A DNA stretch of 64,000 nucleotides from positions 120,611-184,610 of the forward strand of contig NZ_JH992958.1 in the NCBI RefSeq assembly GCF_000315445.1. Direction: 5' to 3'. The notes beneath the pieces were generated by a model that saw only the letters and a program-made list of their open reading frames with translations, did not search any database and had not been told where the DNA came from. A program made the position numbers and the translations under genes. This DNA comes from Alloiococcus otitis ATCC 51267. GTDB lineage: Bacteria > Bacillota > Bacilli > Lactobacillales > Carnobacteriaceae_A. Numbering within the stretch: position 1 is the stretch's first letter; each line of letters starts with the position of its first letter. This document shows positions 1-64,000 of the stretch, piece after piece.

Positions 1-140
1 CTAAGCAATTGTAGAACTTCGACTAGTAAATTCTATAATCGCTAAGCAATTGTAGAACTTCGACTAGTAAATTCTATAATCGCTAAGCAATTGTAGAACT
101 TCGACTTGCAAATTCTATAATCACTGATCAATAGTAGAAG
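1..140. repeat. 41-bp-period palindrome array, family A (locus A1)
   Basis: Three tandem copies of a 41-bp unit plus a degenerate fourth run in from the left window edge. Each unit is an inverted repeat, ATTCTATAAT, nine bases, then ATTGTAGAAC, followed by a 12-bp spacer. Left arms start at 30, 71 and 112 and right arms at 8, 49, 90 and 131, so every step is exactly 41 bp. The first arm is already in phase at position 8, so the array probably continues outside the window. There is no coding potential here. The same family is found at 23718-23787 and around the IS256-type element. Confidence 0.9.
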
Positions 141-235
141 TTTAGAAAGTCACTTTCATTTCAGGTCAGTCCCCAAACCCAGACTGACCTACACAGAGTT
201 TGAGACTTGATTCGACATTACTTTATGGCTTTCCC

Positions 236-366
236 ATTGTCGCCTTTCAACTCTCAAAGTACCGAATGGCTGACCCATTGTCGCCTTTCAACTCTGAAAG
301 TACCGTATGACTACCCGATTGTCGCCTTTTAACTCCAAAACTTCCTTATTTTCATTTATTGTCCAG
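236..366. repeat. 41-bp-period repeat array, family C
   Basis: Copies of ATTGTCGCCTTTCAACTC start at 236 and 277, with a diverged copy at 318 and a weak one at 358 (steps 41, 41, 40). Between copies a CCGAATGG-type arm faces the next CCATTGTCG, giving an imperfect inverted repeat. The sequence differs from families A and B but the period is the same. Two diverged copies of the core also lie at 29171 and 29209. The array sits downstream of the terminator of the agaS operon. Confidence 0.7.
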
Positions 367-445
367 TTTCAAGTCCAAAACCAGCCTATTCTGACCATTT
401 ACACAGTTTCATCCCCCAAGCCAACCACAGTCCAACCCCATAGCG

Positions 446-490
446 AAAAAGCCTAGCCAAGCTGTCGGGCAGCTGTGGCTAGGCTTTTTT
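446..490 (-). terminator. Rho-independent terminator after agaS
   Basis: Inverted repeat AAAAAGCCTAGCC ... GGCTAGGCTTTTTT, with a T-run on both strands. It lies 20 bp beyond the agaS stop and closes the bgaC-PTS-agaS operon. Confidence 0.85.
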
Positions 491-510
491 CTATTCTTTA
501 GCAAGTAGAC

Positions 511-1674
511 TTATTTGTCGTAGTCGTAGATGACGACCCCTTGGACTACCCGGTTGACGGTTCCAGTTGGGGATGGGGTGTCTGGTTTGTTACCGACCTT
601 GACAGCGGTATGCAAGGAGACGGTTTGACCTAAGATGACGTAGGGGAGGACCAAGTAAGCATCCGGCACTTCAAGGTCACTATCTAAGACAAATTGTTTA
701 GCATCATGGTCCAATTTTTTGGTTGAGACTGAGAGGACCTGGTTGGCAATTTTGTCGTGGTAAACTTCATTCATGATGTCTTCTTCGTATTGGCGGGTGT
801 AAGCATCATTGGTAGCAAATAGGATAACAACAGTCTCTTCATTGACAAAGGATTTTGGCCCGTGACGGAAGCCCAGTGGGGTTTCGTATTGGGTTGCGAT
901 TTGACCAGCTGTTAGCTCTAAGATTTTCAACTGGCTTTCCTTGGCTAGGCCAAAGAAGTTGGCTCCACCCAGGTAGACCACCCGGTTAAAGTTACCAGAA
1001 ACCAGGTCAGCGATTTCGTCTTCCCGGTCGATAACTTGTCCGCCTAATTTGACAATTTGCCGAGCCCAGTCAATTTTTTGGCTGAGGTCAGTCGGGTCAA
1101 ATAAGAAGAGGGCAGACAAGGCCATACAAGTGTAAGACCCAGTCATAGCAAAGCCTTGGTCGTTGGAAAGCTCTGGCTGTAAAATCAAAAGGTTGTCGTC
1201 TGATTTTTCAGCAGCTTGGGCCAATTTCCCTTCTTTGGAACAAGTGATGGTGATGTGGTAGAGGTCTTTGACGATTTTGTCAGCTACATTGACTGCTGCC
1301 ACACTCTCTGGTGAGTTCCCAGACCGGGCAAAGGAGACCAAGACGGTTGGCACATCTTCTTTTAGGTAGTATTCCGGTGTGGCAACCAAATCGGTAGTGG
1401 CAATGGCCTCAAAGGAAAGCTTGCCTTCTCCTTCCACCTTGTTCAAGTATTCCTTGATACTTTCACCGACAAAGGCCGAGGTTCCTGCCCCGGTGAAAAT
1501 AACCCGGGTGTGGTCGTGGCGGTCTTTGATAGTAGACAGGAAGTTGGCGTAATACTCGCCGTTTGTTTCAAAGTCTTGGATAACTTCTTCCCATAAAGCG
1601 GGTTGCTGCTTGATCTCACGGGTGGTGATGTCAGCACCTAAATCTTTTAATTCTTGGTCAGTTTTGTTAAACAT
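511..1674 (-). CDS. agaS: SIS-domain sugar isomerase/deaminase AgaS
   Basis: A 387-residue protein with two SIS (sugar isomerase) domains; the first opens with the phosphosugar-binding segment FTGAGTSAFVGESI near residue 65, and a second SIS fold occupies the C-terminal half. Members of this family deaminate and isomerise galactosamine 6-phosphate to tagatose 6-phosphate in the cytoplasm. I chose the ATG at 1674 because AAGGAG lies six bases upstream; an upstream in-frame ATG has no such site. It is the last gene of the bgaC-PTS operon, the same order as in Streptococcus pneumoniae. Its product would enter the tagatose pathway encoded at 8739-12908. Confidence 0.85.
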   Translation of the reverse strand: MFNKTDQELKDLGADITTREIKQQPALWEEVIQDFETNGEYYANFLSTIKDRHDHTRVIFTGAGTSAFVGESIKEYLNKVEGEGKLSFEAIATTDLVATPEYYLKEDVPTVLVSFARSGNSPESVAAVNVADKIVKDLYHITITCSKEGKLAQAAEKSDDNLLILQPELSNDQGFAMTGSYTCMALSALFLFDPTDLSQKIDWARQIVKLGGQVIDREDEIADLVSGNFNRVVYLGGANFFGLAKESQLKILELTAGQIATQYETPLGFRHGPKSFVNEETVVILFATNDAYTRQYEEDIMNEVYHDKIANQVLSVSTKKLDHDAKQFVLDSDLEVPDAYLVLPYVILGQTVSLHTAVKVGNKPDTPSPTGTVNRVVQGVVIYDYDK

Positions 1675-1770
1675 GTCAATCTCCTTCATACAATGACTTG
1701 GACAAGTTAAGCAATGAACTGGGGCACAAACTTAAGCTAGGCCTGGGTGACCCCAGGCCCAAAGCTCAAG

Positions 1771-2154
1771 TTATTTGCCTAACATATCGTTGATTTTGAG
1801 GATGTTTTCTTTAGCTTTTTCGCTGTAGTCCACGTCCCCTTCTTCCAACATTTCAGCGTTGACAAAGGCAATGACCATAGGCAGGTTCATGCCAGCGTAA
1901 ACTGGGAAGTCGTCCCCTTCCAAGAGGTAGCGGGCCACCACATTATTGGGGGTTCCACCGGATAGGTCAGTGAAGACGACAAAGTCTTCCAAGCCAGACT
2001 TGGCCTCTTCAAACTTGGCCTTGAAGTCTTCCTGACTTTCTTGGGGTTCCAAGCTGATCGCAGTAATATTTTCTTGTGGCCCCATAATCATTTCGGCACT
2101 TTTCTTGATGGCTTGTGATAAGTCACCGTGACTTGCTAAAATTAAGTGTTTCAC
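1771..2154 (-). CDS. PTS mannose-family EIIA component
   Basis: 127 residues, the usual length of a stand-alone mannose-type EIIA domain. The phosphorylated histidine is His9 in LILASHGDLSQ. It takes phosphate from HPr and passes it to the EIIB at 3932-4414. The start is GTG, preceded by AAGGACGG. It lies between the EIID gene and agaS in a minus-strand operon. The substrate cannot be read from sequence; the BgaC/AgaS context points to a beta-galactoside or N-acetylgalactosamine-type sugar. Confidence 0.88.
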   Translation of the reverse strand: MKHLILASHGDLSQAIKKSAEMIMGPQENITAISLEPQESQEDFKAKFEEAKSGLEDFVVFTDLSGGTPNNVVARYLLEGDDFPVYAGMNLPMVIAFVNAEMLEEGDVDYSEKAKENILKINDMLGK

Positions 2155-2183
2155 TTTTTCCGTCCTTCCTTACAAGATTTGTT

Positions 2184-3005
2184 TTATACGAGGATACCTA
2201 AGGCAGATAAGATAACTGACACAATAAGGACTATAAAGATAGCCTTGGTCGAGGTCATGTTCTCCCTTCCTAGTAGCCAGTAAACAAAACCGACGATAAG
2301 GGCGGGAACTGCTTTTGGCATAATCATATCAAAGATGTTTTGGACATCAACGGCAACCCCTGCTATCTCTGGGGTGATGCCAATGTTGACGTTAATCATG
2401 GTTGCGACCAAGGCCCCAACCATGAAGACCCCAAGTAGGGTTGCAGCATCGGTAAAGGCTGACAATTGGCCTTGGAGGTCACTAACCAGTTTGGTCCCTG
2501 AACGGTAAGCGTATTTCAATTGGCTCCATCTGAACACACATATAACAATCCCGGCAATAATCCAAAGCAAAATACCAAGTGGGTTCCCGTTTGCCCCTAA
2601 GTTAGCCCCGATAGCACCAAAGATAGCTGGCACCAAGGCACCGAAGAGGGAGTCCCCAACGGCTGCGAAAGACCCCATCAAACCTGCCTTGACACCTGCA
2701 GCTGATTCAACGGCTTCAATTCCTTCTTTTTCCTCAATGGACAAGTCGATACCGGTAATTACGGTGTTGAAGAATGGGGAGGTGTTGAAGAATTGGGCGT
2801 GGGTTCTCATGGCTTCTTTTAGTTCATCGGTATTGTCCCCATACATCTTACGGAGTTGGGGCAAGATGTGGTAGAGGTAGCCGGACCCTTGCATCCGTTC
2901 ATAGTTCCAACCAATTTGGAAGCCGAATAGAGACCGCAAGTTAATTTGTCTAAAGTCTTTATCGGTTAATTTGTAATTTGTTTTGTTTTCATTAGAGTTC
3001 GTCAT
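2184..3005 (-). CDS. PTS mannose-family EIID component
   Basis: 273 residues with the EIID hallmark FNTSPFFNTVITGIDLSIEE near residue 80, then GLMGSFAAVGDSLFGALVP and several C-terminal membrane helices. With EIIC it forms the membrane channel of a mannose-type PTS. The start overlaps the end of the EIIC gene by 14 bp, suggesting translational coupling. GGAGGGAGAG precedes the ATG. Confidence 0.9.
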   Translation of the reverse strand: MTNSNENKTNYKLTDKDFRQINLRSLFGFQIGWNYERMQGSGYLYHILPQLRKMYGDNTDELKEAMRTHAQFFNTSPFFNTVITGIDLSIEEKEGIEAVESAAGVKAGLMGSFAAVGDSLFGALVPAIFGAIGANLGANGNPLGILLWIIAGIVICVFRWSQLKYAYRSGTKLVSDLQGQLSAFTDAATLLGVFMVGALVATMINVNIGITPEIAGVAVDVQNIFDMIMPKAVPALIVGFVYWLLGRENMTSTKAIFIVLIVSVILSALGILV

Positions 3006-3915
3006 CTAAAATCTCTCCCTCCGCATTGTCAGAAGCTTCAACACTTTCTTGGTCTGGGCTAGAACCACCGGCACTTGGACCTGCTGGGCTAGCTTTTGAA
3101 GTGGAGTTTTTGTAGTAGATGTAGGTAATGGCTAGGCCGATGAAGAAGATGGCAAGTAGTGGCAATTCGTTGAAGTTAGCTGCGAATTCTTCAGATAGGC
3201 CAATGACTTCGTTCCCAATAAGGGAGACATCGGTGAATAGCTCAGAGAAGATAGCAGTAATTGTAAAACCTAAAATTAAGTATGGGAGATGTTTTTTAAC
3301 TGGTAGGTAGCGAAGCAAGATTGCAAAACCGACTGCAGGAAGAACCGCACCAGCTAAGGTTAACCCTTCTGCTAACCAACCGAGTTCGTTGTTTAGGAAT
3401 TCAACGGCTTGGGTGATGACACCACTTCCGATAGTTAGGACAATAAAGATTGGAATCATACGGGAAAGTGACCAAGGTAGTAGGCCTGCTAAGTAGTTGC
3501 GTTCAATGGACTTGTAGTTGTGGTTTTCAATAGCTGTGTCAATTCGGTGTTGGAAGAAGGTGTTGGCAAAACGAGCCAAGACGTCAAGTTGGACCAGTAG
3601 GCTGGCTACTGGAACAGCCAAGGTTGACATAGCCTGTTGTGGGTCCATGCCAATCCCGATGGAAAAGACGGTAGCGACGATGGTACCGGAGTTGGCGTCA
3701 ATCCGAGAAGCTCCCCCGAAAGTCCCTACACCTAAAATTGTCAGCTGCATCCCAGCCCCGATTAAGAGACCAGTTGTCATGTCCCCCATGACCAGACCGG
3801 TGAAAAAGCCGGCAAAGAGGGGTGACCCAATCGAGGTGACTAGGTGCAACTCATCCCAAATCTGGAAACCAGAATACAGGGTAATTAAAAGTATCTGCCA
3901 AAATGCTATATCCAT
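2992..3915 (-). CDS. PTS mannose-family EIIC component
   Basis: 307 residues and strongly hydrophobic, with the EIIC-type segment MGDMTTGLLIGAGMQLTILG near residue 45 and multiple membrane spans. It is the sugar-translocating permease partner of EIID. The C-terminal 30 residues are hydrophilic, rich in Ser, Glu and Asp, which is longer than many family members. The start has AAGGAGG at good spacing. It sits between the EIIB and EIID genes. Confidence 0.9.
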   Translation of the reverse strand: MDIAFWQILLITLYSGFQIWDELHLVTSIGSPLFAGFFTGLVMGDMTTGLLIGAGMQLTILGVGTFGGASRIDANSGTIVATVFSIGIGMDPQQAMSTLAVPVASLLVQLDVLARFANTFFQHRIDTAIENHNYKSIERNYLAGLLPWSLSRMIPIFIVLTIGSGVITQAVEFLNNELGWLAEGLTLAGAVLPAVGFAILLRYLPVKKHLPYLILGFTITAIFSELFTDVSLIGNEVIGLSEEFAANFNELPLLAIFFIGLAITYIYYKNSTSKASPAGPSAGGSSPDQESVEASDNAEGEILDDEL

Positions 3916-3931
3916 TTGTCTTCCTCCTTAA

Positions 3932-4414
3932 TTAGCTTTCTTCTTTGAGTAATTTCATGAAGTCTTTAGCGTTGTCATTCGGCACCATTTGGGCGGTAAG
4001 CTGGATGCCTTTATCTTTCAACTCTTTAAAGACTTCAACGTCTTCGTCCGTTACATTAATGGAGTTGGTGATGGACCGCGTTTGGTCGGTTTGGGACATG
4101 TTCCCCACATTAATTTTGTCGATGGCAACCCCCTTGTCCACCAATTCTAGGTAGACTTGCGGATTTTTAGCCACCAGCATGACCCGTTGAGACTTGTAGC
4201 GGTCTTCCTTCAGCTGCTTAGCTGCCCGGTCAATCGGCAAAACGGACAGGCGCATGGAAGCTGGGGTGGCAAGTCTTAAACCTGACTTCTCCACGTCGCT
4301 TTCAGACACCTTGTCGTCAATCACGATAAAACGGTCGAGCTGGAGCTTGGACCCCCATAAGTTGGCTACCTGGCCGTGGATGAGACGACCATCTATTCTT
4401 GAACCGATTATCAT
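3932..4414 (-). CDS. PTS mannose-family EIIB component
   Basis: 160 residues, typical of an EIIB of this family. The N-terminal signature IDGRLIHGQVANLWG contains the phospho-accepting His13. It transfers phosphate from EIIA to the incoming sugar in the cytoplasm. AAGGAGG precedes the ATG. It is the first PTS gene after the beta-galactosidase gene, as in the pneumococcal bgaC locus. Confidence 0.9.
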   Translation of the reverse strand: MIIGSRIDGRLIHGQVANLWGSKLQLDRFIVIDDKVSESDVEKSGLRLATPASMRLSVLPIDRAAKQLKEDRYKSQRVMLVAKNPQVYLELVDKGVAIDKINVGNMSQTDQTRSITNSINVTDEDVEVFKELKDKGIQLTAQMVPNDNAKDFMKLLKEES

Positions 4415-4449
4415 ATTCTTCCTCCTTATTTTTGGGAATAACCCTTGGG

Positions 4450-6243
4450 CTAGTCCTCTTTCATTTTTTTATACACATGGTTAGCTTTAAAGGAAAGGTT
4501 TGGTGCATATTTCCCTTCCGTTTCGAAAATAGTGACCTCATTGACCCCTTCTTTAAGGAAGGCTTTCGGTAGGTAAAGGGACAAGGTTGGGCCCAGGTCC
4601 CAGAACCGGCCTAGGTTATGACCATTGACTAGGACAATTCCCTTGCCAAAGTCTGACAAGTCAATGTAGGTATCTTCTAGGTCATCAAAAGTAACATTGA
4701 ATTTGTAGAAACTTGGCAAGCCTTCTTTGAAGTCTTTTTCCAAACTGTAATCAATTTGGTCGACCCGGTCAAAGTCGATCAAGTACTGGCGCCAGTTTGT
4801 CAAGAAGTGAAGGTCTGAGGTAACCCCTTGCCGAATCCCTTTTTCCTGGGTGTCGGCTAAAAGCTTGTGGCCGTAGTTGACCCGGCCCATATTTTCAACC
4901 AAGACATCCAACTTGTTAGACTCTTCCAAAGGTCCAGTAGTGATGTCTTCCCCGATTTCTTCTTGGTACTGGGTAGCTAGGTGCTGGTCATTTAAAAAGA
5001 CATGGGCCCGGTCCCGGCCATCGATAACCCGGAGCCGCTCTTCTTCATCCACATCTTTGACAAAGTCGGTTTGGTAAAGGATGTAACCATAGTGCTGGCC
5101 CAATTCATCCATGGACCGGGTGTACAAGCTGTCGACTCGGTCCGCCACTTGGTCTAGGCTGTCTACCAGGTTGACCTTGGCTTCCAGCTGGACATTTTCT
5201 TGTGCAGTGGACTCTTTGACAAGGGGTTCAGCCTGGTCAATATCAGGAAATTCTTCCTTGATCATTTTTTGGATGGCATAGTATTTTTCAGTTGGGTTGC
5301 CTTGTTCATCTAGTGGGGCACCGTAGTCGTAAGAAGTGATCTGGTGGAGGTCATGAGTCCCTCGGGCAGAACAGCCATTCATAAAGCCAAAGTTAGTCCC
5401 ACCTTGGAACATGTAGAGGTTGACACTGCCTAATTGGACGGCCTCTCTTAGGGCTTCCACCAATTCATCTGTTTCCCGGGTGACAATGGGCTCACCCCAG
5501 CGGTTAAACCAACCACACCAGAATTCCATGACCATAAGGGGCCATTCTTTACCAATCTTGTCGTGGAAGTCTTTCAAGTTGCCAAAGTTCTCTTTGGCTT
5601 TGGACCCGAAGTTACCGGTAATCAGGATGTCTTCGTCAATATCCGTTAAGGTTCCTGCTCGAAGGGTAGCCAACCATGCCCCGTCTGAGGTACAGAGGGG
5701 AACGTCAGCCCCGTGAGCCTTCATGCTGTCGTAAACGCCCTTCAAGTAGTCCTTGTCTTCCCCGTAAGACCCGTATTCGTTCTCGATTTGCATCATCAAG
5801 ATTGGGCCACCATGGGTAAATTGGAGGTCGCCCACTTCTTTAAAGAGTCTGGCAAAGAACTTGTCGACGAGTTCTAAGAAAGCAGGGTCGGAGCTTCTCG
5901 GATGGAGGTCTTCATTGATGATCCAGCCTGGCAAACCACCGTATTCCCATTCGGCACAAATGTAAGGGCTGGGTCTTAAGATGACGTAAAGGCCAAGCTC
6001 TTCTGCTTCTTTGATAAAGGCCTTGACATCCAAGTTGCCTGAAAAGTCAAAGTGTCCGGGCTCTGGTTCGTGAACATTCCAAGGCACATAAGTCTCCACT
6101 GTGTTGAAACCAAGCGCTTTTAGGTTGTATAGGGAATGGTGCCAGTCAGCTCGAGGGATACGGAAGTAATGGATGGCCCCCGAAAGAAATTGAAATGGCT
6201 CTCCGTCTAAGTAAAACTTGTCCTTGATTTGAAAATCTGTCAC
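4450..6243 (-). CDS. bgaC: GH35 beta-galactosidase BgaC
   Basis: 597 residues, close to the roughly 595 of pneumococcal BgaC. The GH35 acid/base motif QIENEYGSYG is present (Glu156), with the nucleophile in VMEFWCGWF (Glu240). The C-terminal half has jelly-roll-like sequence (GHNLGRFWDLGPT). There is no signal peptide, so the enzyme may be cytoplasmic or surface-associated by non-classical export, as reported for the streptococcal enzyme. The family prefers beta-1,3-linked galactose. Translation starts at GTG with AGGAGG upstream. It is the first gene of the operon and lies directly behind a promoter with a cre-like site. Confidence 0.9.
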   Translation of the reverse strand: MTDFQIKDKFYLDGEPFQFLSGAIHYFRIPRADWHHSLYNLKALGFNTVETYVPWNVHEPEPGHFDFSGNLDVKAFIKEAEELGLYVILRPSPYICAEWEYGGLPGWIINEDLHPRSSDPAFLELVDKFFARLFKEVGDLQFTHGGPILMMQIENEYGSYGEDKDYLKGVYDSMKAHGADVPLCTSDGAWLATLRAGTLTDIDEDILITGNFGSKAKENFGNLKDFHDKIGKEWPLMVMEFWCGWFNRWGEPIVTRETDELVEALREAVQLGSVNLYMFQGGTNFGFMNGCSARGTHDLHQITSYDYGAPLDEQGNPTEKYYAIQKMIKEEFPDIDQAEPLVKESTAQENVQLEAKVNLVDSLDQVADRVDSLYTRSMDELGQHYGYILYQTDFVKDVDEEERLRVIDGRDRAHVFLNDQHLATQYQEEIGEDITTGPLEESNKLDVLVENMGRVNYGHKLLADTQEKGIRQGVTSDLHFLTNWRQYLIDFDRVDQIDYSLEKDFKEGLPSFYKFNVTFDDLEDTYIDLSDFGKGIVLVNGHNLGRFWDLGPTLSLYLPKAFLKEGVNEVTIFETEGKYAPNLSFKANHVYKKMKED

Positions 6244-6296
6244 CCTTTATCCTCCTTATAAATGATTGGCAAAGATTAAATATTGGTCCTGTTATC

Positions 6297-6325
6297 ATTA
6301 TATAGTTAAACGGTTACAAAGTACA
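6297..6325 (-). promoter_or_regulatory. bgaC operon promoter with cre-like operator
   Basis: Read on the minus strand, a TATAAT -10 box (6297-6302) lies about 55 bp before bgaC. TTGTAACCGTTTAAC (6305-6319) overlaps the -10/-35 spacer and matches 13 of 15 positions of the CcpA cre consensus. The -35 region (TGTACT) is weak, which fits a regulated promoter. Carbon catabolite control is inferred. Confidence 0.55.
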
Positions 6326-6513
6326 CTCAATCTAAAAATTTTAATCTATAATGGTCACTTTTATTTTGATGGTCAAAGCTTAGACCAGCCAGTAGCCCGG
6401 CTTCCCTGAGTCAGGCTAGGCTTCGGCTTTTTCGTCAAATGCCCTTAGCAACTGTCTTGGTTGCCCTGAGCCGGCCGGTCTGGTTAGCTTAGACTTCCTT
6501 AACTGTATTGATC

Positions 6514-7917
6514 CTATTCCTCTGCTTGGACCTGGTTAGCCTCATAGTCTGCATTCCGCTTCCGCATTTGCCGGACATACCAGTAAAAGAGGAGGCTGTA
6601 GACGGCAAAAGCTGCTAAGGCAATGAGGATAGGGCCTAGGTTAAAACCATTCCCTGCCTGCCCTAGTAGGATGGCTAGGAATTTTTCGACTGGCCCTTCC
6701 AAGCTAGAGTGGGAAATCCCAATCCCGTAAGCAAAGCTAGGGGAGATTGCCCCAATGGACTGGGCGGACTCGGTCAAGAAAGGCGATATGGCTGTCCCTG
6801 ACCAGAGGAAGAGGGGGATGGTGAGGGTGCCGATGACAATCATCCGCAAGAGTTTCCCCCGGCAGACCACCAGCAAGGCCGGGGTCACCCCGATGACAAT
6901 AATACCGGCCATGGGTAGGATATGGTTGCCTGGCAAGACTAAGGCAATGATGAAGAGGAGAGGGGCTAGGATATTGGCCACTGCCCACATTTCGGACCGG
7001 GATGACAAGAAAGGCCAATCAATCCCAATCAAAACCTGCTTGCCTCCCAAGCGTTTATACATGAGGTTGGTTACCCCTTGGGAGAAGGGTTCAGTGGAAG
7101 AAGTCAACCAGGACCCAACTACTGAGAAAAGTTCCAAGGAAGCAGCCCCCACAAAGACCAAGAGAAAGATCACGCTAAGGGGTTGCTGGCCCAGGATCCC
7201 GACAAAGAGGCCTAGATAGGAACCGATGGCAAACTTGCTCCCCCAAAAGCCGACCTTGTCATTCAAGGTGGCGGCATCAAAGTCGTATTGGTCCAGTTTA
7301 GGAAAAACAAGGTCAATGATTTTATCCACCAGTAAAATAAAGGGGTTGAGTAAAAAGTTGATGTGGGTGGTCGTGGTGGGGTTAGAATCGGGCGTCCCCA
7401 AGAGGTCATTGAAGGTGGGCTTCATCAAGTCCGAGTTGATCAACTTGAGGGCTCCTAGGAAGATGACCAAGAGGGTGGCCAAGATGATATTATTGGAATA
7501 ATACATGACCAAGAGGCCAATAATGGCCAGGTGCCAGAAGTTGAAAATATCAACGTCCAGGGTTCGGGTCTTGTCCCAATAGATCATGATGAGGTTCTCC
7601 ACCACCAAAACCAGGATAAAGAACAAGGTATAAACCGACGACCAGGTGATAGCCGCTATAGGTGCCCAACCCACATCGATAATGGAAAGGTCCAGTCCAA
7701 CTTGGCCCATAAAGTCCATCAAGGCTGGCCCAAAGGTGTTGGCCAAGCCATTGATCACCAGGCCAACCCCGACCAGGCCAATCCCTAACTTAAGACCTGC
7801 TTGGAAGGCCTTGGAAAACTGGGCCCCTAAAATCATTGCCAATACAGTGATTAAAATAAACATAAGTGCTGGAGCCCCAATCACCAGGGACTCTAAATTC
7901 ATACTGGCAAAATCCAT
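6514..7917 (-). CDS. gatC: PTS galactitol-family EIIC transporter
   Basis: 467 residues with about ten hydrophobic segments and the galactitol-type EIIC start (MILGAQFSKAFQAGLKLG near residue 28). It is the membrane permease of the PTS whose EIIB and EIIA lie immediately upstream. In streptococci this PTS type sits with lacABCD genes and imports galactose as galactose 6-phosphate, the probable role here. AAGGAGA precedes the ATG. It is the last gene of the lacD-gatA-gatB-gatC operon. Confidence 0.88.
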   Translation of the reverse strand: MDFASMNLESLVIGAPALMFILITVLAMILGAQFSKAFQAGLKLGIGLVGVGLVINGLANTFGPALMDFMGQVGLDLSIIDVGWAPIAAITWSSVYTLFFILVLVVENLIMIYWDKTRTLDVDIFNFWHLAIIGLLVMYYSNNIILATLLVIFLGALKLINSDLMKPTFNDLLGTPDSNPTTTTHINFLLNPFILLVDKIIDLVFPKLDQYDFDAATLNDKVGFWGSKFAIGSYLGLFVGILGQQPLSVIFLLVFVGAASLELFSVVGSWLTSSTEPFSQGVTNLMYKRLGGKQVLIGIDWPFLSSRSEMWAVANILAPLLFIIALVLPGNHILPMAGIIVIGVTPALLVVCRGKLLRMIVIGTLTIPLFLWSGTAISPFLTESAQSIGAISPSFAYGIGISHSSLEGPVEKFLAILLGQAGNGFNLGPILIALAAFAVYSLLFYWYVRQMRKRNADYEANQVQAEE

Positions 7918-7947
7918 AGTGTCTCCTTCGAAGGTTTTGGGCTAGCT

Positions 7948-8247
7948 TTACTGGATGTCTTTAATGATGGATTCGATCTCGTCAAAGACCGGTTTGGACA
8001 TAGCTGGCACCCGGTATAAGATTGGTCCTGCTTCAACTACAGGAATCTTAATCTCGAAGGAGAAGTCTGTTTTGGAAATGGGGGTAAAGATGTCATATTT
8101 GTCATTGATATCTTCGGTAATGTCTTTGATGACTGTGGTGTCAACTTGGACTTGGTAGCCCCGGTTTTTCATTTCTTCTTCGACAGCTGACTTAATTTGG
8201 TGGCTGGTGTTAATCCCAGCACCACAGGCTGCTAAAATTTTAACCAT
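7948..8247 (-). CDS. gatB: PTS galactitol-family EIIB component
   Basis: 99 residues starting MVKILAACGAGINTS, with the phosphorylated cysteine at position 8. I chose the ATG at 8247 because GAAAGAGGG lies just upstream and because a longer frame would run into the EIIA gene ending at 8261. It phosphorylates the sugar carried by the EIIC at 6514-7917. Confidence 0.88.
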   Translation of the reverse strand: MVKILAACGAGINTSHQIKSAVEEEMKNRGYQVQVDTTVIKDITEDINDKYDIFTPISKTDFSFEIKIPVVEAGPILYRVPAMSKPVFDEIESIIKDIQ

Positions 8248-8260
8248 AATATCCCTCTTT

Positions 8261-8737
8261 CTAATTGTTTCCGGACAAGAATTGGTAGACTGCTTCTTCA
8301 TCCCCCAATTCCTCTAATCGGTCGATATTGCCTGGTTGGGTGAAAAAGGCCATGAGGTCAGAGAGGACGTTGGTTTGGTCTCCACCCTGGTTGTTGATAA
8401 TCATAAACAAGTACTTGACGGCCAAGTCTTCTTCCGGCTTGATCATGTTGTGGAAGGTGACTTCCTGGTCCAACTTGACATAAACGATAGCCTGACCTTT
8501 GCAGTAGTCGGCTTCTGTGTGGGGAATAGCCACATTTGGGGAGTCGGGATTGACCACTGACAAGTCTAGGCCAGTGGGGTAAGAAGACTCCCGTTTGACA
8601 ATTTCTGCAGCAAAGTCTGAGGTGACCAAGTCCTTGTCTTCTAGAATGGCCGCTACTTCTTCAAGAACAGCTTCCTTGCTGTTGGCTTGAGAAGTTAGGA
8701 TCAAGTCCTTGCGGTAAAGGTCTTTAAAATCAGCCAT
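8261..8737 (-). CDS. gatA: PTS galactitol/fructose-type EIIA component
   Basis: 158 residues of the PTS_EIIA_2 (fructose/mannitol) fold. The active histidine is His73 in VAIPHTEADYC. It starts one base after the lacD stop, so the two genes are translationally linked. It supplies phosphate to the EIIB at 7948-8247. Confidence 0.87.
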   Translation of the reverse strand: MADFKDLYRKDLILTSQANSKEAVLEEVAAILEDKDLVTSDFAAEIVKRESSYPTGLDLSVVNPDSPNVAIPHTEADYCKGQAIVYVKLDQEVTFHNMIKPEEDLAVKYLFMIINNQGGDQTNVLSDLMAFFTQPGNIDRLEELGDEEAVYQFLSGNN

Positions 8738-8738
8738 T

Positions 8739-9731
8739 TTAAGACTCCACTTCGTAAAGGTCGGTCCAGGGAGTAGCAGTTTCTTTCAAGACTTCGTTTA
8801 GTTTTTGGATGTTGGAAGCTCCTTGAGTTCGCAACCATTCACGGGCAGCTTTTTCGCCACCTTTAACGTATTCGTCAATGGCACCCTTCCAAGTAGCACG
8901 GCCACACAAGACTCCGTGGAATTCAGTGCCTGCTTCTTTAGCGAAGCGGAGGGTTTCATTGAACAATTCAGAAGACACACCCGCACTCAAGTAGATGAAA
9001 GGAATGTCGGTTGCGGCAGCTTGGTCTCTAAAGTATTGGGCTGCTTCTTCTTTGGAGTAAACCGGATCACCCCCGTAACCTTCCACATAATTCATGTTGA
9101 CCGGCACTTCGAGTTTTAAGACGTCAACGTGGTAGCGGTCTTGGGAGAATTCCTTGATAGAATCAATGACCTTACGCGGTTTTAACTTGGCATATTCTTT
9201 GCCTTTCGCATCGTCAATCTTGCTGTCATAGGTCACAATTTCCAAGAAGAAAGGAATGTCTTCTGCCTTACATTCAGACCCAATCCGTTCAGTGAAGCGG
9301 TGTTTTTGGTCGTTGATTTCGTCTGGTTCGTCAATGTCATAATAGAGTAGGAATTTAACAGCGTTGGCACCATTTTCTTTGATGACTTGGACAGACATGT
9401 CGTCGATCAAGTCTGGCAAACGTCCCGGTTCAGTTGCATCGTAGCCAGTTTTTTCGTAGGCTAGAAGCAAACCAGCCTTGTCGTCTCTAGCTTTTGACGC
9501 AGGGATACCGTACTCAGGATCTAGTAAGATGGAAGAAGCATACGGGGTTAATTCCTCTGAAATAGCCACCTTGAATTCTTCAACAGCAGCTTGGATGTCG
9601 TCAACCCCGCCACCTTGTTGGATCATTTTTTTCAAAGATCCACGTTGGTCGATGGCCAAGGCTGAGATGTATTCCTCATCAGTTGATAATTGTTTCAAGT
9701 GTTGGTATTTTTTCTGGCTAATTTTTGGCAT
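8739..9731 (-). CDS. lacD: Tagatose 1,6-bisphosphate aldolase LacD
   Basis: 330 residues of the class I LacD family, which cleaves tagatose 1,6-bisphosphate to dihydroxyacetone phosphate and glyceraldehyde 3-phosphate. Family segments include [14 protein letters not shown] near residue 30, [10 protein letters not shown] and [15 protein letters not shown]. The ATG at 9731 follows AAAAGGAGA, so a longer start at 9752 is not needed. It is the first gene of the minus-strand operon, divergent from lacR. Having lacD apart from lacABC is unusual compared with the streptococcal lacABCD order. Confidence 0.92.
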
Positions 9732-9833
9732 GGTATGTCTCCTTTTCTTCATTGTAAAGGGCTTAAAGTGAAAGTCCTCAAGGCAATGGTTGATGATATA
9801 AGATTTACTTATAAACGACTAACTTCAATTTTA

Positions 9834-9862
9834 ATTTTACCTATGCCACCAACTATTGTCAA
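9834..9862 (-). promoter_or_regulatory. lacD-gat operon promoter
   Basis: On the minus strand TTGACA (9857-9862) and TAAAAT (9834-9839) are separated by exactly 17 bp, a near-consensus sigma-A promoter about 100 bp before lacD. Immediately upstream (9861-9895) are 10-bp-spaced repeats of CAAAnTTT, plausible operator half-sites for the divergently encoded LacR. That assignment is an inference. Confidence 0.75.
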
Positions 9863-10019
9863 CAAATTTTCAAACTTTTTCAAACTTTATCAAGGGATTG
9901 TTAATCGCTTACCAGGGTATTTACAAACATTTAAATTTTATTATTGTTTACTTTTGTTTGATGTTAGGGTAAAATGACCATAGAAAATTGTTGAGCAAGA
10001 GTCAAAGGGGGGTTGTATC

Positions 10020-10769
10020 GTGATTAAGGAAGAACGCCTAGACTATATCATGGACCAGCTTAAGGACCAGAAGTTTGTCAAGGTTTCAGAAATTACCGAC
10101 CAGCTCAATGTGACGGATATGACTGTTCGCCGGGACTTGCAGGAATTGGAGCGGCAAAAGCTCATCATCCGGGTTCATGGTGGGGCCAAGCTAGCTAGCA
10201 ACCGGTCGACCCCAGAATTGAGCCACCTGGACAAGGTTGAAATTAACATTGAGGACAAGCGAGAAATTGCCAAGAAGATTGCCAAAGAGATCAATGATAA
10301 TGAGACAGTTTTCTTGGGTGCGGGGACAACCATCGAGCTCGTCCATGATTACCTCACTGCCAGCAATGTTAAAATTATCACCAACTCCTACCACCTTTTC
10401 AATCGTTTCAAGCACGATGACCAAATCGAGTTGATTTTAATCGGGGGCAGGTATCGTGACATTACGGGTTGTTTTGTAGGGACTATTGCAAATGACTTCA
10501 TCGACCGGATTTTTGTCCAAAAGTCATTTATCGGGATTAACGGCATCACACCGGAAGGCATTTACACCTTCAGTGAGAGCGAGGGCTTAACCCAGCAGTT
10601 GATGCTAAACAACTCAGAAGTCAAGTACATTGTCGGTGACAAGTCCAAGTTTAACCGCAAGGACTTCTACCGTTTCTACAACCTGGACCAAGCCGACTAC
10701 TTCATCTCCAATGACGATTTAGATGAAGATGTCAAAAGTGATTACACTGATTTTATAGAGATTATTTAA
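10020..10769 (+). CDS. lacR: DeoR-family repressor LacR
   Basis: 249 residues with an N-terminal winged helix (VKVSEITDQLNVTDMTVRRD, residues 19-38) and a C-terminal sugar-phosphate sensor domain containing GAGTTIELVHDYL. LacR of lactic acid bacteria represses lac genes and responds to tagatose 6-phosphate. The start is GTG behind AGGGGGG. It is transcribed divergently from lacD and leads directly into lacA, so it would control both directions of this locus. Confidence 0.88.
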   Translation: MIKEERLDYIMDQLKDQKFVKVSEITDQLNVTDMTVRRDLQELERQKLIIRVHGGAKLASNRSTPELSHLDKVEINIEDKREIAKKIAKEINDNETVFLGAGTTIELVHDYLTASNVKIITNSYHLFNRFKHDDQIELILIGGRYRDITGCFVGTIANDFIDRIFVQKSFIGINGITPEGIYTFSESEGLTQQLMLNNSEVKYIVGDKSKFNRKDFYRFYNLDQADYFISNDDLDEDVKSDYTDFIEII

Positions 10770-10788
10770 TTTAAAAAGGAGAGTTTAG

Positions 10789-11220
10789 ATGAAAGTTATA
10801 CTAGGTGCCGACCAAGATGGATTGCGTTTGAAAGATGTCTTGAAAGACCACATCGAAAGCCATTACGATTATGAAGTCCAAGATGTCAGTCCAGAAGGGT
10901 CCAAAAACTTTGTTGAATCATCTAAGGCCATTGCCCAAGCCTTGCAGGAAGATGAAGATGCATACGGCATTGCAATCGACAAGATTGGGGCTGGCTCTTT
11001 TATGGCTGCTAGCAAGCACAAGGGTGTTGTCGTTGCCGAAATTTCGGATGAGCGGTCAGCCTTTATGACCCGCCAACACAACAATGCCCGCATGATCACC
11101 TTGGGGTCTGATATTGTGGCCGATGCCATGGCTAAAAGCATCACCGACCACTTCCTCCAAGCTGAATACGACGGTGGCCGTCACCAAGTCCGAGTCGACA
11201 TGTTGGATGACTTGTGCTAG
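10789..11220 (+). CDS. lacA: Galactose-6-phosphate isomerase subunit LacA
   Basis: 143 residues of the RpiB/LacAB family, beginning MKVILGADQDGLRLKD. With LacB it converts galactose 6-phosphate to tagatose 6-phosphate. AAGGAGAG lies upstream, 19 bp after lacR. Unlike most lac loci, 215 bp with no gene separate it from lacB. Confidence 0.92.
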   Translation: MKVILGADQDGLRLKDVLKDHIESHYDYEVQDVSPEGSKNFVESSKAIAQALQEDEDAYGIAIDKIGAGSFMAASKHKGVVVAEISDERSAFMTRQHNNARMITLGSDIVADAMAKSITDHFLQAEYDGGRHQVRVDMLDDLC

Positions 11221-11309
11221 TTGCTAGAGGATATTTGCTAAAACTGGTCAAGAACGGGGACGGACTTCATTGCTCATATGATCCAGCTAGTACTCGAACT
11301 AGCCTGGGT

Positions 11310-11383
11310 GAATGTTAACTTTAGCTTGTCCTTGAACTGGCAAGATGAATGCTCACTTTAGCTTGTCCTTGAACTGACCAGGA
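11310..11383. repeat. 37-bp direct repeat inside the lacA-lacB gap
   Basis: Two imperfect tandem copies (from 11310 and 11347) share TTTAGCTTGTCCTTGAACTG within the 215-bp non-coding gap between lacA and lacB. No terminator or clear promoter is seen. The gap may be repeat growth inside an operon. Confidence 0.7.
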
Positions 11384-11435
11384 TATTTTTCCCAGCTAGC
11401 TATGCAAAACGAGATATAGAAAGGATTTTTCATCA

Positions 11436-11951
11436 ATGAAAATTGCGATTGGATGCGACCACATCGTTACCGATATCAAAATTGAAATGGCTGACCACTT
11501 GAGAGAACAAGGTCACGACGTTATCGACGTTGGAACTTACGGTTTTAAACGAACCCACTACCCAATCTTTGGTAAAAAAGTTGGGGAATTGGTTTCAGCT
11601 GGCAAGGTTGACAAAGGGATTGTCATCTGCGGAACTGGTGTTGGCATTACCAACGCTGCCAACAAGATCCCAGGTACCCGGGTTGCCTTAGTCCGTGACT
11701 TGATGACTGCCGTTTATGCTAGAGAAGAATTGGATGCCAACATTATCGGATTCGGTGGTAAAATTGTCGGTGGTTTGATCATGAAAGACATGATCGATGC
11801 CTTCTTAGACGCTGACTACAAGGAAACAGAAGAAAACAAAGAATTAATTGATGGGATCGCTGAAATCGAAGCTGGCCGTAGCCGGGACTTCGACCCCCAC
11901 CAATTTGATGAATACCTTGAAAAATGGGACCAAGGCTACTACCACGACTAA
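11436..11951 (+). CDS. lacB: Galactose-6-phosphate isomerase subunit LacB
   Basis: 171 residues, the normal LacB length, opening [18 protein letters not shown], with the RpiB-type motif [17 protein letters not shown]. It is the partner of LacA in a heteromultimeric isomerase. AAAGGA precedes the ATG and lacC follows after 18 bp. Confidence 0.93.
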
Positions 11952-11969
11952 AAGCAAAGGATTTTTCAC

Positions 11970-12908
11970 ATGATTTTAACCGTAACCCTTAACCCATCCA
12001 TTGACGTCTCCTACCCCTTGGACAGCCTAACTATCGATGGAGTCAACCGGATCAGTGAAGTTTCCAAAACGCCTGGTGGTAAAGGCCTGAACGTTTCCCG
12101 GGTCCTCCAACAATTAGGCGGGGACCTGGTGACAACCGGTTTTATCGGAGGCCAATTCGGGGACTTTATCCGGCATGAACTAGACCAAATTAACTTGAAA
12201 CACGACTACCAAAATATCGACGGCCAAACCCGGACCTGTATTGCCATCTTGCATGACGGTGGCAAGCAAACCGAGATTTTGGAATCTGGTCCTGAAATTT
12301 CTGCCCAAGACAGTCAAGCTTTCAAGAATAAATTTGCTGACCTAGCTGAGCAAGCTTCCACCATCACCATGTCTGGTAGCCTGCCCAAAGGCTTAGCCAA
12401 GGACTACTACAATGACCTAATTAAGATTGGCCAAGATGCTGGGGCCCGGGTCTTGCTAGACACCTCTGGCCAAACCCTGACAACTGCTGTCAACCACCCT
12501 GTCAAACCCTACTTGATCAAGCCAAATGAAGAAGAAGTCAAGGCCATTACCGGCTCTGAACTTGACCTAGCAGATCCTGAGTCCATCAAGTCTGCCTTGA
12601 CCGACCCAAGCCTTGATGAAATTGACTGGCTGGTTGTTTCCCTAGGTAAAGACGGTGCTGTAGCCAAAGTAGATGACCACTTTTACCAGGTCACCATTCC
12701 CACCGTCCAAGCCGTCAACCCAGTTGGGTCAGGCGATTCCACCATTGCCGGCTTTGCCAAGGCTCTAGATGACGGCAAGCCTGCTGATGAAGTCCTCAAA
12801 ACTGGTATGACCTGTGGTGTCCTCAACGCCATGTCAAGCAAAACCGGTGACATCGACCCTGATCAGTTCGATGAAATTTACAGCCAAGTTGAAGTTGAAG
12901 ACTTGTAG
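11970..12908 (+). CDS. lacC: Tagatose-6-phosphate kinase LacC
   Basis: 312 residues of the PfkB family. The N-terminal signature GGKGLNVSRVLQQLGG and the C-terminal catalytic motif VNPVGSGDSTIAGFAKAL (catalytic Asp) are intact. It phosphorylates tagatose 6-phosphate to the 1,6-bisphosphate used by LacD. It is the last gene of lacRABC and is followed by a strong terminator. Confidence 0.93.
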   Translation: MILTVTLNPSIDVSYPLDSLTIDGVNRISEVSKTPGGKGLNVSRVLQQLGGDLVTTGFIGGQFGDFIRHELDQINLKHDYQNIDGQTRTCIAILHDGGKQTEILESGPEISAQDSQAFKNKFADLAEQASTITMSGSLPKGLAKDYYNDLIKIGQDAGARVLLDTSGQTLTTAVNHPVKPYLIKPNEEEVKAITGSELDLADPESIKSALTDPSLDEIDWLVVSLGKDGAVAKVDDHFYQVTIPTVQAVNPVGSGDSTIAGFAKALDDGKPADEVLKTGMTCGVLNAMSSKTGDIDPDQFDEIYSQVEVEDL

Positions 12909-12916
12909 GAAAGATG

Positions 12917-12953
12917 AAAAAGCCCAACTTACTAATAGTAAGTTGGGCTTTTC
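12917..12953 (+). terminator. Terminator after lacC
   Basis: AAAAAGCCCAACTTAC ... GTAAGTTGGGCTTTT hairpin ending in a T-run, 8 bp after the lacC stop. Confidence 0.9.
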
Positions 12954-13153
12954 TTTGCTGTGTTCGGTTATGCTTGTTGTAAGAGAAAGGTAGACTGAGA
13001 CTAAATGTTTAGGAGCCCTACCTGGTTCCAGTGGACAGGAATTGCTGCAATTTCCTGCTTCCAACCTTCTTTTTTTACTAAATTATTTGGCGACCTAAGT
13101 TTTTATAAAGAAACAAATGTTGTTAAACATGTAGCTATTCACTACTTTATGTA

Positions 13154-13345
13154 TTCTCGAATAACAAATGTTATTCGAGAATTTTCCGGGGTTTTTCTCA
13201 AACAACTTAAGTTATATGAGAATTTTCCTGCTGTTTTCTCAAACAACAATTGTTATTCGAGAATTCCCGGTAATTTTTCTCGAACAACTTAAGTTATTCG
13301 AGAATGATCATCTATTTTTCTCAAACTGAACACTAAATTTTAAAA
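13154..13345 (+). repeat. 41-bp-period palindrome array, family B (locus B1)
   Basis: Five units start at 13154, 13195, 13236, 13277 and 13318, all 41 bp apart. Each full unit has 12-bp arms (TTCTCAAACAAC and GTTATTCGAGAA) around four variable bases, followed by a 13-bp T-rich spacer. The last unit is a different, degenerate cap beginning TTCTCAAACTGA. The array lies between two convergent terminators (lacC and metA), so it is not part of either mRNA. Confidence 0.92.
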
Positions 13346-13382
13346 TTACATATGTTTCGATTGCTTCCCCATTATTCCCAAA

Positions 13383-13432
13383 ACAACAACCAGCTAACTG
13401 TTTAAACAAAACACTTGGCTGGTTGTTTTTTA
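13383..13432 (-). terminator. Terminator after metA
   Basis: ACAACCAGC ... GCTGGTTGT stem with A/T runs on both sides, immediately downstream of the metA stop. It could work in both directions. Confidence 0.8.
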
Positions 13433-14419
13433 TCATATTCTCTCATTTTCTTTGGCAAATTGACTGGCATAGGACTGGCTATTGGCAGATTCAGATTCTA
13501 TATGGGCCGTGATGTTTTCTAAGTCATAAGGGGTGCCTTGATAAATAATATCGTGAAGCCAGTTTGAAAAGAATAAGCTGCCCGACTCCTTCCAATCATC
13601 TCTAATCTTTTGCTGGCTACCATCACCAAGGTAATAATTTTTGGGAAGCTGGATATCTTTATTTTCTGCAAGATCCCTTTCATATTCCTTATGGAGGGTA
13701 TCTATATTATATTCCCAGTGGCCAAAGGAAAATACCTGCCGGCTATCTTGGTTGGTGACAATGCTCACCCCGGTGTCAGGCCTGGAAGCTAGAATCTTTA
13801 ATTCCGGATGGCTGGCGACTTCACCTTCATCAACACAAGACCATCTTGAATGCGGGGCTGAGAAAACCTGGTCTAAGCCTTCAACCAATTTACTGTCTTC
13901 TCTTTTTTCATAATCGTAGATGCCAAAAATTTTCTGGTCGACAATCGAATTCTTGATGCCGTAATAATGATATAGGGCAGCTTGGGCAGACCAGCAAATA
14001 AACAAGGTTGAATAGACATTTTCTTTGGCAAAGTCCAACAATTCTTTGAGTTCTGACCAATAATCGATCTCTTCATAGTCTAAAAGCTCAAGGGGGGCAC
14101 CGGTGAACAACATCCCATCGTACTTGGCATTTTTTATTTCAGCCAAGCTTTTATAAAAATGTTCCAGGTGTTGTTGGGAGGTATTTTTGGCCTTATGGCT
14201 TGCCACCCGGACCAGGTCGATCTGGACTGGCAGGACTGGATCGGACAGGACTTTTAAGAATTGCCGCTCTGTCTCTTCTTTATTGGGCATTAAGTTAACG
14301 ATTGCTACTTTTAAGGGTCTGACAGCTAGCTGCCGAATCTTGGTCGAATCAAGTCTTTCGATCGCTTCTTCTTCTAAAAGACTTTCGCTCATCAGACCTT
14401 CTGGTAATATCAAGGGCAT
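13433..14419 (-). CDS. metAA: Homoserine O-acetyltransferase MetA
   Basis: 328 residues of the MetA glutamine-amidotransferase-like family. The acyl-enzyme cysteine is Cys142 (LFICWSAQAALYHYYG). Residue 111 is glutamate (TGAPLELLDY), where succinyl-CoA-using enzymes have glycine. Glu at this position is known to favour acetyl-CoA, so the product should be O-acetylhomoserine, the substrate of the adjacent MetY. The gene starts 12 bp after metY, so both are expected to be read from the T-box promoter. Confidence 0.93.
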   Translation of the reverse strand: MPLILPEGLMSESLLEEEAIERLDSTKIRQLAVRPLKVAIVNLMPNKEETERQFLKVLSDPVLPVQIDLVRVASHKAKNTSQQHLEHFYKSLAEIKNAKYDGMLFTGAPLELLDYEEIDYWSELKELLDFAKENVYSTLFICWSAQAALYHYYGIKNSIVDQKIFGIYDYEKREDSKLVEGLDQVFSAPHSRWSCVDEGEVASHPELKILASRPDTGVSIVTNQDSRQVFSFGHWEYNIDTLHKEYERDLAENKDIQLPKNYYLGDGSQQKIRDDWKESGSLFFSNWLHDIIYQGTPYDLENITAHIESESANSQSYASQFAKENERI

Positions 14420-14431
14420 TGGATCCCTACT

Positions 14432-15706
14432 TTAAGCTTTTAAGGCTTGGTCGATATCGGCAATAATATCATCTACATTTTCGATACCAACAGACAGTCT
14501 AATTAAGTTAGGCGTGATACCAGACTCCTCTAATTCTTCGTCGGAGAGTTGCCGGTGGGTGGAAGAAGCTGGGTGGAGGGCGTAGGACCGGACATCGGCC
14601 ACATTAACCACTAGGGAAACCAGGTCTAGGGCTTCAATAAATTTGGCCGCATCTTCCCTGGTCCCCTTAACCCCAAAGGAAATCACGCCACTGCCAGCTT
14701 TTAAGTATTTCTGGGCTAAGTCATAGTCTTGATTGCTTTCAAGGAAAGGATAGTTGACAAATTCAACTTTGTCATGGTCTTGCAAGAATTTTGCGACTTT
14801 AAAAGCATTTTCGGAATGTCGCTCCAGTCTAAGGGCTAAGGTTTCGATCCCTCTTAAGGTTAGAAAGGCATTGAAAGGTGCTGCTATATTCCCCAAGTCT
14901 CTCAAGCAAACCGTTCTAATCCGGGCAGCATAAGCAGCCTCCCCAAAGTTGTCAGTAAAGACTAAGCCGTGGTAGCTTTCATCCGGTTGGGTCAATTGCG
15001 GGTAATCGCCCTTGGTCCAATCAAAGTTCCCGGAATCAACCACCAAGCCACCCATTGCAGTTGCGTGGCCGTCCAAGTACTTGGTGGAAGAGTAAACAAC
15101 CACATCACAACCATAGTCAATTGGTTTGACCAAGGCTGGCGTTGTTAAGGTATTGTCCAAGACCAAGGGAATGTTGTGGGAGTGGGCCAGGTCGGCATAT
15201 TTTTCGATATCCAGGATGGCGGTTGAGGGGTTGGCCAAAACTTCCCCATAGACTAATGTGGTCTTGTCATCAATTTGTTTTTCAGCCGCCTCGAGATCAT
15301 TTGAAGGGACAAATCTCGCTTCAATCCCCCAATTTTTAAGGGTGGTGCCAAAGAGGTTGTAGGTCCCACCGTAGATATTATTCAAGACGACAATGTTATC
15401 GCCAGCATTGGTAATGTTTAAAACAGCATTTAAGCTAGCAGACTGGCCTGATGAAGTGGCAACGGCAGCTGCTCCCCCATCAAGGGCGGCTACTCTTTGC
15501 TCAAGGGCGTCAATGGTGGGGTTCCCTAGCCGGGTATAGAAGAAGCCGGACTCTTTCAGGTCAAACAGGTCAGCAACTGTTTGGGTCTTATCATACTTAA
15601 AGGTTGTAGACTGAACAATCGGTGCAATTCTGGGCTCACCACTTTTGGGATCGTAACCTGCTTGGACACATAAGGTTTCTAGATTTTGATAGTCTTTTTT
15701 ACTCAT
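14432..15706 (-). CDS. metY: O-acetylhomoserine sulfhydrylase MetY
   Basis: 424 residues of the Cys/Met-metabolism PLP enzyme family; the cofactor lysine is Lys209 in YSSTKYLDGHATAMGG. The length and the segment TLCVQAGYDPKSGEPRIAPI match O-acetylhomoserine aminocarboxypropyltransferases, which make homocysteine directly from sulfide. It is the first gene after the Met T-box, with AATGGAGG before the ATG. A cystathionine gamma-synthase is less likely given the length and the partner MetA. Confidence 0.9.
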   Translation of the reverse strand: MSKKDYQNLETLCVQAGYDPKSGEPRIAPIVQSTTFKYDKTQTVADLFDLKESGFFYTRLGNPTIDALEQRVAALDGGAAAVATSSGQSASLNAVLNITNAGDNIVVLNNIYGGTYNLFGTTLKNWGIEARFVPSNDLEAAEKQIDDKTTLVYGEVLANPSTAILDIEKYADLAHSHNIPLVLDNTLTTPALVKPIDYGCDVVVYSSTKYLDGHATAMGGLVVDSGNFDWTKGDYPQLTQPDESYHGLVFTDNFGEAAYAARIRTVCLRDLGNIAAPFNAFLTLRGIETLALRLERHSENAFKVAKFLQDHDKVEFVNYPFLESNQDYDLAQKYLKAGSGVISFGVKGTREDAAKFIEALDLVSLVVNVADVRSYALHPASSTHRQLSDEELEESGITPNLIRLSVGIENVDDIIADIDQALKA

Positions 15707-15774
15707 GATAATTCCTCCATTTTTAGTTTAATTGCCTGACTTCCTGGTATTAATGAGTCATAAAAATGAGAAAT

Positions 15775-16014
15775 AAAAAAGAGCTCCCATCCCCAAAGGA
15801 CGAAAGCTCGCGTTACCACCTTTATTTAATATATGCTCGCACATATAAACTCATCAAGTACCATCATACTCTCATGCTGTAACGGGCATACCCGGAACCA
15901 TCTCACTATTCGATGATCCCCTCAAAAAGACCATGTTCACTGGCTTCCTGTCTCCTTCTCTCAGCAAACGAAGTTCTCTGTAATCCGTTCCACCAGCTAC
16001 TCTTCTTTTTATAA
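15775..16014 (-). promoter_or_regulatory. T-box leader, methionine specifier
   Basis: Read on the minus strand this 240-nt leader has the conserved T-box sequence AAAGGTGGTAACGCG (around 15812) followed by a terminator stem GAGCT ... AGCTC and a U-run. In stem I the specifier position reads ATG (15932-15934), within GTGAACATGG. It ends about 70 bp before metY. Uncharged tRNA-Met would bind here and switch off termination. Confidence 0.9.
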
Positions 16015-16136
16015 ATGAAAAGTTTATTTAACTTTCTATATATCCTACTCTTAATGATCTCACTTGTCAAATATTTGTGTCGGAGAAATTTTATTTTTAA
16101 ATAAGTGTCAGTTTAAGTCAGAGATTTTTCGGGGGT

Positions 16137-16289
16137 TTCTCGAATAAATATTGTTATTTGAGAATTTTCGGGAGATTTTCTCGAACAACTTAAGTTATTC
16201 GAGAATTCTTCCACTTTTTTCTCAAACAACATCTGTTACTCGAGAATTTTCGGTAATTTTTCTCAAACTGAGTACTAAGTTTGAGAATT
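16137..16289 (+). repeat. 41-bp-period palindrome array, family B (locus B2)
   Basis: Units start at 16137, 16178, 16219 and 16260, exactly 41 bp apart. Three have the 12-4-12 palindrome; the fourth is the cap beginning TTCTCAAACTGAG and ending AGTTTGAGAA, as in B1. The array lies between the T-box promoter region and the terminator of nagB, outside both transcripts. Confidence 0.92.
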
Positions 16290-16356
16290 ACATCTGCTAT
16301 TTTTTGAACCGAGACAGTAACCAAACGATCACAATTGTTATATTTTGCCATTTAAA

Positions 16357-16389
16357 AACCTGCTGGCTGGCGGTACCAGCTAGCAGGTT
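16357..16389 (-). terminator. Terminator after nagB
   Basis: On the minus strand AACCTGCTAGCTGG pairs with CCAGCCAGCAGGTT and is followed by TTTT. It starts 5 bp after the nagB stop. Confidence 0.85.
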
Positions 16390-16394
16390 AGTCC

Positions 16395-17099
16395 TTAGCT
16401 TTCTTTAGGTGCTGCCTCTCGGTCAACGATCACAACCACATTATCGTGTTTTTGCAAGATGCTGGCAGGGACATCTTCAGTCACCGGACCGTTAACCATT
16501 TGATTGACCGCCCAGGCTTTTTTCGCACCAAAGGCCATCAAGATTACCTGGTCTGCGCTCATGATGTCAGCCAAGCCCATGCTGTAGGCTTGTTTGGGCA
16601 CGTCAGCTTCGGAATCGAAGAAGCGTTTGTTGGCTTGGATGGTCGAGTCGGTCAAGTCTACCAGTCGTGTATGGGAATCAAAGGATGAGCCAGGTTCGTT
16701 AAAACCAACATGGCCATTTTCTCCGATCCCTAAAAGCTGGAGGTCGATGGGGTTGTCGGCAATGATTTGGTTGTAGCGGTCCCTTTCTTCTTGTGGATTT
16801 TCATTGGTCCCATCTGGCAGGTAGTTTTTGGCAAAGGGTTTGGCATCAAAAAGTTGCTTGTGCATGTAGTAGTTATAGCTTTGCGGGTGGTCACTAGCTA
16901 GGCCGTAGTACTCATCCAAGTTGATGGAGGTGGCTTGTGAAAAATCAATGCTTGACCCTCGCATTAATTCGTAAAGTTTCTCTGGCGTTGACCCAGTCGC
17001 TAAGCCAAAGGTTTTTGCCCCATCATTAAGTGCTGACTGGAACAATTCAAGTGCTTCACGCGATGCCTCGGTTACCGAATCGAATACTTTTACTTCCAT
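16395..17099 (-). CDS. nagB: Glucosamine-6-phosphate deaminase NagB
   Basis: 234 residues, the short Firmicute form. Motifs include LATGSTPEKLYELM near residue 35, the catalytic segment NLDEYYGL, and GIGENGHVGFNEPGSSF. It converts glucosamine 6-phosphate to fructose 6-phosphate and ammonia. TTGGAGGC precedes the ATG. It is a single-gene unit ending at its own terminator. Confidence 0.95.
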   Translation of the reverse strand: MEVKVFDSVTEASREALELFQSALNDGAKTFGLATGSTPEKLYELMRGSSIDFSQATSINLDEYYGLASDHPQSYNYYMHKQLFDAKPFAKNYLPDGTNENPQEERDRYNQIIADNPIDLQLLGIGENGHVGFNEPGSSFDSHTRLVDLTDSTIQANKRFFDSEADVPKQAYSMGLADIMSADQVILMAFGAKKAWAVNQMVNGPVTEDVPASILQKHDNVVVIVDREAAPKES

Positions 17100-17171
17100 A
17101 ATGTGCCTCCAATTTTAAATTGAAATTGCTATCAATCACTTGATTATTTTATCACATCCACCTGGTCTTGA

Positions 17172-17906
17172 CTAGACCAATTTAGAAATAGAAGCTTTGG
17201 CTAGCCGGTCAGCCACCCGGTCTGGGTAGTCCGAAATTATCCCGTCCACCCCAAGGTCTAGCATCCGGTCGATTGCTTGAAGTGAATTGACGGTGTAAGT
17301 GTTGATAAAATAGCCCTGCCGGTGAAGAAAGTCGACCCGGTCTTGGTTTAAAATTTGCTGGTGAATATGGATGTAGTCTGGCTTTAGGGAGGCTAGTCGG
17401 TTCAGCATGGCTTCATTCCAACTATCAACCAGGTAGGCTAGGTTGAGGTCTGGATTTAAGTTTTTAACCGCCCGCAAAATCTCCACGTCGAAGCTGGAAA
17501 TTAAAACTCGTTGGGATAGACCGTAAGCTTGAACCAGGTATACCACTTTCTCTTCAACTTGGTTAAGGGGCCGCTTGTGACTTTTAATTTCAATATTGGC
17601 TAGGAGGTCCTTGCCTTGCAACCAGTCCAAATAATCCTCTAGAGTTGGGATGGTGCCCGTAAAGCCAGCTTGCTTTAGGGTCAGGCCCTGGACTTGGTCC
17701 AAATTACAATCTCCTATACCAAGTGGTAAACCAGCCAGACGATTTAAATCCGCATCGTGGTAGATGACCAAGTGGCCGTCCTTAGTCATTTGCAGGTCGC
17801 ACTCAATCCCGTCCACCCCAAACTGGTCGGCTGCTTCAAAGGCTGGTTGGGTGTTTTCAAGCTGCCGGCTCGAAAAACCCCGGTGGGCAATAATTTTTGC
17901 CTTCAT
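17172..17906 (-). CDS. Glycerophosphodiester phosphodiesterase
   Basis: 244 residues, the cytoplasmic UgpQ-like form with no signal peptide. The family motif IIAHRGFSSRQLENTQPAF (residues 4-22) supplies a catalytic His and Arg, IECDLQMTKDGHLVIYHD the metal ligands and the second His, and the C-terminus has GVDGIISDYPD. It releases glycerol 3-phosphate from glycerophosphodiesters, which could feed GlpO encoded at 37485. AAGGAGA lies before the ATG. Confidence 0.9.
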   Translation of the reverse strand: MKAKIIAHRGFSSRQLENTQPAFEAADQFGVDGIECDLQMTKDGHLVIYHDADLNRLAGLPLGIGDCNLDQVQGLTLKQAGFTGTIPTLEDYLDWLQGKDLLANIEIKSHKRPLNQVEEKVVYLVQAYGLSQRVLISSFDVEILRAVKNLNPDLNLAYLVDSWNEAMLNRLASLKPDYIHIHQQILNQDRVDFLHRQGYFINTYTVNSLQAIDRMLDLGVDGIISDYPDRVADRLAKASISKLV

Positions 17907-18350
17907 ACCAAATCTCCTTCCTCTGTTAAAACTCTTAATTTGAGTCTAGTAGCTAGAAGGTTAGACCGGGCTGGCTTTACACAAACTTATCTTAAGCTTA
18001 GCAGTCTTAAAACAGAATTTACTTTTTACATAATGAAGGTGCTTTATCTTTCGAACTGGCCAAAACACTGGTATTTAGACTTCCTGCTAGTATAGGTTAG
18101 GGGCCGAACAGGTTTAAATTGTCGCCTGGGTCCATACAACTTTGCCTGCCCTAGCTGACTTCCCTGCTCTAGCATTCTTGGACCCTCACTGCCTTAATTT
18201 GTTCGAAATAATGCTACCGTCCTCGCCAGGCATCCCCAGCTCCACACTAGCTCGCTTGCCCTCACTGAATCCGCATCCCGGGTTTACTTTTAAAGAAAGG
18301 GGGAAAATGGTAATATAGGTCTGCTATGATATTTTACGGAAGGAGACCCT
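17907..18350. other. Intergenic stretch, no gene
   Basis: 444 bp between the divergent phosphodiesterase and deoxynucleoside kinase genes. I see no convincing ORF, hairpin array or RNA motif. A weak -10-like TATGAT (around 18324) lies before the kinase gene. Confidence 0.5.
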
Positions 18351-18992
18351 ATGTCAGTGATTGTTTTAGCTGGAATGATTGGAGCAGGCAAGAGTACTTA
18401 CACCAACTTTATTTCACGGGAATTAAACTCCCAGGCCTTTTATGAATCGGTGGACGACAACCCCTTATTGGAAAAGTTTTACGATGACCCGGTGCGCTGG
18501 GCTTTTTCCTTACAGATTTTCTTTTTAAACACCCGCTTTCGCAGCATTAAGGCTGCCCTCCGCCACCGCCACAATGTCCTGGACCGGTCCATTTATGAGG
18601 ATGAGCTTTTCACCCGGATTAATTTTATGCAAGGCAACATGAGCCAGGCTGAAATGGACCTTTACACCGACTTGCTGGCCAATATGATGGAAGAAATTGC
18701 CGGCATGCCTAAGAAAGCACCCGACCTCTTAATCTACTTGCGTGGTCCTTTAGAAACGCACTTAGACCGGATCCGTAAGCGGGGCCGGCCCTATGAGCAA
18801 GTGGAGGGAGACCCCGGCCTCCTCGACTATTACAAGATCCTCCACAACCACTACGACGACTGGTTTAAATCCTATGACCAAAGCCCCACCCTGGTGATCA
18901 ACATCGACCAATTTGACTTGGAACAGGAAGAGGACCAAAAGGCAGTCATGGCTATGGTTAGGGACAAATTGAAGGAAATTGGAGCAGATTAA
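18351..18992 (+). CDS. Deoxynucleoside kinase
   Basis: 213 residues of the dNK family. The P-loop GMIGAGKST is at residues 8-16, the catalytic/DRS segment LDRSIYEDELF near residue 80, and a LID segment IRKRGRPYEQVEG near 140. It phosphorylates deoxyadenosine or deoxyguanosine-type nucleosides for salvage; exact specificity cannot be told. Lactobacillales often carry two such genes in tandem, but only one is present here. AAGGAGA precedes the ATG. Confidence 0.88.
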   Translation: MSVIVLAGMIGAGKSTYTNFISRELNSQAFYESVDDNPLLEKFYDDPVRWAFSLQIFFLNTRFRSIKAALRHRHNVLDRSIYEDELFTRINFMQGNMSQAEMDLYTDLLANMMEEIAGMPKKAPDLLIYLRGPLETHLDRIRKRGRPYEQVEGDPGLLDYYKILHNHYDDWFKSYDQSPTLVINIDQFDLEQEEDQKAVMAMVRDKLKEIGAD

Positions 18993-19084
18993 TTGGAGCT
19001 TAGAAGGCTGATTTGAGCCAATTTATGAAAAGTTTGTTCAAATCACTTCAAACTTAAAAAGTTAAAAACCGTATTAGTTAGGCT

Positions 19085-19208
19085 ACTGACTCACTTCAAA
19101 TTTACCATGCCAAAAGACTATTCAGACTTAGGAAGATGCATGGGGCACTGACTCATTTCACATTTGCAATGCTAAAAAGCAGTTTAGGCAAGGAGCTGCA
19201 TGGCTCAT
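19085..19208. repeat. Imperfect 62-bp direct repeat before ogt
   Basis: Two diverged copies (from about 19085 and 19147) begin ACTGACTCA and share TTCA.ATTT..CATGC. They lie in the 255-bp gap before ogt. Function unknown. Confidence 0.5.
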
Positions 19209-19247
19209 TAGAAGCTAGTGCCTAGCATCCTCAAACAGGAGGCCATC

Positions 19248-19763
19248 ATGGAAAACAGACTTTACTACAGCTACTTTGAAACGAAGCTAAGCAGATTGCT
19301 ATTAATGAAAACACAAGTGGGCCTGGCCCGGGTCGATAGCTTAAGTTTAGAAGATGTTCGGCAAACATCTTGGTTTAACCGGTATTTCAAAGGAGCTGAA
19401 CTAGTCAAATCCGACTTAGCCTTTGACCGGGACCGCCAGCAATTGCAGGAATACTTTGCGGGAGACCGGTCAAAATTTGACCTGGACTTGGATGGGCAAG
19501 GAACCCCCTTTCAAAAAGAGGTCTGGCAAGCCTTGCAATCCATCCCCTATGGCCAGACCTTGACCTATGGTGGGTTGGCTGACAGATTGGGCCGGTCTAG
19601 CAAGGCAGCCCAAGCTGTGGGCCGGGCCCTAGGACAAAACCCCTTGCTGGTAGTGGTCCCCTGCCACCGAATCCTATCCCAAGACGGTAAGCTCACCGGC
19701 TACCGCGGCGGCCTTGCCTTAAAGAAAGCCCTACTGAAAGTGGAAGGCATCAATTATATATAA
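19248..19763 (+). CDS. ogt: Methylated-DNA-protein cysteine methyltransferase
   Basis: 171 residues. The alkyl-acceptor motif PCHRI places the active cysteine at residue 139, followed by the conserved GKLTGYRGG. The DNA-binding helix segment LTYGGLADRLGRSSKAAQAV is intact. It removes O6-alkyl groups from guanine in a suicide reaction. I chose the ATG at 19248 because AGGAGG lies five bases upstream; a start ten codons earlier lacks one. Confidence 0.93.
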   Translation: MENRLYYSYFETKLSRLLLMKTQVGLARVDSLSLEDVRQTSWFNRYFKGAELVKSDLAFDRDRQQLQEYFAGDRSKFDLDLDGQGTPFQKEVWQALQSIPYGQTLTYGGLADRLGRSSKAAQAVGRALGQNPLLVVVPCHRILSQDGKLTGYRGGLALKKALLKVEGINYI

Positions 19764-19770
19764 ATGAAAT

Positions 19771-19796
19771 AAAGCCGTGGCTGGCCACGGCTTTTT
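19771..19796 (+). terminator. Terminator after ogt
   Basis: AAAGCCGTGG ... CCACGGCTTTTT hairpin 7 bp after the ogt stop. Confidence 0.9.
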
Positions 19797-19882
19797 CTTA
19801 TGGGATTGGGTTATAGAAATAGTTAATTTATTACAGTAATTATCCTATAACTTGCGGGTAGCTGGAATCCGGCTGGTTGATT

Positions 19883-19992
19883 TTCTCAAACAACTAGTGT
19901 TATACGAGAATCCGAGCTCATTTTTCTCAAACAACAAGTGTTATACGAGAAACCATCCGATTTTCCTCAAGCTACAGCTGTTATTTGAGAAT
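19883..19992 (+). repeat. 41-bp-period palindrome array, family B (locus B3)
   Basis: Units at 19883, 19924 and a degenerate one at 19964 (steps 41 and 40). Each has TTCTCAAACAAC facing GTTATACGAGAA. The array lies between the ogt terminator and the 3' end of the convergent NERD gene. Confidence 0.88.
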
Positions 19993-20012
19993 TCTAAAAA
20001 CCAACTCTTGCT

Positions 20013-20978
20013 TCATCCCTTTTCCCGGCAGTGCGAGCACTTACAAGACTTTCTTGGAAAGGATAAGTCTTGGTCCGGATAATGCTCCGCTAATCTACCA
20101 AGCTTGTGGGAAGCCTTGTATTCCCGGAAGTACCTGGAAAGGGTTTTGTAATTAACCTGGCCATCCATGAACTGGGCTAAATCTTGCAAGCGAAGAGACT
20201 GGTTGTAATTCAAGACGGCATAATCGCAGATGGTCCGGTAAATAGCCTTGCCCTGACTTTCCATGTGCCCACAATGGCTACACTGCAAGAAGGATTTTGA
20301 ATACCGGTTAAGCTGACTACTTTGACAGACCTCACAAATCAAGCCGCCTCGAAGATCCGAAAGTCTTTCTCTTCCTAGAAAATCAATGCCCTCATGGGAT
20401 GGAAGGCTTTGGTCTTGCAAAAACTGGGCTAATCTTGCAACATCGAGCCCACTAGCAGACTGCTTGGCTTTGATCTGGTTAAAATAATCTCCAACCTGCC
20501 AGCGTTTGAGATAATCTCCTCTATACTGGCCGGCAAAATCCACCCTATCCTGGTCGGACATAAAAACCAGCTGGCCTTCAACTGGAAACTTGGACCCCAA
20601 CAGTGTTTTCAAGTAGTCTATCCCATTTTCTACCTGGTAAAAAATATTCCGAAAAACAGTGCCCTGGTCGCCGACCAACTTGCTGCCTTCCAGCCTGTAG
20701 TGGGCTTGGAAATTTTTAATTTCAAATACAAGTAAAGTTTGTGGGGTCACCAGGACAAAGTCAATTTGCAGGTGACGGCCGGCCCGCTTAAAGGTCAGGT
20801 CATGGAGCAGAGCCCAATGGTCCGGGATATAGACGCTAGCTAAATCAGCAAAATCTTTCTCACCCTGGTAACCGAGTTGGGCCAAACACAAACGCCTCTG
20901 CAGATAAGGGTTGGGCTTGCAACGCTCACTCAATATCTCTAACCACTGCAACTCTAAGCTTTTTTTGACGTGAACCAT
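20013..20978 (-). CDS. NERD nuclease-related domain protein
   Basis: 321 residues. Residues about 40-150 form a NERD domain: LHDLTFKRAGRHLQIDFVLV, then FEIKNF, with the Asp and Glu-x-Lys of a restriction-type nuclease core. A zinc-knuckle-like region follows (CEVCQSSQ ... CSHCGHM near residue 230), and CKCSHC closes the protein. Function is unknown; NERD proteins are thought to process DNA. I preferred the ATG at 20978 (AGGAG seven bases upstream) to the TTG just before it. No partner defence genes lie next to it. Confidence 0.75.
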   Translation of the reverse strand: MVHVKKSLELQWLEILSERCKPNPYLQRRLCLAQLGYQGEKDFADLASVYIPDHWALLHDLTFKRAGRHLQIDFVLVTPQTLLVFEIKNFQAHYRLEGSKLVGDQGTVFRNIFYQVENGIDYLKTLLGSKFPVEGQLVFMSDQDRVDFAGQYRGDYLKRWQVGDYFNQIKAKQSASGLDVARLAQFLQDQSLPSHEGIDFLGRERLSDLRGGLICEVCQSSQLNRYSKSFLQCSHCGHMESQGKAIYRTICDYAVLNYNQSLRLQDLAQFMDGQVNYKTLSRYFREYKASHKLGRLAEHYPDQDLSFPRKSCKCSHCREKG

Positions 20979-21136
20979 CAAATCACTCCTAACTTTTTTG
21001 TGCTACTATATAATGCGCAAAAAAGTCGCAAATCCATTTTTTAAAAGGTAAGTTTTTATTTTATAATATAAATTATTTTATTAAGCCACATTTTTCGTTG
21101 ATTTCGTCCACCCCGAATTCCCCCTTTGTAAATCTC

Positions 21137-21170
21137 AAAAAAGCCCAGCTCCTAAGAGAGTGGGCTTTTT
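21137..21170 (-). terminator. Terminator after the DUF1129 gene
   Basis: AAAAAAGCCCAGCTC ... GAGTGGGCTTTTT hairpin, T-runs on both strands, about 60 bp beyond the stop of the DUF1129 gene. Confidence 0.8.
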
Positions 21171-21232
21171 GTTAAATAGTATTCTGGTTAGATCAAGCTA
21201 GCTTAGAGTGCCAAGCTTCACCCACAGGCCGG

Positions 21233-21949
21233 TTAGATCAAACTCCCTTGGACATTGAAGCTTCGTTTGAAGAAGTATTTAGCGACCAAGGCGATGATCC
21301 CGATGATGATGCTGGCAGCTGGAGAGAGGGGCGGGTTGATGGCTGGTGGAATAAGGGCAGCGATGAAGGAGAAAGCCAGCATCCAGACCACCATGGTTAA
21401 GACCGAGGCCAAGATGTACTTGAGGAAGCCACCCTTTTGCCCGGGCACCGGGGCGTAGTTGCCAATCACCAAAATAGCCACCCCAGCTAGGAGGAAGTTG
21501 ACCAAGAGGGTGAGGATGCCCATGGGGTTTTGAGCCTCCGTATTGGTAAAGAGTTGGAGGACCCCATTGATCAAGGCTAGTAGTCCACCCAATAAGAGGG
21601 CCCCGTCCACATAAAGTTGCCAGGTTGGAGACTTTTCAATAGCCTGGGTCTGACGATTGGGCCCAGCAGTCAGGCGGTCCGCTTGTTCTGTCACCGGCCC
21701 ATACAATTTCCGGGCCAAGACCCCATTGTCCTGCTCTTTGACAATATTGGGTAGCATATCGTAAAAGGCTTCGGTGACCTGATCGTCGTCCCAGCCTAGT
21801 TCCTTCAAGTGGCGGTTGAGTTTAACCACGTAGTCTTCGTTTTTATTGGTTAATTGTTTGATTAAAGTTAGGTTCTGCGCCTGCATTTCTTCCAGGGTCG
21901 GGCTTTGTTCTTCTTGCTTATCCTTCTTTTCTTTATCTTTTTTTGCCAT
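21233..21949 (-). CDS. DUF1129-family membrane protein
   Basis: 238 residues: a highly charged N-terminus (MAKKDKEKKDKQEEQ), a soluble region with LKELGWDDDQVTEAFYDMLP, then four hydrophobic helices from about residue 120. The pattern matches the DUF1129 family of Lactobacillales, whose function is not known. I chose the ATG at 21949 with GAGGAT upstream. It ends about 60 bp before its terminator and lies downstream of ychF, possibly in the same transcript. Confidence 0.75.
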   Translation of the reverse strand: MAKKDKEKKDKQEEQSPTLEEMQAQNLTLIKQLTNKNEDYVVKLNRHLKELGWDDDQVTEAFYDMLPNIVKEQDNGVLARKLYGPVTEQADRLTAGPNRQTQAIEKSPTWQLYVDGALLLGGLLALINGVLQLFTNTEAQNPMGILTLLVNFLLAGVAILVIGNYAPVPGQKGGFLKYILASVLTMVVWMLAFSFIAALIPPAINPPLSPAASIIIGIIALVAKYFFKRSFNVQGSLI

Positions 21950-22006
21950 TTGATCCATCCTCATTACTTTTTTCCCTAGGCCAGGTTAAAAATAACCAGT
22001 GCCAAG

Positions 22007-23107
22007 TTAGACATTGAACTTAAATTCCATGACATCGCCGTCTTGGACCACATAGTCCTTACCTTCTTGCCGGAGTTTACCGGCTTCTCGGGCAGCTTTT
22101 TCGCTTCCCAAGTCATCAAAATCAGCATAAGAAATGGTTTCAGCCCGAATAAAGCCCCGCTCAAAATCAGAGTGGATAATACCAGCTACTTGGGGAGCCT
22201 TCATGCCTTTTTTAAAGGTCCAGGCCCGGACTTCTTTGGGACCGGCCGTGAAGTAGGTTCCTAGGTTCAACAAGTTATAAGACCGGCGGATGACCCGATT
22301 CAAGCCCGGCTCTTGAATGCCCAAGTCCTCTAGGAAAAGATCTCGCTCATCGTCATCCAAGGCGGCAATTTCTTCTTCAATGGCTGCTGATATGCCGACA
22401 ACTTCTGCTCCTTCTTGGTCAGCAATTTCTTTGACCGTCTGCAGGTAGTCGCTGGCTTCCGGGTCAGAAACATCTTCTTCAGCCACATTGGCAATGTATA
22501 AAACCGGCTTGGAGGTCAGCAAGAAGAGGCTTTTGACAATTTTTTCCTCTTCTTCATCAAAATCCAAGGCCCGGACTGGGATCCCGTCTTCCAAGGCTGG
22601 CTTGATCTTGTCTAAAACAGCTAAAGTAGCTACTGCATCCGGGTCTTTGGCCCGAGCCTGCTTGCGGGTTTTTTCGTAACGTTTGTCAATGGATTCCTGG
22701 TCAGCAAAAATGAGTTCCAAGTTGATGGTTTCGATATCCGATGCTGGGTCCACCTTGCCGTCCACGTGAGTGACATTGCTGTCGTCAAAACAACGAACCA
22801 CATGGCAGATGGCGTCGACTTCTCGGATATTGGCCAAAAACTTGTTGCCCAAACCTTCTCCCCGGCTGGCCCCCTTGACGATACCAGCAATATCGGTAAA
22901 TTCAAAGGTGGTGGGGACCGTCTTCTCTGGTTGGACCAAGTCAGTCAACCGGTCCAATCTTGGGTCGGGGACTTCCACAATCCCAACATTGGGGTCGATG
23001 GTGGCGAAAGGGTAGTTGGCTGCTTCCGCCCCAGCCTTGGTGATTGCGTTAAATAGGGTCGATTTGCCGACATTTGGCAAGCCGACAATACCTGCTGTTA
23101 GTGCCAT
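22007..23107 (-). CDS. ychF: Redox-regulated ATPase YchF/Ola1
   Basis: 366 residues, normal for the family. The G1 motif GLPNVGKS is at residues 7-14. The specificity motif reads NVAEE, the non-canonical form associated with ATP use. A C-terminal TGS domain ([19 protein letters not shown] onward) ends with KFNV. It is a ribosome-associated ATPase linked to stress responses. Its place after parA/parB/DUF951 matches Bacillus gene order near oriC. Confidence 0.95.
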
Positions 23108-23210
23108 TCATGCGTCATCCTTTTTCTTTTGATTTTCTTGGTCGTCTACTGGCGTTAATTTATTTTTGGGACCTAACTCCGGGGAAAGCTGAAGCTTGAC
23201 TTACTCCTGG

Positions 23211-23355
23211 TTTCAATCGAATTCGATGTGGAACTACTTGATCTGTAAGCCCTAATCTCCTCCAGGTTCCTTCATTTCAATCAGATTCGACCTGGTTTTG
23301 CTCGGGCTTAAGCCTTCATCTTCCCAGGTTCCCAGGTTTAAATTGAATTCGACCT
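23211..23355. repeat. Three imperfect 62-64-bp direct repeats
   Basis: ATTCGA-containing copies at 23221, 23285 and 23347 share TTTCAAT.GAATTCGACCTG-like cores and CCAGGTT segments, spaced 64 and 62 bp. They fill much of the ychF-DUF951 gap. No ORF is present. Confidence 0.6.
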
Positions 23356-23400
23356 GCTTCTTTTTGGACTAAAGATCATAATGCCCATGGTCTTCCGGCT

Positions 23401-23583
23401 TTAAATCACTTTTTTCATCTTGCGTTCAAACTCGCGACGGGGCATCATGACTAGGTGGTTGCAACCACTGCATTTCAACTTGATGTCAGCACCCATGCGG
23501 ATGATTTCCCAAGCGTTGGTGCCACAAGGGTGGGGCTTTTTCATTTCAACTTTATCGTGGAGCTCATAGTTCTTGTCTGCCAT
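23401..23583 (-). CDS. DUF951-family small protein
   Basis: 60 residues, lysine-rich, with the conserved PHPCGTNAWEIIRMGAD and LKCSGCNHLVMMPRR. The three cysteines could bind a metal. The family is encoded between parB and ychF in many Firmicutes, as here. Function unknown, possibly nucleic-acid binding. Two ATGs lie in tandem; the second has better spacing to GAGG. Confidence 0.9.
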   Translation of the reverse strand: MADKNYELHDKVEMKKPHPCGTNAWEIIRMGADIKLKCSGCNHLVMMPRREFERKMKKVI

Positions 23584-23717
23584 CATACCTCACTCACTTT
23601 CTAAGTTCGAATTTGAATCATCACTCTTCGGTTAACATTCGTCTGGTCATCTATCTTGCTAGCTTGCTCGATGAAAAAAATCTCTACCTGGCCAACCAGC
23701 CCTAAGCTTTGGGCAGA

Positions 23718-23787
23718 TTCTACAATTGGTCTGCGATTGTAGAATTTCAGCTTCAAGATTCTACAATTAGCCCAGGATTGTCGAATT
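23718..23787. repeat. 41-bp-period palindrome array, family A (locus A2)
   Basis: Two units: ATTCTACAAT at 23718 and 23759 faces ATTGTAGAAT at 23737 and ATTGTCGAAT at 23778, each exactly 41 bp apart. The geometry is 10-9-10 plus 12. The second right arm carries the ATTGTCG variant seen in family C, which links the two families. It lies between the DUF951 and parB genes. Confidence 0.9.
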
Positions 23788-23898
23788 TCTAGCCAGGCCA
23801 GTCAAGTTCAATCCGATCCGGTCCAATCCGGTCCAGTCAAATCCAACCTAATCCTAACCCAGGCTCAAGCAAATTGCCAACTTCATCCAAGGCCAGAC

Positions 23899-24792
23899 TT
23901 AGGGTTCTTCTTCCAAGCCCAGTTGCTTATAAAGAATGTCATTCAGGTCGTCTAGGGACTGGTATTCAATCTGGATTTTCCCCTTGTTTTCCTTACCGAT
24001 AATAGTAACCTTGGTATCCATTTGCGAGGTTAGGCGTCGTTCGATATCGGTGATAAAAATTGACTTCTTAGGCTTGGTAGCTGGCTTGGCTTTTTTCTTG
24101 CCTTCTTGGTTAAAGTCAGCAACTTCCTGCTCCAGTTGACGGACAGTTAGCTTGTCCTTCACTGCCTTTTTAGCCAAGCGGTTAATGGCTCCGGGGTCCT
24201 TCAAGCCCAAAAGAGTCCGGGCTTGTCCCATAGACAGGCTACCGTCTTGGAGGAGGTCCTTAGTAGCTTGAGGCAGGCTGCGGAGGCGAAGGTGGTTAGC
24301 AATGTATGACCGGCTCTTGCCGAGTTCTTGGGCCACCTTTTCTTGGGTGAGGGAGAGTTTTTCCATCATCATGTGGTAGGCATCGGCCTCTTCCAAAGCG
24401 GTCAAATCTTCCCGCTGCAAGTTTTCCAAGATGGCTACCTGCATCATGACCTTTTCGTCAAAGTCCCGGACAATGCCAGGGATGGTCTCTAGTCCTGCAA
24501 TTTTAGAAGCTCGGAACCGTCTTTCTCCCGCTACAATTTCATAACCCTTGACCTGGGACTTTCTGACAATGATGGGCTGCAAGACCCCATTTTGCTTAAT
24601 GGACTTGGCTAATTCTTCTAAAGCGTTTTGGTTAAAGTCGTGGCGAGGTTGGTAGGGGTTGGGCCGCAAGTCAGCTACGGTTAAGTCAACCACCCGCTCT
24701 TGGCTAGTGTTAATGTTCTCTTCTAAATTAGCAGCATCTGGGAAAAGGGCGTTGATCCCCTTGCCTAGACCTTTACGCTTGCGCTCGCTCAT
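23899..24792 (-). CDS. parB: Chromosome-partitioning protein ParB (Spo0J)
   Basis: 297 residues. The CTP-binding motif GERRFRA is near residue 95, the helix-turn-helix around residues 140-165 (LTQEKVAQELGKSRSYIANH), and a C-terminal dimer domain follows a linker. It loads at parS and works with ParA in origin segregation. It overlaps parA by 20 bp. The absence of a separate noc gene beside rsmG differs from Bacillus. Confidence 0.93.
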   Translation of the reverse strand: MSERKRKGLGKGINALFPDAANLEENINTSQERVVDLTVADLRPNPYQPRHDFNQNALEELAKSIKQNGVLQPIIVRKSQVKGYEIVAGERRFRASKIAGLETIPGIVRDFDEKVMMQVAILENLQREDLTALEEADAYHMMMEKLSLTQEKVAQELGKSRSYIANHLRLRSLPQATKDLLQDGSLSMGQARTLLGLKDPGAINRLAKKAVKDKLTVRQLEQEVADFNQEGKKKAKPATKPKKSIFITDIERRLTSQMDTKVTIIGKENKGKIQIEYQSLDDLNDILYKQLGLEEEP

Positions 24793-25546
24793 TTGCTTTC
24801 ACTTCCTCTGCTAAAGCCAGGTAAACTTCTGCACCCTTAGACTTGAAATCATAGTCGATAATGGACAGGCCGTAACTGGGGGCTTCGGACAAGCGGACAT
24901 TGCGGGGGATAATAGTTTCGTGAACTTTTTCGCGGAAATATTTCTTGACCTCTTCGACCACTTCAAAACCCAGGTTGGTTCGGGCATCGAGCATGGTCAA
25001 GAGGACTCCTTCAATCCTCAAGTTTTCGTTAAAGTGCTTTTGAACCAGTCTAACCGTATTCAAGAGCTGGCTCAAACCTTCTAGGGCATAGTATTCACAC
25101 TGGACTGGGATCATAATGGAATCACTAGCTGTAAAGGCATTGATGGTCAAGTGACCCAAGGAAGGCGGGCAGTCAATGATGATGTAGTCAAAATCCGTCT
25201 TGAGTTCGTCAATCGCCCGCTTGAGCCGGGTTTCCCGGGCCATGATATTGGTTAACTCCACCTCGGCCCCGGCCAGTTGGATGGTGGCTGGAGCCACTGC
25301 CATGTCCTTGCGACTGGTGGGGATAATCACCTCATCCAAGGGTTTTTCATTGATGAGGACGTCGTAAATATCGGCATCCACGTCCCCTTTCTTGATGCCT
25401 AGACCACTGGTGGCATTTCCCTGGGCGTCCATGTCGACTAGTAAAACCTTGCTGCCTTGGTGGGCCAAAGAAGCGCCCAGGTTAACGGATGTGGTGGTCT
25501 TGCCCACACCGCCTTTTTGATTTGCTATTGCAATGACCTTTGCCAT
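24773..25546 (-). CDS. parA: Chromosome-partitioning ATPase ParA (Soj)
   Basis: 257 residues with the deviant Walker A KGGVGKTTT (residues 10-18), Walker A' MDAQGNATSGLG and Walker B IIIDCPPSLG. It is the ATPase partner of ParB and may also influence DnaA. GGAAAGCGGAG precedes the ATG. The order rsmG-parA-parB places this window near the replication origin. Confidence 0.95.
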   Translation of the reverse strand: MAKVIAIANQKGGVGKTTTSVNLGASLAHQGSKVLLVDMDAQGNATSGLGIKKGDVDADIYDVLINEKPLDEVIIPTSRKDMAVAPATIQLAGAEVELTNIMARETRLKRAIDELKTDFDYIIIDCPPSLGHLTINAFTASDSIMIPVQCEYYALEGLSQLLNTVRLVQKHFNENLRIEGVLLTMLDARTNLGFEVVEEVKKYFREKVHETIIPRNVRLSEAPSYGLSIIDYDFKSKGAEVYLALAEEVKANERAQA

Positions 25547-25630
25547 AATTTCACTCCGCTTTCCTGTCTTTCTCTTCTTTACGCAACATACACAACCGAG
25601 CCAAGCTCATGCCTGGTTTGAAAGCTCAGC

Positions 25631-26347
25631 TTACAAGGGTTTTTTGTTTGGGGTTCCGGGTTTTCGGGGGTACTTATTGGGACTTTCCTTCTTCTTGTCG
25701 ATTAAAATCATGTGGCGGGTTCCGCCATCTTCCGGCAGGTCAAAGGCCGCATCCTCTCTGACCTTGCCACCCAAAGTAGCAATGGCTGCTTGGGCCTCTG
25801 CCAGCTCTTGGGAAGCCGAACTCGCCTTCATGGCAATAAAGGTCCCGCCTAACTTGTTGAGGGGGAGGCACAATTCCGCCAAAACATTCATCCGAGCCAC
25901 TGCCCGGGCGGTAGTATAGTCAAAGGAAGCCCGGAAGTCCTTGTCCTGGCCAAAAGTCTCGGCCCGGTCATGGTAGAGGTCCACACCAGTCAAGCCCAAT
26001 GCTTCCACCAAGACCTTCAAGAAGTCAATCCGTTTTCGCAAGGAGTCCACAATGGTCACCCTTAGATTGGGAAACAAAATTTTCAAGGGTAAGGAAGGGA
26101 AGCCAGCTCCAGACCCCACATCGCAGAGGCTAAAGTCGTTAGAGGCTAGGTCCACATACTTGGCCAGGCAGATGGAGTCGTAAAAATGCTTTAAGTAGAC
26201 CTCTTCTGACTGGGTGATGGCAGTTAGGTTCACCTTTTCATTCCACTTTTGCAAGAGCTTTAAATACCGGTCAAATTGGTCTAACTGGTCCTGGTTAAGG
26301 TCAAAACCGTCTGCTTTTACCTGTTTTTGAAAAGCTTGAACGTCCAT
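25631..26347 (-). CDS. rsmG: 16S rRNA (guanine527-N7)-methyltransferase RsmG
   Basis: 238 residues. The SAM-binding motif [18 protein letters not shown] is near residue 75, followed by [12 protein letters not shown]. It methylates G527 of 16S rRNA; loss gives low-level streptomycin resistance in other bacteria. AAAGGAG precedes the ATG. It is the first gene of the parAB cluster. Confidence 0.95.
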
Positions 26348-26661
26348 TTACCTGCTCCTTTAAGTCAAGTTATCTTTTTAAAAGTGCCAGGGACTGAAAA
26401 CAAAATTGTCTTTATCAGCTGGCACTTGCTAGATTAGTGCACCCTATATTCTATCAAAAATCTACCAATAAATATAGTTAGAATTCGGTCTAGACCAGCT
26501 TTTAACCTGGTTTTTGCCTTGTAAGCCCTTAGATAAAAAAGACCTTGTGCAAGGCTTGTAAAAATCTTCCGGCAAAAATGGCGCCTGTTTTGCAAGCAGT
26601 CCCTCGAAAACTTTGCTAGACTAAAGGCGAAAAGCTGACCAAGCCAAACAAGGAGGAAACC
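26348..26661. other. Intergenic promoter region
   Basis: 314 bp between the divergent rsmG and amidase genes. It should hold both promoters, but I could not assign a clear -35/-10 pair. No repeat array or RNA motif was seen. Confidence 0.45.
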
Positions 26662-28155
26662 ATGCTATTTAGCCAAGATGCGACTTATTATGCCAACCAA
26701 GTGAAAAAGGGCCAAGTCACCCCGCTGGAATTGGTGGAAGCGGCCTTAGAAAATATCAGAGACCTCAACCCGACTTTAAATGCTGTCACCACTGTCATTG
26801 CTGAGAACGCCCTCCAAGAGGCCAGGGAAAAAACTGCCCTCCTAGACAAGCTGACCCCTGACCAAAGAGCTGACCTGCCGGCCTTTTACGGTGTTCCCAC
26901 CCTACTCAAGGATCTGGGCCAGCTCTTGAAGGGACTCCGGTCGACCTCGGGAGCCAAAATCCTTCAAGACTTTGTGCCTGATGCCACCAACCACTACACC
27001 CAGGCCCTGGTCGATGCAGGTTTTATTATCGTCGGAACCAGCAATACCCCGGAATTCGGCTTCAAGGGCATATCAGACTCCAAGGCAAACGGACCCGTCC
27101 AGTCCCCCTTCCAAACCGGTTACAATCCAGGTGGGTCTAGCGGGGGCGCCGCCGCAGCACTCAAGTCCGGTATGGTCCCCATCGCCATGGCTAGTGACGG
27201 AGGTGGGTCGGTCCGGATTCCAGCTAGCTATACCGGTTTAATCGGCCTCAAACCCTCCCGCGGCCGGATTATTGTAGGCCCAGATGGCTACCGGGGCTGG
27301 CAGGGGGCAACAGTTAACTTTGGCCTAACCCGGTCTGTGCGTGACACCTGGGCCCTCTTGAAGGTCCTCCAAGCTGAACAATATGAAGCCCCTTTCATGG
27401 TTCCAAAAATTACCCAGGAAGAATTAACTGACTTGAAGCGCCCCCTTAAGATTGCCTATTCCCTCAAAGGAGTCATGGGTCAAGACCTGGGAGACCAGGC
27501 CCGGGCTGCTATCCTCCATGCCAAGAACCAGTTGGAAAAGTTGGGCCATAACTTGGTGGAAGATGACCCCGGCCTAGATATTGCCAAAAGCTTCAAGGGC
27601 TATTACATGATGAACACCATTGAAGCCGCCAATATGCTAGACGGGATCCAAGAAAGCTTGGGCCGTCCTATTCAATTTGAAGATGTGGAGCCTTTAACCT
27701 GGTTGATGAGCCAGGCTGGGAAAAATGTTAAGGCTACTGCCTTGAGCCGGGTTTTGGATGAATGGGACCAAACCAGTGTCTATTTAGAAAAATTTTTCCA
27801 AAAATACGATGCTATTGTCTTCCCTATCGCCAATGGTCCAGCTCCCAAGCAAGGACAGTTTGACCCGGACCAGGACTTAATTGACCGGATCAAGGACATT
27901 GACCGCCTAGACCCAGACCAACAGCAAGACCTGCTCTGGGAATACTTCACCCCCAGCCACAATTACATGGGCTTTAACTCCCATATTAACTTGGCAGGCC
28001 AACCCTCCATCGCCCTTCCCCTCTACCAAACAGACCAGGGCTGGCCTATCGGAGTCCAAATTTGGTCCCGGAAAGGTGCTGACTACCTCCTCCTCCAAAT
28101 CGCTAAGCAGCTAGAAGAAGCGGGCCAACTGAAAACAGACATTCAAAAGGTATAG
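26662..28155 (+). CDS. Amidase-signature family hydrolase
   Basis: 497 residues. The Ser-cisSer-Lys triad is present: Lys83 in [10 protein letters not shown], Ser160 in [12 protein letters not shown] and Ser183 in [12 protein letters not shown]. Family members hydrolyse amides; the substrate is unknown. It is not a GatA subunit of tRNA amidotransferase by context, since no gatB or gatC of that complex lies nearby. No signal peptide, so cytoplasmic. AAGGAGG precedes the ATG. Confidence 0.85.
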
Positions 28156-28159
28156 CAAA

Positions 28160-28186
28160 AACCCCCTAGGCTGAGCCTAGGGGGTT
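28160..28186. terminator. Bidirectional terminator between convergent genes
   Basis: AACCCCCTAGG ... CCTAGGGGGTT hairpin. The better T-run is on the minus strand (for the small gene ending at 28272), but it lies 4 bp after the amidase stop. Confidence 0.75.
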
Positions 28187-28271
28187 ATAAGGAGGAATGA
28201 TTTGTTTGGGCGTAAGAATGGGATATCTGGTCAAGTGACTGGGCTAGCTGGGTAAGCTTCCAGCCCAGCAA

Positions 28272-28496
28272 TTAGTCATTTTCCATATCGTCTAGAATTT
28301 GCTTCTTGGCAATTTCTAGCATGCCCACACTCCGGATCTGGGAATCAGAAGTTTGGTAGGTCGAGATAATATCATTTTCGTCAATATTAACAATCACAAT
28401 AGTCTTGCTTTTAACCAGTTCAGGATAGTAATAGTTTAAGAACTCAGCATTACTCATTCCTCGTTCTTTTTTCCGCTTGGCCTCAAAATAATCCAT
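28272..28496 (-). CDS. Small hypothetical protein, 74 residues
   Basis: Not recognised. It is soluble and charged, with a basic start (KRKKERGMSN), a short beta-like stretch KTIVIVNIDENDIISTY and an acidic end. AAGGAAA lies before the ATG. It is transcribed divergently from the Zur-controlled rpmF copy, so its promoter lies close to the Zur box and it may share zinc control. It could be spurious but the site and codon use look real. Confidence 0.55.
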   Translation of the reverse strand: MDYFEAKRKKERGMSNAEFLNYYYPELVKSKTIVIVNIDENDIISTYQTSDSQIRSVGMLEIAKKQILDDMEND

Positions 28497-28568
28497 ATAG
28501 TCATTTTCCTTTCTCCTGCTAAATTTTCAAAAAGACTTGTATTTTTCCTCTTTCTCCTATAAGATGTA

Positions 28569-28588
28569 AAACATAATGATTACGATTT
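28569..28588. promoter_or_regulatory. Zur box before rpmF
   Basis: AAACATAATGATTACGATTT is a near-palindrome matching the Firmicute Zur operator pattern (AAATCGTAATnATTACGATTT type). It lies 21 bp upstream of the rpmF start, in the divergent promoter region. Confidence 0.8.
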
Positions 28589-28609
28589 ATACAGAAAAGA
28601 GGTTACACC

Positions 28610-28780
28610 ATGGCTGTTCCAAAAAGACGACGATCAAGTTCACGTAAAAACAAAGGCCGGACACACAAAAAATTGAAGACTCCCAACCTTTCTTTCGACC
28701 CTAATACTGGTGAGTACAGGGTTGGGCACCGGATATCCCCCGATGGTTACTATAATGGCCGCAAAGTCTTAGACAAATAG
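28610..28780 (+). CDS. rpmF: Ribosomal protein bL32, cysteine-less (zinc-independent) paralog
   Basis: 56 residues beginning MAVPKRRRSSSRKNKGRTHK, the unmistakable L32 start. The usual two Cys-x-x-Cys pairs are absent: the positions read FDPNTGEY and HRISPDGYY. Such C-minus paralogs replace the zinc-binding L32 when zinc is scarce. The Zur box directly upstream supports this. AAGAGG lies before the ATG. A second, zinc-binding L32 gene is expected elsewhere in the genome. Confidence 0.93.
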   Translation: MAVPKRRRSSSRKNKGRTHKKLKTPNLSFDPNTGEYRVGHRISPDGYYNGRKVLDK

Positions 28781-28886
28781 CGGCCGGACAAAGCAGGCAA
28801 GGCATTGGTCTTGTCTGCTTTTTGTTGTTGTGAGACTAAGTTGAAGGCTTTGAGTTAAAGTTTAAGTTGTAGATTGGAAGGTTTTA

Positions 28887-28906
28887 AAACGTAATAGTTA
28901 CGATTT
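28887..28906. promoter_or_regulatory. Second Zur-like box without a downstream gene
   Basis: AAACGTAATAGTTACGATTT has the same half-sites as the box at 28569. A TATACT follows at 28912. No intact gene lies between here and the ISL3 element at 29407, so its target gene may be lost. Confidence 0.7.
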
Positions 28907-29248
28907 AAATTTTATACTGGACCACCGCCTCTGTCAAGCATCGTTATTGAAAGTTTTTTGGAAATTAAAGGCTTTATCCAAATTGAACATGGTAAAGGAC
29001 TCACCAAGGTCACTTATAAATAGTCCCCAGTTTGATAATTTTTCGGCCTTAGCCTTGTGGCAGTTACACTGTCCTTTATAGATGTGGATAGCCTTTCAAT
29101 AAGATTTCTTTTTAACCAGGCTGACATTGAACGCCTTCTACTTCAGTGCTTTTTTTGCCGGTAACCACCAATTGTCGCCTTCCATTCCATGACTCCTTGT
29201 ATCTAGTGATTGTCGCATTTTAAGCTTGGTTGATGCGAAGTTTAAAAA

Positions 29249-29358
29249 TTCTCTTATAACAGTTGTTGTTTGAGAAAAATATTGGGTGATTCTCGAATAA
29301 CTTAAGTTGTTTGAGAATTTCAGCATATAATTCTCAAACTTGGGGTCAAGTTTGAGAA
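29249..29358 (-). repeat. 41-bp-period palindrome array, family B (locus B4)
   Basis: Units at 29249, 29290 and 29331, exactly 41 bp apart. The arm order is reversed relative to B1-B3 (TTGTTTGAGAA on the right), so the array reads on the minus strand. The last unit is the start-cap type, with TTCTCAAACTTG facing CAAGTTTGAGAA. The ISL3 element lies 48 bp away. Two diverged family C cores (29171, 29209) lie just to the left. Confidence 0.9.
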
Positions 29359-29552
29359 TAACGACATTTATTAAAACACCAAGATCAAAAACGAATAATA
29401 AAAAAGGGTTCTACAACATTTGACGTTGGTGAGGGATTCACCAGCGTCATTTTTTTATTTGATGTTTTCGCCCTTTTTTCTTTTATGTATAGAAAAACAA
29501 GTGAATTCCCCTTACAATATAGTCACCACAACTTAAGAAAGGAGAAATTCAC

Positions 29553-30833
29553 TTGCCTCATCAACATGATATTCGAAATTTAATTCAGATTCAAGATGAA
29601 AACATTTCTTTTCAGGAACCGATGACTGAAGGAAGGGAAGTCAAAGGACAAGCGGCCTTAATTCTTCATGCCTCTTTAACCTACACACCACACTGCTGTG
29701 CTAAATGTGGGGTTGTTAACCAAAACGATACGATCATCAAAAATGGCACGCAGGAATCCATGATCACCTTACCCTTTCACCCCTTCAAACCCTTTTATTT
29801 ATGTCTCCGTAAGCAACGCTTTTATTGCCGCTCCTGTGGGAAAACATTTATGGCTTCGACCCATTTGGTTAACTTCAATTGCTTTATTGCCAATCCGCTG
29901 AAAGCTGGAGTAGCCTTTGAAGCAAGTCGGGCGGTTTCATATAAAGATATTGCCGAACGATTAAATATTTCTTAGTCGTCCGTCGCCCGTTTTGCCCGGC
30001 TAGCGGCGAAAGAAAGACGGAAGGGCCCCAAAAGCCTGCCTGCCCACCTGTCCTTTGATGAATTTAAATATAAGAAAGGGAAAATGGCCTTTGACTATAT
30101 TGATGCCGCTACCGGCCAGATCTTAGGCATTGTTTCCGGTCGGACCCAATATAAAATCAACCAACACTTTATCAGCCAGTACAGTCTAAAGGACCGGCAA
30201 CAGGTCCAAACGGTCACCATTGACATGAATGCCGGCTATGTTTCTTGTATTCGTGAACTCTTCCCCCAAGCTAAGATCATCATTGATCGCTTCCACTTAG
30301 TTCAATTGATCAATCGGTCGTTTAACCAAACTAGGATTCAATACATGAACCAACTCAAATCCAACTCTTCGGATCAAAAGAAATATAGGCGACTCAAAGC
30401 TTATTGGAAGCTCTTTTTAAAAAAAGAATCTGACTTATCCTATACGTCCGATCACTTTTACCGTCTCTTTGGTCAACGAACCGAAGCGGGTATTCTTCAG
30501 GAAATGTTAGACTATGATCCGTCCTTAAAACGGCATTACCGGCTTTATCAAGACTTGATAAAGGCCATCCAAGACCAAGACATGGCCAAGCTAGAAGATC
30601 GATTAGCCGTCAACCAAGAAGGATTATCCAGCTACATGAAACGCAGCCTTAAGACCATAGCAAAACACCTCCCCTTTATTGAAAACACCTTTCACTATCC
30701 GTATACCAACGGTAAAATTGAAGGTACCCATCATAAAATCAAAGTCTTAAACCGCATTGCTTATGGCTTCCGAAACCTTGGCAATTACCTCGACCGGATT
30801 TGCCTTTACTTTAGCTCCCAACCCATTCAATAA
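29553..30833 (+). pseudogene. ISL3-family transposase, interrupted by a stop codon
   Basis: The N-terminal part has the ISL3 zinc ribbon (HCCAKCGVVN and YCRSCGK). A TAG at 29973-29975 breaks the frame inside the helix-turn-helix region (AERLNIS, stop, SSVARFARL). The same frame then continues without a gap through the DDE domain (VTIDMNAGY, IIDRFHLVQLIN, NGKIEGTHHKIK) to 30833. One nonsense change therefore separates it from a full-length 426-codon transposase. It is unlikely to move on its own. Confidence 0.92.
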
Positions 30834-30835
30834 AA

Positions 30836-30866
30836 AAGGGGCAACTCTAAAAAGTTGCCCCAAAAA
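30836..30866 (+). terminator. Terminator at the 3' end of the ISL3 transposase
   Basis: GGGGCAACT ... AGTTGCCCC hairpin with A/T runs, directly after the transposase stop, inside the element. Confidence 0.8.
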
Positions 30867-30920
30867 AGAACAGTGACTATATTATACCACCAACGTTAAA
30901 AAATGAAGAGCCTAAAAAAG

Positions 30921-30977
30921 AAGCTTAAAGAATGAAGGATAGTTAGCTAATCCTTTCGATTCTTTAAGCTCTTTTTA
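30921..30977 (-). terminator. Terminator of the adhesin gene
   Basis: A long stem (AAGCTTAAAGAAT ... ATTCTTTAAGCT with an inner AAGGAT/ATCCTT pair). On the minus strand it ends in CTTTTTTA, the target sequence duplicated by the ISL3 element. It lies about 50 bp after the adhesin stop. Confidence 0.85.
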
Positions 30978-31028
30978 AAGAGGGCCAGTACTTAACAGCT
31001 ATCTGAAAATAGATTAATATTATTTAAT

Positions 31029-34000
31029 TTATTTTCGTCTAAACTTATCAGCTAGTTTAGCCATTGCACCAGTCAACAATGAACCCAGGCTAGTCATAGC
31101 AAGCATCCATGAATTTGTAGCAGTGTCTGGCAATTTACCTTCTTCATCTTCACTACTATCTTCTTTAGCCTTAAGGTCTGTTTCACTTACTACTTGCGAA
31201 TGATCCTCTTTGATACTTCTATTAACAGTTGGTTCAGATCTTGACTGGTTATCGGCAGTTTTGTTGTAAGAAGTGCTATCATCTGTAGCCTCTTTATTAC
31301 CATTGCCTTGATCGTCTTCAAGCCCTTCATCAATTGAGTCAAAACTTGAATCTTGGTCATAATCATCTGACGATTGTGGTTCTTCAATCTCAACAATAAT
31401 TTCAACTGTATCTTGACTGCCATCTGGGTAGTCAATGGTAACCGGGACGTCGTATTTACCGGACTCGCTGCCGTCTGGCAGGTCACTTGGGTCATAATTG
31501 ATATCAGGTTGACTACCGTCAGATTGGCCCGGAATCGTGATAGCTCCTTGAATATCTTCATCACTCGGGTTTTGGCCGTAGTCTTTTTCGACCGGTTGAA
31601 CATGTGGGTCATAAAGACTGGCTTGGTCTCGTTGGACAACAATGACGAAGCTGTCGGTCATTTGGGCCCCATTGCCACTGACCACGGGAACAGTGACGTC
31701 AAATTCACGTTCGGTTTCCCCAGTTTCCCAATCGGTAATGATTGGAGTCCCGACCAATGTTACTTGTCCGTCGGAATCTTTTTGACTGTCGAGTCCGTCA
31801 GGATAGCCCGCTGGATCACCGATAATCGAGTCATCCTCTTCTGGAGTGATCTCAATTGGTCGGATCGCTTGTCCATTGATGACGGTCACTGCTTCAATTG
31901 GCTCAATGCCGGTGATCGGTTCAATTGGGGTCATCTCAACAGCGTTGACGGTAAAGCTAGCTCCAACGACTTCGGTGGACCCGTCCGCATAGTTAACAAG
32001 GACAGGGACAAGGACTTGATCGCCCACCTGTCGGTCGCCTGTATAGCTGTCACTGAGGGACACTCGGCCGGTGTCTTGGGCCACGCGAATGCCGTTTGGC
32101 ATGGATTTGCCGAGGACATAAGAAGCGACGACCGGATCGGTCACAGCTTGCCAGTCACCTGCTTCATCTTGAGCCCAGAGACTTGGCCAGCTAGAAGCAG
32201 CTTGACCCACCGTCACATCGGTGTCCGGATAAGTGACGGTTACTTGTTCGCTAAGACTTGGGTTAATCACAACCGGCACGGTCACTTGGGCTTGACTGCC
32301 ATCTGGGTAGTCAATGGTAACCGGGACGTCGTATTTACCGGACTCGCTGCCGTCTGGCAGGTCACTTGGGTCATAGTTAATATTCGGTTGACTACCATCT
32401 TCTGGGTAACCTGGAATAGTGATAGCACCAGTTATATCGTCTTCATCTGGCCCTTGTCCGTATGGTTTATCAACCTCGTCAACCTCTGGATCAAATAAAT
32501 CAGATATCAATCGTTTAATTGTAATATTGAAGACTTCTGAACCTGTATTATCAGATGAATCAGTCGCAAGTAATATGATTTCGTAGTTACGCAATGGCTC
32601 ATGACTACCCCAATCACTAACAATAGGTGTACCACTAATTAGACCAAGATTTTCATTGTAATCAACTCCGTCTGGTAGGCCCAGAACTTTTACGGTAGAA
32701 CTTGGGTCATCTACTTCCGGACGAATTGGAATAATAGGGTCTCCTTCTTTAATGATTTGATCATCTATATTGCCAATGGTTGGAGCAGTAGTATCGACAA
32801 CATTTACCGGTACTATCACTGCTTGACTCGATTTATCAGGGTAAGAGATTGTGACATCAACTGGATAGTAGCCTAGCTGAGTGCCATCTGGCAGGTCTTG
32901 CCCTCTATCAAGAGTTATAGATGGGCTTTGACTTGGGAAGTTGGGATGGAAGGCATATCCCGGAACGCTCACCTGATCTAAAATATCATCCGGCGCAATT
33001 GGCTCTCCTAATTCTGATAGGAGAGGTTTAACTTCCGGTTTAAACCGGTTAGCTTCAGGTATTGTTTTTTCCTCAACAGTAACCGAAGCATAAATCGTCT
33101 CTTTGGACCCATCCGGATAATTGACCTGGACAGGAATATAATAGTCGCCAGTTTTAACCAGGATACTAGGATAAACTCTTATAGAGCCATCGCTATTAAC
33201 AGTAGACCAAGGCACTTGGTCTTCATCGTCAGGATGGGAGTATACTATATCCTCTGGCAATGGTGTCCAGTATCGGTTGAATGGAGAAGCAATTATTTTT
33301 TCTTCCCCGCGTTCTACTGAAGTTTCTGGATAAAAAGGTGCATTGTCAGCAGCATCGTTAACTGGCTCTTCATCCTTGTATTGAACGATAAAGGAATCGG
33401 TAGATATAACACTATCATCTCCACCGTAACCGGTAACCAGTTTAACCTGTATGATTTCACCAGACTTAATATTCATATCTTTAGCTTCTTCAGCTGTTTC
33501 CGGTACCAGCCAAATATCATCAACACTAACATTTATTGGGGTTAAAGGAGTTTCTTTTAAGATATCGCCTCCTTCATTTGTCCAACGAATTCGCGGATTC
33601 AGCTCTTTAGGAGGGAGGCGGTCCCCAGTGACATCTACAGTAACAGTATCCCCCAATTTAGCCGGCGAGTTATCAGTGTCATGGGAAGTGACTCGTAACT
33701 TCAAGTCAACTGTTGGAATTACGGCAAAGTTAATATTATGTTTACTATTGTAAGCCGCATTACTAGCCATGGGTTGAGGTCGCCAAGACATATTGGCTAG
33801 TGGAGATCGGAAGACTGGAATAGTGTAAGCTGAATAGGTTGCCATTGGTTCAAAATCAGGGTTCAAAACAAAGAAGTAGACGTAATTCATGGCACCTATA
33901 AGTCCATTTTGTATCCCTTCACCCTGGTTAAAGCGGATAGTGTAACGCCCTTGTAAATCTGTTTTAGCGATACGGGTACCGCCAATATAATCTGGTCGTG

Positions 34001-36017
34001 CTGTCAATAAGACTTTTGTCGCATCAGCCTGCTGAGAAATAGGTCGGCTTCTAACAAGACTATCGTATGCTTGGCGACCTTCTGGCGTTAACCAGGAAAC
34101 ACCAACATAGTAACCATCCGCCTTAGGATCTCTCGTGTTATTATTAGGCCCTGTAGCTGAGTTAGCCCAATCACCTGCCCCAGTTTCAAGCCAGACATGG
34201 CCAGATAAGGCTACTTCGTCATAAAGGTCAACATTATCGGTACCATCATGGAAGATTGTTAAACCCGCCGGAGCTGTCATCGGACCAATGGGGTCAACTG
34301 TCCATTCACTAACTGGAACCGTCATATAGGAAGACCCATCTTTGTTTTCCTCTGGCAATTCACTCATGAAGACAGCTACCTTTTGCATATTTGTGCCAAT
34401 TAGAGGGAATTGACCCATGTTGATACCAGTAACTGAATTAGCATAAACCCGAGGAAGATAACCGCTTGCTTGACGTAGCATAACCAATCTATTGCCGTTA
34501 TCATTGATGGTGATTGGAACGTAAAGAGTATAATATTGGCCGGCACGTGCCCTATACTGACGAAGGTCACCGTTAGCATCTACCCAACCTTGTCTTAAGT
34601 CAAAGGCGAAATCGCCTCCACGTCGACCATCACCATTAACATCAATCACTGATTGAGTTTCGGTAACGTATAGCGGGGAGACTGCACCGTCTCTATCAAA
34701 CCAGCGCAGGTAGACCTTGGTCCCATCTGGAGCAGGTGTTAAGCCATTGGCAAAAGTCGATGGTTGGCCTTGGTCGACTATATGGACAGACCCAGAAAGA
34801 GTGTACTTAGCATTAGTAGCATCTACCATGTTAGAAATATAAGCATTAGGGTCACCAACAGGAACTTCATCTAGACCATTTCGGTGGGTCGTCAAAGCAT
34901 TCGCTGGAATGATTTTACCTAATTCGTCAGATTCAATTGATTTATAGTCCCTAATAACCTGGTTTTGGATAAATTGTTTAATTAAGACTGTATTGGTTAG
35001 TGAGCGTAACTGATCTTCGTTAATATCAAATCCAAGCTGGTCTAGTCCACTATAAAAGTCCAGTATATTCTCCATGTCATCTTCTGTTAACTGGCTTAAA
35101 TCAAATTGGCTTAAGTCGTCACTTTTCTTGACTTTATCGTCTATACCTAAGTTTTTGAGGGGGGAACGAACCTCTTCATTTTCCACTCCAGCTTTGATAG
35201 ATGACCAAAGAGAGTCAGTCAAATCATCTGATTCAGACTCAGCCTGTTGATCTAAAGCTGCCTTCAAATCTTCTAATTCTTTTGCAGATCGGTCAAAGTC
35301 CTTTTGATCTGTATCTTCGGCCTCTCTTTCATTAGCAATTATTTTGTCTTCATGGTCCGCTAATGATTTGCCTGAATCTTGATCTGACTCATCTTCTTGT
35401 TTATCTTCTAAAGAAACCGAATCAGTATCATTTCTTTTGAAGAAGAAGAAACTTTCCTCAAAACTTTCTTCTTCGTCTATTTCTTTTTCATTCACTTCAT
35501 CCGAATAATCTTCTTCGGACTCTTCCGTAATTTGACTCGGGTAAGAGTCAGGTTGACCTTCAACCGGGTCAGTCTCATCTTCCTCATCGTCTGCTAAGTA
35601 ATTTTTCTCTGTCAGATGGCTACCTAGGTAGTCCTCATCAGATTCTCTGCCCAATAAGGACTCTTTTTCAGCAGTAGGATCCGCAACTTTGCTATTCTTG
35701 GGTAAGTTAGACTCTTCACCATCTTCGCTCTCTGGTAATTTCTCAGTCAGCGAGTCTGGATCATGCTCTTCCTCCGGTGCTTGACCACTATCAAGTGTGT
35801 CATCGCCATACAAATCAGCTAAACTATACTGTGCCTCAAGTAAGTTTAGGCTAGTATTGTCAGCTTCTTGGGCGCTAACACTGCTGCCACCCAAAAAAGC
35901 TAAACCGGCTCCAATAGCAACCGATGTGACACCGATCGTTAATTTTTTAATTGTATACCGATAATAGCGGTGTGCTTGCTTCTCCGACTTTACCTTCTTG
36001 TTATTCTTTCCTAGCAA
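31029..36017 (-). CDS. Giant cell-wall-anchored adhesin with Rib/Ig-like repeats
   Basis: 1662 residues from a TTG start, chosen because AGGAGG lies seven bases upstream. The N-terminus has a YSIRK-like export signal (YRYTIKKLTIGVTSVAIGAG). An acidic, low-complexity stretch follows to about residue 260, then a large folded region (about 380-770), then Ig-like and Rib/YPDG repeats. Two copies of SDLPDGSESGKYDVPVTIDY are present; the DNA behind them is identical over 85 bp. The C-terminus has LPDTA at about 1629, a membrane helix and a basic tail, so a sortase should attach it to peptidoglycan. It is a probable adhesin; its ligand is unknown. It is a single-gene unit. Confidence 0.88.
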   Translation of the reverse strand: MLGKNNKKVKSEKQAHRYYRYTIKKLTIGVTSVAIGAGLAFLGGSSVSAQEADNTSLNLLEAQYSLADLYGDDTLDSGQAPEEEHDPDSLTEKLPESEDGEESNLPKNSKVADPTAEKESLLGRESDEDYLGSHLTEKNYLADDEEDETDPVEGQPDSYPSQITEESEEDYSDEVNEKEIDEEESFEESFFFFKRNDTDSVSLEDKQEDESDQDSGKSLADHEDKIIANEREAEDTDQKDFDRSAKELEDLKAALDQQAESESDDLTDSLWSSIKAGVENEEVRSPLKNLGIDDKVKKSDDLSQFDLSQLTEDDMENILDFYSGLDQLGFDINEDQLRSLTNTVLIKQFIQNQVIRDYKSIESDELGKIIPANALTTHRNGLDEVPVGDPNAYISNMVDATNAKYTLSGSVHIVDQGQPSTFANGLTPAPDGTKVYLRWFDRDGAVSPLYVTETQSVIDVNGDGRRGGDFAFDLRQGWVDANGDLRQYRARAGQYYTLYVPITINDNGNRLVMLRQASGYLPRVYANSVTGINMGQFPLIGTNMQKVAVFMSELPEENKDGSSYMTVPVSEWTVDPIGPMTAPAGLTIFHDGTDNVDLYDEVALSGHVWLETGAGDWANSATGPNNNTRDPKADGYYVGVSWLTPEGRQAYDSLVRSRPISQQADATKVLLTARPDYIGGTRIAKTDLQGRYTIRFNQGEGIQNGLIGAMNYVYFFVLNPDFEPMATYSAYTIPVFRSPLANMSWRPQPMASNAAYNSKHNINFAVIPTVDLKLRVTSHDTDNSPAKLGDTVTVDVTGDRLPPKELNPRIRWTNEGGDILKETPLTPINVSVDDIWLVPETAEEAKDMNIKSGEIIQVKLVTGYGGDDSVISTDSFIVQYKDEEPVNDAADNAPFYPETSVERGEEKIIASPFNRYWTPLPEDIVYSHPDDEDQVPWSTVNSDGSIRVYPSILVKTGDYYIPVQVNYPDGSKETIYASVTVEEKTIPEANRFKPEVKPLLSELGEPIAPDDILDQVSVPGYAFHPNFPSQSPSITLDRGQDLPDGTQLGYYPVDVTISYPDKSSQAVIVPVNVVDTTAPTIGNIDDQIIKEGDPIIPIRPEVDDPSSTVKVLGLPDGVDYNENLGLISGTPIVSDWGSHEPLRNYEIILLATDSSDNTGSEVFNITIKRLISDLFDPEVDEVDKPYGQGPDEDDITGAITIPGYPEDGSQPNINYDPSDLPDGSESGKYDVPVTIDYPDGSQAQVTVPVVINPSLSEQVTVTYPDTDVTVGQAASSWPSLWAQDEAGDWQAVTDPVVASYVLGKSMPNGIRVAQDTGRVSLSDSYTGDRQVGDQVLVPVLVNYADGSTEVVGASFTVNAVEMTPIEPITGIEPIEAVTVINGQAIRPIEITPEEDDSIIGDPAGYPDGLDSQKDSDGQVTLVGTPIITDWETGETEREFDVTVPVVSGNGAQMTDSFVIVVQRDQASLYDPHVQPVEKDYGQNPSDEDIQGAITIPGQSDGSQPDINYDPSDLPDGSESGKYDVPVTIDYPDGSQDTVEIIVEIEEPQSSDDYDQDSSFDSIDEGLEDDQGNGNKEATDDSTSYNKTADNQSRSEPTVNRSIKEDHSQVVSETDLKAKEDSSEDEEGKLPDTATNSWMLAMTSLGSLLTGAMAKLADKFRRK
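31412..31496. repeat. 85-bp exact repeat in the adhesin gene, copy 1
   Basis: Identical, base for base, to 32291-32375, within the DNA encoding the Rib-type repeats. Exact identity, including third codon positions, points to recent duplication or gene conversion. Confidence 0.95.
32291..32375. repeat. 85-bp exact repeat in the adhesin gene, copy 2
   Basis: Second copy of the 85-bp repeat at 31412-31496, in the same orientation and reading frame, 879 bp away. Confidence 0.95.
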
Positions 36018-36664
36018 AACATGACCTCCTAAAGCATGTGTAAAATGTAACAATCAATCATATGACCACATATTACAAAGGATAATGATAAAAAGCAACC
36101 GGTATTTATTTCGATTGCTAATTATATATTAGTTATTTTAATTCCATTTTTGGTAATATAGGCTTTTGTACAATATTAATATTGAAAATTTAAAACTAAA
36201 TTCATTTTTTGTTTAAAACTATTATAAATATTATTTATTATATAATTAATTATTATTATTAGCTTGATTAATCTAGCTTTGACTTGTAAACAGCCTAACT
36301 TACAATGACATTCATAGGTAAGGATATAGTTCCCTGGTACGAAAACTTTCTCAAGTTTTTAGAGTGTGATAATGCTTGCTATAACAGTATTCGTAATGGT
36401 TTTTATTCCAATAAAGTGTCAAAGATTAGGTCTTGGCAAAAATAGTAAATGTCATCAGGCCAAGTGCAAACCAGACTCAGACAGAACCCATTTTTGCCTT
36501 TTTGTTGACCCAAAGAAGATTTTATTTCTGTAGTTAATCCCTAAAAGCTTGTAACAGCCTGCATTTTTCCTGAAAATTTCTCATCTCATTCCTTAAGAAA
36601 AAAGCTTGCTCACTTTCCTCTCCCACATTCTTGCAAGATGGCCATGCTAATTTAAAATTAATTA

Positions 36665-36694
36665 TTGATTTTTTCCCGCAATTCACTATATAAT
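36665..36694 (+). promoter_or_regulatory. Promoter of candidate small RNA
   Basis: TTGATT (36665-36670) and a perfect TATAAT (36689-36694) are spaced 18 bp apart in a stretch with no gene. The start site would be near 36701. Confidence 0.6.
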
Positions 36695-36700
36695 AAAAGA

Positions 36701-36870
36701 CAGGAGTTATAGCTCCTTGTGCGCGTATAGGTGAGGGGTTCAGGCTTGTTTTATCATGAACAGCCCCAACCCATCTAGCAGCCATAACTGACGATAACTA
36801 GGATAATTTTAACTAGTCACTCGTCAAATCAACCGGGGCCACCAACCCCTACAATTCCTTTTCTTTTTTG
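36701..36870 (+). ncRNA. Candidate structured small RNA
   Basis: The sequence after the promoter folds into successive stems. AGTTAT near 36705 pairs with ATAACT near 36784. Inside that, TAGGTGAGGGG (36728-36738) faces CCCCAACCCATCTA, with TTCA/TGAA at the tip. A second hairpin, TGACGA ... TCGTCA, encloses ACTAG/CTAGT (about 36788-36828). A short GGGG/CCCC stem and a T-rich tract (36846-36870) could end it; otherwise the strong terminator at 36940 would. It matches no family I can name and has no convincing ORF. It could also be an orphan leader. Confidence 0.4.
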
Positions 36871-36939
36871 TTTCTAAGTGACTGGTTTACAGTCATATTC
36901 TTTCTTTCTTTTTAACTTTATGGCTTTACCAACGTGCGC

Positions 36940-36975
36940 AAAAATACCCCTCCCGCTTAGCGGTGGGGTATTTTT
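36940..36975 (+). terminator. Strong orphan terminator
   Basis: AAAAATACCCC ... GGGGTATTTTT hairpin with a CGC/GCG core. No gene ends here on either strand, which supports an RNA-only transcript from 36701. Confidence 0.85.
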
Positions 36976-37044
36976 AATTGGTCTGGGGGATAAATGCCTT
37001 TCGCGGTCGAATAAACCATGCTCGGTGTCTTAACCTACTAGCCA

Positions 37045-37133
37045 GGAGCACCCCCGCGTGTGCGGGAAAGACACTCTGACCGGGTCGCTGTCAACTATGA
37101 TGGGAGGATCACCCCCGCCTATGCGGGAAAGAC
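37045..37133. CRISPR. Two-repeat relic CRISPR array, type I-E repeat
   Basis: Two 28-bp repeats (37045-37072 and 37106-37133) match except for three positions and share CACCCCCGC ... TGCGGGAAAGAC, the stem-forming core of type I-E repeats. They flank one 33-bp spacer (37073-37105), the normal I-E spacer length. No cas genes are in the window. The first repeat is the more divergent at its left end. It looks like a remnant or orphan array. Confidence 0.8.
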
Positions 37134-37430
37134 GTAAAAGATCCCCTTTGCTAAGCCAAAGTTATTTGATCTAATCCCAGAATTTATTCACTTTGCTGGT
37201 CAGTTTAAAAGCGTAAAGTCCCTTAATCCTACAGAAAGAATAAAAGGCCATTTTACCCCTTTAGTATAATCTAAAGTCTAAGAATAGTACAAGTCTAAGC
37301 CATCTTTAAATTTATAATGAATGGCCTCAGTGGATTTGTTACCAAGCACAAGAAAACAAACCAACAAGGCTACTGATATGAAAGTTTCAGTAAGCTTTTT
37401 CCACTTCCATCCCTTACCCCACTCCAAACC

Positions 37431-37467
37431 AAAACCCCCAGCCACTCTCAAGTGATAACTGGGGGTT
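37431..37467 (-). terminator. Terminator after glpO
   Basis: AACCCCCAG ... CTGGGGGTTTT on the minus strand, 18 bp after the glpO stop. Confidence 0.85.
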
Positions 37468-37484
37468 GCTTGCTTCAATTGATT

Positions 37485-39314
37485 TTATTTTTTCAGGTAC
37501 TTCAAGTCGTTTTTGTCTAGGGTTTCTGCTAGGTCTTTTTGGTAGTGGTCCTTTTCTTCTTCACTCCAGCCCAGGTAGTCAGCCATGATGTCCAAGACGG
37601 GTTCTACCATCTTGTCTACTTGGTCCCGCTTGAAGAGCATGAGGTTGGTTCGTCTTAAGAAGAAGTCGACTGGGGTCAAGATGGCTTCGTGGGCTAAGGC
37701 ATAGTAGAGGGAGTAGAGGTAGCGGCTTTCTAAGCGGTCGTCTTCCGAAAAGTCCCCTTTAGAGGAGTAGATTTTCTCTACATTGGACCCGTAAAGATTG
37801 GTGAGGTACTCTGCATCCTTTTGCTTAAAGCCTCGCTCGACCCCTTGCTGCACAAGAAGGTCCAGTTCATTTTGGACATTGTCTGGGTCAATTTGCCCGC
37901 CTGAAACAGGGTAGGTCTTGGAGTTAATCAAACGGAAAGGACGGTTGAAGTCGTCTCGCAGGATCTCGGCTACTTTTTTCAAGGCCCCTTCAGCCATCTT
38001 ACGGTAGTCTGTAATTTTCCCACCGGCAATGGTGACCAGGCCATTTTCGTCCACATCTAGCTTGCTGCCCCGGGAAACTTCTGATGGGTCGAGGGATTGT
38101 TCCGACAAAGACCCTTCCAAGTTAGCCACGGTGTCTTCCACGTCTTCCCGGCTAGCCTGGTCTTCCAGGTATTCTTTGACCACCTGGATCAAGCGGTCAA
38201 AACTTTCTTCCTCGATCTTACCACTGTCTCCCCCGTTGTAGTCGGAAGACGAGTTGCCCGCGATAAGAGGTCGGAGTCCAGCCCAGGAGGATTCCACGTC
38301 AGTTAGCTTGATATTGGCTTTAGGGAAGCGGCGGTTGACAACATCCAATAGGTAGTCCACGTCTTCCTGGCTAACGCTCGGCTGGGTTAAGTCGCCATGG
38401 TAATCGGTATCGGTGGTGCCGAAGTAGGTCTTGTTTTCGCGAGGGATGACAAAGACCATCCGGCCATCATTCAAGCCTGTGTCAAAATAAATGGGTTGAG
38501 GGACCTTGAGCAGGGAGTCATCAATGACCAAGTGGACCCCCTTGGTCGGCCGCATCTGGTGGACTTCCTCTTCCTTGTCAGCTGACAGGTTGCGGACTTG
38601 GTCACTCCAAGGACCAGACGCATTAACCACTGTCCGCGATTGAATGTCCAAGTTCTGTCCAGTGAGTTGGTCCCGAGCTTTGACACCTTTGACCCGTCCA
38701 TTGTCGTCCAAAAGATAGTCAATGGCTTTGACACGGCTAACCACAATGGCTCCATCTTCATGGGCCTTCTTGATATTTTCAATCACTAGGCGGACATCCG
38801 AGTTGCTGTAGTCTAGGTAGTTCCCGCCTCCAACGAGATTCTCTTTGGACAATTCTGGTAAACGTTTAGCCACTTCATCCCGGGTCATTTCATAGTTAGC
38901 CTGGTCAGTATTGTTGACCCCAGCTAAGGAGTCATAAAGGTCCATGGCTACCTTCAAGCGGAAGCTGTCAAAAGTGGCCCCTTTTTCGTCAAAAACGGGG
39001 ATTAACATGGGGGTAGCCTTGGGAATGTGGGGGGCAACTTGTTGGACAACCGCCCGTTCTGTGACGGTATCGGAAACCACTTCTACGTCAAAGTTTTTTA
39101 AGTAGCGGATTCCCCCGTGGACCAACTTGGTAGACCGGCTGGAGGTCCCTTCGGCAAAGTCCTGCATCTCAATCAGGGCTGTTTCCAGTCCTGATGCTGC
39201 CGCTTGCAAGGCTAGGCCTGCTCCAGTGATTCCCCCGCCAATGATCAAGAGGTCAAAGTGCTTGCTGGCAAGAGCTTCCAGGCTTTCCTGTCGATTTTTG
39301 ATTGATAAGTTCAT
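37485..39314 (-). CDS. glpO: Alpha-glycerophosphate oxidase GlpO
   Basis: 609 residues, the size of the streptococcal and enterococcal oxidases. The FAD-binding motif LLIIGGGITGAGLAL is near residue 22. Family members oxidise glycerol 3-phosphate to dihydroxyacetone phosphate and pass electrons to O2, forming H2O2. The ATG at 39314 follows AAGGTGG; an upstream in-frame start lacks a site. It follows glpK in the glycerol operon. A quinone-linked GlpD is the alternative, but length and order favour GlpO. Confidence 0.88.
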   Translation of the reverse strand: MNLSIKNRQESLEALASKHFDLLIIGGGITGAGLALQAAASGLETALIEMQDFAEGTSSRSTKLVHGGIRYLKNFDVEVVSDTVTERAVVQQVAPHIPKATPMLIPVFDEKGATFDSFRLKVAMDLYDSLAGVNNTDQANYEMTRDEVAKRLPELSKENLVGGGNYLDYSNSDVRLVIENIKKAHEDGAIVVSRVKAIDYLLDDNGRVKGVKARDQLTGQNLDIQSRTVVNASGPWSDQVRNLSADKEEEVHQMRPTKGVHLVIDDSLLKVPQPIYFDTGLNDGRMVFVIPRENKTYFGTTDTDYHGDLTQPSVSQEDVDYLLDVVNRRFPKANIKLTDVESSWAGLRPLIAGNSSSDYNGGDSGKIEEESFDRLIQVVKEYLEDQASREDVEDTVANLEGSLSEQSLDPSEVSRGSKLDVDENGLVTIAGGKITDYRKMAEGALKKVAEILRDDFNRPFRLINSKTYPVSGGQIDPDNVQNELDLLVQQGVERGFKQKDAEYLTNLYGSNVEKIYSSKGDFSEDDRLESRYLYSLYYALAHEAILTPVDFFLRRTNLMLFKRDQVDKMVEPVLDIMADYLGWSEEEKDHYQKDLAETLDKNDLKYLKK

Positions 39315-39487
39315 AAACCCACCTTTTCTATCGTATTCACATAACCATCTCATTCACTAGGGCTGGTACGGGGTCAAAAAGTAGTCCTGATTCTTAACCC
39401 GGCTCAGCTATTTTGCTAGCCATTTCACTAAGGTAGTCCGAGATTGTGTGGCCACTTTTTAACCAAGTCTTTTGCCCCTCTGTCTAG

Positions 39488-41038
<1,551 letters not shown>

Positions 41039-41062
41039 TTAACCTTGCTTTATTTTAGCCGA

Positions 41063-41407
41063 TTATAGGGCAAAGGATAAAACTAATCCGGCTAAAAGAC
41101 CGCCTAGGATGGCTGCTAGAATTTTTGGCAAGGCCCCTGCAAATTTGTGGTCACTGGTCAAGAGGTCTGCGGTCAAGCAACCCACTCCAGCAGCAAGACC
41201 CATGTCCACCCAAGCACCGGTTTGGACAATAAGGCCACCTGAGGGAATGCCGTGGTTAACCAGCCACATCAGGCCAACGATAAAACCAGCTGCCAAGAGC
41301 CCACCAAGTGGACCGATGTCATCGACGAACCTACCCCATACCAAACGAATCATAAGGGGGAAAAGGGCAGCCCCTACCATGGTTGTAATAGCTGAAGTCA
41401 ATGGCAT
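41063..41407 (-). CDS. Putative glycerol transporter subunit (Lin0368-like)
   Basis: 114 residues with about three membrane helices. It resembles the small Lin0368-type membrane proteins that sit next to glycerol kinase in some Firmicutes and are proposed to act as a two-part glycerol transporter. Its ATG overlaps the stop of the upstream gene (TAATG), so the two are translated together. No glpF aquaglyceroporin lies in this operon. The functional assignment rests on context. Confidence 0.6.
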   Translation of the reverse strand: MPLTSAITTMVGAALFPLMIRLVWGRFVDDIGPLGGLLAAGFIVGLMWLVNHGIPSGGLIVQTGAWVDMGLAAGVGCLTADLLTSDHKFAGALPKILAAILGGLLAGLVLSFAL

Positions 41408-41793
41408 TAGCCTTCACTTCCTTTCTCTGAGTCCTCATCTGCTTTCAAATCATTTTCGATGGCTGCGGCAATAATCCCACCAATAATCGCACCGATAATC
41501 ACAAATAATAAGGTGGGTAAAGTCTCAGCTAAGAGGCCAAAGTCCGCCCCGTTCATAAAAAAGTCGCGGAAAAGACCGGACATGCCGATCCCAAGCCCCA
41601 TATCAATATAACCAGCCCCGGGTGCTTCGTAGATAAGGCCAATGTAATGGTTCAAGTACCACATAGGGAAGATAATTATCAAGGCAGCTAGAAAGCCACC
41701 GAAAACCCCATAAGGGATAAAAAAGGCATCCCAGATACTCATGACCATCAAACCGGCCAAGAAGAAACCCAGTGTCGAACGTAAAAACTTCAT
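41407..41793 (-). CDS. Putative glycerol transporter partner membrane protein
   Basis: 128 residues with three or four membrane helices and a charged C-terminal tail (ENDLKADEDSEKGSEG). It shares internal features with the following gene, such as GxxDMGLxxG (YIDMGLGIGMSG against WVDMGLAAGVGC), so the pair may be ancient paralogs. I chose the ATG at 41793 with AGAGGA upstream. It is the first gene of the glycerol operon. Confidence 0.6.
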   Translation of the reverse strand: MKFLRSTLGFFLAGLMVMSIWDAFFIPYGVFGGFLAALIIIFPMWYLNHYIGLIYEAPGAGYIDMGLGIGMSGLFRDFFMNGADFGLLAETLPTLLFVIIGAIIGGIIAAAIENDLKADEDSEKGSEG

Positions 41794-41827
41794 GGAAAGC
41801 ATCCTCTCTTTGTTTCGTTACAATATT

Positions 41828-41856
41828 ATTTTATAAAAGGATGAATTCGTTTTCAA
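41828..41856 (-). promoter_or_regulatory. Glycerol operon promoter with perfect cre site
   Basis: On the minus strand TTGAAA (41851-41856) and TAAAAT (41828-41833) are 17 bp apart. TTGAAAACGAATTCA (41842-41856) matches the CcpA cre consensus WTGNAANCGNWNNCW at all 15 positions and covers the -35 box, so CcpA would block the promoter when preferred sugars are present. Confidence 0.82.
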
Positions 41857-42044
41857 CACTGACCTCACAACTTCCTTTATATGAAATTATAATAAGAATA
41901 TCAAAGTATTTAAGGAAAACGGACCAGGCTTGCCAGAGGGGTGTCTGGCCAGACTTTACTGCCCTGCTTTTGACTGAAAACCAGTTTGTTTAAAAAGTTG
42001 AAGGCCTTTTGACCCTAGTGAATGCCCGGAAATAGAAGATAAAA

Positions 42045-42075
42045 AACCGGACCAGGCACAAGGTCTGACCCGGTT
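42045..42075 (-). terminator. Terminator after the fsa gene
   Basis: AACCGGGTCAGACC ... GGTCCGGTTTTTT on the minus strand, about 70 bp after the fsa stop. Confidence 0.8.
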
Positions 42076-42146
42076 CAGTTTGATTGAATAGTGGATTAAT
42101 TTCTTTTGCAAACACTTAGTAGTCTCAGCTAATAAGCACAAAGTTC

Positions 42147-42800
42147 TTATTTTTGGCTGTCTTCAAATTTTTTCCAGTCGTCTAAGAAGGATTGGATGCC
42201 AGAGTCGGTCAAGGGGTGGGACCAGAGTTTAGGGAAGATAGAGCCAGGAATAGTGGCTATATCAGCACCGGCTAAGGCTGACCCTTCCAAGTGAGGCAGG
42301 TGGCGGATGCTGGCTGCGATAATTTCTGTGTCGTAGTCATAATTGTCAAAAACAGTTTTCAAGTCAGCCACCAAGCCCAGGCCATCTGACCCAATGTCGT
42401 CTAGCCTACCTAGGAAGGGGCTCACATAAGTAGCACCTGCTTTTGCAGCCATCAAGCCTTGAGAAACCGTAAAGATCAAGGTCACATTGGTCTTGATCCC
42501 TTCTTGGGACAGGGTGTTGACGGCTTTCAATCCTTCTTCGGTCATGGGAATTTTTACAACCACATTGTCGGCCCATTGTGCGAGTTGGCGGGCTTCCGTC
42601 ACCATTTCATCATAGGTCAAGCCAACCACTTCAGCCGAAACCGGGCCATCGACCACGCTACAGATTTCCTTGATCACTTCTTCAAAGGGACGGCCTTCTT
42701 TGGAAATCAGACTGGGGTTAGTGGTGACACCATCCACAAGTCCTAAGTCGTTGACACGCTTAATTTCTTCAACATTTGCGGTATCTAGGAAAAATTTCAT
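42147..42800 (-). CDS. fsa: Fructose-6-phosphate aldolase / short transaldolase
   Basis: 217 residues, the short single-domain form. The Schiff-base lysine is Lys83 ([12 protein letters not shown]), and the N-terminus [14 protein letters not shown] and [19 protein letters not shown] are typical. Members cleave fructose 6-phosphate or act as transaldolases; the two cannot be told apart here. CAGGAGGT precedes the ATG. It stands alone, upstream of the glycerol operon; dihydroxyacetone is a substrate link to glycerol metabolism in some species. Confidence 0.88.
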
Positions 42801-42999
42801 CTTTTACCTCCTGTAAACTGACATGCTTTCCTTTATCCTATGTAATCTGGGGAACTAAATCAAGTTTGATCCCTTGTTGTGGCTTTTTGCTATGGCTTTG
42901 ACTTCTTTAAATGGATGGGGCCTGGTGGGCAAGTTAAACCTGCCTTGTCCGGGGCTAGTCGGGTGAGGATGCCAGCTTGGCGAATCCGAACCCTAGCTT

Positions 43000-43110
43000 G
43001 TCTCGGAGCTAAACTTAGACGGTCTAGGTTGTCGACTAAGCTTGCCTCGTTTGGGGGAACTAAACCTAGACGAGCTAGGTTGTCGACTAAACTTGCCTCG
43101 TTTGGAAAGC
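43000..43110. repeat. 51-bp direct repeat between fsa and pgeF
   Basis: Two close copies sharing CTAGGTTGTCGACTAA and CTTGCCTCGTTTGG, at 43024 and 43075, plus a weaker third segment to the left (CTTGTCTCGGAGC). They lie in the 345-bp gap with no ORF. Confidence 0.75.
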
Positions 43111-43145
43111 TGTTTTAACACGGACACTTCCCGCTAATCATCCAG

Positions 43146-43877
43146 CTAGGCATGGGGTGTGATCATAGCAATCATGGCATTAAGTTGATAGTCCGGACCC
43201 ATTTGACGGGCTGAGTGAAGGCGGTCATCGCTATATGTCGATACTTGGCAGACTTCAATATTCTCTTCTTTCAGTCCCGCTTGAAGGAGCAAGGTATGGT
43301 TGGCTTGGGTCATACTCAGTAAATATTTATCTCCTTGACCCTTAAAGAAACAGTCCCTGGCTGGGTTTTCTGAAAAGGCATCATACACTTCCGGCCCAAC
43401 TTCATAATGGTCCTGGTCAATGGAAGGTCCGACAAAAGCCAAGATATCATCCGGCCGACTCCCGTATTGATCGACCATCAGCTGGAGGGCATTGTGAGAA
43501 ATTTGCTTGGCTGTCCCCCGCCAACCAGAATGAACCAAGGCTTGGGCACGGTTAACCGGGTCATAAAGGAGGACTGGGGTGCAGTCAGCAAACTTAACCA
43601 GCAAGGCGACATTACTATAGTCGGTCACCAAACCATCCGCTTGGTCAAAGTGGCGGCCAATAATAAAAGGTTCACCAGATACAAGGTCAGCCAGCCGAAC
43701 TTGGTCAGTGTGGTCTTGTTTTAGGGTATATACCTCCCTAGGTTTGACCCCCATTTCATCCAGGGCCCGGTTGACTTCCTCAATAAGCTGGTCACCAATT
43801 TTAGCCTGGCGGAAATTATAGCCCTGGCCAAAAATTTGATGGGCCAGGCCAAGATCTCTTAAACGTTTGGAAAACAT
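43146..43877 (-). CDS. pgeF: Peptidoglycan editing factor PgeF (YfiH/laccase-domain family)
   Basis: 243 residues. Family motifs are DCTPVLLYDP, LVHSGWRGTAKQI with its conserved His, and LHSARQMG at the end. PgeF proteins remove mis-incorporated residues from muropeptide precursors. The earlier copper oxidase label is not well supported for this family. I chose the ATG at 43877; a GTG seven codons earlier falls within its ribosome-binding region. Confidence 0.87.
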   Translation of the reverse strand: MFSKRLRDLGLAHQIFGQGYNFRQAKIGDQLIEEVNRALDEMGVKPREVYTLKQDHTDQVRLADLVSGEPFIIGRHFDQADGLVTDYSNVALLVKFADCTPVLLYDPVNRAQALVHSGWRGTAKQISHNALQLMVDQYGSRPDDILAFVGPSIDQDHYEVGPEVYDAFSENPARDCFFKGQGDKYLLSMTQANHTLLLQAGLKEENIEVCQVSTYSDDRLHSARQMGPDYQLNAMIAMITPHA

Positions 43878-43992
43878 TGTCTCACTCTCTTCCCTCACTC
43901 GGTCATTTAGCCTAGTATACCATGAATAGATCTTTGGTCGGTATCAAAATAGACTCGTCAGTTTTGACTCTATGATTTAATAAAATTTGTTA

Positions 43993-44143
43993 TTCTCAAA
44001 CTTGGGCCTAAGTTTGAGAATTATTTGCTGGTTTTCTCAAACAACTATTGTTATTTGAGAATTTTTTGGTTTTTTTCTCAAACAACTTAAGTTATTCGAG
44101 AATTCACTACCATCTTTCTCAAACAACAACTGTTATACGAGAA
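43993..44143 (+). repeat. 41-bp-period palindrome array, family B (locus B5)
   Basis: Units at 43993, 44034, 44075 and 44116, all 41 bp apart. The first is the start cap (TTCTCAAACTTG ... AAGTTTGAGAA). The other three are 12-4-12 palindromes with centres TATT, TTAA and AACT. The array lies between the pgeF promoter side and the terminator at 44325. Confidence 0.93.
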
Positions 44144-44324
44144 CTTTAAAAGTCCGGCAGTCAAGTCCAAAATCCTACCGTCTCTTGCCAATTAAAACGC
44201 TAGAAAGAAAACACCTGGTTAACAGCAAAAGCCGGGTCATCGTTTGCAAAAACAAGGCCACACCACAGCCTAACTACTTAAAATGGCGCTAGCAACCCCC
44301 CTCAGGCTAAATGGTATACAAGCA

Positions 44325-44353
44325 AAAAACCACCGCTAGATGGGCGGTGGTTT
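44325..44353 (-). terminator. Terminator after the membrane protein gene
   Basis: AAACCACCGC ... GCGGTGGTTTTTT on the minus strand, 19 bp after the stop of the gene at 44372. Confidence 0.82.
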
Positions 44354-44371
44354 GGGGTTTTTGAACAAGCT

Positions 44372-44797
44372 TTAGTAAAAGATTAGGTCAAAAACGAAGT
44401 AGCCAAAATATAAGAATATAAGCAAGAGCAAGATATAGGTAAAAAGCATAAGGTTACGCCATTTCACCTGCAAGTCTCGGTCTGGGTTGGTCAAGTAGCG
44501 AAAGACCCGGTAGATTAAAACTCCGAAGAAAGGGGCGAAGATACTAGCATACATAGTTAAGGGTAAGATGGTCGAGAAACTTTCGGGCCAAGTAAAGAAC
44601 CAAGTCCAGGCCTGGGTTAAAAGGAGCAAGGCAAAAATGACAATGCTATACCACTTGAATTGCGGGCGGTAGATTAGGGGGGTGAGCCGGGTCATGACAC
44701 CATAGTGGATGGCAAAGAGGACGAGGCCAATTATTATTTGCAAGATCCAAACTGCCATACTAGTCGCTCCCCCATAATCAATCATTTTTCTAACCAT
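44372..44797 (-). CDS. Unknown integral membrane protein
   Basis: Not recognised. About 141 residues with four predicted membrane helices separated by short basic loops (RYLTNPDRDLQVKWRN). The start is uncertain: the ATG at 44797 has no clear ribosome-binding site, and an in-frame TTG at 44827 is possible. It is preceded by the nitroreductase gene and its terminator, so it has its own transcript. Function unknown. Confidence 0.6.
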   Translation of the reverse strand: MVRKMIDYGGATSMAVWILQIIIGLVLFAIHYGVMTRLTPLIYRPQFKWYSIVIFALLLLTQAWTWFFTWPESFSTILPLTMYASIFAPFFGVLIYRVFRYLTNPDRDLQVKWRNLMLFTYILLLLIFLYFGYFVFDLIFY

Positions 44798-44891
44798 AAA
44801 TATACCAATTATTAAAGCTGGATTCAACTATTTTACGGTCTAAGCAAATAGCTGGGTTAGAACTAAGTGACCAGTTTGTTTTATTCTAAAA

Positions 44892-44920
44892 AAGCAAACC
44901 AGGCTAGAACCTGGTTTGCT
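44892..44920 (-). terminator. Terminator after the nitroreductase gene
   Basis: AGCAAACCAGG ... CCTGGTTTGCTTTTTT on the minus strand, 13 bp after the stop. Confidence 0.85.
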
Positions 44921-44933
44921 CCTTCTGGATTCT

Positions 44934-45542
44934 TTAGTTGGAAACTTCAGTTCGAACTTGAACTTCTGTATGGGTGTCAATGTGGTCTTTTTCTTGGGCA
45001 GGCTCATTAATAGAACCAAATGGAAGCTCAGCAACTAGTTCGTAAGTATCTGGTAGGTCAAACAATTTTCTGGTTTCGGCATCAAATCCTTGTTCATAGC
45101 CTAGGTTAAAGTGCTGCAAGCTAGCACCTAGGTTCAATTCTTTCAACCGCAACCAAATTGCATAGTGGACCATGGCTGAGTTCTGGTCTTTGTAAACATT
45201 GGTCCGGTCTTCATTCGATGGCATTTGGTCTAGAGCTTCGTGGTCTTCAAACACGAGAGCTGTGCCTAAAGCTTCGTCTCTAGCATTTTCAATGGCGCCT
45301 AACAAGAAGTCTTTAGATTGCTCCGGCAAAAGATCTTTTTGCGTTTGGTAAATGTGGTCCCAGAATTTTGTCTTGGCTTCATCGAAGAGGACGACAACCC
45401 GGCTAGTCTGGCTATTAAAGGCAGACGGGGTATTGTGGACGGCATGGCGGATGCCTGTGACGATCTCTTCTTGGGACAGGTCAGTTTCCTTCCCTAAGTT
45501 GTAAACTGACCGTCGACTTTCTAGCAATTCGCTAAATTCGGT
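44934..45542 (-). CDS. Nitroreductase-family flavoprotein
   Basis: About 202 residues of the FMN-dependent nitroreductase fold: ESRRSVYNLGKE at the start (FMN phosphate contacts), HNTPSAFNSQTSRVVVL, and a C-terminal ELVAELPFGS. Such enzymes reduce nitro compounds or quinones with NAD(P)H; the natural substrate is unknown. I chose the TTG at 45542, eight bases after AAGGAG, because a GTG nine codons upstream overlaps that site. Confidence 0.82.
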   Translation of the reverse strand, partial: TEFSELLESRRSVYNLGKETDLSQEEIVTGIRHAVHNTPSAFNSQTSRVVVLFDEAKTKFWDHIYQTQKDLLPEQSKDFLLGAIENARDEALGTALVFEDHEALDQMPSNEDRTNVYKDQNSAMVHYAIWLRLKELNLGASLQHFNLGYEQGFDAETRKLFDLPDTYELVAELPFGSINEPAQEKDHIDTHTEVQVRTEVSN

Positions 45543-45754
45543 CAAGATAACCACTCCTTTTTTATTCACTTACTATTTAGAAGTATATCGAAAACGAAAT
45601 AAATTGCAAGTAAAAAAGTTTGGCCTATCAAAAGGTCTGTTCATTTGGCTGGTAAAAACTAAGATTTCATTTTTGCATTTTAAATGAACCCTTTCCAGAA
45701 ATCGGGCTGGCCTCCACATTTGTGATTATTATCTTAAACTGATCGAGTTTAAGA

Positions 45755-45859
45755 ATTCTACCTTTAAACTGCAATTGTAGAATCTCTAACCCAAAATTCT
45801 ACATTCACACAAAAATTATAGAATTTCCGCTCCATAATTCTACAATCCATTCTCAATTG
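45755..45859. repeat. Family A 41-bp array, left half (locus A3)
   Basis: Left arms ATTCTA..AT at 45755, 45796 and 45837 and right arms at 45774 and 45815 are all in 41-bp phase. The third palindrome is cut in its loop by the IS256-type element at 45860. Its missing right arm resumes at 47370. Confidence 0.92.
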
Positions 45860-45962
45860 GATAAAGTCCATATAATTGTGTAAAAAGAAAAAGTCATAAT
45901 GACCTTTTTGAGCTACAATGTAGTTATAAGAAACCAAAAAACACATTGAAAGGAAGATCATT

Positions 45963-47132
45963 ATGACTCAACTCAATCTTACACTAGACGCCAATAAATT
46001 AACAGACGCAATTTTAAATTGTGATCTGGATCAAGTGATGAAATCCACCTTAGTGACGGTCTTAAACGCTTATATGGAGTCCGAGCGCGACCAATATATG
46101 AAAAGCAAGCGGTACGAGCGAGATGAAAATCGCTGTGATTACCGCAATGGGTATTACGAGCGAGATTTCACCACGAAAATCGGCACCCTCAAGCTCAACG
46201 TGCCCAGAACGCGATCAGGCGACTTCCATACCCAATTATTTGAACTCAATCCAAGCGGATGGATCAAGGCCTACTGGCTACCATCTTTGAGATGTACGTC
46301 AATGGCATCTCCACCCGCAAAATGACGAAAGTCGTGGAATCCCTTTGTGGTCAAAAGGTCTCCAAATCGTTTGTCTCCGATGTCAATAAACACCTGGACA
46401 AGGATGTCTTTAACTTTCAAAAGCGGTCCCTCACCCATACTAATTTCCGGTATATCTATGTCGATGCCATGTATATAAAGGTCCGAGAGGATAACCGGGT
46501 GGTGTCCAAAGCTCTTTACATCGCCCAAGGAGTCAATGATGAGAATAGGCGAGAAATCATCGGGTTTAAAGTGGCTGGGCAAGAGTCAACGGAAAGTTGG
46601 CGGTCGTTCTTTCTTGATTTAAAAGCCAGAGGCATTGATACGCCGAAAATGGTGATTTCAGATGCCCATGCAGGCTTACGGAAAGCTATTCAAGAATGTT
46701 TTGTCAACACCACTTGGCAACGCTGTACCTTTCACTTATTAAGCAATATCACCGATGCCTTGCCGAAAACCACGGACCGAGTCATCCGAGATCGTTTCCA
46801 AGCGGTTTTATTTTCCAGAACCCAGCAGGAAGCTCGTGAACGGAAACAGGCTTTGGAGGCGGAGTTCGAAAACCAAGCGAAGCTGGCCAAAGCTTTGAGC
46901 CTATTAGATGAGGGCTTTGAAGATGCCATTCAGTATCAAATTGAGCCTTCTCCTTACCACATGTCTTTAAGAACAACCAAATTCTATCGAACGAGTCAAT
47001 CGTGAAATTCGACGTCGAGAAAGAGTGGTGGGGATTTTCCCCAATATCAAATCCGCGGAACGGCTAGCCGGCTCGGTCTTATTAAACCTGCAGGAGAATT
47101 GGGAAGCTCAGAACTATCGATTTTTACGATAG
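45963..47132 (+). pseudogene. IS256-family transposase with two frameshifts
   Basis: The N-terminal third (MTQLNLTLDANKLTDAILN to FHTQLFE) is in one frame. An extra base near 46245 shifts the frame, and the DDE core continues as LLATIFEMYVNGIST, YVDAMYIK and VISDAHAG. A second extra base in the A-run at 46979-46981 shifts it again before the conserved ERVNREIRRRERVVGIFP tail, which ends at 47132. The family signature is otherwise intact. Both shifts are single insertions; a sequencing error is possible for the A-run. Confidence 0.92.
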
Positions 47133-47182
47133 GCTGAACTTTTTAAACCCCTTTTAAAACCTGCCTCCCTCTGGAAAAGGGG

Positions 47183-47300
47183 CTTTTTCCCTCGGTCACT
47201 TGGCGTAATCTAACACACCGCTGGCTCGCTTCAAGAGAAGCCCACTCTTTCCGCTCGCCAAACGGTGTGTTGGGCCGATCACGCCGACCGACGGAAAAAG
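47183..47300. other. Long imperfect hairpin in the IS256 tail
   Basis: CTTTTTCCCTCGGTC (from 47183) is matched by GACCGACGGAAAAAG (to 47300) at 14 of 15 positions. AACACACCG/CGGTGTGTT pairs further in, giving a stem of over 35 bp around a loop. It lies between the transposase end and the right terminal repeat. Confidence 0.75.
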
Positions 47301-47364
47301 AAAAAGCCCGTAGTATAACATCTGTTACTATATTGTAGAATTTACACATAGATTTGGACTTGAC

Positions 47365-47461
47365 TCTCAATTGTAGAATCTCTACTCCAAAATTCTACAA
47401 TCCTACTGCAATTATAGAATTTCCACTCCATAATTCTACAATCCACCCCCAATTATAGAAT
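47365..47461. repeat. Family A 41-bp array, right half (locus A3)
   Basis: Right arms at 47370, 47411 and 47452 and left arms at 47392 and 47433, in 41-bp phase. Joining 45859 to 47374 rebuilds an uninterrupted palindrome with an exact 41-bp step from 45837 to 47392. It lies just beyond the gcv operon terminator. Confidence 0.92.
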
Positions 47462-47514
47462 TTCCGCTATAACATCCCAGCCTCCAGCCTAACCAGCTAA
47501 TCGTTCTCCCTATA

Positions 47515-47550
47515 AGCAAAACCCCAGCACAACTTGTGCTGGGGCTTGCT
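47515..47550 (-). terminator. Terminator of the glycine cleavage operon
   Basis: AAGCAAGCCCCAGCAC ... GTGCTGGGGTTTTGCTT on the minus strand, about 85 bp after the gcvPB stop. Confidence 0.85.
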
Positions 47551-47634
47551 TGGCTTGAGCTTGGCTTCAAAGCTAAGGACGCATGGCTTGAGCTAGTCCT
47601 CAATCCTGGTTACTGAAGCCACTTTCACGCTAGC

Positions 47635-49125
47635 TTACTTGCTGTCTGCTGGTGATTCGTGGTCTTCAAAATTGTATTTCAAGATTGGTTTACGTGAGGT
47701 TTGAGCTTCATCGATACGGCGAACTGGGGTGTTGTGTGGAGCTGTTTTAACCAGTTCTGGGTCTTCTTTGATCTCTTCCGCAATTTTGATGAAGACGTCA
47801 GCTGTATAGTCAAGGTCACGTTTAGACTCTGTATCAGTTGGCTCAACCATGAGGCATTCTTGGATGATAAGTGGGAAGTAGGTGGTTGGTGCGTGGACAC
47901 CGTAGTCAAGAAGACGTTTCCCTACATCTTTGGCCACAATATCGTATTCTTTCTTGAAGTTGGTCAAGTCAAGGACAAAGTCGTTTTTGTTAAATTGGTC
48001 AAATGGAGCATTGTAGTGGTCTTTGACCCGGGCACGAAGGTAGTTGGCGTTTAAGACCGCATCTTCAGAAGCACGACGCAAGCCTTCAGGTCCCATTGCT
48101 CGAATGTAGTTGTAAGCACGGACGTTAACACCAAAGTTACCAAAGTCACCTTTGATTCGACCGTAAGATTTTTCTGGTGTTTCAAAGACGTATTTGTCGC
48201 CGTCTTTGACCACGTTTGGTCCAGGAATGTATGGTGCTAGTTTGTCGACCACACCGATTGGGCCTGAACCTGGTCCACCACCACCGTGAGGGCCGGTAAA
48301 GGTTTTGTGCAAGTTCATGTGGCAAGCGTCAAAGCCCATTGCTGCTGGAGAAGAAATTCCCATGATGGCGTTCAAGTTCGCACCATCGTAGAAGACAAGT
48401 CCACCAGCTTCGTGGATGATGTCCGCAATTTCTTTGGCATCTTGCTCAAAGAGGCCGGCAGTGGATGGGTTGGTTACCATGATACCTGCAACATCAGGTC
48501 CAGCTGCTTCTCTAACAGCTTCCACATCGATCAAACCGTCTTCTCTTGAAGGAAGTTCAACAATGTCATAGCCGGCAACCACTGCAGTAGCTGGGTTAGT
48601 CCCGTGGGCAGTGTCTGGGATAAGGATGGTTTTACGTTGGTCGCCTTCACCGATTGCTTCAAAGTAAGCTTTGAAGGTTAGGATAGAAGCCAACTCACCG
48701 TGGGCACCTGCTGCTGGTTGCAAGGTAACCGCATCAAATTGAGTAATTTCTTTCAAGTATTCTTGGAGGTTGTACATCAACTCCATTGCCCCTTGAATGG
48801 ATTCAGGGTCTTGGTTGGGGTGGATGTTTGAAAAGCCATCTAAAGCAGCCACTTCTTCGTTGACTTTCGGGTTGTATTTCATGGTGCAGGAGCCGAGTGG
48901 GTAAGGTCCTGATTCAACCCCGAAGTTACGGTTGGACAAGGCAGTGTAGTGGCGGAGTAATTGCAACTCTGACACTTCTGGCAGTCTTGCTGGTTCTTTA
49001 CGGGAGTAGTCGCCTAGTTCTGAGTCTAAATCGTAGTCTTCGATTTCACTGGCAGGAAGGTCATAAGCAGTATGGCCTTCAGTAGAAATTTCAAAAATTA
49101 ATTTATCATAGTCCTGAATTAACAT
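47635..49125 (-). CDS. gcvPB: Glycine dehydrogenase subunit 2 (P-protein beta)
   Basis: 496 residues; the PLP lysine is Lys274 in MNLHKTFTGPHGGGGPG, and the glycine-rich loop follows it. With GcvPA it decarboxylates glycine and moves the aminomethyl group to lipoyl-GcvH. It starts inside the stop of gcvPA (TAATG), so the two subunits are co-translated. It is the last gene of the operon. Confidence 0.95.
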   Translation of the reverse strand: MLIQDYDKLIFEISTEGHTAYDLPASEIEDYDLDSELGDYSRKEPARLPEVSELQLLRHYTALSNRNFGVESGPYPLGSCTMKYNPKVNEEVAALDGFSNIHPNQDPESIQGAMELMYNLQEYLKEITQFDAVTLQPAAGAHGELASILTFKAYFEAIGEGDQRKTILIPDTAHGTNPATAVVAGYDIVELPSREDGLIDVEAVREAAGPDVAGIMVTNPSTAGLFEQDAKEIADIIHEAGGLVFYDGANLNAIMGISSPAAMGFDACHMNLHKTFTGPHGGGGPGSGPIGVVDKLAPYIPGPNVVKDGDKYVFETPEKSYGRIKGDFGNFGVNVRAYNYIRAMGPEGLRRASEDAVLNANYLRARVKDHYNAPFDQFNKNDFVLDLTNFKKEYDIVAKDVGKRLLDYGVHAPTTYFPLIIQECLMVEPTDTESKRDLDYTADVFIKIAEEIKEDPELVKTAPHNTPVRRIDEAQTSRKPILKYNFEDHESPADSK

Positions 49126-50474
49126 TATTTAGCCACCTCCGCTAAAGCTTGAACAAAGTCGTCGATCTCTTCTTTTGTTCGTTTTTCAGTTGCCACAAGC
49201 AAGTAGGCACCCTCTTGTTCCAGTGCATCTGAAGCATCGTAGCCACCCACATAGCCTTTATCATAAAGGGCTTTGTTGACTTCTTCAACGTCTTTGTCTA
49301 ACTTGATGGTAAATTCGTTGAAGAATGGACGGCTGTTAAGAAGTTCAAAACCTTTGTCTTGTAGCTGTTTAGCCAAGTAGTGACCATTGTTAATATTGCG
49401 TTGAGCAAGTTCTTGGACCCCTTGTTTACCGTAAGCAGCTAAGGCAACTGCTGAAGCTAGGGCAAAGAGGGCTTGGTTGGAAGAATAGTTGGATGTCGCT
49501 TTTTCACGACGGATGTGTTGCTCACGAGTGGACAAGGCCATGGAGAAACCACGTTTGCCTTCCTCATCAACGGATTCCCCAACAAGTCGGGATGGCACCT
49601 TACGCATTAATTTTTTGGTAACGGCGAAGTAACCACTGTGAGGGCCACCTAATTGCATTGGGATACCAAATGGTTGGATGTTACCGACAACGATGTCAGC
49701 ACCCAAGTGGCCTGGCGCTTCCAACTTAGCAAGAGCAAGTGGGTTACTTGAAACAACAAGTAGGGTTTTGTAGTCTTCAAGTAGTTCTTTGATCGCTTTT
49801 AAGTCTTCAACAGAACCGAAGAAGTTAGGGTATTGGACCACAACAGCAGCTACATTTTTATCAAGTTTAGCTTTCAAGTCGTCGAGGTCGGTGATGTCCC
49901 CATTTAATTCAACTTCTTCAACGTCATAGTTTTTACCGAAGCCGTAAGTTTTAGCGGTTTGGATCCCTTGGGGGTTAACGGCTTTAGAAATCAAGACCTT
50001 GTCAGACTTACGGACTTGACCGATAGCTAGGTTGTTGGCTTCACCGATTGCAGTGTAGCCATCGTATAGTCCAGAGTTGGCTAAGTCCATACCAGTTAAC
50101 TCAGCTACCATGGTTTGCCATTCGAACAAGGCTTGGAGTTCACCTTGGGAAACTTCTGGTTGGTAAGGGACATAGGCAGTCAAGAACTCTTGACGCATAA
50201 TGACGTGTTTCACAACTGTAGGCACGTGGTGGTCATAAACCCCTGCACCTAAGAAGAATGGAACTTGGTTAGAAGTTGTGTTTTTGGAAGCTAGTCGGTT
50301 AGCTTCTTTTAGCAATTCATATTCTGACAAAGGCTTAGGCAAGTTCATTGGCTCTTTACGTTGGACTTCTTCAGGAACGTCCCGGTAGAGGTCCATAATA
50401 TCTTTGGCGCCAATGACATCTAACATTTCCTCGCGGTCTTTATCTGTATTTGGTAAATATCTAAAATGCACCAT
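49125..50474 (-). CDS. gcvPA: Glycine dehydrogenase subunit 1 (P-protein alpha)
   Basis: 449 residues beginning MVHFRYLPNTDKDREEML, the usual start of this subunit. AAGGAG lies six bases before the ATG at 50474; the open frame extends 33 codons further without a site. It is the non-PLP half of the split P-protein. A 304-bp gap with strong secondary structure separates it from gcvH. Confidence 0.95.
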   Translation of the reverse strand: MVHFRYLPNTDKDREEMLDVIGAKDIMDLYRDVPEEVQRKEPMNLPKPLSEYELLKEANRLASKNTTSNQVPFFLGAGVYDHHVPTVVKHVIMRQEFLTAYVPYQPEVSQGELQALFEWQTMVAELTGMDLANSGLYDGYTAIGEANNLAIGQVRKSDKVLISKAVNPQGIQTAKTYGFGKNYDVEEVELNGDITDLDDLKAKLDKNVAAVVVQYPNFFGSVEDLKAIKELLEDYKTLLVVSSNPLALAKLEAPGHLGADIVVGNIQPFGIPMQLGGPHSGYFAVTKKLMRKVPSRLVGESVDEEGKRGFSMALSTREQHIRREKATSNYSSNQALFALASAVALAAYGKQGVQELAQRNINNGHYLAKQLQDKGFELLNSRPFFNEFTIKLDKDVEEVNKALYDKGYVGGYDASDALEQEGAYLLVATEKRTKEEIDDFVQALAEVAK

Positions 50475-50608
50475 TCTACACTCCTTATGTTTGATTTTGT
50501 TCTCTGCAATGATCTTATGCCAAATAGTATCTGGGTTAGGCTGGTTGGTCGCCACAAAAGGACCTAGTCTCAAGGACGGAAAACGCTAACAATTACCAGA
50601 AAAACATA

Positions 50609-50738
50609 GGAGGTGTGTCGCCGGAAAGAAACCTGTCTAGTCTCGGGCACTAAGGCTGGACCCAGTTAAAAGCTAACTGGGCACTTCCTGCCGTGTTATG
50701 CCAGCTCAGACAAGTGGTTCCCTGCGACAAACACCCCC
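50609..50738 (-). promoter_or_regulatory. Candidate structured leader before gcvPA
   Basis: On the minus strand GGGGGTGTTTGTCGC (50724-50738) pairs with GCGACACACCTCC (50609-50621), closing a 130-nt domain. Inside are a strong hairpin at 50661-50681, a GGCA/TGCC hairpin, and ACTTGTCT pairing with AGACAGGT. A second copy of the closing arm, GGCGACCAACC (50543-50553), lies between this domain and gcvPA and could compete for pairing. It does not match the glycine, T-box, THF, SAM or TPP patterns I know. Either an unusual riboswitch-like element or an mRNA processing site. Confidence 0.45.
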
Positions 50739-50778
50739 TTAATGACCTTAATCTGATTGCATTAGATTAGTCGATCAA

Positions 50779-51141
50779 TTATTCGTCTGTGTCGTCTTCA
50801 GTTGATAAGTCAGATGTGTCAATTTCGTCTTCTGCTTCGACTTCGAAGAACCAACCTTTGCCTTCAGGATCTTCGTTGACAATTTCAGGTTCGTCTTCTA
50901 AGTCTTCGTTGATTTTAGTTACTTTGATAGCAAATGGAAGGACTACTTCTGAGAAGGATTTAACAGATTCAACTGTCCCGATCTCTTCGTCAGCATCGAA
51001 TTCATCGTCAACTTCTGGAAGTTCAACGTGAACGATGTCACCTAATTCTTCTGCTGCGTATTCACTAATACCAACACGCGCTTTCTTACCTTCTAGGATT
51101 TCAATCCAATCGTGATCTTCTGTATAATATACTTCAGCCAT
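50779..51141 (-). CDS. gcvH: Glycine cleavage system H protein
   Basis: 120 residues. The lipoylated lysine is Lys61 (GTVESVKSFSEVV). It carries the aminomethyl group from GcvP to GcvT. The C-terminus is very acidic and rich in Ser/Thr (DEIDTSDLSTEDDTDE), slightly unusual for the family. GGGG precedes the ATG. A dihydrolipoamide dehydrogenase (L-protein) gene is not in the operon and would have to be shared with another complex. Confidence 0.95.
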   Translation of the reverse strand: MAEVYYTEDHDWIEILEGKKARVGISEYAAEELGDIVHVELPEVDDEFDADEEIGTVESVKSFSEVVLPFAIKVTKINEDLEDEPEIVNEDPEGKGWFFEVEAEDEIDTSDLSTEDDTDE

Positions 51142-51231
51142 AATTAACTACCCCTTTTTTGTGTGTGTGATTTTTCTTACACCATTATTTTAACATTAAA
51201 TAAGCAAAATTTATAGTGTAATAATGAAGCT

Positions 51232-52368
51232 TTATTTGTTGTCAAGCCAATCTTTTTTGTTCAATGTTGCTTCAACGTCTTTACCACGAACGTCGATAAT
51301 AACGGTGTCGCCAGGTTTGTAGGAACGGTCGAGTCGGATGAAACCAATTGGGTTACCGAATGTTGGTGATTTGGTTGCAGAAGTTACCACACCAATTTTT
51401 TCGCCGTCTTTGTTTTTAACGTCCATGCCTTGTCGCGGAATTTTTGTGCCGTCAACAGTGAAGCCACGGGAAGTTTCTTTAACTTGGTCACCTTCACGGT
51501 AAGCAACAATAGCATCGCGACCAACATAGTCGACTTCTTTTTTCTTAGGCACTGCAAAGGCAACCCCACCAGCAACTGGGTTAACCGACTCGTCAAAGTC
51601 GTTACCGTAAAGTGGAAGTCCTGCTTCAAGACGGAGGGTGTCACGAGCACCAAGGGCACATTCAGTTACGCCCAAGTCTTGGCCTTCTTCCAGCAATTTG
51701 TTCCAAACGGTTAGGACATCATCGTAAGGAATGTAAAGCTCGAAACCTGATTCACCAGTATAGCCGGTACGTGAAATTTGAACATTATCAACACCAGCTA
51801 GGGTTTGGTCAGGCGAGTATGAGTAGTATTCAATGGAAGCCAGGTCAGCATCAGTTAAGCGGCTAACCAATTCTTCAGCATTTGGTCCTTGAACTGGAAT
51901 TAAGCCCCAGTCAAAGGTTTCGTTAACAACTTCAACAGCACCGTCTTTGTTGTGGTCAACCAACCATTCGTAAATTTTGTCAGTGTTGGCACCGTTTGGA
52001 GTGGCAACTAATTCGTCTTTGTTCACCCGGTAGTAAATCATGTCGTCAAGCATACCGCCGTCATCTCTAATGATAGCAGTGTATTGTGCTTTACCGTCTT
52101 CTTTGATTTTACGGGTGTCATTGGTGATGATAGTGTTGAACCAGTCAAAGGCATTTTCTTTGCCTGATTTAACGACAATTTCACCCATGTGGGAAGTGTC
52201 GAAAATACCAACTTTTTCACGAACTGCATCGTGTTCTTCTTGGATTTTAGTGAATTGGATTGGAAGGCCCCAGCCACCAAAGTCGGTGATTTTTAGACCT
52301 TTATCAAGGTAGTAATCGTATAGAGGCGTTTTTTTCAATCCGTTTTCGTCAAATTGTGCTTCAGACAT
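51232..52368 (-). CDS. gcvT: Aminomethyltransferase GcvT
   Basis: 378 residues. Folate-binding features include LYDYYLDKGLKITDFGGWGLP at the start, the SRTGYTGESGFELYI segment and a C-terminal GFIRLDRSYKPGDTV. It moves the methylene group from GcvH to tetrahydrofolate and frees ammonia. AAAGGAGAG precedes the ATG. It follows fchA by 38 bp. Confidence 0.95.
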   Translation of the reverse strand: MSEAQFDENGLKKTPLYDYYLDKGLKITDFGGWGLPIQFTKIQEEHDAVREKVGIFDTSHMGEIVVKSGKENAFDWFNTIITNDTRKIKEDGKAQYTAIIRDDGGMLDDMIYYRVNKDELVATPNGANTDKIYEWLVDHNKDGAVEVVNETFDWGLIPVQGPNAEELVSRLTDADLASIEYYSYSPDQTLAGVDNVQISRTGYTGESGFELYIPYDDVLTVWNKLLEEGQDLGVTECALGARDTLRLEAGLPLYGNDFDESVNPVAGGVAFAVPKKKEVDYVGRDAIVAYREGDQVKETSRGFTVDGTKIPRQGMDVKNKDGEKIGVVTSATKSPTFGNPIGFIRLDRSYKPGDTVIIDVRGKDVEATLNKKDWLDNK

Positions 52369-52406
52369 ATGATCTCTCCTTTTGTTTTGTTCCGTATTGG
52401 ACTAAC

Positions 52407-53033
52407 TTAGTCAGCTAAAATAGCTTGAACTTGTTGGTAGATCGTATCAAGTGTTTGGGCTAATTGGTCAACCTTGTCTGTTGCAAGTTGCCGGTATTCT
52501 TGACTCAAGTCCGGGTCTTTCAATTGACCGGCATTGATGTTTAAGTTAAGGGAAGAAGAGTAGATGGCTGACCGGAGCATTTGCACGCCCACACCAAGGT
52601 CAGAAATAATGCTTTTCTTGATCAAAGGGACAACTTTTTCTAAGTCTTGGCTGACGGCCTCCACTTCTTCCAATAGTTCTACCGGAGGCTGGCTGGCTGA
52701 TTTAAGGCCTTCTTGAATAGCCGCCTTTCGTTTTTCTTTTTCCTCGTCCGTATCCTTGGGCAGGCCATAAGCCTGGGACAAGGGTTCAAAATCGCTAGCA
52801 TCCCGGTCAATCAGCTCGATGAAGTGGTCCTTGCTTTGGTCATACTGGTCAATCTTGTCTTTTAAGAAGGCCCTCTCTTCATCAGACATCTTCTTGTTGG
52901 TTGAAAACCGCATAGCCATTAAAACCGCTCCAATGCCTAAACTGGCTGTCACACCAGCAGCTGCACCGCCACCTGGTGTCGGGTCGTTGGAGGCTAACTT
53001 GTTGACAAAGTCGGTTACTTTGAGTTCTTTCAT
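52407..53033 (-). CDS. fchA: Cyclodeaminase/cyclohydrolase-family protein FchA
   Basis: 208 residues of the formiminotransferase-cyclodeaminase C-terminal fold, all helical, starting MKELKVTDFVNKLASNDPTPGGGA. Stand-alone members act as methenyl-tetrahydrofolate cyclohydrolase in clostridia and acetogens. Here it probably supplies the cyclohydrolase step, because the FolD next to it lacks the catalytic lysine. AGGTGG precedes the ATG, 11 bp after folD. Confidence 0.9.
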   Translation of the reverse strand: MKELKVTDFVNKLASNDPTPGGGAAAGVTASLGIGAVLMAMRFSTNKKMSDEERAFLKDKIDQYDQSKDHFIELIDRDASDFEPLSQAYGLPKDTDEEKEKRKAAIQEGLKSASQPPVELLEEVEAVSQDLEKVVPLIKKSIISDLGVGVQMLRSAIYSSSLNLNINAGQLKDPDLSQEYRQLATDKVDQLAQTLDTIYQQVQAILAD

Positions 53034-53044
53034 AAGGGCACCAC

Positions 53045-53899
53045 CTAATCTACATCATGCAAGAGCTTGGTTCCTTTGATCACCTGGGAAGCTAAAACGG
53101 CTGTAGTGACTGAGCCAACACCGCCAGGGACTGGGGTAATGGCTGAAGCTTTGGGTTCTACTTCGTCAAAGCGAACGTCCCCTGTTGCCTTGCCGTCCTT
53201 GTAGCCAAAGCCGACATCAATCACAGTTGCCCCGTCTTTCACCAGGTCAGGACCAATCAGACCCAAAGCACCCGTTGCTGAAACCAAAATGTCAGCTAAT
53301 TTGGTGTGGATGGAATTGTCTTTGGTGTAGACATGGGTGTTAGAGATTGTCGCATTGCGGTTGGTTAACATGACTTGTAAGGGCTTACCAACAACTGGGC
53401 TAGAACCGACCACCGCAACTTCAGCACCTTCTAGGTCATAGTCATAATAGTCTAAGATCTCAATCACTGCTTGGGCAGTGGAAGGAGCCATAGCTGAAGG
53501 GTCGTTGTTTAATAATTTCCCTAGGTTGACAGGGTTTAAGGCATCCACGTCCTTGAAGGGGTGGAGTTTTTCGGCCACTTGAGCTCGGTCAATCCCTTCA
53601 GGGAAGGGTTGCATGCAGATAATGCCAGTAATGGAGTCATCTTGGTTTAACTTGTCAATGACTTCTAGCATATCTTCTGTGCTTTCAACCCCAAGTTCAG
53701 TATGGGCTTCAGCTTTAATGCCACATTTTTCCATCTGCTTGATAGCAGACTTCTCGTAAGCCTTGGAGGACTCGTTTTCGTCCACACGCAAAACGGCCAA
53801 TTTCGGCTCAATCCCCTTTTCATTGAGGGCTTGGGCATCTTCCTTTGCCTTGGCACGGATGGCCTTGGCAACTTCCTTACCATCTAAAATTTTAGCCAT
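53045..53899 (-). CDS. folD: Methylene-tetrahydrofolate dehydrogenase FolD, cyclohydrolase lysine missing
   Basis: 284 residues from the ATG at 53899, behind AGGAGG; the longer open frame has no site. The NADP fold motif VVGSSPVVGKP and the C-terminal TPVPGGVGSVT are intact. In the active-site helix the sequence is Tyr48-Glu-Lys-Ser-Ala52, where bifunctional FolD proteins have Tyr-x-x-x-Lys. That lysine is essential for the cyclohydrolase reaction. The usual DVDGFHP also reads DVDALNP. The enzyme is probably a dehydrogenase only, with FchA as partner. Confidence 0.93.
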   Translation of the reverse strand: MAKILDGKEVAKAIRAKAKEDAQALNEKGIEPKLAVLRVDENESSKAYEKSAIKQMEKCGIKAEAHTELGVESTEDMLEVIDKLNQDDSITGIICMQPFPEGIDRAQVAEKLHPFKDVDALNPVNLGKLLNNDPSAMAPSTAQAVIEILDYYDYDLEGAEVAVVGSSPVVGKPLQVMLTNRNATISNTHVYTKDNSIHTKLADILVSATGALGLIGPDLVKDGATVIDVGFGYKDGKATGDVRFDEVEPKASAITPVPGGVGSVTTAVLASQVIKGTKLLHDVD

Positions 53900-53957
53900 A
53901 TTTTGCCTCCTAACTTTTAGTTTTTTGCCAAAAGGTCCAATCAGACAGGTAATAATG

Positions 53958-53996
53958 AATAAGAAACCGAGCGATCCGCTCGCACGATTTCTTATT
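53958..53996 (-). other. Strong hairpin between fhs and folD
   Basis: AATAAGAAA ... TTTCTTATT arms with an inner CGAGCG/CGCTCG stem. There is no U-run on the minus strand, so it is more likely an RNA processing or stability element within the operon than a terminator. Confidence 0.7.
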
Positions 53997-54082
53997 CTCT
54001 TACCTTTCATGTTCATCCCGACCGACTAGGCCAGTGAGACCGAGTCAATCTGAGACTTGATCAGGTCTTCTATCCTAGTAGA

Positions 54083-55750
54083 TTAGAATAGGCCTGTAAT
54101 GTTACCTTTGTCGTCAATGTCGATACGGTTAGCAGCTGGTTCTTTAGGAAGACCTGGCATTTTCATAATGTTACCGGACTTAGCAACAATGAAGCCAGCA
54201 CCAGCAGAAACAGTTAAGTCTTGGATGGTGATAGTGAAGCCAGTTGGTGCACCCAATGCTTTCTTGTCATCAGAGAAGGAGAATTGGGTCTTAGCCATAC
54301 AAATTGGTAGTTTGTCGTGGCCGTGACGTTTGAATTTACGGATTTTAGCTTTCGCTTTACGGGTGAATTCAACTTTTTCACCGCCGTAAATGTCTTTAAC
54401 CAAGGTTTCAATTTTATCTTCGATAGAGTCATTGACATCGTAAGCAAATTTGAAGTCATTGCCTGCTTCAGAAGCTTCAATAACTGCATTTGCCAAGTCT
54501 TTAGCTCCGTCGCCACCTTCAGCAAAGTTAGTAGCTAGGACAACTTTGATGTCTTCTTTTTCACACTCTTCTTTAAGTGCTTGAATTTCATCGTCAGTAT
54601 CAGTTGGGAATTGGTTGATGGCAACGATTGGGTTAATGCCAAAGACATTTTTAAGGTTGTTAACGTGGCGAACCAAGTTTGGCATACCGTCACGTAGAGC
54701 TTGGACGTTTTCAGTTTCCAATTCTTTTTTGTCTACGCCACCGTGCATTTTAAGGGCACGAATAGTTGCAACAACTACTGCTGTATCAGGTTTGATGTCA
54801 GCTTGACGAGCTTTGATGTCGATGAATTTTTCAGCACCAAGGTCAGCACCGAATCCACCTTCAGTAACAGTGTAGTCAGCGTGAGCCATTGCTACTTTAG
54901 TTGCTAGGACAGAAGAGCATCCGTGAGCAATGTTGGCGAATGGTCCACCGTGGACAAAGGCAGGGTTGCCTTCCAAGGTTTGAACCAAGTTAGGTTTGAT
55001 GGCTTCTTTTAGTAGGGCTGCTGCAGCACCTTGGCCTTGTAGGTCAGCAACAGTTACAGGGTCATTGTCGTGGTTGTAAGCAACGACCATTTTACCGATT
55101 TTTTCTTTTAATTCAGAGAGGCTATCTGATAGGCATAGGGCCGCCATAATTTCAGATGCAACAACGATGTCATAGCCGTCTTCTCGAGGCACACCGTCTG
55201 CACGTCGGCCTAAACCATTTGCAATGTTACGGAGTTGACGGTCGTTCATGTCAACAACACGACGCCATTCAATCCGGTTTACATCAATGTCCAGTTCATT
55301 ACCATGGTGGATGTGGTTGTCAATTAAAGCAGCAATCAAGTTAGTTGCAATGCCAATTGCGTGCAAGTCACCGGTAAAGTGAAGGTTGATGTCTTCCATT
55401 GGGATAACTTGTGAGTATCCACCACCAGCAGCTCCACCTTTAACACCAAAGACTGGCCCTAAGGATGGTTCACGCATAGCAACGGCTGCTTTTTTACCGA
55501 TTTTGTTCAAACCATCAACTAGACCGATGGAGGTAGTCGTTTTACCTTCCCCAGCTGGTGTCGGTGTAATGGCTGTTACGAGGACCAACTTACCGAAGTT
55601 AGTTGCGTCTAAGTCAAGTTTTGTAAAGTCTACTTTAGCTTTGTCGTTGCCGTATGGTTCTAAGAGGTCATGTTTGATCCCTAGTTTGTCAGCAACTTCT
55701 TCAATAGGTAGACCTGTTGCTTCCTGAGCGATTTCAATATCCGATTTCAT
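54083..55750 (-). CDS. fhs: Formate-tetrahydrofolate ligase Fhs
   Basis: 555 residues, the family length. The nucleotide-binding loop [16 protein letters not shown] is near residue 60 and the [20 protein letters not shown] segment near 95. It reversibly makes 10-formyl-tetrahydrofolate from formate and ATP. The ATG at 55750 has AGGAGGAG upstream. It is the first gene of fhs-folD-fchA-gcvT-gcvH-gcvPA-gcvPB. Confidence 0.95.
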
Positions 55751-56664
55751 TAACAAAACTCCTCCTATTTCTGCTGTTTTTACTTGTGCCACAGACCGGT
55801 ACTATCGGAAGGTAGCGTTTGCAATGACTGTACATTTTAAAGATACTATAGTTTGGCAAGTTTGTAAACAGTTTGCTAAAATCTTAACATGATTTTAACA
55901 GGACTGCTACAATTCTAACTTCCCTGTGGTTTATATCACCTTATGCTCCCTTCCAATGGGGCGGAAGGTTTCTAGCTTACATAGGGCTTGGGTCAACTTG
56001 GCTTCATACCTGCTTGGTTCACATGACGTGAAAATCTTGTGAAAATCATTGAAACAATTGTCACAAGCATAGGCATAAGAAGACCGAAAGTTCCCAACCC
56101 AAAAAGCTAGCAGCAAAGTCAGGTGAGCCTTCCCACTGAGGTCTTGACTTGCTATCTATTGAGTATCCTTATAGCCTGTACAAGTAAATTGTACCAGTTA
56201 TTGCCATAACTTTAAACTAATTCGCATGGCAATTCCTGTTTTCTTTTGTGGAAAATAAATTGCTTACTTCCAGGCTCTTTTTAGCCCTTCAATTGGCATG
56301 ATAAGGGATAGGTCTGGAAATTTAAAGTTAGAGAGTTTACTTTGAAAATAGTTTATTAATGTTTTAAATTGTTTGCTGGTCATATGGGCCTGGATTGGCT
56401 TGACAAACTGTGATGATCTTGGCTGACGCCATCAATCTTGTTTGCTTTTGCCCCAAGTTCAACTTGCCGGGACTTTGTGATGTGGAGTAAGTTCATGGCT
56501 ATCCAAGCACATTTCCTGGATTGGGGAAATTCCCCACCACAAGCAGGGTTCAAGTCTATCACCAGCAAGTCCTGGTCTTAAGCCAGCTTGATCTGCTATC
56601 AGAAGCCCAGTAGGTCAATGGCCTGCCTGGTAAAGCAAGTTCATTTGCAGGTCTCGCTTTAAAC
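55751..56664. other. 914-bp intergenic region with one inverted repeat
   Basis: Between the fhs start and the NAD-kinase-like gene. It should hold the operon promoter; several AT-rich -10-like boxes occur near 55820-55900 but none is clearly best. An inverted repeat CTTGTGA ... TCACAAG (56036-56067) could be an operator. No convincing gene, riboswitch or 41-bp array was found here. Confidence 0.45.
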
Positions 56665-57786
56665 TTAAGCTCTTTTTAGCTTGTACATCTTGAGGTTTTC
56701 ATAACCCACCACAACTTTATAGTAGCCGGACAAGCGTTCATCCAAGTCAGCATCCCCGGTGTAAATCAAGAAAGGCCGGTTATTTAAGGTTCGGATTTTG
56801 CCGGGAGTGGAAACAATTGTAATATCGTCTTTATCCAGCTGGCTGAGAACTTTTGAAGAAATTTGTGGGTTGCCGCGACCAAAGAGGTAGCCTTGACCAC
56901 CCATTGGGGTCACGATCAATTTAGCCGGCTTGTCTTTGATGATTTCTAGGATGTCAGACTCTGAAGCATCTTTTTTCACCATTTTTTTGTTTTTAATAAT
57001 GTCGACTCCAAGCTTGGTAACTTCCAGGTCCAACTCTTCCATGATTGGAACAAGGGTTGTCCCTGACCCAATAATATAGTAGACATCCTCTTCCATCCGG
57101 TCGATCACGTCCAAGCAAGCCGAAACTTTAGCTTCATGGTCACTTTGAGGCGAAGGTGACTTCAAGTTCTGCATGTGGCTTTCATCGTGGGGAACATTGA
57201 GGTAACCATAAACTTCGGTCACCACTTCATCCTGTCTGAAAGCTTCTTCTTCAATATCAATAACTTCTTTTTCGTTAACCGACTGGATTTCATCATTGAG
57301 GTAGCCGGCAAGAAGTTCTCCCGCATTTTCTGGTGAAGTAGCAAAGACTGGGGAGTGGATTTTAACTCCAGCTGGAATCCCTAATGCTGGAATTTCCAAT
57401 TGAATAGTTTTGGCCACATCACGGGCAGTCCCGTCCCCACCGACAAACAAGAGAATATCGATGTCGTCCTGGTTCAAAACTTCTTTAAGGAAACTTTCTG
57501 TATCATCAGGCCCTGTTTCTTCCTTACCAGAGTATAGGACATCGGGGTTTTGGTCATATTTGTTGAGGAGGTCTTCCCCCATCTGACCACCGGCTGTAAA
57601 CCATTCAACCTGGTCGACCTTGTCCAAGGTGATCTTGAGTGCTTTCTCAGCCTTTTGGTTAGCTTCTGGTTCAGCACCCCGGCGCCGAGCTTCTTCTAAA
57701 ACATCTTTGCCGTCAGTACCTTTCAAACCAACCCGGCCGCCCATACCGGCAATCGGGTTAATCAGTAGCGCAACTTTTTTTACCAT
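56665..57786 (-). CDS. ATP-NAD kinase-family protein (AcoX-like)
   Basis: 373 residues with the diacylglycerol/NAD kinase fold: VALLINPIAGMGGRVGLKGTDG at the start and the nucleotide motif LLFVGGDGTARDV near residue 110. It is longer than housekeeping NAD kinase and resembles the AcoX-type ATP-NAD kinase-like group, whose substrate is not established. I chose the ATG at 57786 with AAGGTG upstream. It has no functional neighbours. Confidence 0.8.
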   Translation of the reverse strand: MVKKVALLINPIAGMGGRVGLKGTDGKDVLEEARRRGAEPEANQKAEKALKITLDKVDQVEWFTAGGQMGEDLLNKYDQNPDVLYSGKEETGPDDTESFLKEVLNQDDIDILLFVGGDGTARDVAKTIQLEIPALGIPAGVKIHSPVFATSPENAGELLAGYLNDEIQSVNEKEVIDIEEEAFRQDEVVTEVYGYLNVPHDESHMQNLKSPSPQSDHEAKVSACLDVIDRMEEDVYYIIGSGTTLVPIMEELDLEVTKLGVDIIKNKKMVKKDASESDILEIIKDKPAKLIVTPMGGQGYLFGRGNPQISSKVLSQLDKDDITIVSTPGKIRTLNNRPFLIYTGDADLDERLSGYYKVVVGYENLKMYKLKRA

Positions 57787-58031
57787 TTTATTCACCTTCC
57801 TATACATTCTTCGACACCTACAACCTACCACACTTGCTAAGATTTCACTAGCGAAAACGTTTTAAAGATGAAATTTAAGGGCAGGTTGGGCCCTCTTTAA
57901 AAATGGCTAGCGGTTGCTGGTTTTACTTCAAAGCCTTCAAACCGGTCCAAGTCGACTTTGGTATGCTGAATCTAGTCTATTGAGTGCAATGATGGCTTTT
58001 GGGACTTAACTTGACTAGGCAAACGTCAAAA

Positions 58032-58182
58032 TTCTCGTATAACAATTGTTGTTTGAGAAAAATAGTGGGGGATTCTCAAATAACAATCGTTGTTTGAGAA
58101 AAACTGTCCAGAATTCTCGAATAACTAGCCTTGTTTGAGAAAAGGCCGGTAAAATTCTCATATAACATTTGTTGTTCGAGAA
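58032..58182 (-). repeat. 41-bp-period palindrome array, family B (locus B6)
   Basis: Units at 58032, 58073, 58114 and 58155, all 41 bp apart, in the reverse orientation (TTCTCGTATAAC facing GTTGTTTGAGAA). A more decayed trace continues to about 58240. It lies beyond the terminator of the 5'-nucleotidase gene. Confidence 0.92.
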
Positions 58183-58269
58183 AAACAGCTGATAACTTTC
58201 GGGCTAGCTTTGGGTTGCAAATAACAACTGTTTTACACAAAAACGCTGCTGACCTATACAGGCAAACAC

Positions 58270-58302
58270 AAAAAGCACCGGTTGGCAATCAACCGGTGCT
58301 TT
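58270..58302 (-). terminator. Terminator after the 5'-nucleotidase gene
   Basis: AAAGCACCGGTTG ... CAACCGGTGCTTTTT on the minus strand, 20 bp after the stop. Confidence 0.88.
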
Positions 58303-58321
58303 GCTTAAAGCGAATGCTTAA

Positions 58322-61045
58322 TTAGTCTTTTTTAGTGAGAACAAGGCCACCTGATAGGGAAAGCAGTCCGAGTGCCCCCAGTAACCAGCCAGCTGTGGCA
58401 GTGTCTGGTAGGGTTTGGCCAGCTTTTTGACTCGTTTCGGCTACTTGACTCAAGTCTTCTGCAGTCACTTGACCTGCTTGGTAGCGGTCAGCAAGTTCTG
58501 CTAATTCTTCTAGGCTAGCGTTTGCGAGTAGGCTAGCAACAAAGTCAGGGCCAAAAGCTTTTTCAATTTCAGCTAGGACTTGGTCAAGTGCTTTAGCAGC
58601 TCTTTCGTAGTCAGCTGGAACAACCACTTGGTCATCTTCTTGAGGGTCAGCTGGAACTGGAGTCAAGTCATCATCTGAAGTTTGGCTGTCATCACCTGGT
58701 TTTTGACCATCTTCTTCAGGATCCTCAACTTCTTGGTCATCACCTGGTGTTTGACCGTCTTCATCTGGACTTTCAACTTCACCATCTGGGTCAGTTTCTG
58801 ACTCATCTGGAATCTGGCCTTCCAAGTCATCTCTGTCAGTGATTTCAGCCACAAGTCTAGCGAGGCTATCAGCATCCAAGGCTTCGTCGCTAACAGTAAT
58901 TCGGCCTTCTGTTTCAGGTGCAATCGGGCCGTCTTGTTGGCGGATGTAGTTGATGAGGACATCAGAGAACAATTCCCCAGTGACCAATTCAACGTCATAG
59001 TCAGCAAACATGGTGTAGCCGTCCCCACCTGCTAGGAGGAAGTCGTTGGTTGCCAAATTGTAGGTCCGGTCTGGGTCTAGCACTTCACCGTTGACTTCAA
59101 CGTAAACAACACGTTGGCCTGGCTCACGAGTAGCATCCACAATGTACTTCAAGCCAGATGCATGCAAGAAGCCACCGTTTTGTTCAGGGTATTGGCGGCT
59201 ACCGTGCTCCAAGGCTTCAAGAATGACAGAACCTGGAACGTTGACTGTTTCCACTAGGTTGATAAATGGTAAGACAGAAACAACATCGCCTAAGGTAATC
59301 TCGCCGGCATCAATGCTGGCCCGGATTCCCCCACCGTTGATGAAGGCAATTTCGGCACCAGTGAATTCTCGAACAGCATCGGTGATCAAGTTACCCAGGT
59401 TGGTTTCCCCTCGTCGGACAAAGTCACGTTCCCCGTTAAGGACCACACTAGTCGATCCGATAACTTCGCCCAGTTCTCTTTCCACTTCAGCTTGGATTTC
59501 CTCAAGCATTTCCTTGATAACTGGGTCTTCTTCACTGCCTTCAACAGCTAGGATATCTTCTGGGTTCCCTACCGTACTGGATGGTAGGTCTTCTAAGATT
59601 TGGTCTAAGTTCTCAGCTAGGGTAAGGTGTTGGGCTGTTTTTTGAACAATATTTCCATTTTCGTCAAAGTCAAGGTGGACTAGACCGATCAATTTACCGT
59701 GTTCCCAAGCTTGGGTGATCAAGGTCTTGTCATTACCGTCCACGTAAGCTCCACCAATTACTGGTGTGTGGGAGTGACCCCCGATAATCAGTTCTACTTC
59801 AGGGTTTTGTCGGGCGATTTCTTGGTCAACCCCGTAACCCACGTGGGAAAGGACGATAAACTTGCTGAATTCTTCAGACAAGGCTTCAATTTGGTCGGAA
59901 ATAGCTTGGACTTCATCGGTAAAGACAATGCCTTCTACATTATTCGGGTGGGTAGAAGTATAGGTTCCTTGGGTAGCTAGGCCGATAATACCGATTTTTT
60001 CACCGAAAACTTCCCATTCGGTAAAGGACTTGAAGAGGTCATTGCCCTCAGTGTCTTTAACATTGGAAGCCACAAATTCAAAGTCAGCCTCTTCTTCCAA
60101 CTCTTTCAAGCGGTCAAAACCGTAGTTGTATTCGTGGTTCCCGGTTGTCATGGCGTGGTAACCCATTTCGTTCATCAGACGGATAATGTTTTCGCCTTCA
60201 GTCAGGTTGACCAAGGTAGTTCCGTGAACGGTGTCACCCGCATCCAACAAAAGAAATTCGTCAGCTAGTTGACGGTAAGCATCAAAAATAGTCTTGATGT
60301 GACCCAAGCCCATGTCGTAGTCAGACTCCCCTTGACGGGTGATCCGGCCGTGAAGGTCGTTGGTAAAGCCAATGGTTGCACGACGGGTGCCGGCTGGTCG
60401 CTCAGGAACAGGCGGTAATTTCAAGTTTGGCGCATGGTCCAAGGAAACTTCAGGGCTGGCTTCTGCTTGAACAGGGCTTTCTTGGTCTTGACCTTGGTCG
60501 GCATCTGAGTCTGCAGTTTGGTCTTGGCTAGGAGTTTCTTCTGTCTCTCCTTCAGAGCTTTCGCCTTCAGCAACTGGATTACTTGCAGCTTCTTGGCCTT
60601 GATCATCCGCTTGACCCTGGCTAGCTTGGTCTTGGTCTGAAACTTCTTGACCTCGGTCGGCAGCTTGGCCTGGCTCTTGGTCCGAAACTCCTTGGTCTGG
60701 TTCAGGATTGGCAAGGGCTTGACCTGATTCAGCTGGACTAGCAGTAACTTGGTCGTCTGTGACTTCTCCTTCATCACTTGCTGGGGCATTTAACACACCT
60801 TGTGCCTGGTCATCCGCTTGAGCTTGACTTAAATTCGCTAGAACTTCATCGTCTGAACCTTCAGGAGTTTGGTCTGAGGCTAAGCCTTGACCCAAATTGC
60901 TTCCGTCACTTGCTTGACCTTCTTGGGCTTGAACATCTTGGGCTGAAATACCAGCTAGGACAAGTCCAGATAAGGTAACAGCTACAAAGTGTTTCTTGAC
61001 TTTTCTCAAAACTTTACGGTGGACACCTTCATTTTGTTGTTTCAC
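58322..61045 (-). CDS. Cell-wall-anchored 5'-nucleotidase / metallophosphatase
   Basis: About 907 residues. A basic start and hydrophobic helix (HFVAVTLSGLVLAGISAQ) form a signal peptide. A Gln/Asp-rich linker of about 170 residues follows. The metallophosphatase domain has NDLHGRI, LLDAGDTVHG, GNHEYNYG and GGHSHTP. The nucleotidase C-terminal domain has INGGGIRAS and LLAGGDGYTMF. An acidic linker leads to LPDTA, a membrane helix and KKD. Surface enzymes of this type release adenosine from nucleotides and can dampen host immunity. I chose the GTG at 61045 (AGGGTG upstream); other starts are possible. Confidence 0.9.
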   Translation of the reverse strand: MKQQNEGVHRKVLRKVKKHFVAVTLSGLVLAGISAQDVQAQEGQASDGSNLGQGLASDQTPEGSDDEVLANLSQAQADDQAQGVLNAPASDEGEVTDDQVTASPAESGQALANPEPDQGVSDQEPGQAADRGQEVSDQDQASQGQADDQGQEAASNPVAEGESSEGETEETPSQDQTADSDADQGQDQESPVQAEASPEVSLDHAPNLKLPPVPERPAGTRRATIGFTNDLHGRITRQGESDYDMGLGHIKTIFDAYRQLADEFLLLDAGDTVHGTTLVNLTEGENIIRLMNEMGYHAMTTGNHEYNYGFDRLKELEEEADFEFVASNVKDTEGNDLFKSFTEWEVFGEKIGIIGLATQGTYTSTHPNNVEGIVFTDEVQAISDQIEALSEEFSKFIVLSHVGYGVDQEIARQNPEVELIIGGHSHTPVIGGAYVDGNDKTLITQAWEHGKLIGLVHLDFDENGNIVQKTAQHLTLAENLDQILEDLPSSTVGNPEDILAVEGSEEDPVIKEMLEEIQAEVERELGEVIGSTSVVLNGERDFVRRGETNLGNLITDAVREFTGAEIAFINGGGIRASIDAGEITLGDVVSVLPFINLVETVNVPGSVILEALEHGSRQYPEQNGGFLHASGLKYIVDATREPGQRVVYVEVNGEVLDPDRTYNLATNDFLLAGGDGYTMFADYDVELVTGELFSDVLINYIRQQDGPIAPETEGRITVSDEALDADSLARLVAEITDRDDLEGQIPDESETDPDGEVESPDEDGQTPGDDQEVEDPEEDGQKPGDDSQTSDDDLTPVPADPQEDDQVVVPADYERAAKALDQVLAEIEKAFGPDFVASLLANASLEELAELADRYQAGQVTAEDLSQVAETSQKAGQTLPDTATAGWLLGALGLLSLSGGLVLTKKD

Positions 61046-61199
61046 GATGTGGAGCACCCTGCTTTCTTTTTTCGTATGTAATAGTCTACATATCAAATAT
61101 ACCATTTTTTCCCAGCCTGGTCTGATAAGAATGTGTATGGTTTAGGCTAATTTTGTGTAAAGGAAAAAAGTCTTTGTAAAGGGGCCACACAAAAGAGTC

Positions 61200-61982
61200 T
61201 TAAGCAAGAGAAGCCAAGGCTTGGTTGAGCTTGTCCCGGATTTGCTTCAGTCCTTTTAGCATCTGGTTTTGCTTAGCCTTTAAGATTTCGTCCGTTGTGG
61301 TCAAAGACAAGGAGTAAACTAAAGCCCCCTCTTGGAAGACGGGGACAGCCAAGGAGGAAAACCCAAGACCCAGTTCCTGATTTTCAATCGAGATTCCTTG
61401 GTCTTTGATCTGGGCCAAGTCTTTCAGCAGGCTTTCCTTGTCAGTGTGGTTGTTGGGGCCAAACTCCTTCCATTCAAATTGGTCAATCACCTGGTCCCGG
61501 TAGTCCGGGTCCAAGTTAGCTAAAATCAGTTTACCAGTCGCTGTGGCATAGAGGGGGAACTCAGTTGACTCATGGACGACCAGGGAATACCTTGCCTGGG
61601 AGGGTTTGGCTTCCATGACAATAGGCGCCTGGGTTCCTTCGATGGACATCATCCGGGTGGAAACGGCAAAGACATCCGCTAGTTGCTGGAGGTCGCTGCG
61701 AACCAGGTTAATCAGCCGGTTGTTAAATTCAAACTGGGCAATCCGAGCTTTTTCCATAAAAACCAAACCTAGCCGGTAAGTGTTGGCCGCCTCATCGTAA
61801 GCCAGGTAATGGTAGTGGAGGAGGGTTTGGACCAAGCCCCGGGTGGTATTAATATTGAGGCCAGTTTTTTGGCTGATCTCATTCAAAGTCAGCTGGCTCT
61901 CATCCTTGCTAAAGCAATTAATAATGGTAAAGGCCCGGGCTAGAGACTGGATAATCTTGTAATTCTTTTTATTGGTAGTCAT
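61200..61982 (-). CDS. IclR-family transcriptional regulator
   Basis: 260 residues. The N-terminal winged helix has LTLNEISQKTGLNINTTRGLVQ, and the C-terminal effector domain ends with GFSSLAVPVFQ and a dimer helix. The ATG at 61982 follows GGGGTG; a GTG four codons upstream is possible. Its target is unclear, since it lies between the nucleotidase gene and a divergent YtxH gene. Confidence 0.87.
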   Translation of the reverse strand: MTTNKKNYKIIQSLARAFTIINCFSKDESQLTLNEISQKTGLNINTTRGLVQTLLHYHYLAYDEAANTYRLGLVFMEKARIAQFEFNNRLINLVRSDLQQLADVFAVSTRMMSIEGTQAPIVMEAKPSQARYSLVVHESTEFPLYATATGKLILANLDPDYRDQVIDQFEWKEFGPNNHTDKESLLKDLAQIKDQGISIENQELGLGFSSLAVPVFQEGALVYSLSLTTTDEILKAKQNQMLKGLKQIRDKLNQALASLA

Positions 61983-62301
61983 AAGAGGATTCACCCCATT
62001 TTTTATGGTATAATGAATATTAATATATTCTAATAAGAAAGTCTTTGACCAAGGGCATTTTTATAATATCGTCTCATTAACGGTAATATCATTATCTTAT
62101 TCTGGCCCACCTTTGTCAATCTTTTCAGCCATTTCCTTACTTTAATTTCTTTGACATAGGACGAGCTTGCCTGCTTCAATTGAAAATTTGGTGCTATTTT
62201 AATTTATTTGTAATGGTATTTCAGAATAATGAGTTAAAGCTATTTCATAGGAAGATTTTTTAGGTTATAATAGGTTTACTACTACACTAGGAGGTATAAT
62301 T
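61983..62301. other. Divergent promoter region, iclR-like and ytxH-like genes
   Basis: 319 bp, AT-rich. On the plus strand TATAAT near 62265 lies about 35 bp before the YtxH gene, with a weak TTTCAT 17 bp upstream. No repeat array is present. Confidence 0.5.
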
Positions 62302-62739
62302 ATGTCATTTTCATCTTTTGTTAAAGGTGCCCTCTTTGGCGCTGGGGTTGCTTTACTTTTTGCACCTAAGAGTGGTGAAGAAACCCGTAAAGATATCCGC
62401 AAAAAATTTGAAGAATCGAAAGATGCAGCCAATGAATATGCTGAGCTTGCTAAAGAAAAAGGCCAAGAATTAGGCGAAGTTGCTGGGGAAGCAGGCGAAA
62501 ACATCCGCATCACCCTAACCAACTCAGCTAAAGACTTGCAAGACTCTCTAGACAAAACTTCCAAAGAGCTTCAAAGTGAAGCGGAAGACTTGAAAGACGA
62601 CATTTCTGAATCTGCTTCAAAAGCAGCTAGCGAAGTCAAAGACACTGCTGAAGACGTTAAGGAAGAAGCAGACGATGCAACCGAAGACGTCATTCAAGAA
62701 GCGAAAGACGCGAAAGAAGAAGCTGAAGACGCAAAATAA
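62302..62739 (+). CDS. YtxH-domain stress protein
   Basis: 145 residues. The N-terminus is a glycine-zipper membrane helix (VKGALFGAGVALLFAPKSGEETRK). The rest is a long charged amphipathic helix rich in Lys, Asp, Glu and Ala, with recurring AEDxKEEA-type heptads, likely a coiled coil. Related proteins are general-stress proteins of unknown mechanism. AGGAGGT precedes the ATG. Confidence 0.85.
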   Translation: MSFSSFVKGALFGAGVALLFAPKSGEETRKDIRKKFEESKDAANEYAELAKEKGQELGEVAGEAGENIRITLTNSAKDLQDSLDKTSKELQSEAEDLKDDISESASKAASEVKDTAEDVKEEADDATEDVIQEAKDAKEEAEDAK

Positions 62740-62747
62740 GTTTCATG

Positions 62748-62778
62748 GAGCTAAAGCCCAGGCTTTGGCTCTTTTTTA
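62748..62778 (+). terminator. Terminator after the YtxH gene
   Basis: GAGCTAAAGCC ... GGCTTTGGCTCTTTTTT hairpin, 8 bp after the stop. The rest of the gap up to 63048 shows no gene. Confidence 0.85.
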
Positions 62779-63048
62779 TGGGTCGAAAATGGTCTATTTA
62801 TATAGAAGAGATTGTTTTTGGAAAAAACAGGGGCCTAATTTTAGGGAGAGATCAGAACTTGAGAAAAATTTAGCTAGAGGCTGGGTTGGGCTAAGGCTAA
62901 AAGCAATTTTCTTCAAGTCGAATTGGGTCAAAAGAGGCCTGGTTAGGACAGGATATTTCCCATGGGCTGGACCTGGCTTGCATAATCCTGACAGTCATTA
63001 TATGCTAACGGGGAGAGATACATAAAAACCATGTGAGGAGCAAGCCAT

Positions 63049-63651
63049 ATGACCAAGCGCAACTTTTATTTTGTCAGACATGGGGAAACCCTTTTTAACC
63101 TACAAGGACGGATTCAAGGCTCGTCCGACTCCCCCTTAACCAAGCGTGGGATTGAACAAGGCAAGATCGCTGGCCAGTACTTCAAGGACCAAGGCATTCG
63201 CTTTGATTCTGCCTATTCTTCAACCCAAGAGCGGGCCAGTGACACCCTAGAATTGATCACCGACTTGGATTACACCAGGGTCAAAGGCTTGAAAGAGTGG
63301 GACTTTGGCACTTACGAAGCTTATCCGTCCTACCTGGTTCCAAGAGACCAATTTTTTACCTACTTCCCCCAATTTGGAGGCGAAAACTTGGATGATGTGA
63401 TCAAACGGGTCAACCAAAGCGTCCAGGATATTGTGACAAAGGATAACGGCCAGTCCATCCTAGTGGTCACCCACAGCATCACCCTCAAGGTCTTTTATGA
63501 AATTTGGAAGGACTACAACCAAATTGAGGAATACCAAGGCGACTTTCCCAATTGTGTCGTCCTCAACTATGAATACGAAGATGGCAAGTTTTCTCTTGTT
63601 GATGTCACTAGCCACGACTTCTCCCAGCTCCAAGACATGCCAAACTTTTAA
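63049..63651 (+). CDS. Histidine phosphatase (phosphoglycerate-mutase superfamily)
   Basis: 200 residues. The catalytic motif FVRHGETLFNLQGRIQG is at residues 8-24, with the second His in VVTHSITLKVF near residue 145. It is too short and divergent for housekeeping Gpm, so a broad-specificity phosphatase is likely. GAGGAG precedes the ATG. Single-gene unit. Confidence 0.88.
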   Translation: MTKRNFYFVRHGETLFNLQGRIQGSSDSPLTKRGIEQGKIAGQYFKDQGIRFDSAYSSTQERASDTLELITDLDYTRVKGLKEWDFGTYEAYPSYLVPRDQFFTYFPQFGGENLDDVIKRVNQSVQDIVTKDNGQSILVVTHSITLKVFYEIWKDYNQIEEYQGDFPNCVVLNYEYEDGKFSLVDVTSHDFSQLQDMPNF

Positions 63652-63656
63652 GAAAA

Positions 63657-63686
63657 AACCGAACAGCCAGAAAGCTGTTCGGTTTT
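63657..63686 (+). terminator. Terminator after the histidine phosphatase gene
   Basis: AACCGAACAGC ... GCTGTTCGGTTTT hairpin, 6 bp after the stop. Confidence 0.9.
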
Positions 63687-63780
63687 CCTTCGTTAGGGCT
63701 ATGGTTAGCGAGGGGGTACGAGAAACTGGTTTTATTTATAACGTAGGTTTTTAATAGGCCGTTGGAGAATGCGGGTGGCA

Positions 63781-63971
63781 TTCTCAAATGACACAAGTTG
63801 TTTGAGAAAAATACTGGGAGATTCTCGAATAACACATGTTGTTTAAAAAACGTGAAGGGGAAGTCTCGTATAACTAGTGTTGTTTGAGAAAACCTGCTAA
63901 AATTCTCGAATAACATGCATTTTTTGAGAAAAAGCCGAGACATTCTCCATTCTAATCCCAAGTTTAAGAAT
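63781..63971 (-). repeat. 41-bp-period palindrome array, family B (locus B7)
   Basis: Units at 63781, 63822, 63863, 63903 and 63943 (steps 41, 41, 40, 40), in the reverse orientation. The last is a decayed start cap (CCCAAGTTTAAGAA). It lies beyond the terminator at 63657. Confidence 0.88.
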
Positions 63972-64000
63972 ACCAATTGTTTCCAATAAAGTGACAGCTT

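What the first reader, a model, noticed from the sequence alone, without database searches (positions are those of the whole stretch)
1..63971. Eleven intergenic arrays share an exact 41-bp period across three unrelated sequence families
Palindrome units repeat every 41 bp at A1 (1-140), C (236-366), B1 (13154), B2 (16137), B3 (19883), A2 (23718), B4 (29249), B5 (43993), A3 (45755/47392), B6 (58032) and B7 (63781). Family B is 12-4-12 plus a 13-bp spacer; family A is 10-9-10 plus 12. Almost every step is exactly 41, with a few of 40 in decayed units. The arm sequences differ between families, so the period itself, about four helical turns, seems to be what is kept. The spacers are too short and too alike for CRISPR. 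I know of no described element with these features, but could not search. A protein that binds one face of the helix, or a copy mechanism with a fixed step, would explain it.
Basis: seen in the sequence. Interest (0 to 1): 0.9.

Follow-up and report, generated by a model that had tools for sequence, protein, structure and literature searches.

The report
Repeat arrays locked to 41 bases
Gaps between this bacterium's genes hold repeated DNA units spaced 41 (sometimes 40) letters apart, and a few other bacteria sampled show the same spacing with different sequences, so the spacing rather than the sequence may be what is preserved.

Summary
All eleven arrays are at the stated places, with steps of 41 bp and a few of 40. 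They belong to families dispersed over this genome. Searches of other genomes found no B or C copies and one lone chance-level place for A.
Two corrections. Families A and C are related, in one register; only B stands apart. B arrays look like copies of one ordered element: spacers are position-specific, and a terminal unit follows 13 of 24 arrays. This suggests BOX-like spread as blocks.
One extension. Outside this genome, 8 of 13 intergenic arrays of period 25-70 in 2.97 Mb of Lactobacillales and other Bacilli have period 40 or 41, in about six sequence groups with almost no similarity between genera.
No Y1 transposase or Cas1 was found in this genome. Pairing between arms is not protected at most positions that vary, and 20 of 32 facing gene ends have a terminator match before the B array. 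I favour a DNA-level constraint, perhaps four helical turns. The protein behind it is unknown.

The parts
1..140 (.). Array A1: about three and a half family-A units, step 41; continues left of the window across a run of 100 N
236..398 (+). Array C: four family-C units (ATTGTCG/ATTGTCC type), steps 41, 41, 40
13154..13304 (-). Array B1: four B units, steps 41, 41, 41
13318..13345 (.). decayed terminal (T-like) unit of B1, in register
16137..16246 (-). Array B2: three B units, steps 41, 41
16260..16287 (.). T unit of B2, in register (step 41)
19883..19991 (-). Array B3: three B units, steps 41, 40; no T unit found
23717..23786 (.). Array A2: two A units, step 41
29249..29317 (+). Array B4: two B units, step 41; two C-like starts (ATTGTCGC) lie to its left at 29171 and 29209, 38 apart
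29331..29358 (+). T unit of B4, in register (step 41)
43993..44020 (-). T unit of B5, in register (step 41)
44034..44143 (-). Array B5: three B units, steps 41, 41
45755..45846 (.). Array A3, left part: A half-sites at 45755, 45774, 45796, 45815, 45837
47332..47461 (.). Array A3, right part: left-module-like stretch (47332-47367), then A half-sites and units, step 41; an IS256-type transposase ORF (46259-47005) lies between the two parts
58032..58182 (+). Array B6: four B units, steps 41, 41, 41; no T unit found
63781..63930 (+). Array B7: four B units, steps 41, 41, 40
63943..63970 (+). decayed T-like unit of B7 (5 mismatches), step 40

Best explanation
The arrays are composite, non-coding interspersed repeats of the BOX kind: a row of tandem 41-bp units (one to four in family B, more in A and C), often closed by a terminal unit, perhaps opened by a left module. 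They spread through intergenic DNA as blocks and gain or lose units locally. Shown here: the fixed step, position-specific spacers, the terminal unit, intergenic place, and the same step in other sequence groups of other Bacilli. Inferred: that block copying explains the ordered spacers, and that the step of 40-41 bp is held because the units are read as double-stranded DNA at four helical turns, so that successive units face the same way, by an unknown protein (a mobiliser or a nucleoid or topology protein). Sequence may drift with that protein while the phase may not.
For: Blocks: spacers of one ordinal class (first, middle, last) resemble each other between arrays more (0.526) than those of different classes (0.463); 0 of 2000 label shuffles reach this. 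T unit at the 3' end of 13 of 24 B arrays (up to 7 mismatches of 21 letters; 10 of 4000 random stretches) and at the 5' end of 4 of 24. Length held while sequence drifts: between arrays spacer identity is 0.49 (shuffled letters 0.37), yet of 61 steps 48 are 41 and 9 are 40 (the identity figures leave out the four steps of 38-39). Period without sequence: 8 of 13 arrays outside this genome are 40/41; average cross-genus similarity is at chance; further loci of the Jeotgalicoccus and Streptococcus families also repeat at 41 (9 of the 22 loci fetched were scanned). DNA rather than RNA: in A, arm pair 7 is C.A in 10 of 31 units; in B, pair 6-23 is A.C in 2 of 70 against 3.0 expected, so pairing is not protected there. 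20 of 32 gene ends facing a B array have a crude terminator match in between (counted).
Against: No binding protein or mobiliser was identified. Target-site duplication and empty sites could not be tested, since the genus holds only this genome. The left module is weak: motif at 6 of 24 B arrays, chance rate 152 of 4000. B units fold better as RNA on one strand (mean -9.2 against -5.2 kcal/mol, 62 of 70), and their N4 centres are self-complementary in 19 of 70 against 9.8 expected (p 0.003); both hint at pairing of single strands. Steps of 40 and a few of 39 occur but none of 42, which simple phasing around four turns does not predict. Other intergenic arrays have periods 29, 35, 44, 52 and 52, and only 3 of the 8 with 40/41 have an inverted repeat clearly above shuffles. 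The outside sample is small, and part of it (genus g5) was enlarged after a first hit.
Confidence: 0.52

Rival explanations
1. RNA hairpin arrays: the units act as stem-loops in 3' transcripts (stability, processing or attenuation).
For: Family B favours one strand: mean MFE -9.2 against -5.2, better in 62 of 70 units; N4 centres are self-complementary in 19 of 70, expected 9.8.
Against: Pairing is not protected at the varying arm positions of A and B; the family-A N9 hairpin shows no strand preference (-6.55 against -6.25); a terminator match lies between 20 of 32 facing gene ends and the B array; no Rfam family reaches its gathering score in the window.
Confidence: 0.15
2. Weak bidirectional terminators or insulators between convergent genes.
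For: 11 of 24 B arrays lie between convergent genes by crude ORF calls; Fisher p 0.006 against other gaps over 150 bp, on the approximation that all 24 are among the 111 gaps counted.
Against: The strand with the better hairpin is followed by A-rich spacer, not by a U run; separate terminator matches lie beside many arrays.
Confidence: 0.1
3. Passive minisatellites: slippage and recombination with no constraint on the period; 41 is inherited from an ancestral unit in each genome.
For: A and C are related inside this genome; indels may simply be rarer than substitutions; other periods also occur.
Against: It does not explain 40/41 in 6 of 11 sequence groups of other genomes: p about 3e-6 for a uniform period of 25-70, and 0.006 if anything from 38 to 45 counts as a hit (the grouping is mine and the nulls are crude).
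Confidence: 0.2
4. REP/BIME-type elements moved by a resident Y1 (RAYT-type) transposase.
For: Short intergenic palindromes in many copies. PF01797 does match G027, the array-bearing Streptococcus genome (two pieces, one with a stop inside).
Against: PF01797 has no match in this genome, nor in G015-G018, G028 or G060; it matches G014, whose sampled 80 kb showed no intergenic arrays.
Confidence: 0.02
5. CRISPR-like arrays.
For: Partly palindromic repeat with a short spacer of fixed length and a distinct terminal unit. Cas1 matches exist in two array-bearing genomes, G027 and G060.
Against: Spacers of 12-13 bp are alike between loci; no Cas1 match in this genome, G015-G018 or G028.
Confidence: 0.01

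Closest known systems
BOX elements of Streptococcus pneumoniae and BOX-type elements of S. suis (PMC3049150: passages and sections 5 and 7 seen; boxB 45 bp from PMC1315331, passages seen)
   Same: Intergenic composite repeats: end modules around a variable number of tandem central units; predicted hairpins; limited to few species.
   Different: boxB is 45 bp; here units are 41 (40) bp and several unit types keep one register. TIR and TSD are reported for BOX, untested here. No BOX sequence model was run.
BrickBuilt MITE with minisatellite of Porphyromonas gingivalis (PMC4596501: abstract and outline seen)
   Same: Tandem minisatellite with leader and tail subunits, always intergenic.
   Different: 23-bp repeat, another phylum, small inverted-repeat ends reported.
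STAR elements of staphylococci (PMC3532100: passages seen)
   Same: Intergenic direct repeats with copy-number change in place and a distinct last spacer.
   Different: 14-bp GC-rich motif with 40-44 bp spacers at the gapR locus; the motif has no exact match in the 330 kb of this genome held.
Prokaryote satellites survey (PMC6749651: parts 1 and 2 of 5 and passages seen)
   Same: Dispersed non-coding satellite families with long repeats.
   Different: Reported there only for Leptospira (37, 46, 69 bp) and Methanocella (37 bp); I saw no 40-41-bp family in the parts of Table 2 shown.
REP/BIME (features recalled)
   Same: Clusters of intergenic palindromes.
   Different: No Y1 transposase here; head-to-tail units in a 41-bp register.

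Membership tests
BOX-type composite element | tandem central module of variable number closed by a distinct end module | tested here: met
   1-4 good B units per array; T unit at the 3' end of 13 of 24
BOX-type composite element | a distinct module at the other end | tested here: inconclusive
   left motif at 6 of 24 B arrays (chance 152 of 4000) and upstream of 1 of 12 A arrays, with reverse matches downstream of 2 more
BOX-type composite element | terminal inverted repeats and target-site duplication | not tested
   no empty site at hand: the genus holds only this genome
BOX-type composite element | boxB unit of 45 bp | tested here: not met
   units step by 41/40; so called BOX-like, not BOX
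BOX-type composite element | sequence similarity to boxA, boxB, boxC | not tested
   no BOX model was run
REP/BIME with RAYT | Y1 transposase in the genome | tested here: not met
   PF01797: 0 matches in G000
CRISPR | Cas1 in the genome | tested here: not met
   PF01867: 0 matches in G000
CRISPR | unrelated spacers | tested here: not met
   spacers resemble each other across loci
STAR | 14-bp motif T(G/A/T)TGTTG(G/T)GGCCC(C/A) | tested here: not met
   0 exact matches in the window and the other own stretches (motif)
Known structured RNA | match to an Rfam family at its gathering score | tested here: not met
   0 in the window

The most novel reading that the evidence does not exclude
There is a period-defined class of satellite elements in Bacilli: unit sequence turns over freely between and within genera, while a register of 40-41 bp (four helical turns) is held, implying a conserved DNA-phased protein machine that binds, packs or mobilises them.
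Probability: 0.4. Interest if true: 0.85.

Novelty: new variant of a known kind. Interest (0 to 1): 0.62.

Why it matters
Interspersed repeats are normally classed by sequence. Here the unit length recurs with different sequences in this genome's family, a Jeotgalicoccus and a Streptococcus. If a census bears that out, it points to a shared physical rule and makes a search for the responsible protein possible. It would also bear on how BOX-like elements arise and spread.

Tried and rejected
CRISPR in this genome: rejected. REP/RAYT with a resident enzyme: rejected. Known RNA family: none at the gathering score. Plasmid or phage origin: one array (B1) was tried and has no match in either collection. 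Covariation: most arm positions hardly vary, so the test says nothing for them; at the varying ones pairing is not protected, but the N4 centres lean towards self-complementarity. Palindrome as the common feature of the 40/41-bp groups outside: only 3 of 8 arrays (L074 at 18636, L075 at 1, L125) exceed shuffles clearly. A shared ATTCT-type motif across genera: looked for with a pattern that was too narrow, unresolved. The T pattern was two bases short in its loop; corrected. Gene calls are crude longest-ORF calls. In one search two own arrays were counted twice through overlapping stretches; corrected. The groups behind '6 of 11' are mine: L074 (14099), L075 (1) and L075 (9373) are counted as one because their units match above shuffles; L057 is counted apart from L122 and L201 although it resembles both somewhat. 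Literature: nine searches, seen as listings, gave no title or abstract on a 40-41-bp intergenic repeat class; the library lacks most subscription journals.
Full report
What was checked. The window is G000:C2:120611-184610 of a 1.81-Mb genome in 8 contigs. Its genus holds one genome. Its genes fit a Lactobacillales bacterium, and the best YchF matches in the named collection are Lactobacillales and other Bacilli; I do not name the species.

The step. In 24 B arrays of this genome, 46 steps between good units are 41 (39) or 40 (7). With degenerate outer units and the T units caught by the script, 61 steps are 41 (48), 40 (9), 39 (3) and 38 (1). From the last B unit to T the step is 41 in 7, 40 in 3 and 39 in 3 of 13. 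A steps are 20 of 21 at 41; the other spans 100 N. C steps are 28 at 41, 22 at 40, 1 at 30 and 1 at 54. B units were found without using the 41-bp spacing (only a minimum distance of 20), so this is not circular; the search was ungapped within the 28-bp unit, so indels inside units would be missed.

Families in this genome and outside. With up to 3 mismatches B has 76 forward and 77 reverse matches (near-palindromic, most places count twice), A has 33 places, the 40-bp C subtype 24 forward and 19 reverse. Outside: B in 0 of 26 other genomes of the family (up to 2 mismatches) and in none of the named genome collection, from which the own species may be left out (exact pattern); the C subtype in 0 of 147 other genomes of the order; A in 1 of 118 other genomes of the phylum, one place with 2 mismatches, while the backward control also struck one genome.

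Relations between families. Best circular ungapped alignment of unit consensus puts A with C1 (25 of 41, 0 of 60 shuffles) and A with C2, and the three C subtypes together, all on one strand. B does not exceed shuffles against A or any C (65 to 149 of 200 shuffles do as well). So there are two groups, A/C and B. The own consensus strings were composed by eye.

Composite structure. First, middle and last spacers of B arrays resemble their counterparts at other loci (0.526 within a class, 0.463 between, 0 of 2000 label shuffles). A T unit stands after the last B unit in 13 of 24 arrays and before the first in 4 of 24; one array has both. A left motif was found at 6 of 24, weak against chance. 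I read this as copying of multi-unit blocks, as in BOX elements; position-specific selection could give the same pattern.

Period without sequence. TRF on 731 kb of other genomes of the family, 1.55 Mb in 80 named records around ychF and 690 kb from 40 genomes of the order gave 13 intergenic arrays of period 25-70 with at least 2.4 copies: 8 have 40 or 41, the rest 29, 35, 44, 52 and 52. The family set is not blind, since I took more contigs of genus g5 after its first hit. The other two sets were not chosen for arrays; there 3 of 5 arrays have period 41 (p 0.0008 under a uniform period of 25-70). A 0.29-Mb sample of the phylum gave 4 arrays of period 65-67 in one place, which look like a CRISPR. 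Searches for the unit in the Jeotgalicoccus and Streptococcus genomes found further loci; in the Jeotgalicoccus five contigs hold rows of places at 41 or its multiples, with lone places elsewhere and one match of the backward control. TRF on 9 of the 22 loci fetched shows period 41 in each, some with two unit types in one row, and also an array of 227 bp. Mean cross-genus similarity is at chance (z 0.16, 85 pairs); the strongest pair is L057-L122, 22 of 41, 0 of 60 shuffles. One g5 unit pattern was found at a single place in G018 and in none of three sister genomes.

DNA or RNA. B arms are nearly invariant, so covariation is mostly untestable; where they vary, A.C is about as frequent as expected. 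In A, pair 7 is C.A in 10 of 31. Against this, B folds better on one strand and its N4 centres are self-complementary more often than expected (19 of 70, expected 9.8, p 0.003). The strand with the better hairpin carries A-rich spacer, so these are not ordinary terminators. By crude gene calls, 20 of 32 gene ends facing a B array have a terminator match in between and 11 of 24 arrays lie between convergent genes.

Mechanism. I favour BOX-like composite repeats whose units are constrained as DNA at four helical turns. The fixed step is solid, block spread well supported, recurrence of the period moderately so, the phasing protein only inferred. No Y1 transposase or Cas1 is found in this genome; the Streptococcus genome G027 has matches to both and G060 to Cas1.

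Literature. Seen: BOX (PMC3049150, passages and sections 5 and 7), boxB of 45 bp (PMC1315331, passages), STAR (PMC3532100, passages), BrickBuilt (PMC4596501, abstract and outline), the prokaryote satellite survey (PMC6749651, parts 1 and 2 of 5 and passages). None of what I saw reports a 40-41-bp class. Searches.

Noticed in passing
G000:C2:120511-120610 (just left of the window); L013 4526-4625; L022 4546-4645; L023 4963-5197; L074 2893-3017: Runs of N sit directly in or beside several arrays (assembly gaps, or stretches withheld); the window starts right after one. True unit numbers there are unknown.
   Followed up: partly
window 45865-47332: An IS256-type transposase ORF (46259-47005) lies between two parts of an A array, as if an IS had inserted into or beside it.
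   Followed up: no
window 29400-30833: An ISL3-type transposase split over two ORFs (29553-29975, 30084-30833) follows array B4; a GGTTCTACAACATTTGAC-like stretch near it recurs beside the B array at C5:60406 and resembles the GTTCTACAAT arm of some A units.
   Followed up: no
L028 about 4907-4982 and L012 about 4964-5040: Nearly the same 75-bp stretch, on opposite strands, lies beside an A array and a B array; it looks like a group II intron end (recalled, not tested).
   Followed up: no
L084 11330, L091 7445, L103 14518, L186 3161: Intergenic tandem arrays with period 121-124 bp in several genomes; three times 41 is 123. May be coincidence.
   Followed up: no
window 43005-43105: A 51-bp direct duplication, about 0.9 kb from array B5 on the other side of the pgeF-like gene, outside the 41-bp register.
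   Followed up: no
L016 4600-4800 and 7579-7830: Two B arrays 3 kb apart adjoin nearly the same sequence, as if a gene end had been duplicated together with its array.
   Followed up: no

Follow-up and report, generated by a model that had tools for sequence, protein, structure and literature searches.

The folD gene of Alloiococcus otitis ATCC 51267 lies on the reverse strand of the window, by which we mean the whole stretch of 64,000 nucleotides that was analysed, within a block that reads NAD-kinase-like gene, fhs, folD, fchA, gcvT, gcvH, gcvPA and gcvPB (Table 1). The stand-alone fchA described in the earlier note is indeed located immediately downstream of folD, and the 11-bp gap between the two genes suggests that they may be co-transcribed. 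Just beyond the gcvPB end of the block is a truncated Mutator-family (IS256-like) transposase gene (46259-47005, + strand). At the other end, the NAD-kinase-like gene adjoins a gene (58322-61105, - strand) for a large 5′-nucleotidase-type protein that carries an LPDTA-like wall-anchor motif at its C terminus.

Table 1. Features of the folD-fchA region, in window coordinates.
Feature	Coordinates	Strand	Evidence or size
gcvPB, glycine dehydrogenase subunit 2; one edge of the block that Facklamia shares	47635..49125	-	NF003346 691 bits; synteny
gcvPA, glycine dehydrogenase subunit 1	49125..50474	-	NF001696 591 bits
gcvH, glycine cleavage H protein	50779..51141	-	TIGR00527 124.6 bits
gcvT, glycine cleavage aminomethyltransferase	51232..52368	-	TIGR00528 305.9 bits
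fchA, stand-alone methenyl-THF cyclohydrolase (predicted), PF04961	52407..53033	-	208 aa; PF04961 171.3 bits
folD-fchA gap, 11 bp	53034..53044	-	ORF coordinates
folD, methylene-THF dehydrogenase, predicted to lack cyclohydrolase activity	53045..53899	-	284 aa; PF00763 E 1.6e-29
Met96-Gln97 codons, at E. coli Gln98-Leu99	53609..53614	-	alignments
Ala52 codon, aligned with catalytic Lys54 of E. coli and Lys56 of human	53744..53746	-	alignments
fhs, formate-THF ligase	54083..55750	-	NF010030 893 bits, cut-off 652
NAD-kinase-like protein; other end of the shared block	56665..57807	-	PF01513 + PF20143

The window FolD has both the PF00763 catalytic domain and the FolD fold. Its best PDB sequence match is 3p2o (E 1.2e-63), and its AlphaFold model (mean pLDDT 95.0) matches FolD/MTHFD2 structures with Z scores of ∼40; against E. 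coli FolD (1b0a), 283 of 284 residues were matched with a Z score of 37.5. The window protein thus shares the fold of the bifunctional E. coli enzyme and retains two folate-site residues, Tyr48 and Asp119 (E. coli Tyr50 and Asp121), but the two proteins are 38% identical and differ at both residues of the cyclohydrolase step, with Lys54 replaced by Ala and Gln98 by Met. Loss of the lysine, the central claim of the earlier note, was borne out: the Tyr-x-x-x-Lys motif reads Y48-E-K-S-A52, with E. coli SQIY50-VAS-K54 opposite SKAY48-EKS-A52 and the Ala52 codon given by agc on the + strand (GCT as read). Because this segment is gapless, residues 43-58 of the model form an unbroken helix covering Y48-A52, and the fold match is nearly complete, the lysine is not hidden by misalignment. 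An alternative alignment that would restore it was ruled out, since the gapless segment lies within that single helix. Nor is A52 a sequencing error, because the lysine is also absent from the FolDs of Facklamia, Atopobacter and all sampled genomes of the same family. The change at the second residue, Gln98 to M96, was overlooked in the earlier note; together with Leu99 to Q97, it turns VQLPLP into CMQPFP. The best score of the window FolD for bifunctional FolD in NCBIfam was 250.6 bits against a cut-off of 437, and none of the 25 models listed reached its own cut-off. A second, normal folD, which the earlier note had named as evidence against its reading, was not found in the 97%-complete genome, where a PF00763 search returned a single gene.

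Mutants of human MTHFD1 at Gln100 lose cyclohydrolase activity and keep the dehydrogenase. The view that the lysine is needed for the cyclohydrolase step holds for E. coli FolD, in which K54N had undetectable cyclohydrolase and ∼19% dehydrogenase activity and Q98H had ∼1% cyclohydrolase activity (PMC5688156). It does not hold for Bombyx MTHFD, for which the cyclohydrolase kcat/Km was 0.097 for K53A and 0.22 for Q97A, compared with 0.13 for the wild type (PMC6443876). Although spontaneous hydrolysis may have been a factor in the Bombyx assay, the activity kept by these two mutants means that residue loss alone is not proof of lost function.

One explanation compatible with the Bombyx data is that the FolD cyclohydrolase persists through another residue near the folate site (R38, Q97 or Arg, or T266), with FchA acting as an accelerator or in another reaction. 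Lys-less FolDs do carry new polar or charged residues: among 69 Lys-less rows of the alignment, L40 (E. coli numbering) is replaced by Arg in 63 (R38 in the window), L99 by Arg or Gln in 60 (Q97), and V268 by Thr in 60 (T266). K53A of Bombyx, moreover, retains most of its activity (PMC6443876). We nevertheless regard this explanation as unlikely, because E. coli K54N lacks the activity (PMC5688156) and because the near-perfect co-occurrence of Lys-less FolD with PF04961, described below, is hard to explain if FolD sufficed. Lys-less FolDs also differ from normal ones at V51 (Glu), M266 (Val/Ile) and F123 (Leu/Met/Ile). The last of these lies in the motif that reads DVDALNP in the window (residues 117-123) in place of DVDGFHP, a change previously taken as a sign of a reshaped active site. 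Only part of that reading stands: Phe to Leu/Met/Ile tracks loss of the lysine, whereas Ala often stands in place of Gly in normal, Lys-containing clostridial FolDs (DVDAFHP).

FchA is a single-domain protein and the product of the only PF04961 gene in the genome. Its best PDB sequence match is the methenyltetrahydrofolate cyclohydrolase 7vg4 (E 1.1e-24). It scored 132.7 bits with the NCBIfam FchA model NF045657, under the cut-off of 275; the folD-linked FchA proteins of Facklamia, of Alkalibacterium and of a single clostridial genome fell short of it as well. A tree of PF04961 proteins, from which 24 loci without a plain PGGG motif were left out, grouped the window FchA with proteins linked to folD in Facklamia, in relatives of Alkalibacterium and in Clostridia. 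The ftcD-linked proteins formed one clade, which also contained a few from Lys-less genomes (G095, G101, Atopobacter). At 7 of 8 neighbourhoods read in Lactobacillales with a Lys-containing FolD, the PF04961 gene adjoins one whose product starts like glutamate formiminotransferase, FtcD (an identity confirmed for L333 by Pfam and NCBIfam); neighbourhoods of this type also include fhs and, in most cases, a gene for a HutD-like protein, an arrangement like that of histidine degradation. In one genome (G062), PF04961 lies beside fhs without ftcD. These arrangements are consistent with the PF04961 protein beside ftcD in Lys-containing Lactobacillales being a histidine-type cyclodeaminase.

The window protein could be of that kind too, namely a formimino-THF cyclodeaminase partnering a separate FtcD and adjoining folD only through their shared methenyl-THF. 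An orphan ftcD does lie ∼58 kb away, near dnaA (G000:C2:231484-232389; L350:7485-8390), in a genome with no other PF04961 protein, and PF04961 is found beside ftcD in many Lys-containing Lactobacillales. However, a search of the genome found no urocanase, the window FchA groups apart from the ftcD-linked clade, and its closest PDB sequence is a cyclohydrolase, so that we consider this alternative very improbable. FchA could still double as a cyclodeaminase, because the orphan ftcD is present despite the lack of urocanase; an orphan FtcD may also serve 5-formyl-THF salvage. As to its main role, the earlier proposal that FchA compensates for FolD is very probably correct: the lysine is lost, there is no second folD, and the sole PF04961 protein is encoded 11 bp downstream.

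The association was then examined across genomes by FolD and FchA domain searches of 27 genomes of the same family, 148 of the order and 138 from the class to which Ohessyouella blattaphilus (L105) belongs, with positions 54 and 98 (E. coli numbering) read from fetched FolD loci. FolDs from genomes with and without fchA were thereby aligned, as the earlier note had proposed. In Lactobacillales and Clostridia, PF04961 was present in 77 of the 78 genomes with a Lys-less FolD (readable residue, G017 added), whereas a Lys-less FolD occurred in 1 of the 93 PF04961-negative genomes read; the loci were selected rather than random, PF04961-positive genomes being covered and PF04961-negative ones only in part, and three genomes with a second FolD match, or one below the listing, had their FolDs read in part. 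Both Lys and Gln were found at 53 of 53 loci from PF04961-negative genomes of the order and in 40 of 41 such genomes of the class. The sole Lys-less genome found without PF04961 was a 1.2-Mb assembly (G207). The lysine was absent from each of the 27 family genomes, as it was from the Facklamia and Atopobacter sequences. Among FolD-bearing clostridial genomes, 47 of 128 had a Lys-less FolD (one residue unreadable) together with PF04961, and in ∼27 of these 47, as counted from coordinates, folD and the PF04961 gene were no more than ∼1.1 kb apart. These counts do not represent independent events, because loss of the lysine can be traced to a single change, or two, in the FolD phylogeny; an independent-pairs test had one pair only and gave no significance. 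PF04961 does not force loss of the lysine, since it occurs together with a normal FolD in two clostridial genomes (G229, G241) and in the Lactobacillales genus that includes G062 and G090. As a predictor of lysine loss, PF04961 alone was therefore rejected, because the histidine-type protein beside ftcD accompanies a normal FolD.

A tree built from 162 FolDs placed every Lys-less protein in a single group, the window FolD falling in the same clade as the clostridial ones. Support was 99 for its core and 94 once three K54Q proteins that keep Gln98 were included. With the motif columns removed, the core of Ala/Ile/Leu/Val/Cys-type FolDs was still one clade with support of 99, and we therefore rejected the possibility that the clade is an artefact of the motif itself. 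In that second tree, the three K54Q proteins joined the Q98E group immediately outside the core, perhaps through long-branch attraction. The clostridial FolDs of L287, L299 and L307, which branch basally in the Lys-less clade, have Lys54 changed to Gln with Gln98 kept, and all occur with PF04961. Lactic acid bacteria of genus g13 (G030, G086, G093, G106, G112; L154, L167, L171, L178, L180) have Lys54 kept, Gln98 changed to Glu, and PF04961 present, and may represent a second route to a dehydrogenase-only FolD. Acetoanaerobium noterae is a named Lys-less member. Outside the phylum, Collinsella aerofaciens has a FolD (L352:3001-3855) that lacks both cyclohydrolase residues yet is publicly annotated as bifunctional; its gene lies 2 bp from a gene of the cyclodeaminase/cyclohydrolase family and beside an IS256 transposase.

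This single clade of Lys-less FolDs shows that the split is ancient, and that A. otitis inherited it rather than originated it. A recent change private to this genome, in which a decaying bifunctional FolD was rescued by FchA, is hardly credible given this single clade and the absence of the lysine throughout the family, in Facklamia and in Atopobacter. From the replaced residues, the genes present, the conserved gene order, the clade and the co-occurrence with PF04961, we infer that the cyclohydrolase activity of the window FolD has been lost. It is highly likely that this protein is a dedicated methylene-THF dehydrogenase, with FchA opening methenyl-THF, and that the two belong to an old FolD/FchA pair that occurs across Clostridia and Lactobacillales.

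The order of all eight genes is identical in four Facklamia genomes, with proteins 60-80% identical, and the NAD-kinase-like protein at one end is 60% identical in the same gene order (L088-L091). Past both edges of the block, window ORFs had no match among Facklamia ORFs in the stretches compared. FolD is 78 to 80% identical between Facklamia and the window, compared with 56 to 57% for DnaA, whereas for a member of the same family (G019) the relation is reversed, with DnaA 82% and FolD 53% identical. Because these identities are opposed between Facklamia and family relatives, horizontal transfer of the block, in either direction, fits best. Its GC content is similar to that of the rest of the window (44.6% and 45.2%), which argues that the transfer was not very recent or that the donor was similar; the truncated transposase beyond gcvPB may be a mark of how the block moved. 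In Alkalibacterium the loci read fhs-fchA-folD, with FchA ∼30% identical and no gcv genes within the stretch compared. A plasmid search with FolD gave no match of at least 60% identity. The suggestion that one bifunctional enzyme became two, as an event in A. otitis, is not supported, since the Lys-less FolDs are one old clade and the block is shared with Facklamia against the ancestry of the genome.

Yeast Mtd1 (1edz), an NAD-dependent monofunctional dehydrogenase, has the same fold as the window FolD (Z score of 31.7, 22% identity) and also lacks cyclohydrolase activity, a loss that was probably independent of the Lys-less clade. In Clostridium perfringens, FolD is said, in the work of Aluri et al. 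2016, to be a dehydrogenase without cyclohydrolase activity, FolD and FchA both being required to replace E. coli FolD. C. perfringens and the window organism both have FolD, a separate FchA and Fhs; in the window, the pair sits inside a glycine cleavage block and its host is a lactic acid bacterium. The C. perfringens FolD with FchA is the topic of that work (doi 10.1099/mic.0.000209), which PMC7219735 cites. In Tepidanaerobacter acetatoxydans, fchA lies beside folD and fhs (PMC3584212). Separate monofunctional dehydrogenase and cyclohydrolase proteins, as predicted for the window, have been reported for Clostridium formicoaceticum and Acetobacterium woodii (PMC9124964), although these are Wood-Ljungdahl acetogens, unlike the window organism. 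A limited literature search found no publication tying the presence of FchA to loss of Lys54 and Gln98. We conclude that the FolD/FchA arrangement is real. It belongs to a division of labour that is ancient, common and previously described, found here in a cluster shared with Facklamia.

In the pathway that we propose, FolD would oxidise methylene-THF to methenyl-THF, FchA would open methenyl-THF to 10-formyl-THF, and Fhs would connect 10-formyl-THF with formate and ATP; glycine cleavage would either supply methylene-THF or consume it. With FolD, FchA, the glycine cleavage T, H, PA and PB proteins and Fhs encoded in one block, neighbouring gene products could interconvert glycine, methylene-THF, methenyl-THF, 10-formyl-THF and formate; the activity of FchA and the direction of flux are predictions. 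A more speculative possibility, which we put forward only tentatively, is that the eight genes move horizontally as a unit, by which lactic acid bacteria oxidise glycine to formate and make ATP by running formate-THF ligase backwards; the dehydrogenase-only FolD and FchA would be the committed middle steps.

A large clade of FolDs without both cyclohydrolase residues is probably annotated as bifunctional, the Collinsella record being a direct example. Carried into metabolic models, the bifunctional label would make FchA seem optional, though it is probably required. Positions 54, 98, 99, 40 and 268 (E. coli numbering) provide a simple sequence test for a dehydrogenase-only FolD. Because carolacton binding depends on Lys54 (PMC5688156), Lys-less FolDs, including that of A. 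otitis, should by inference not bind it.
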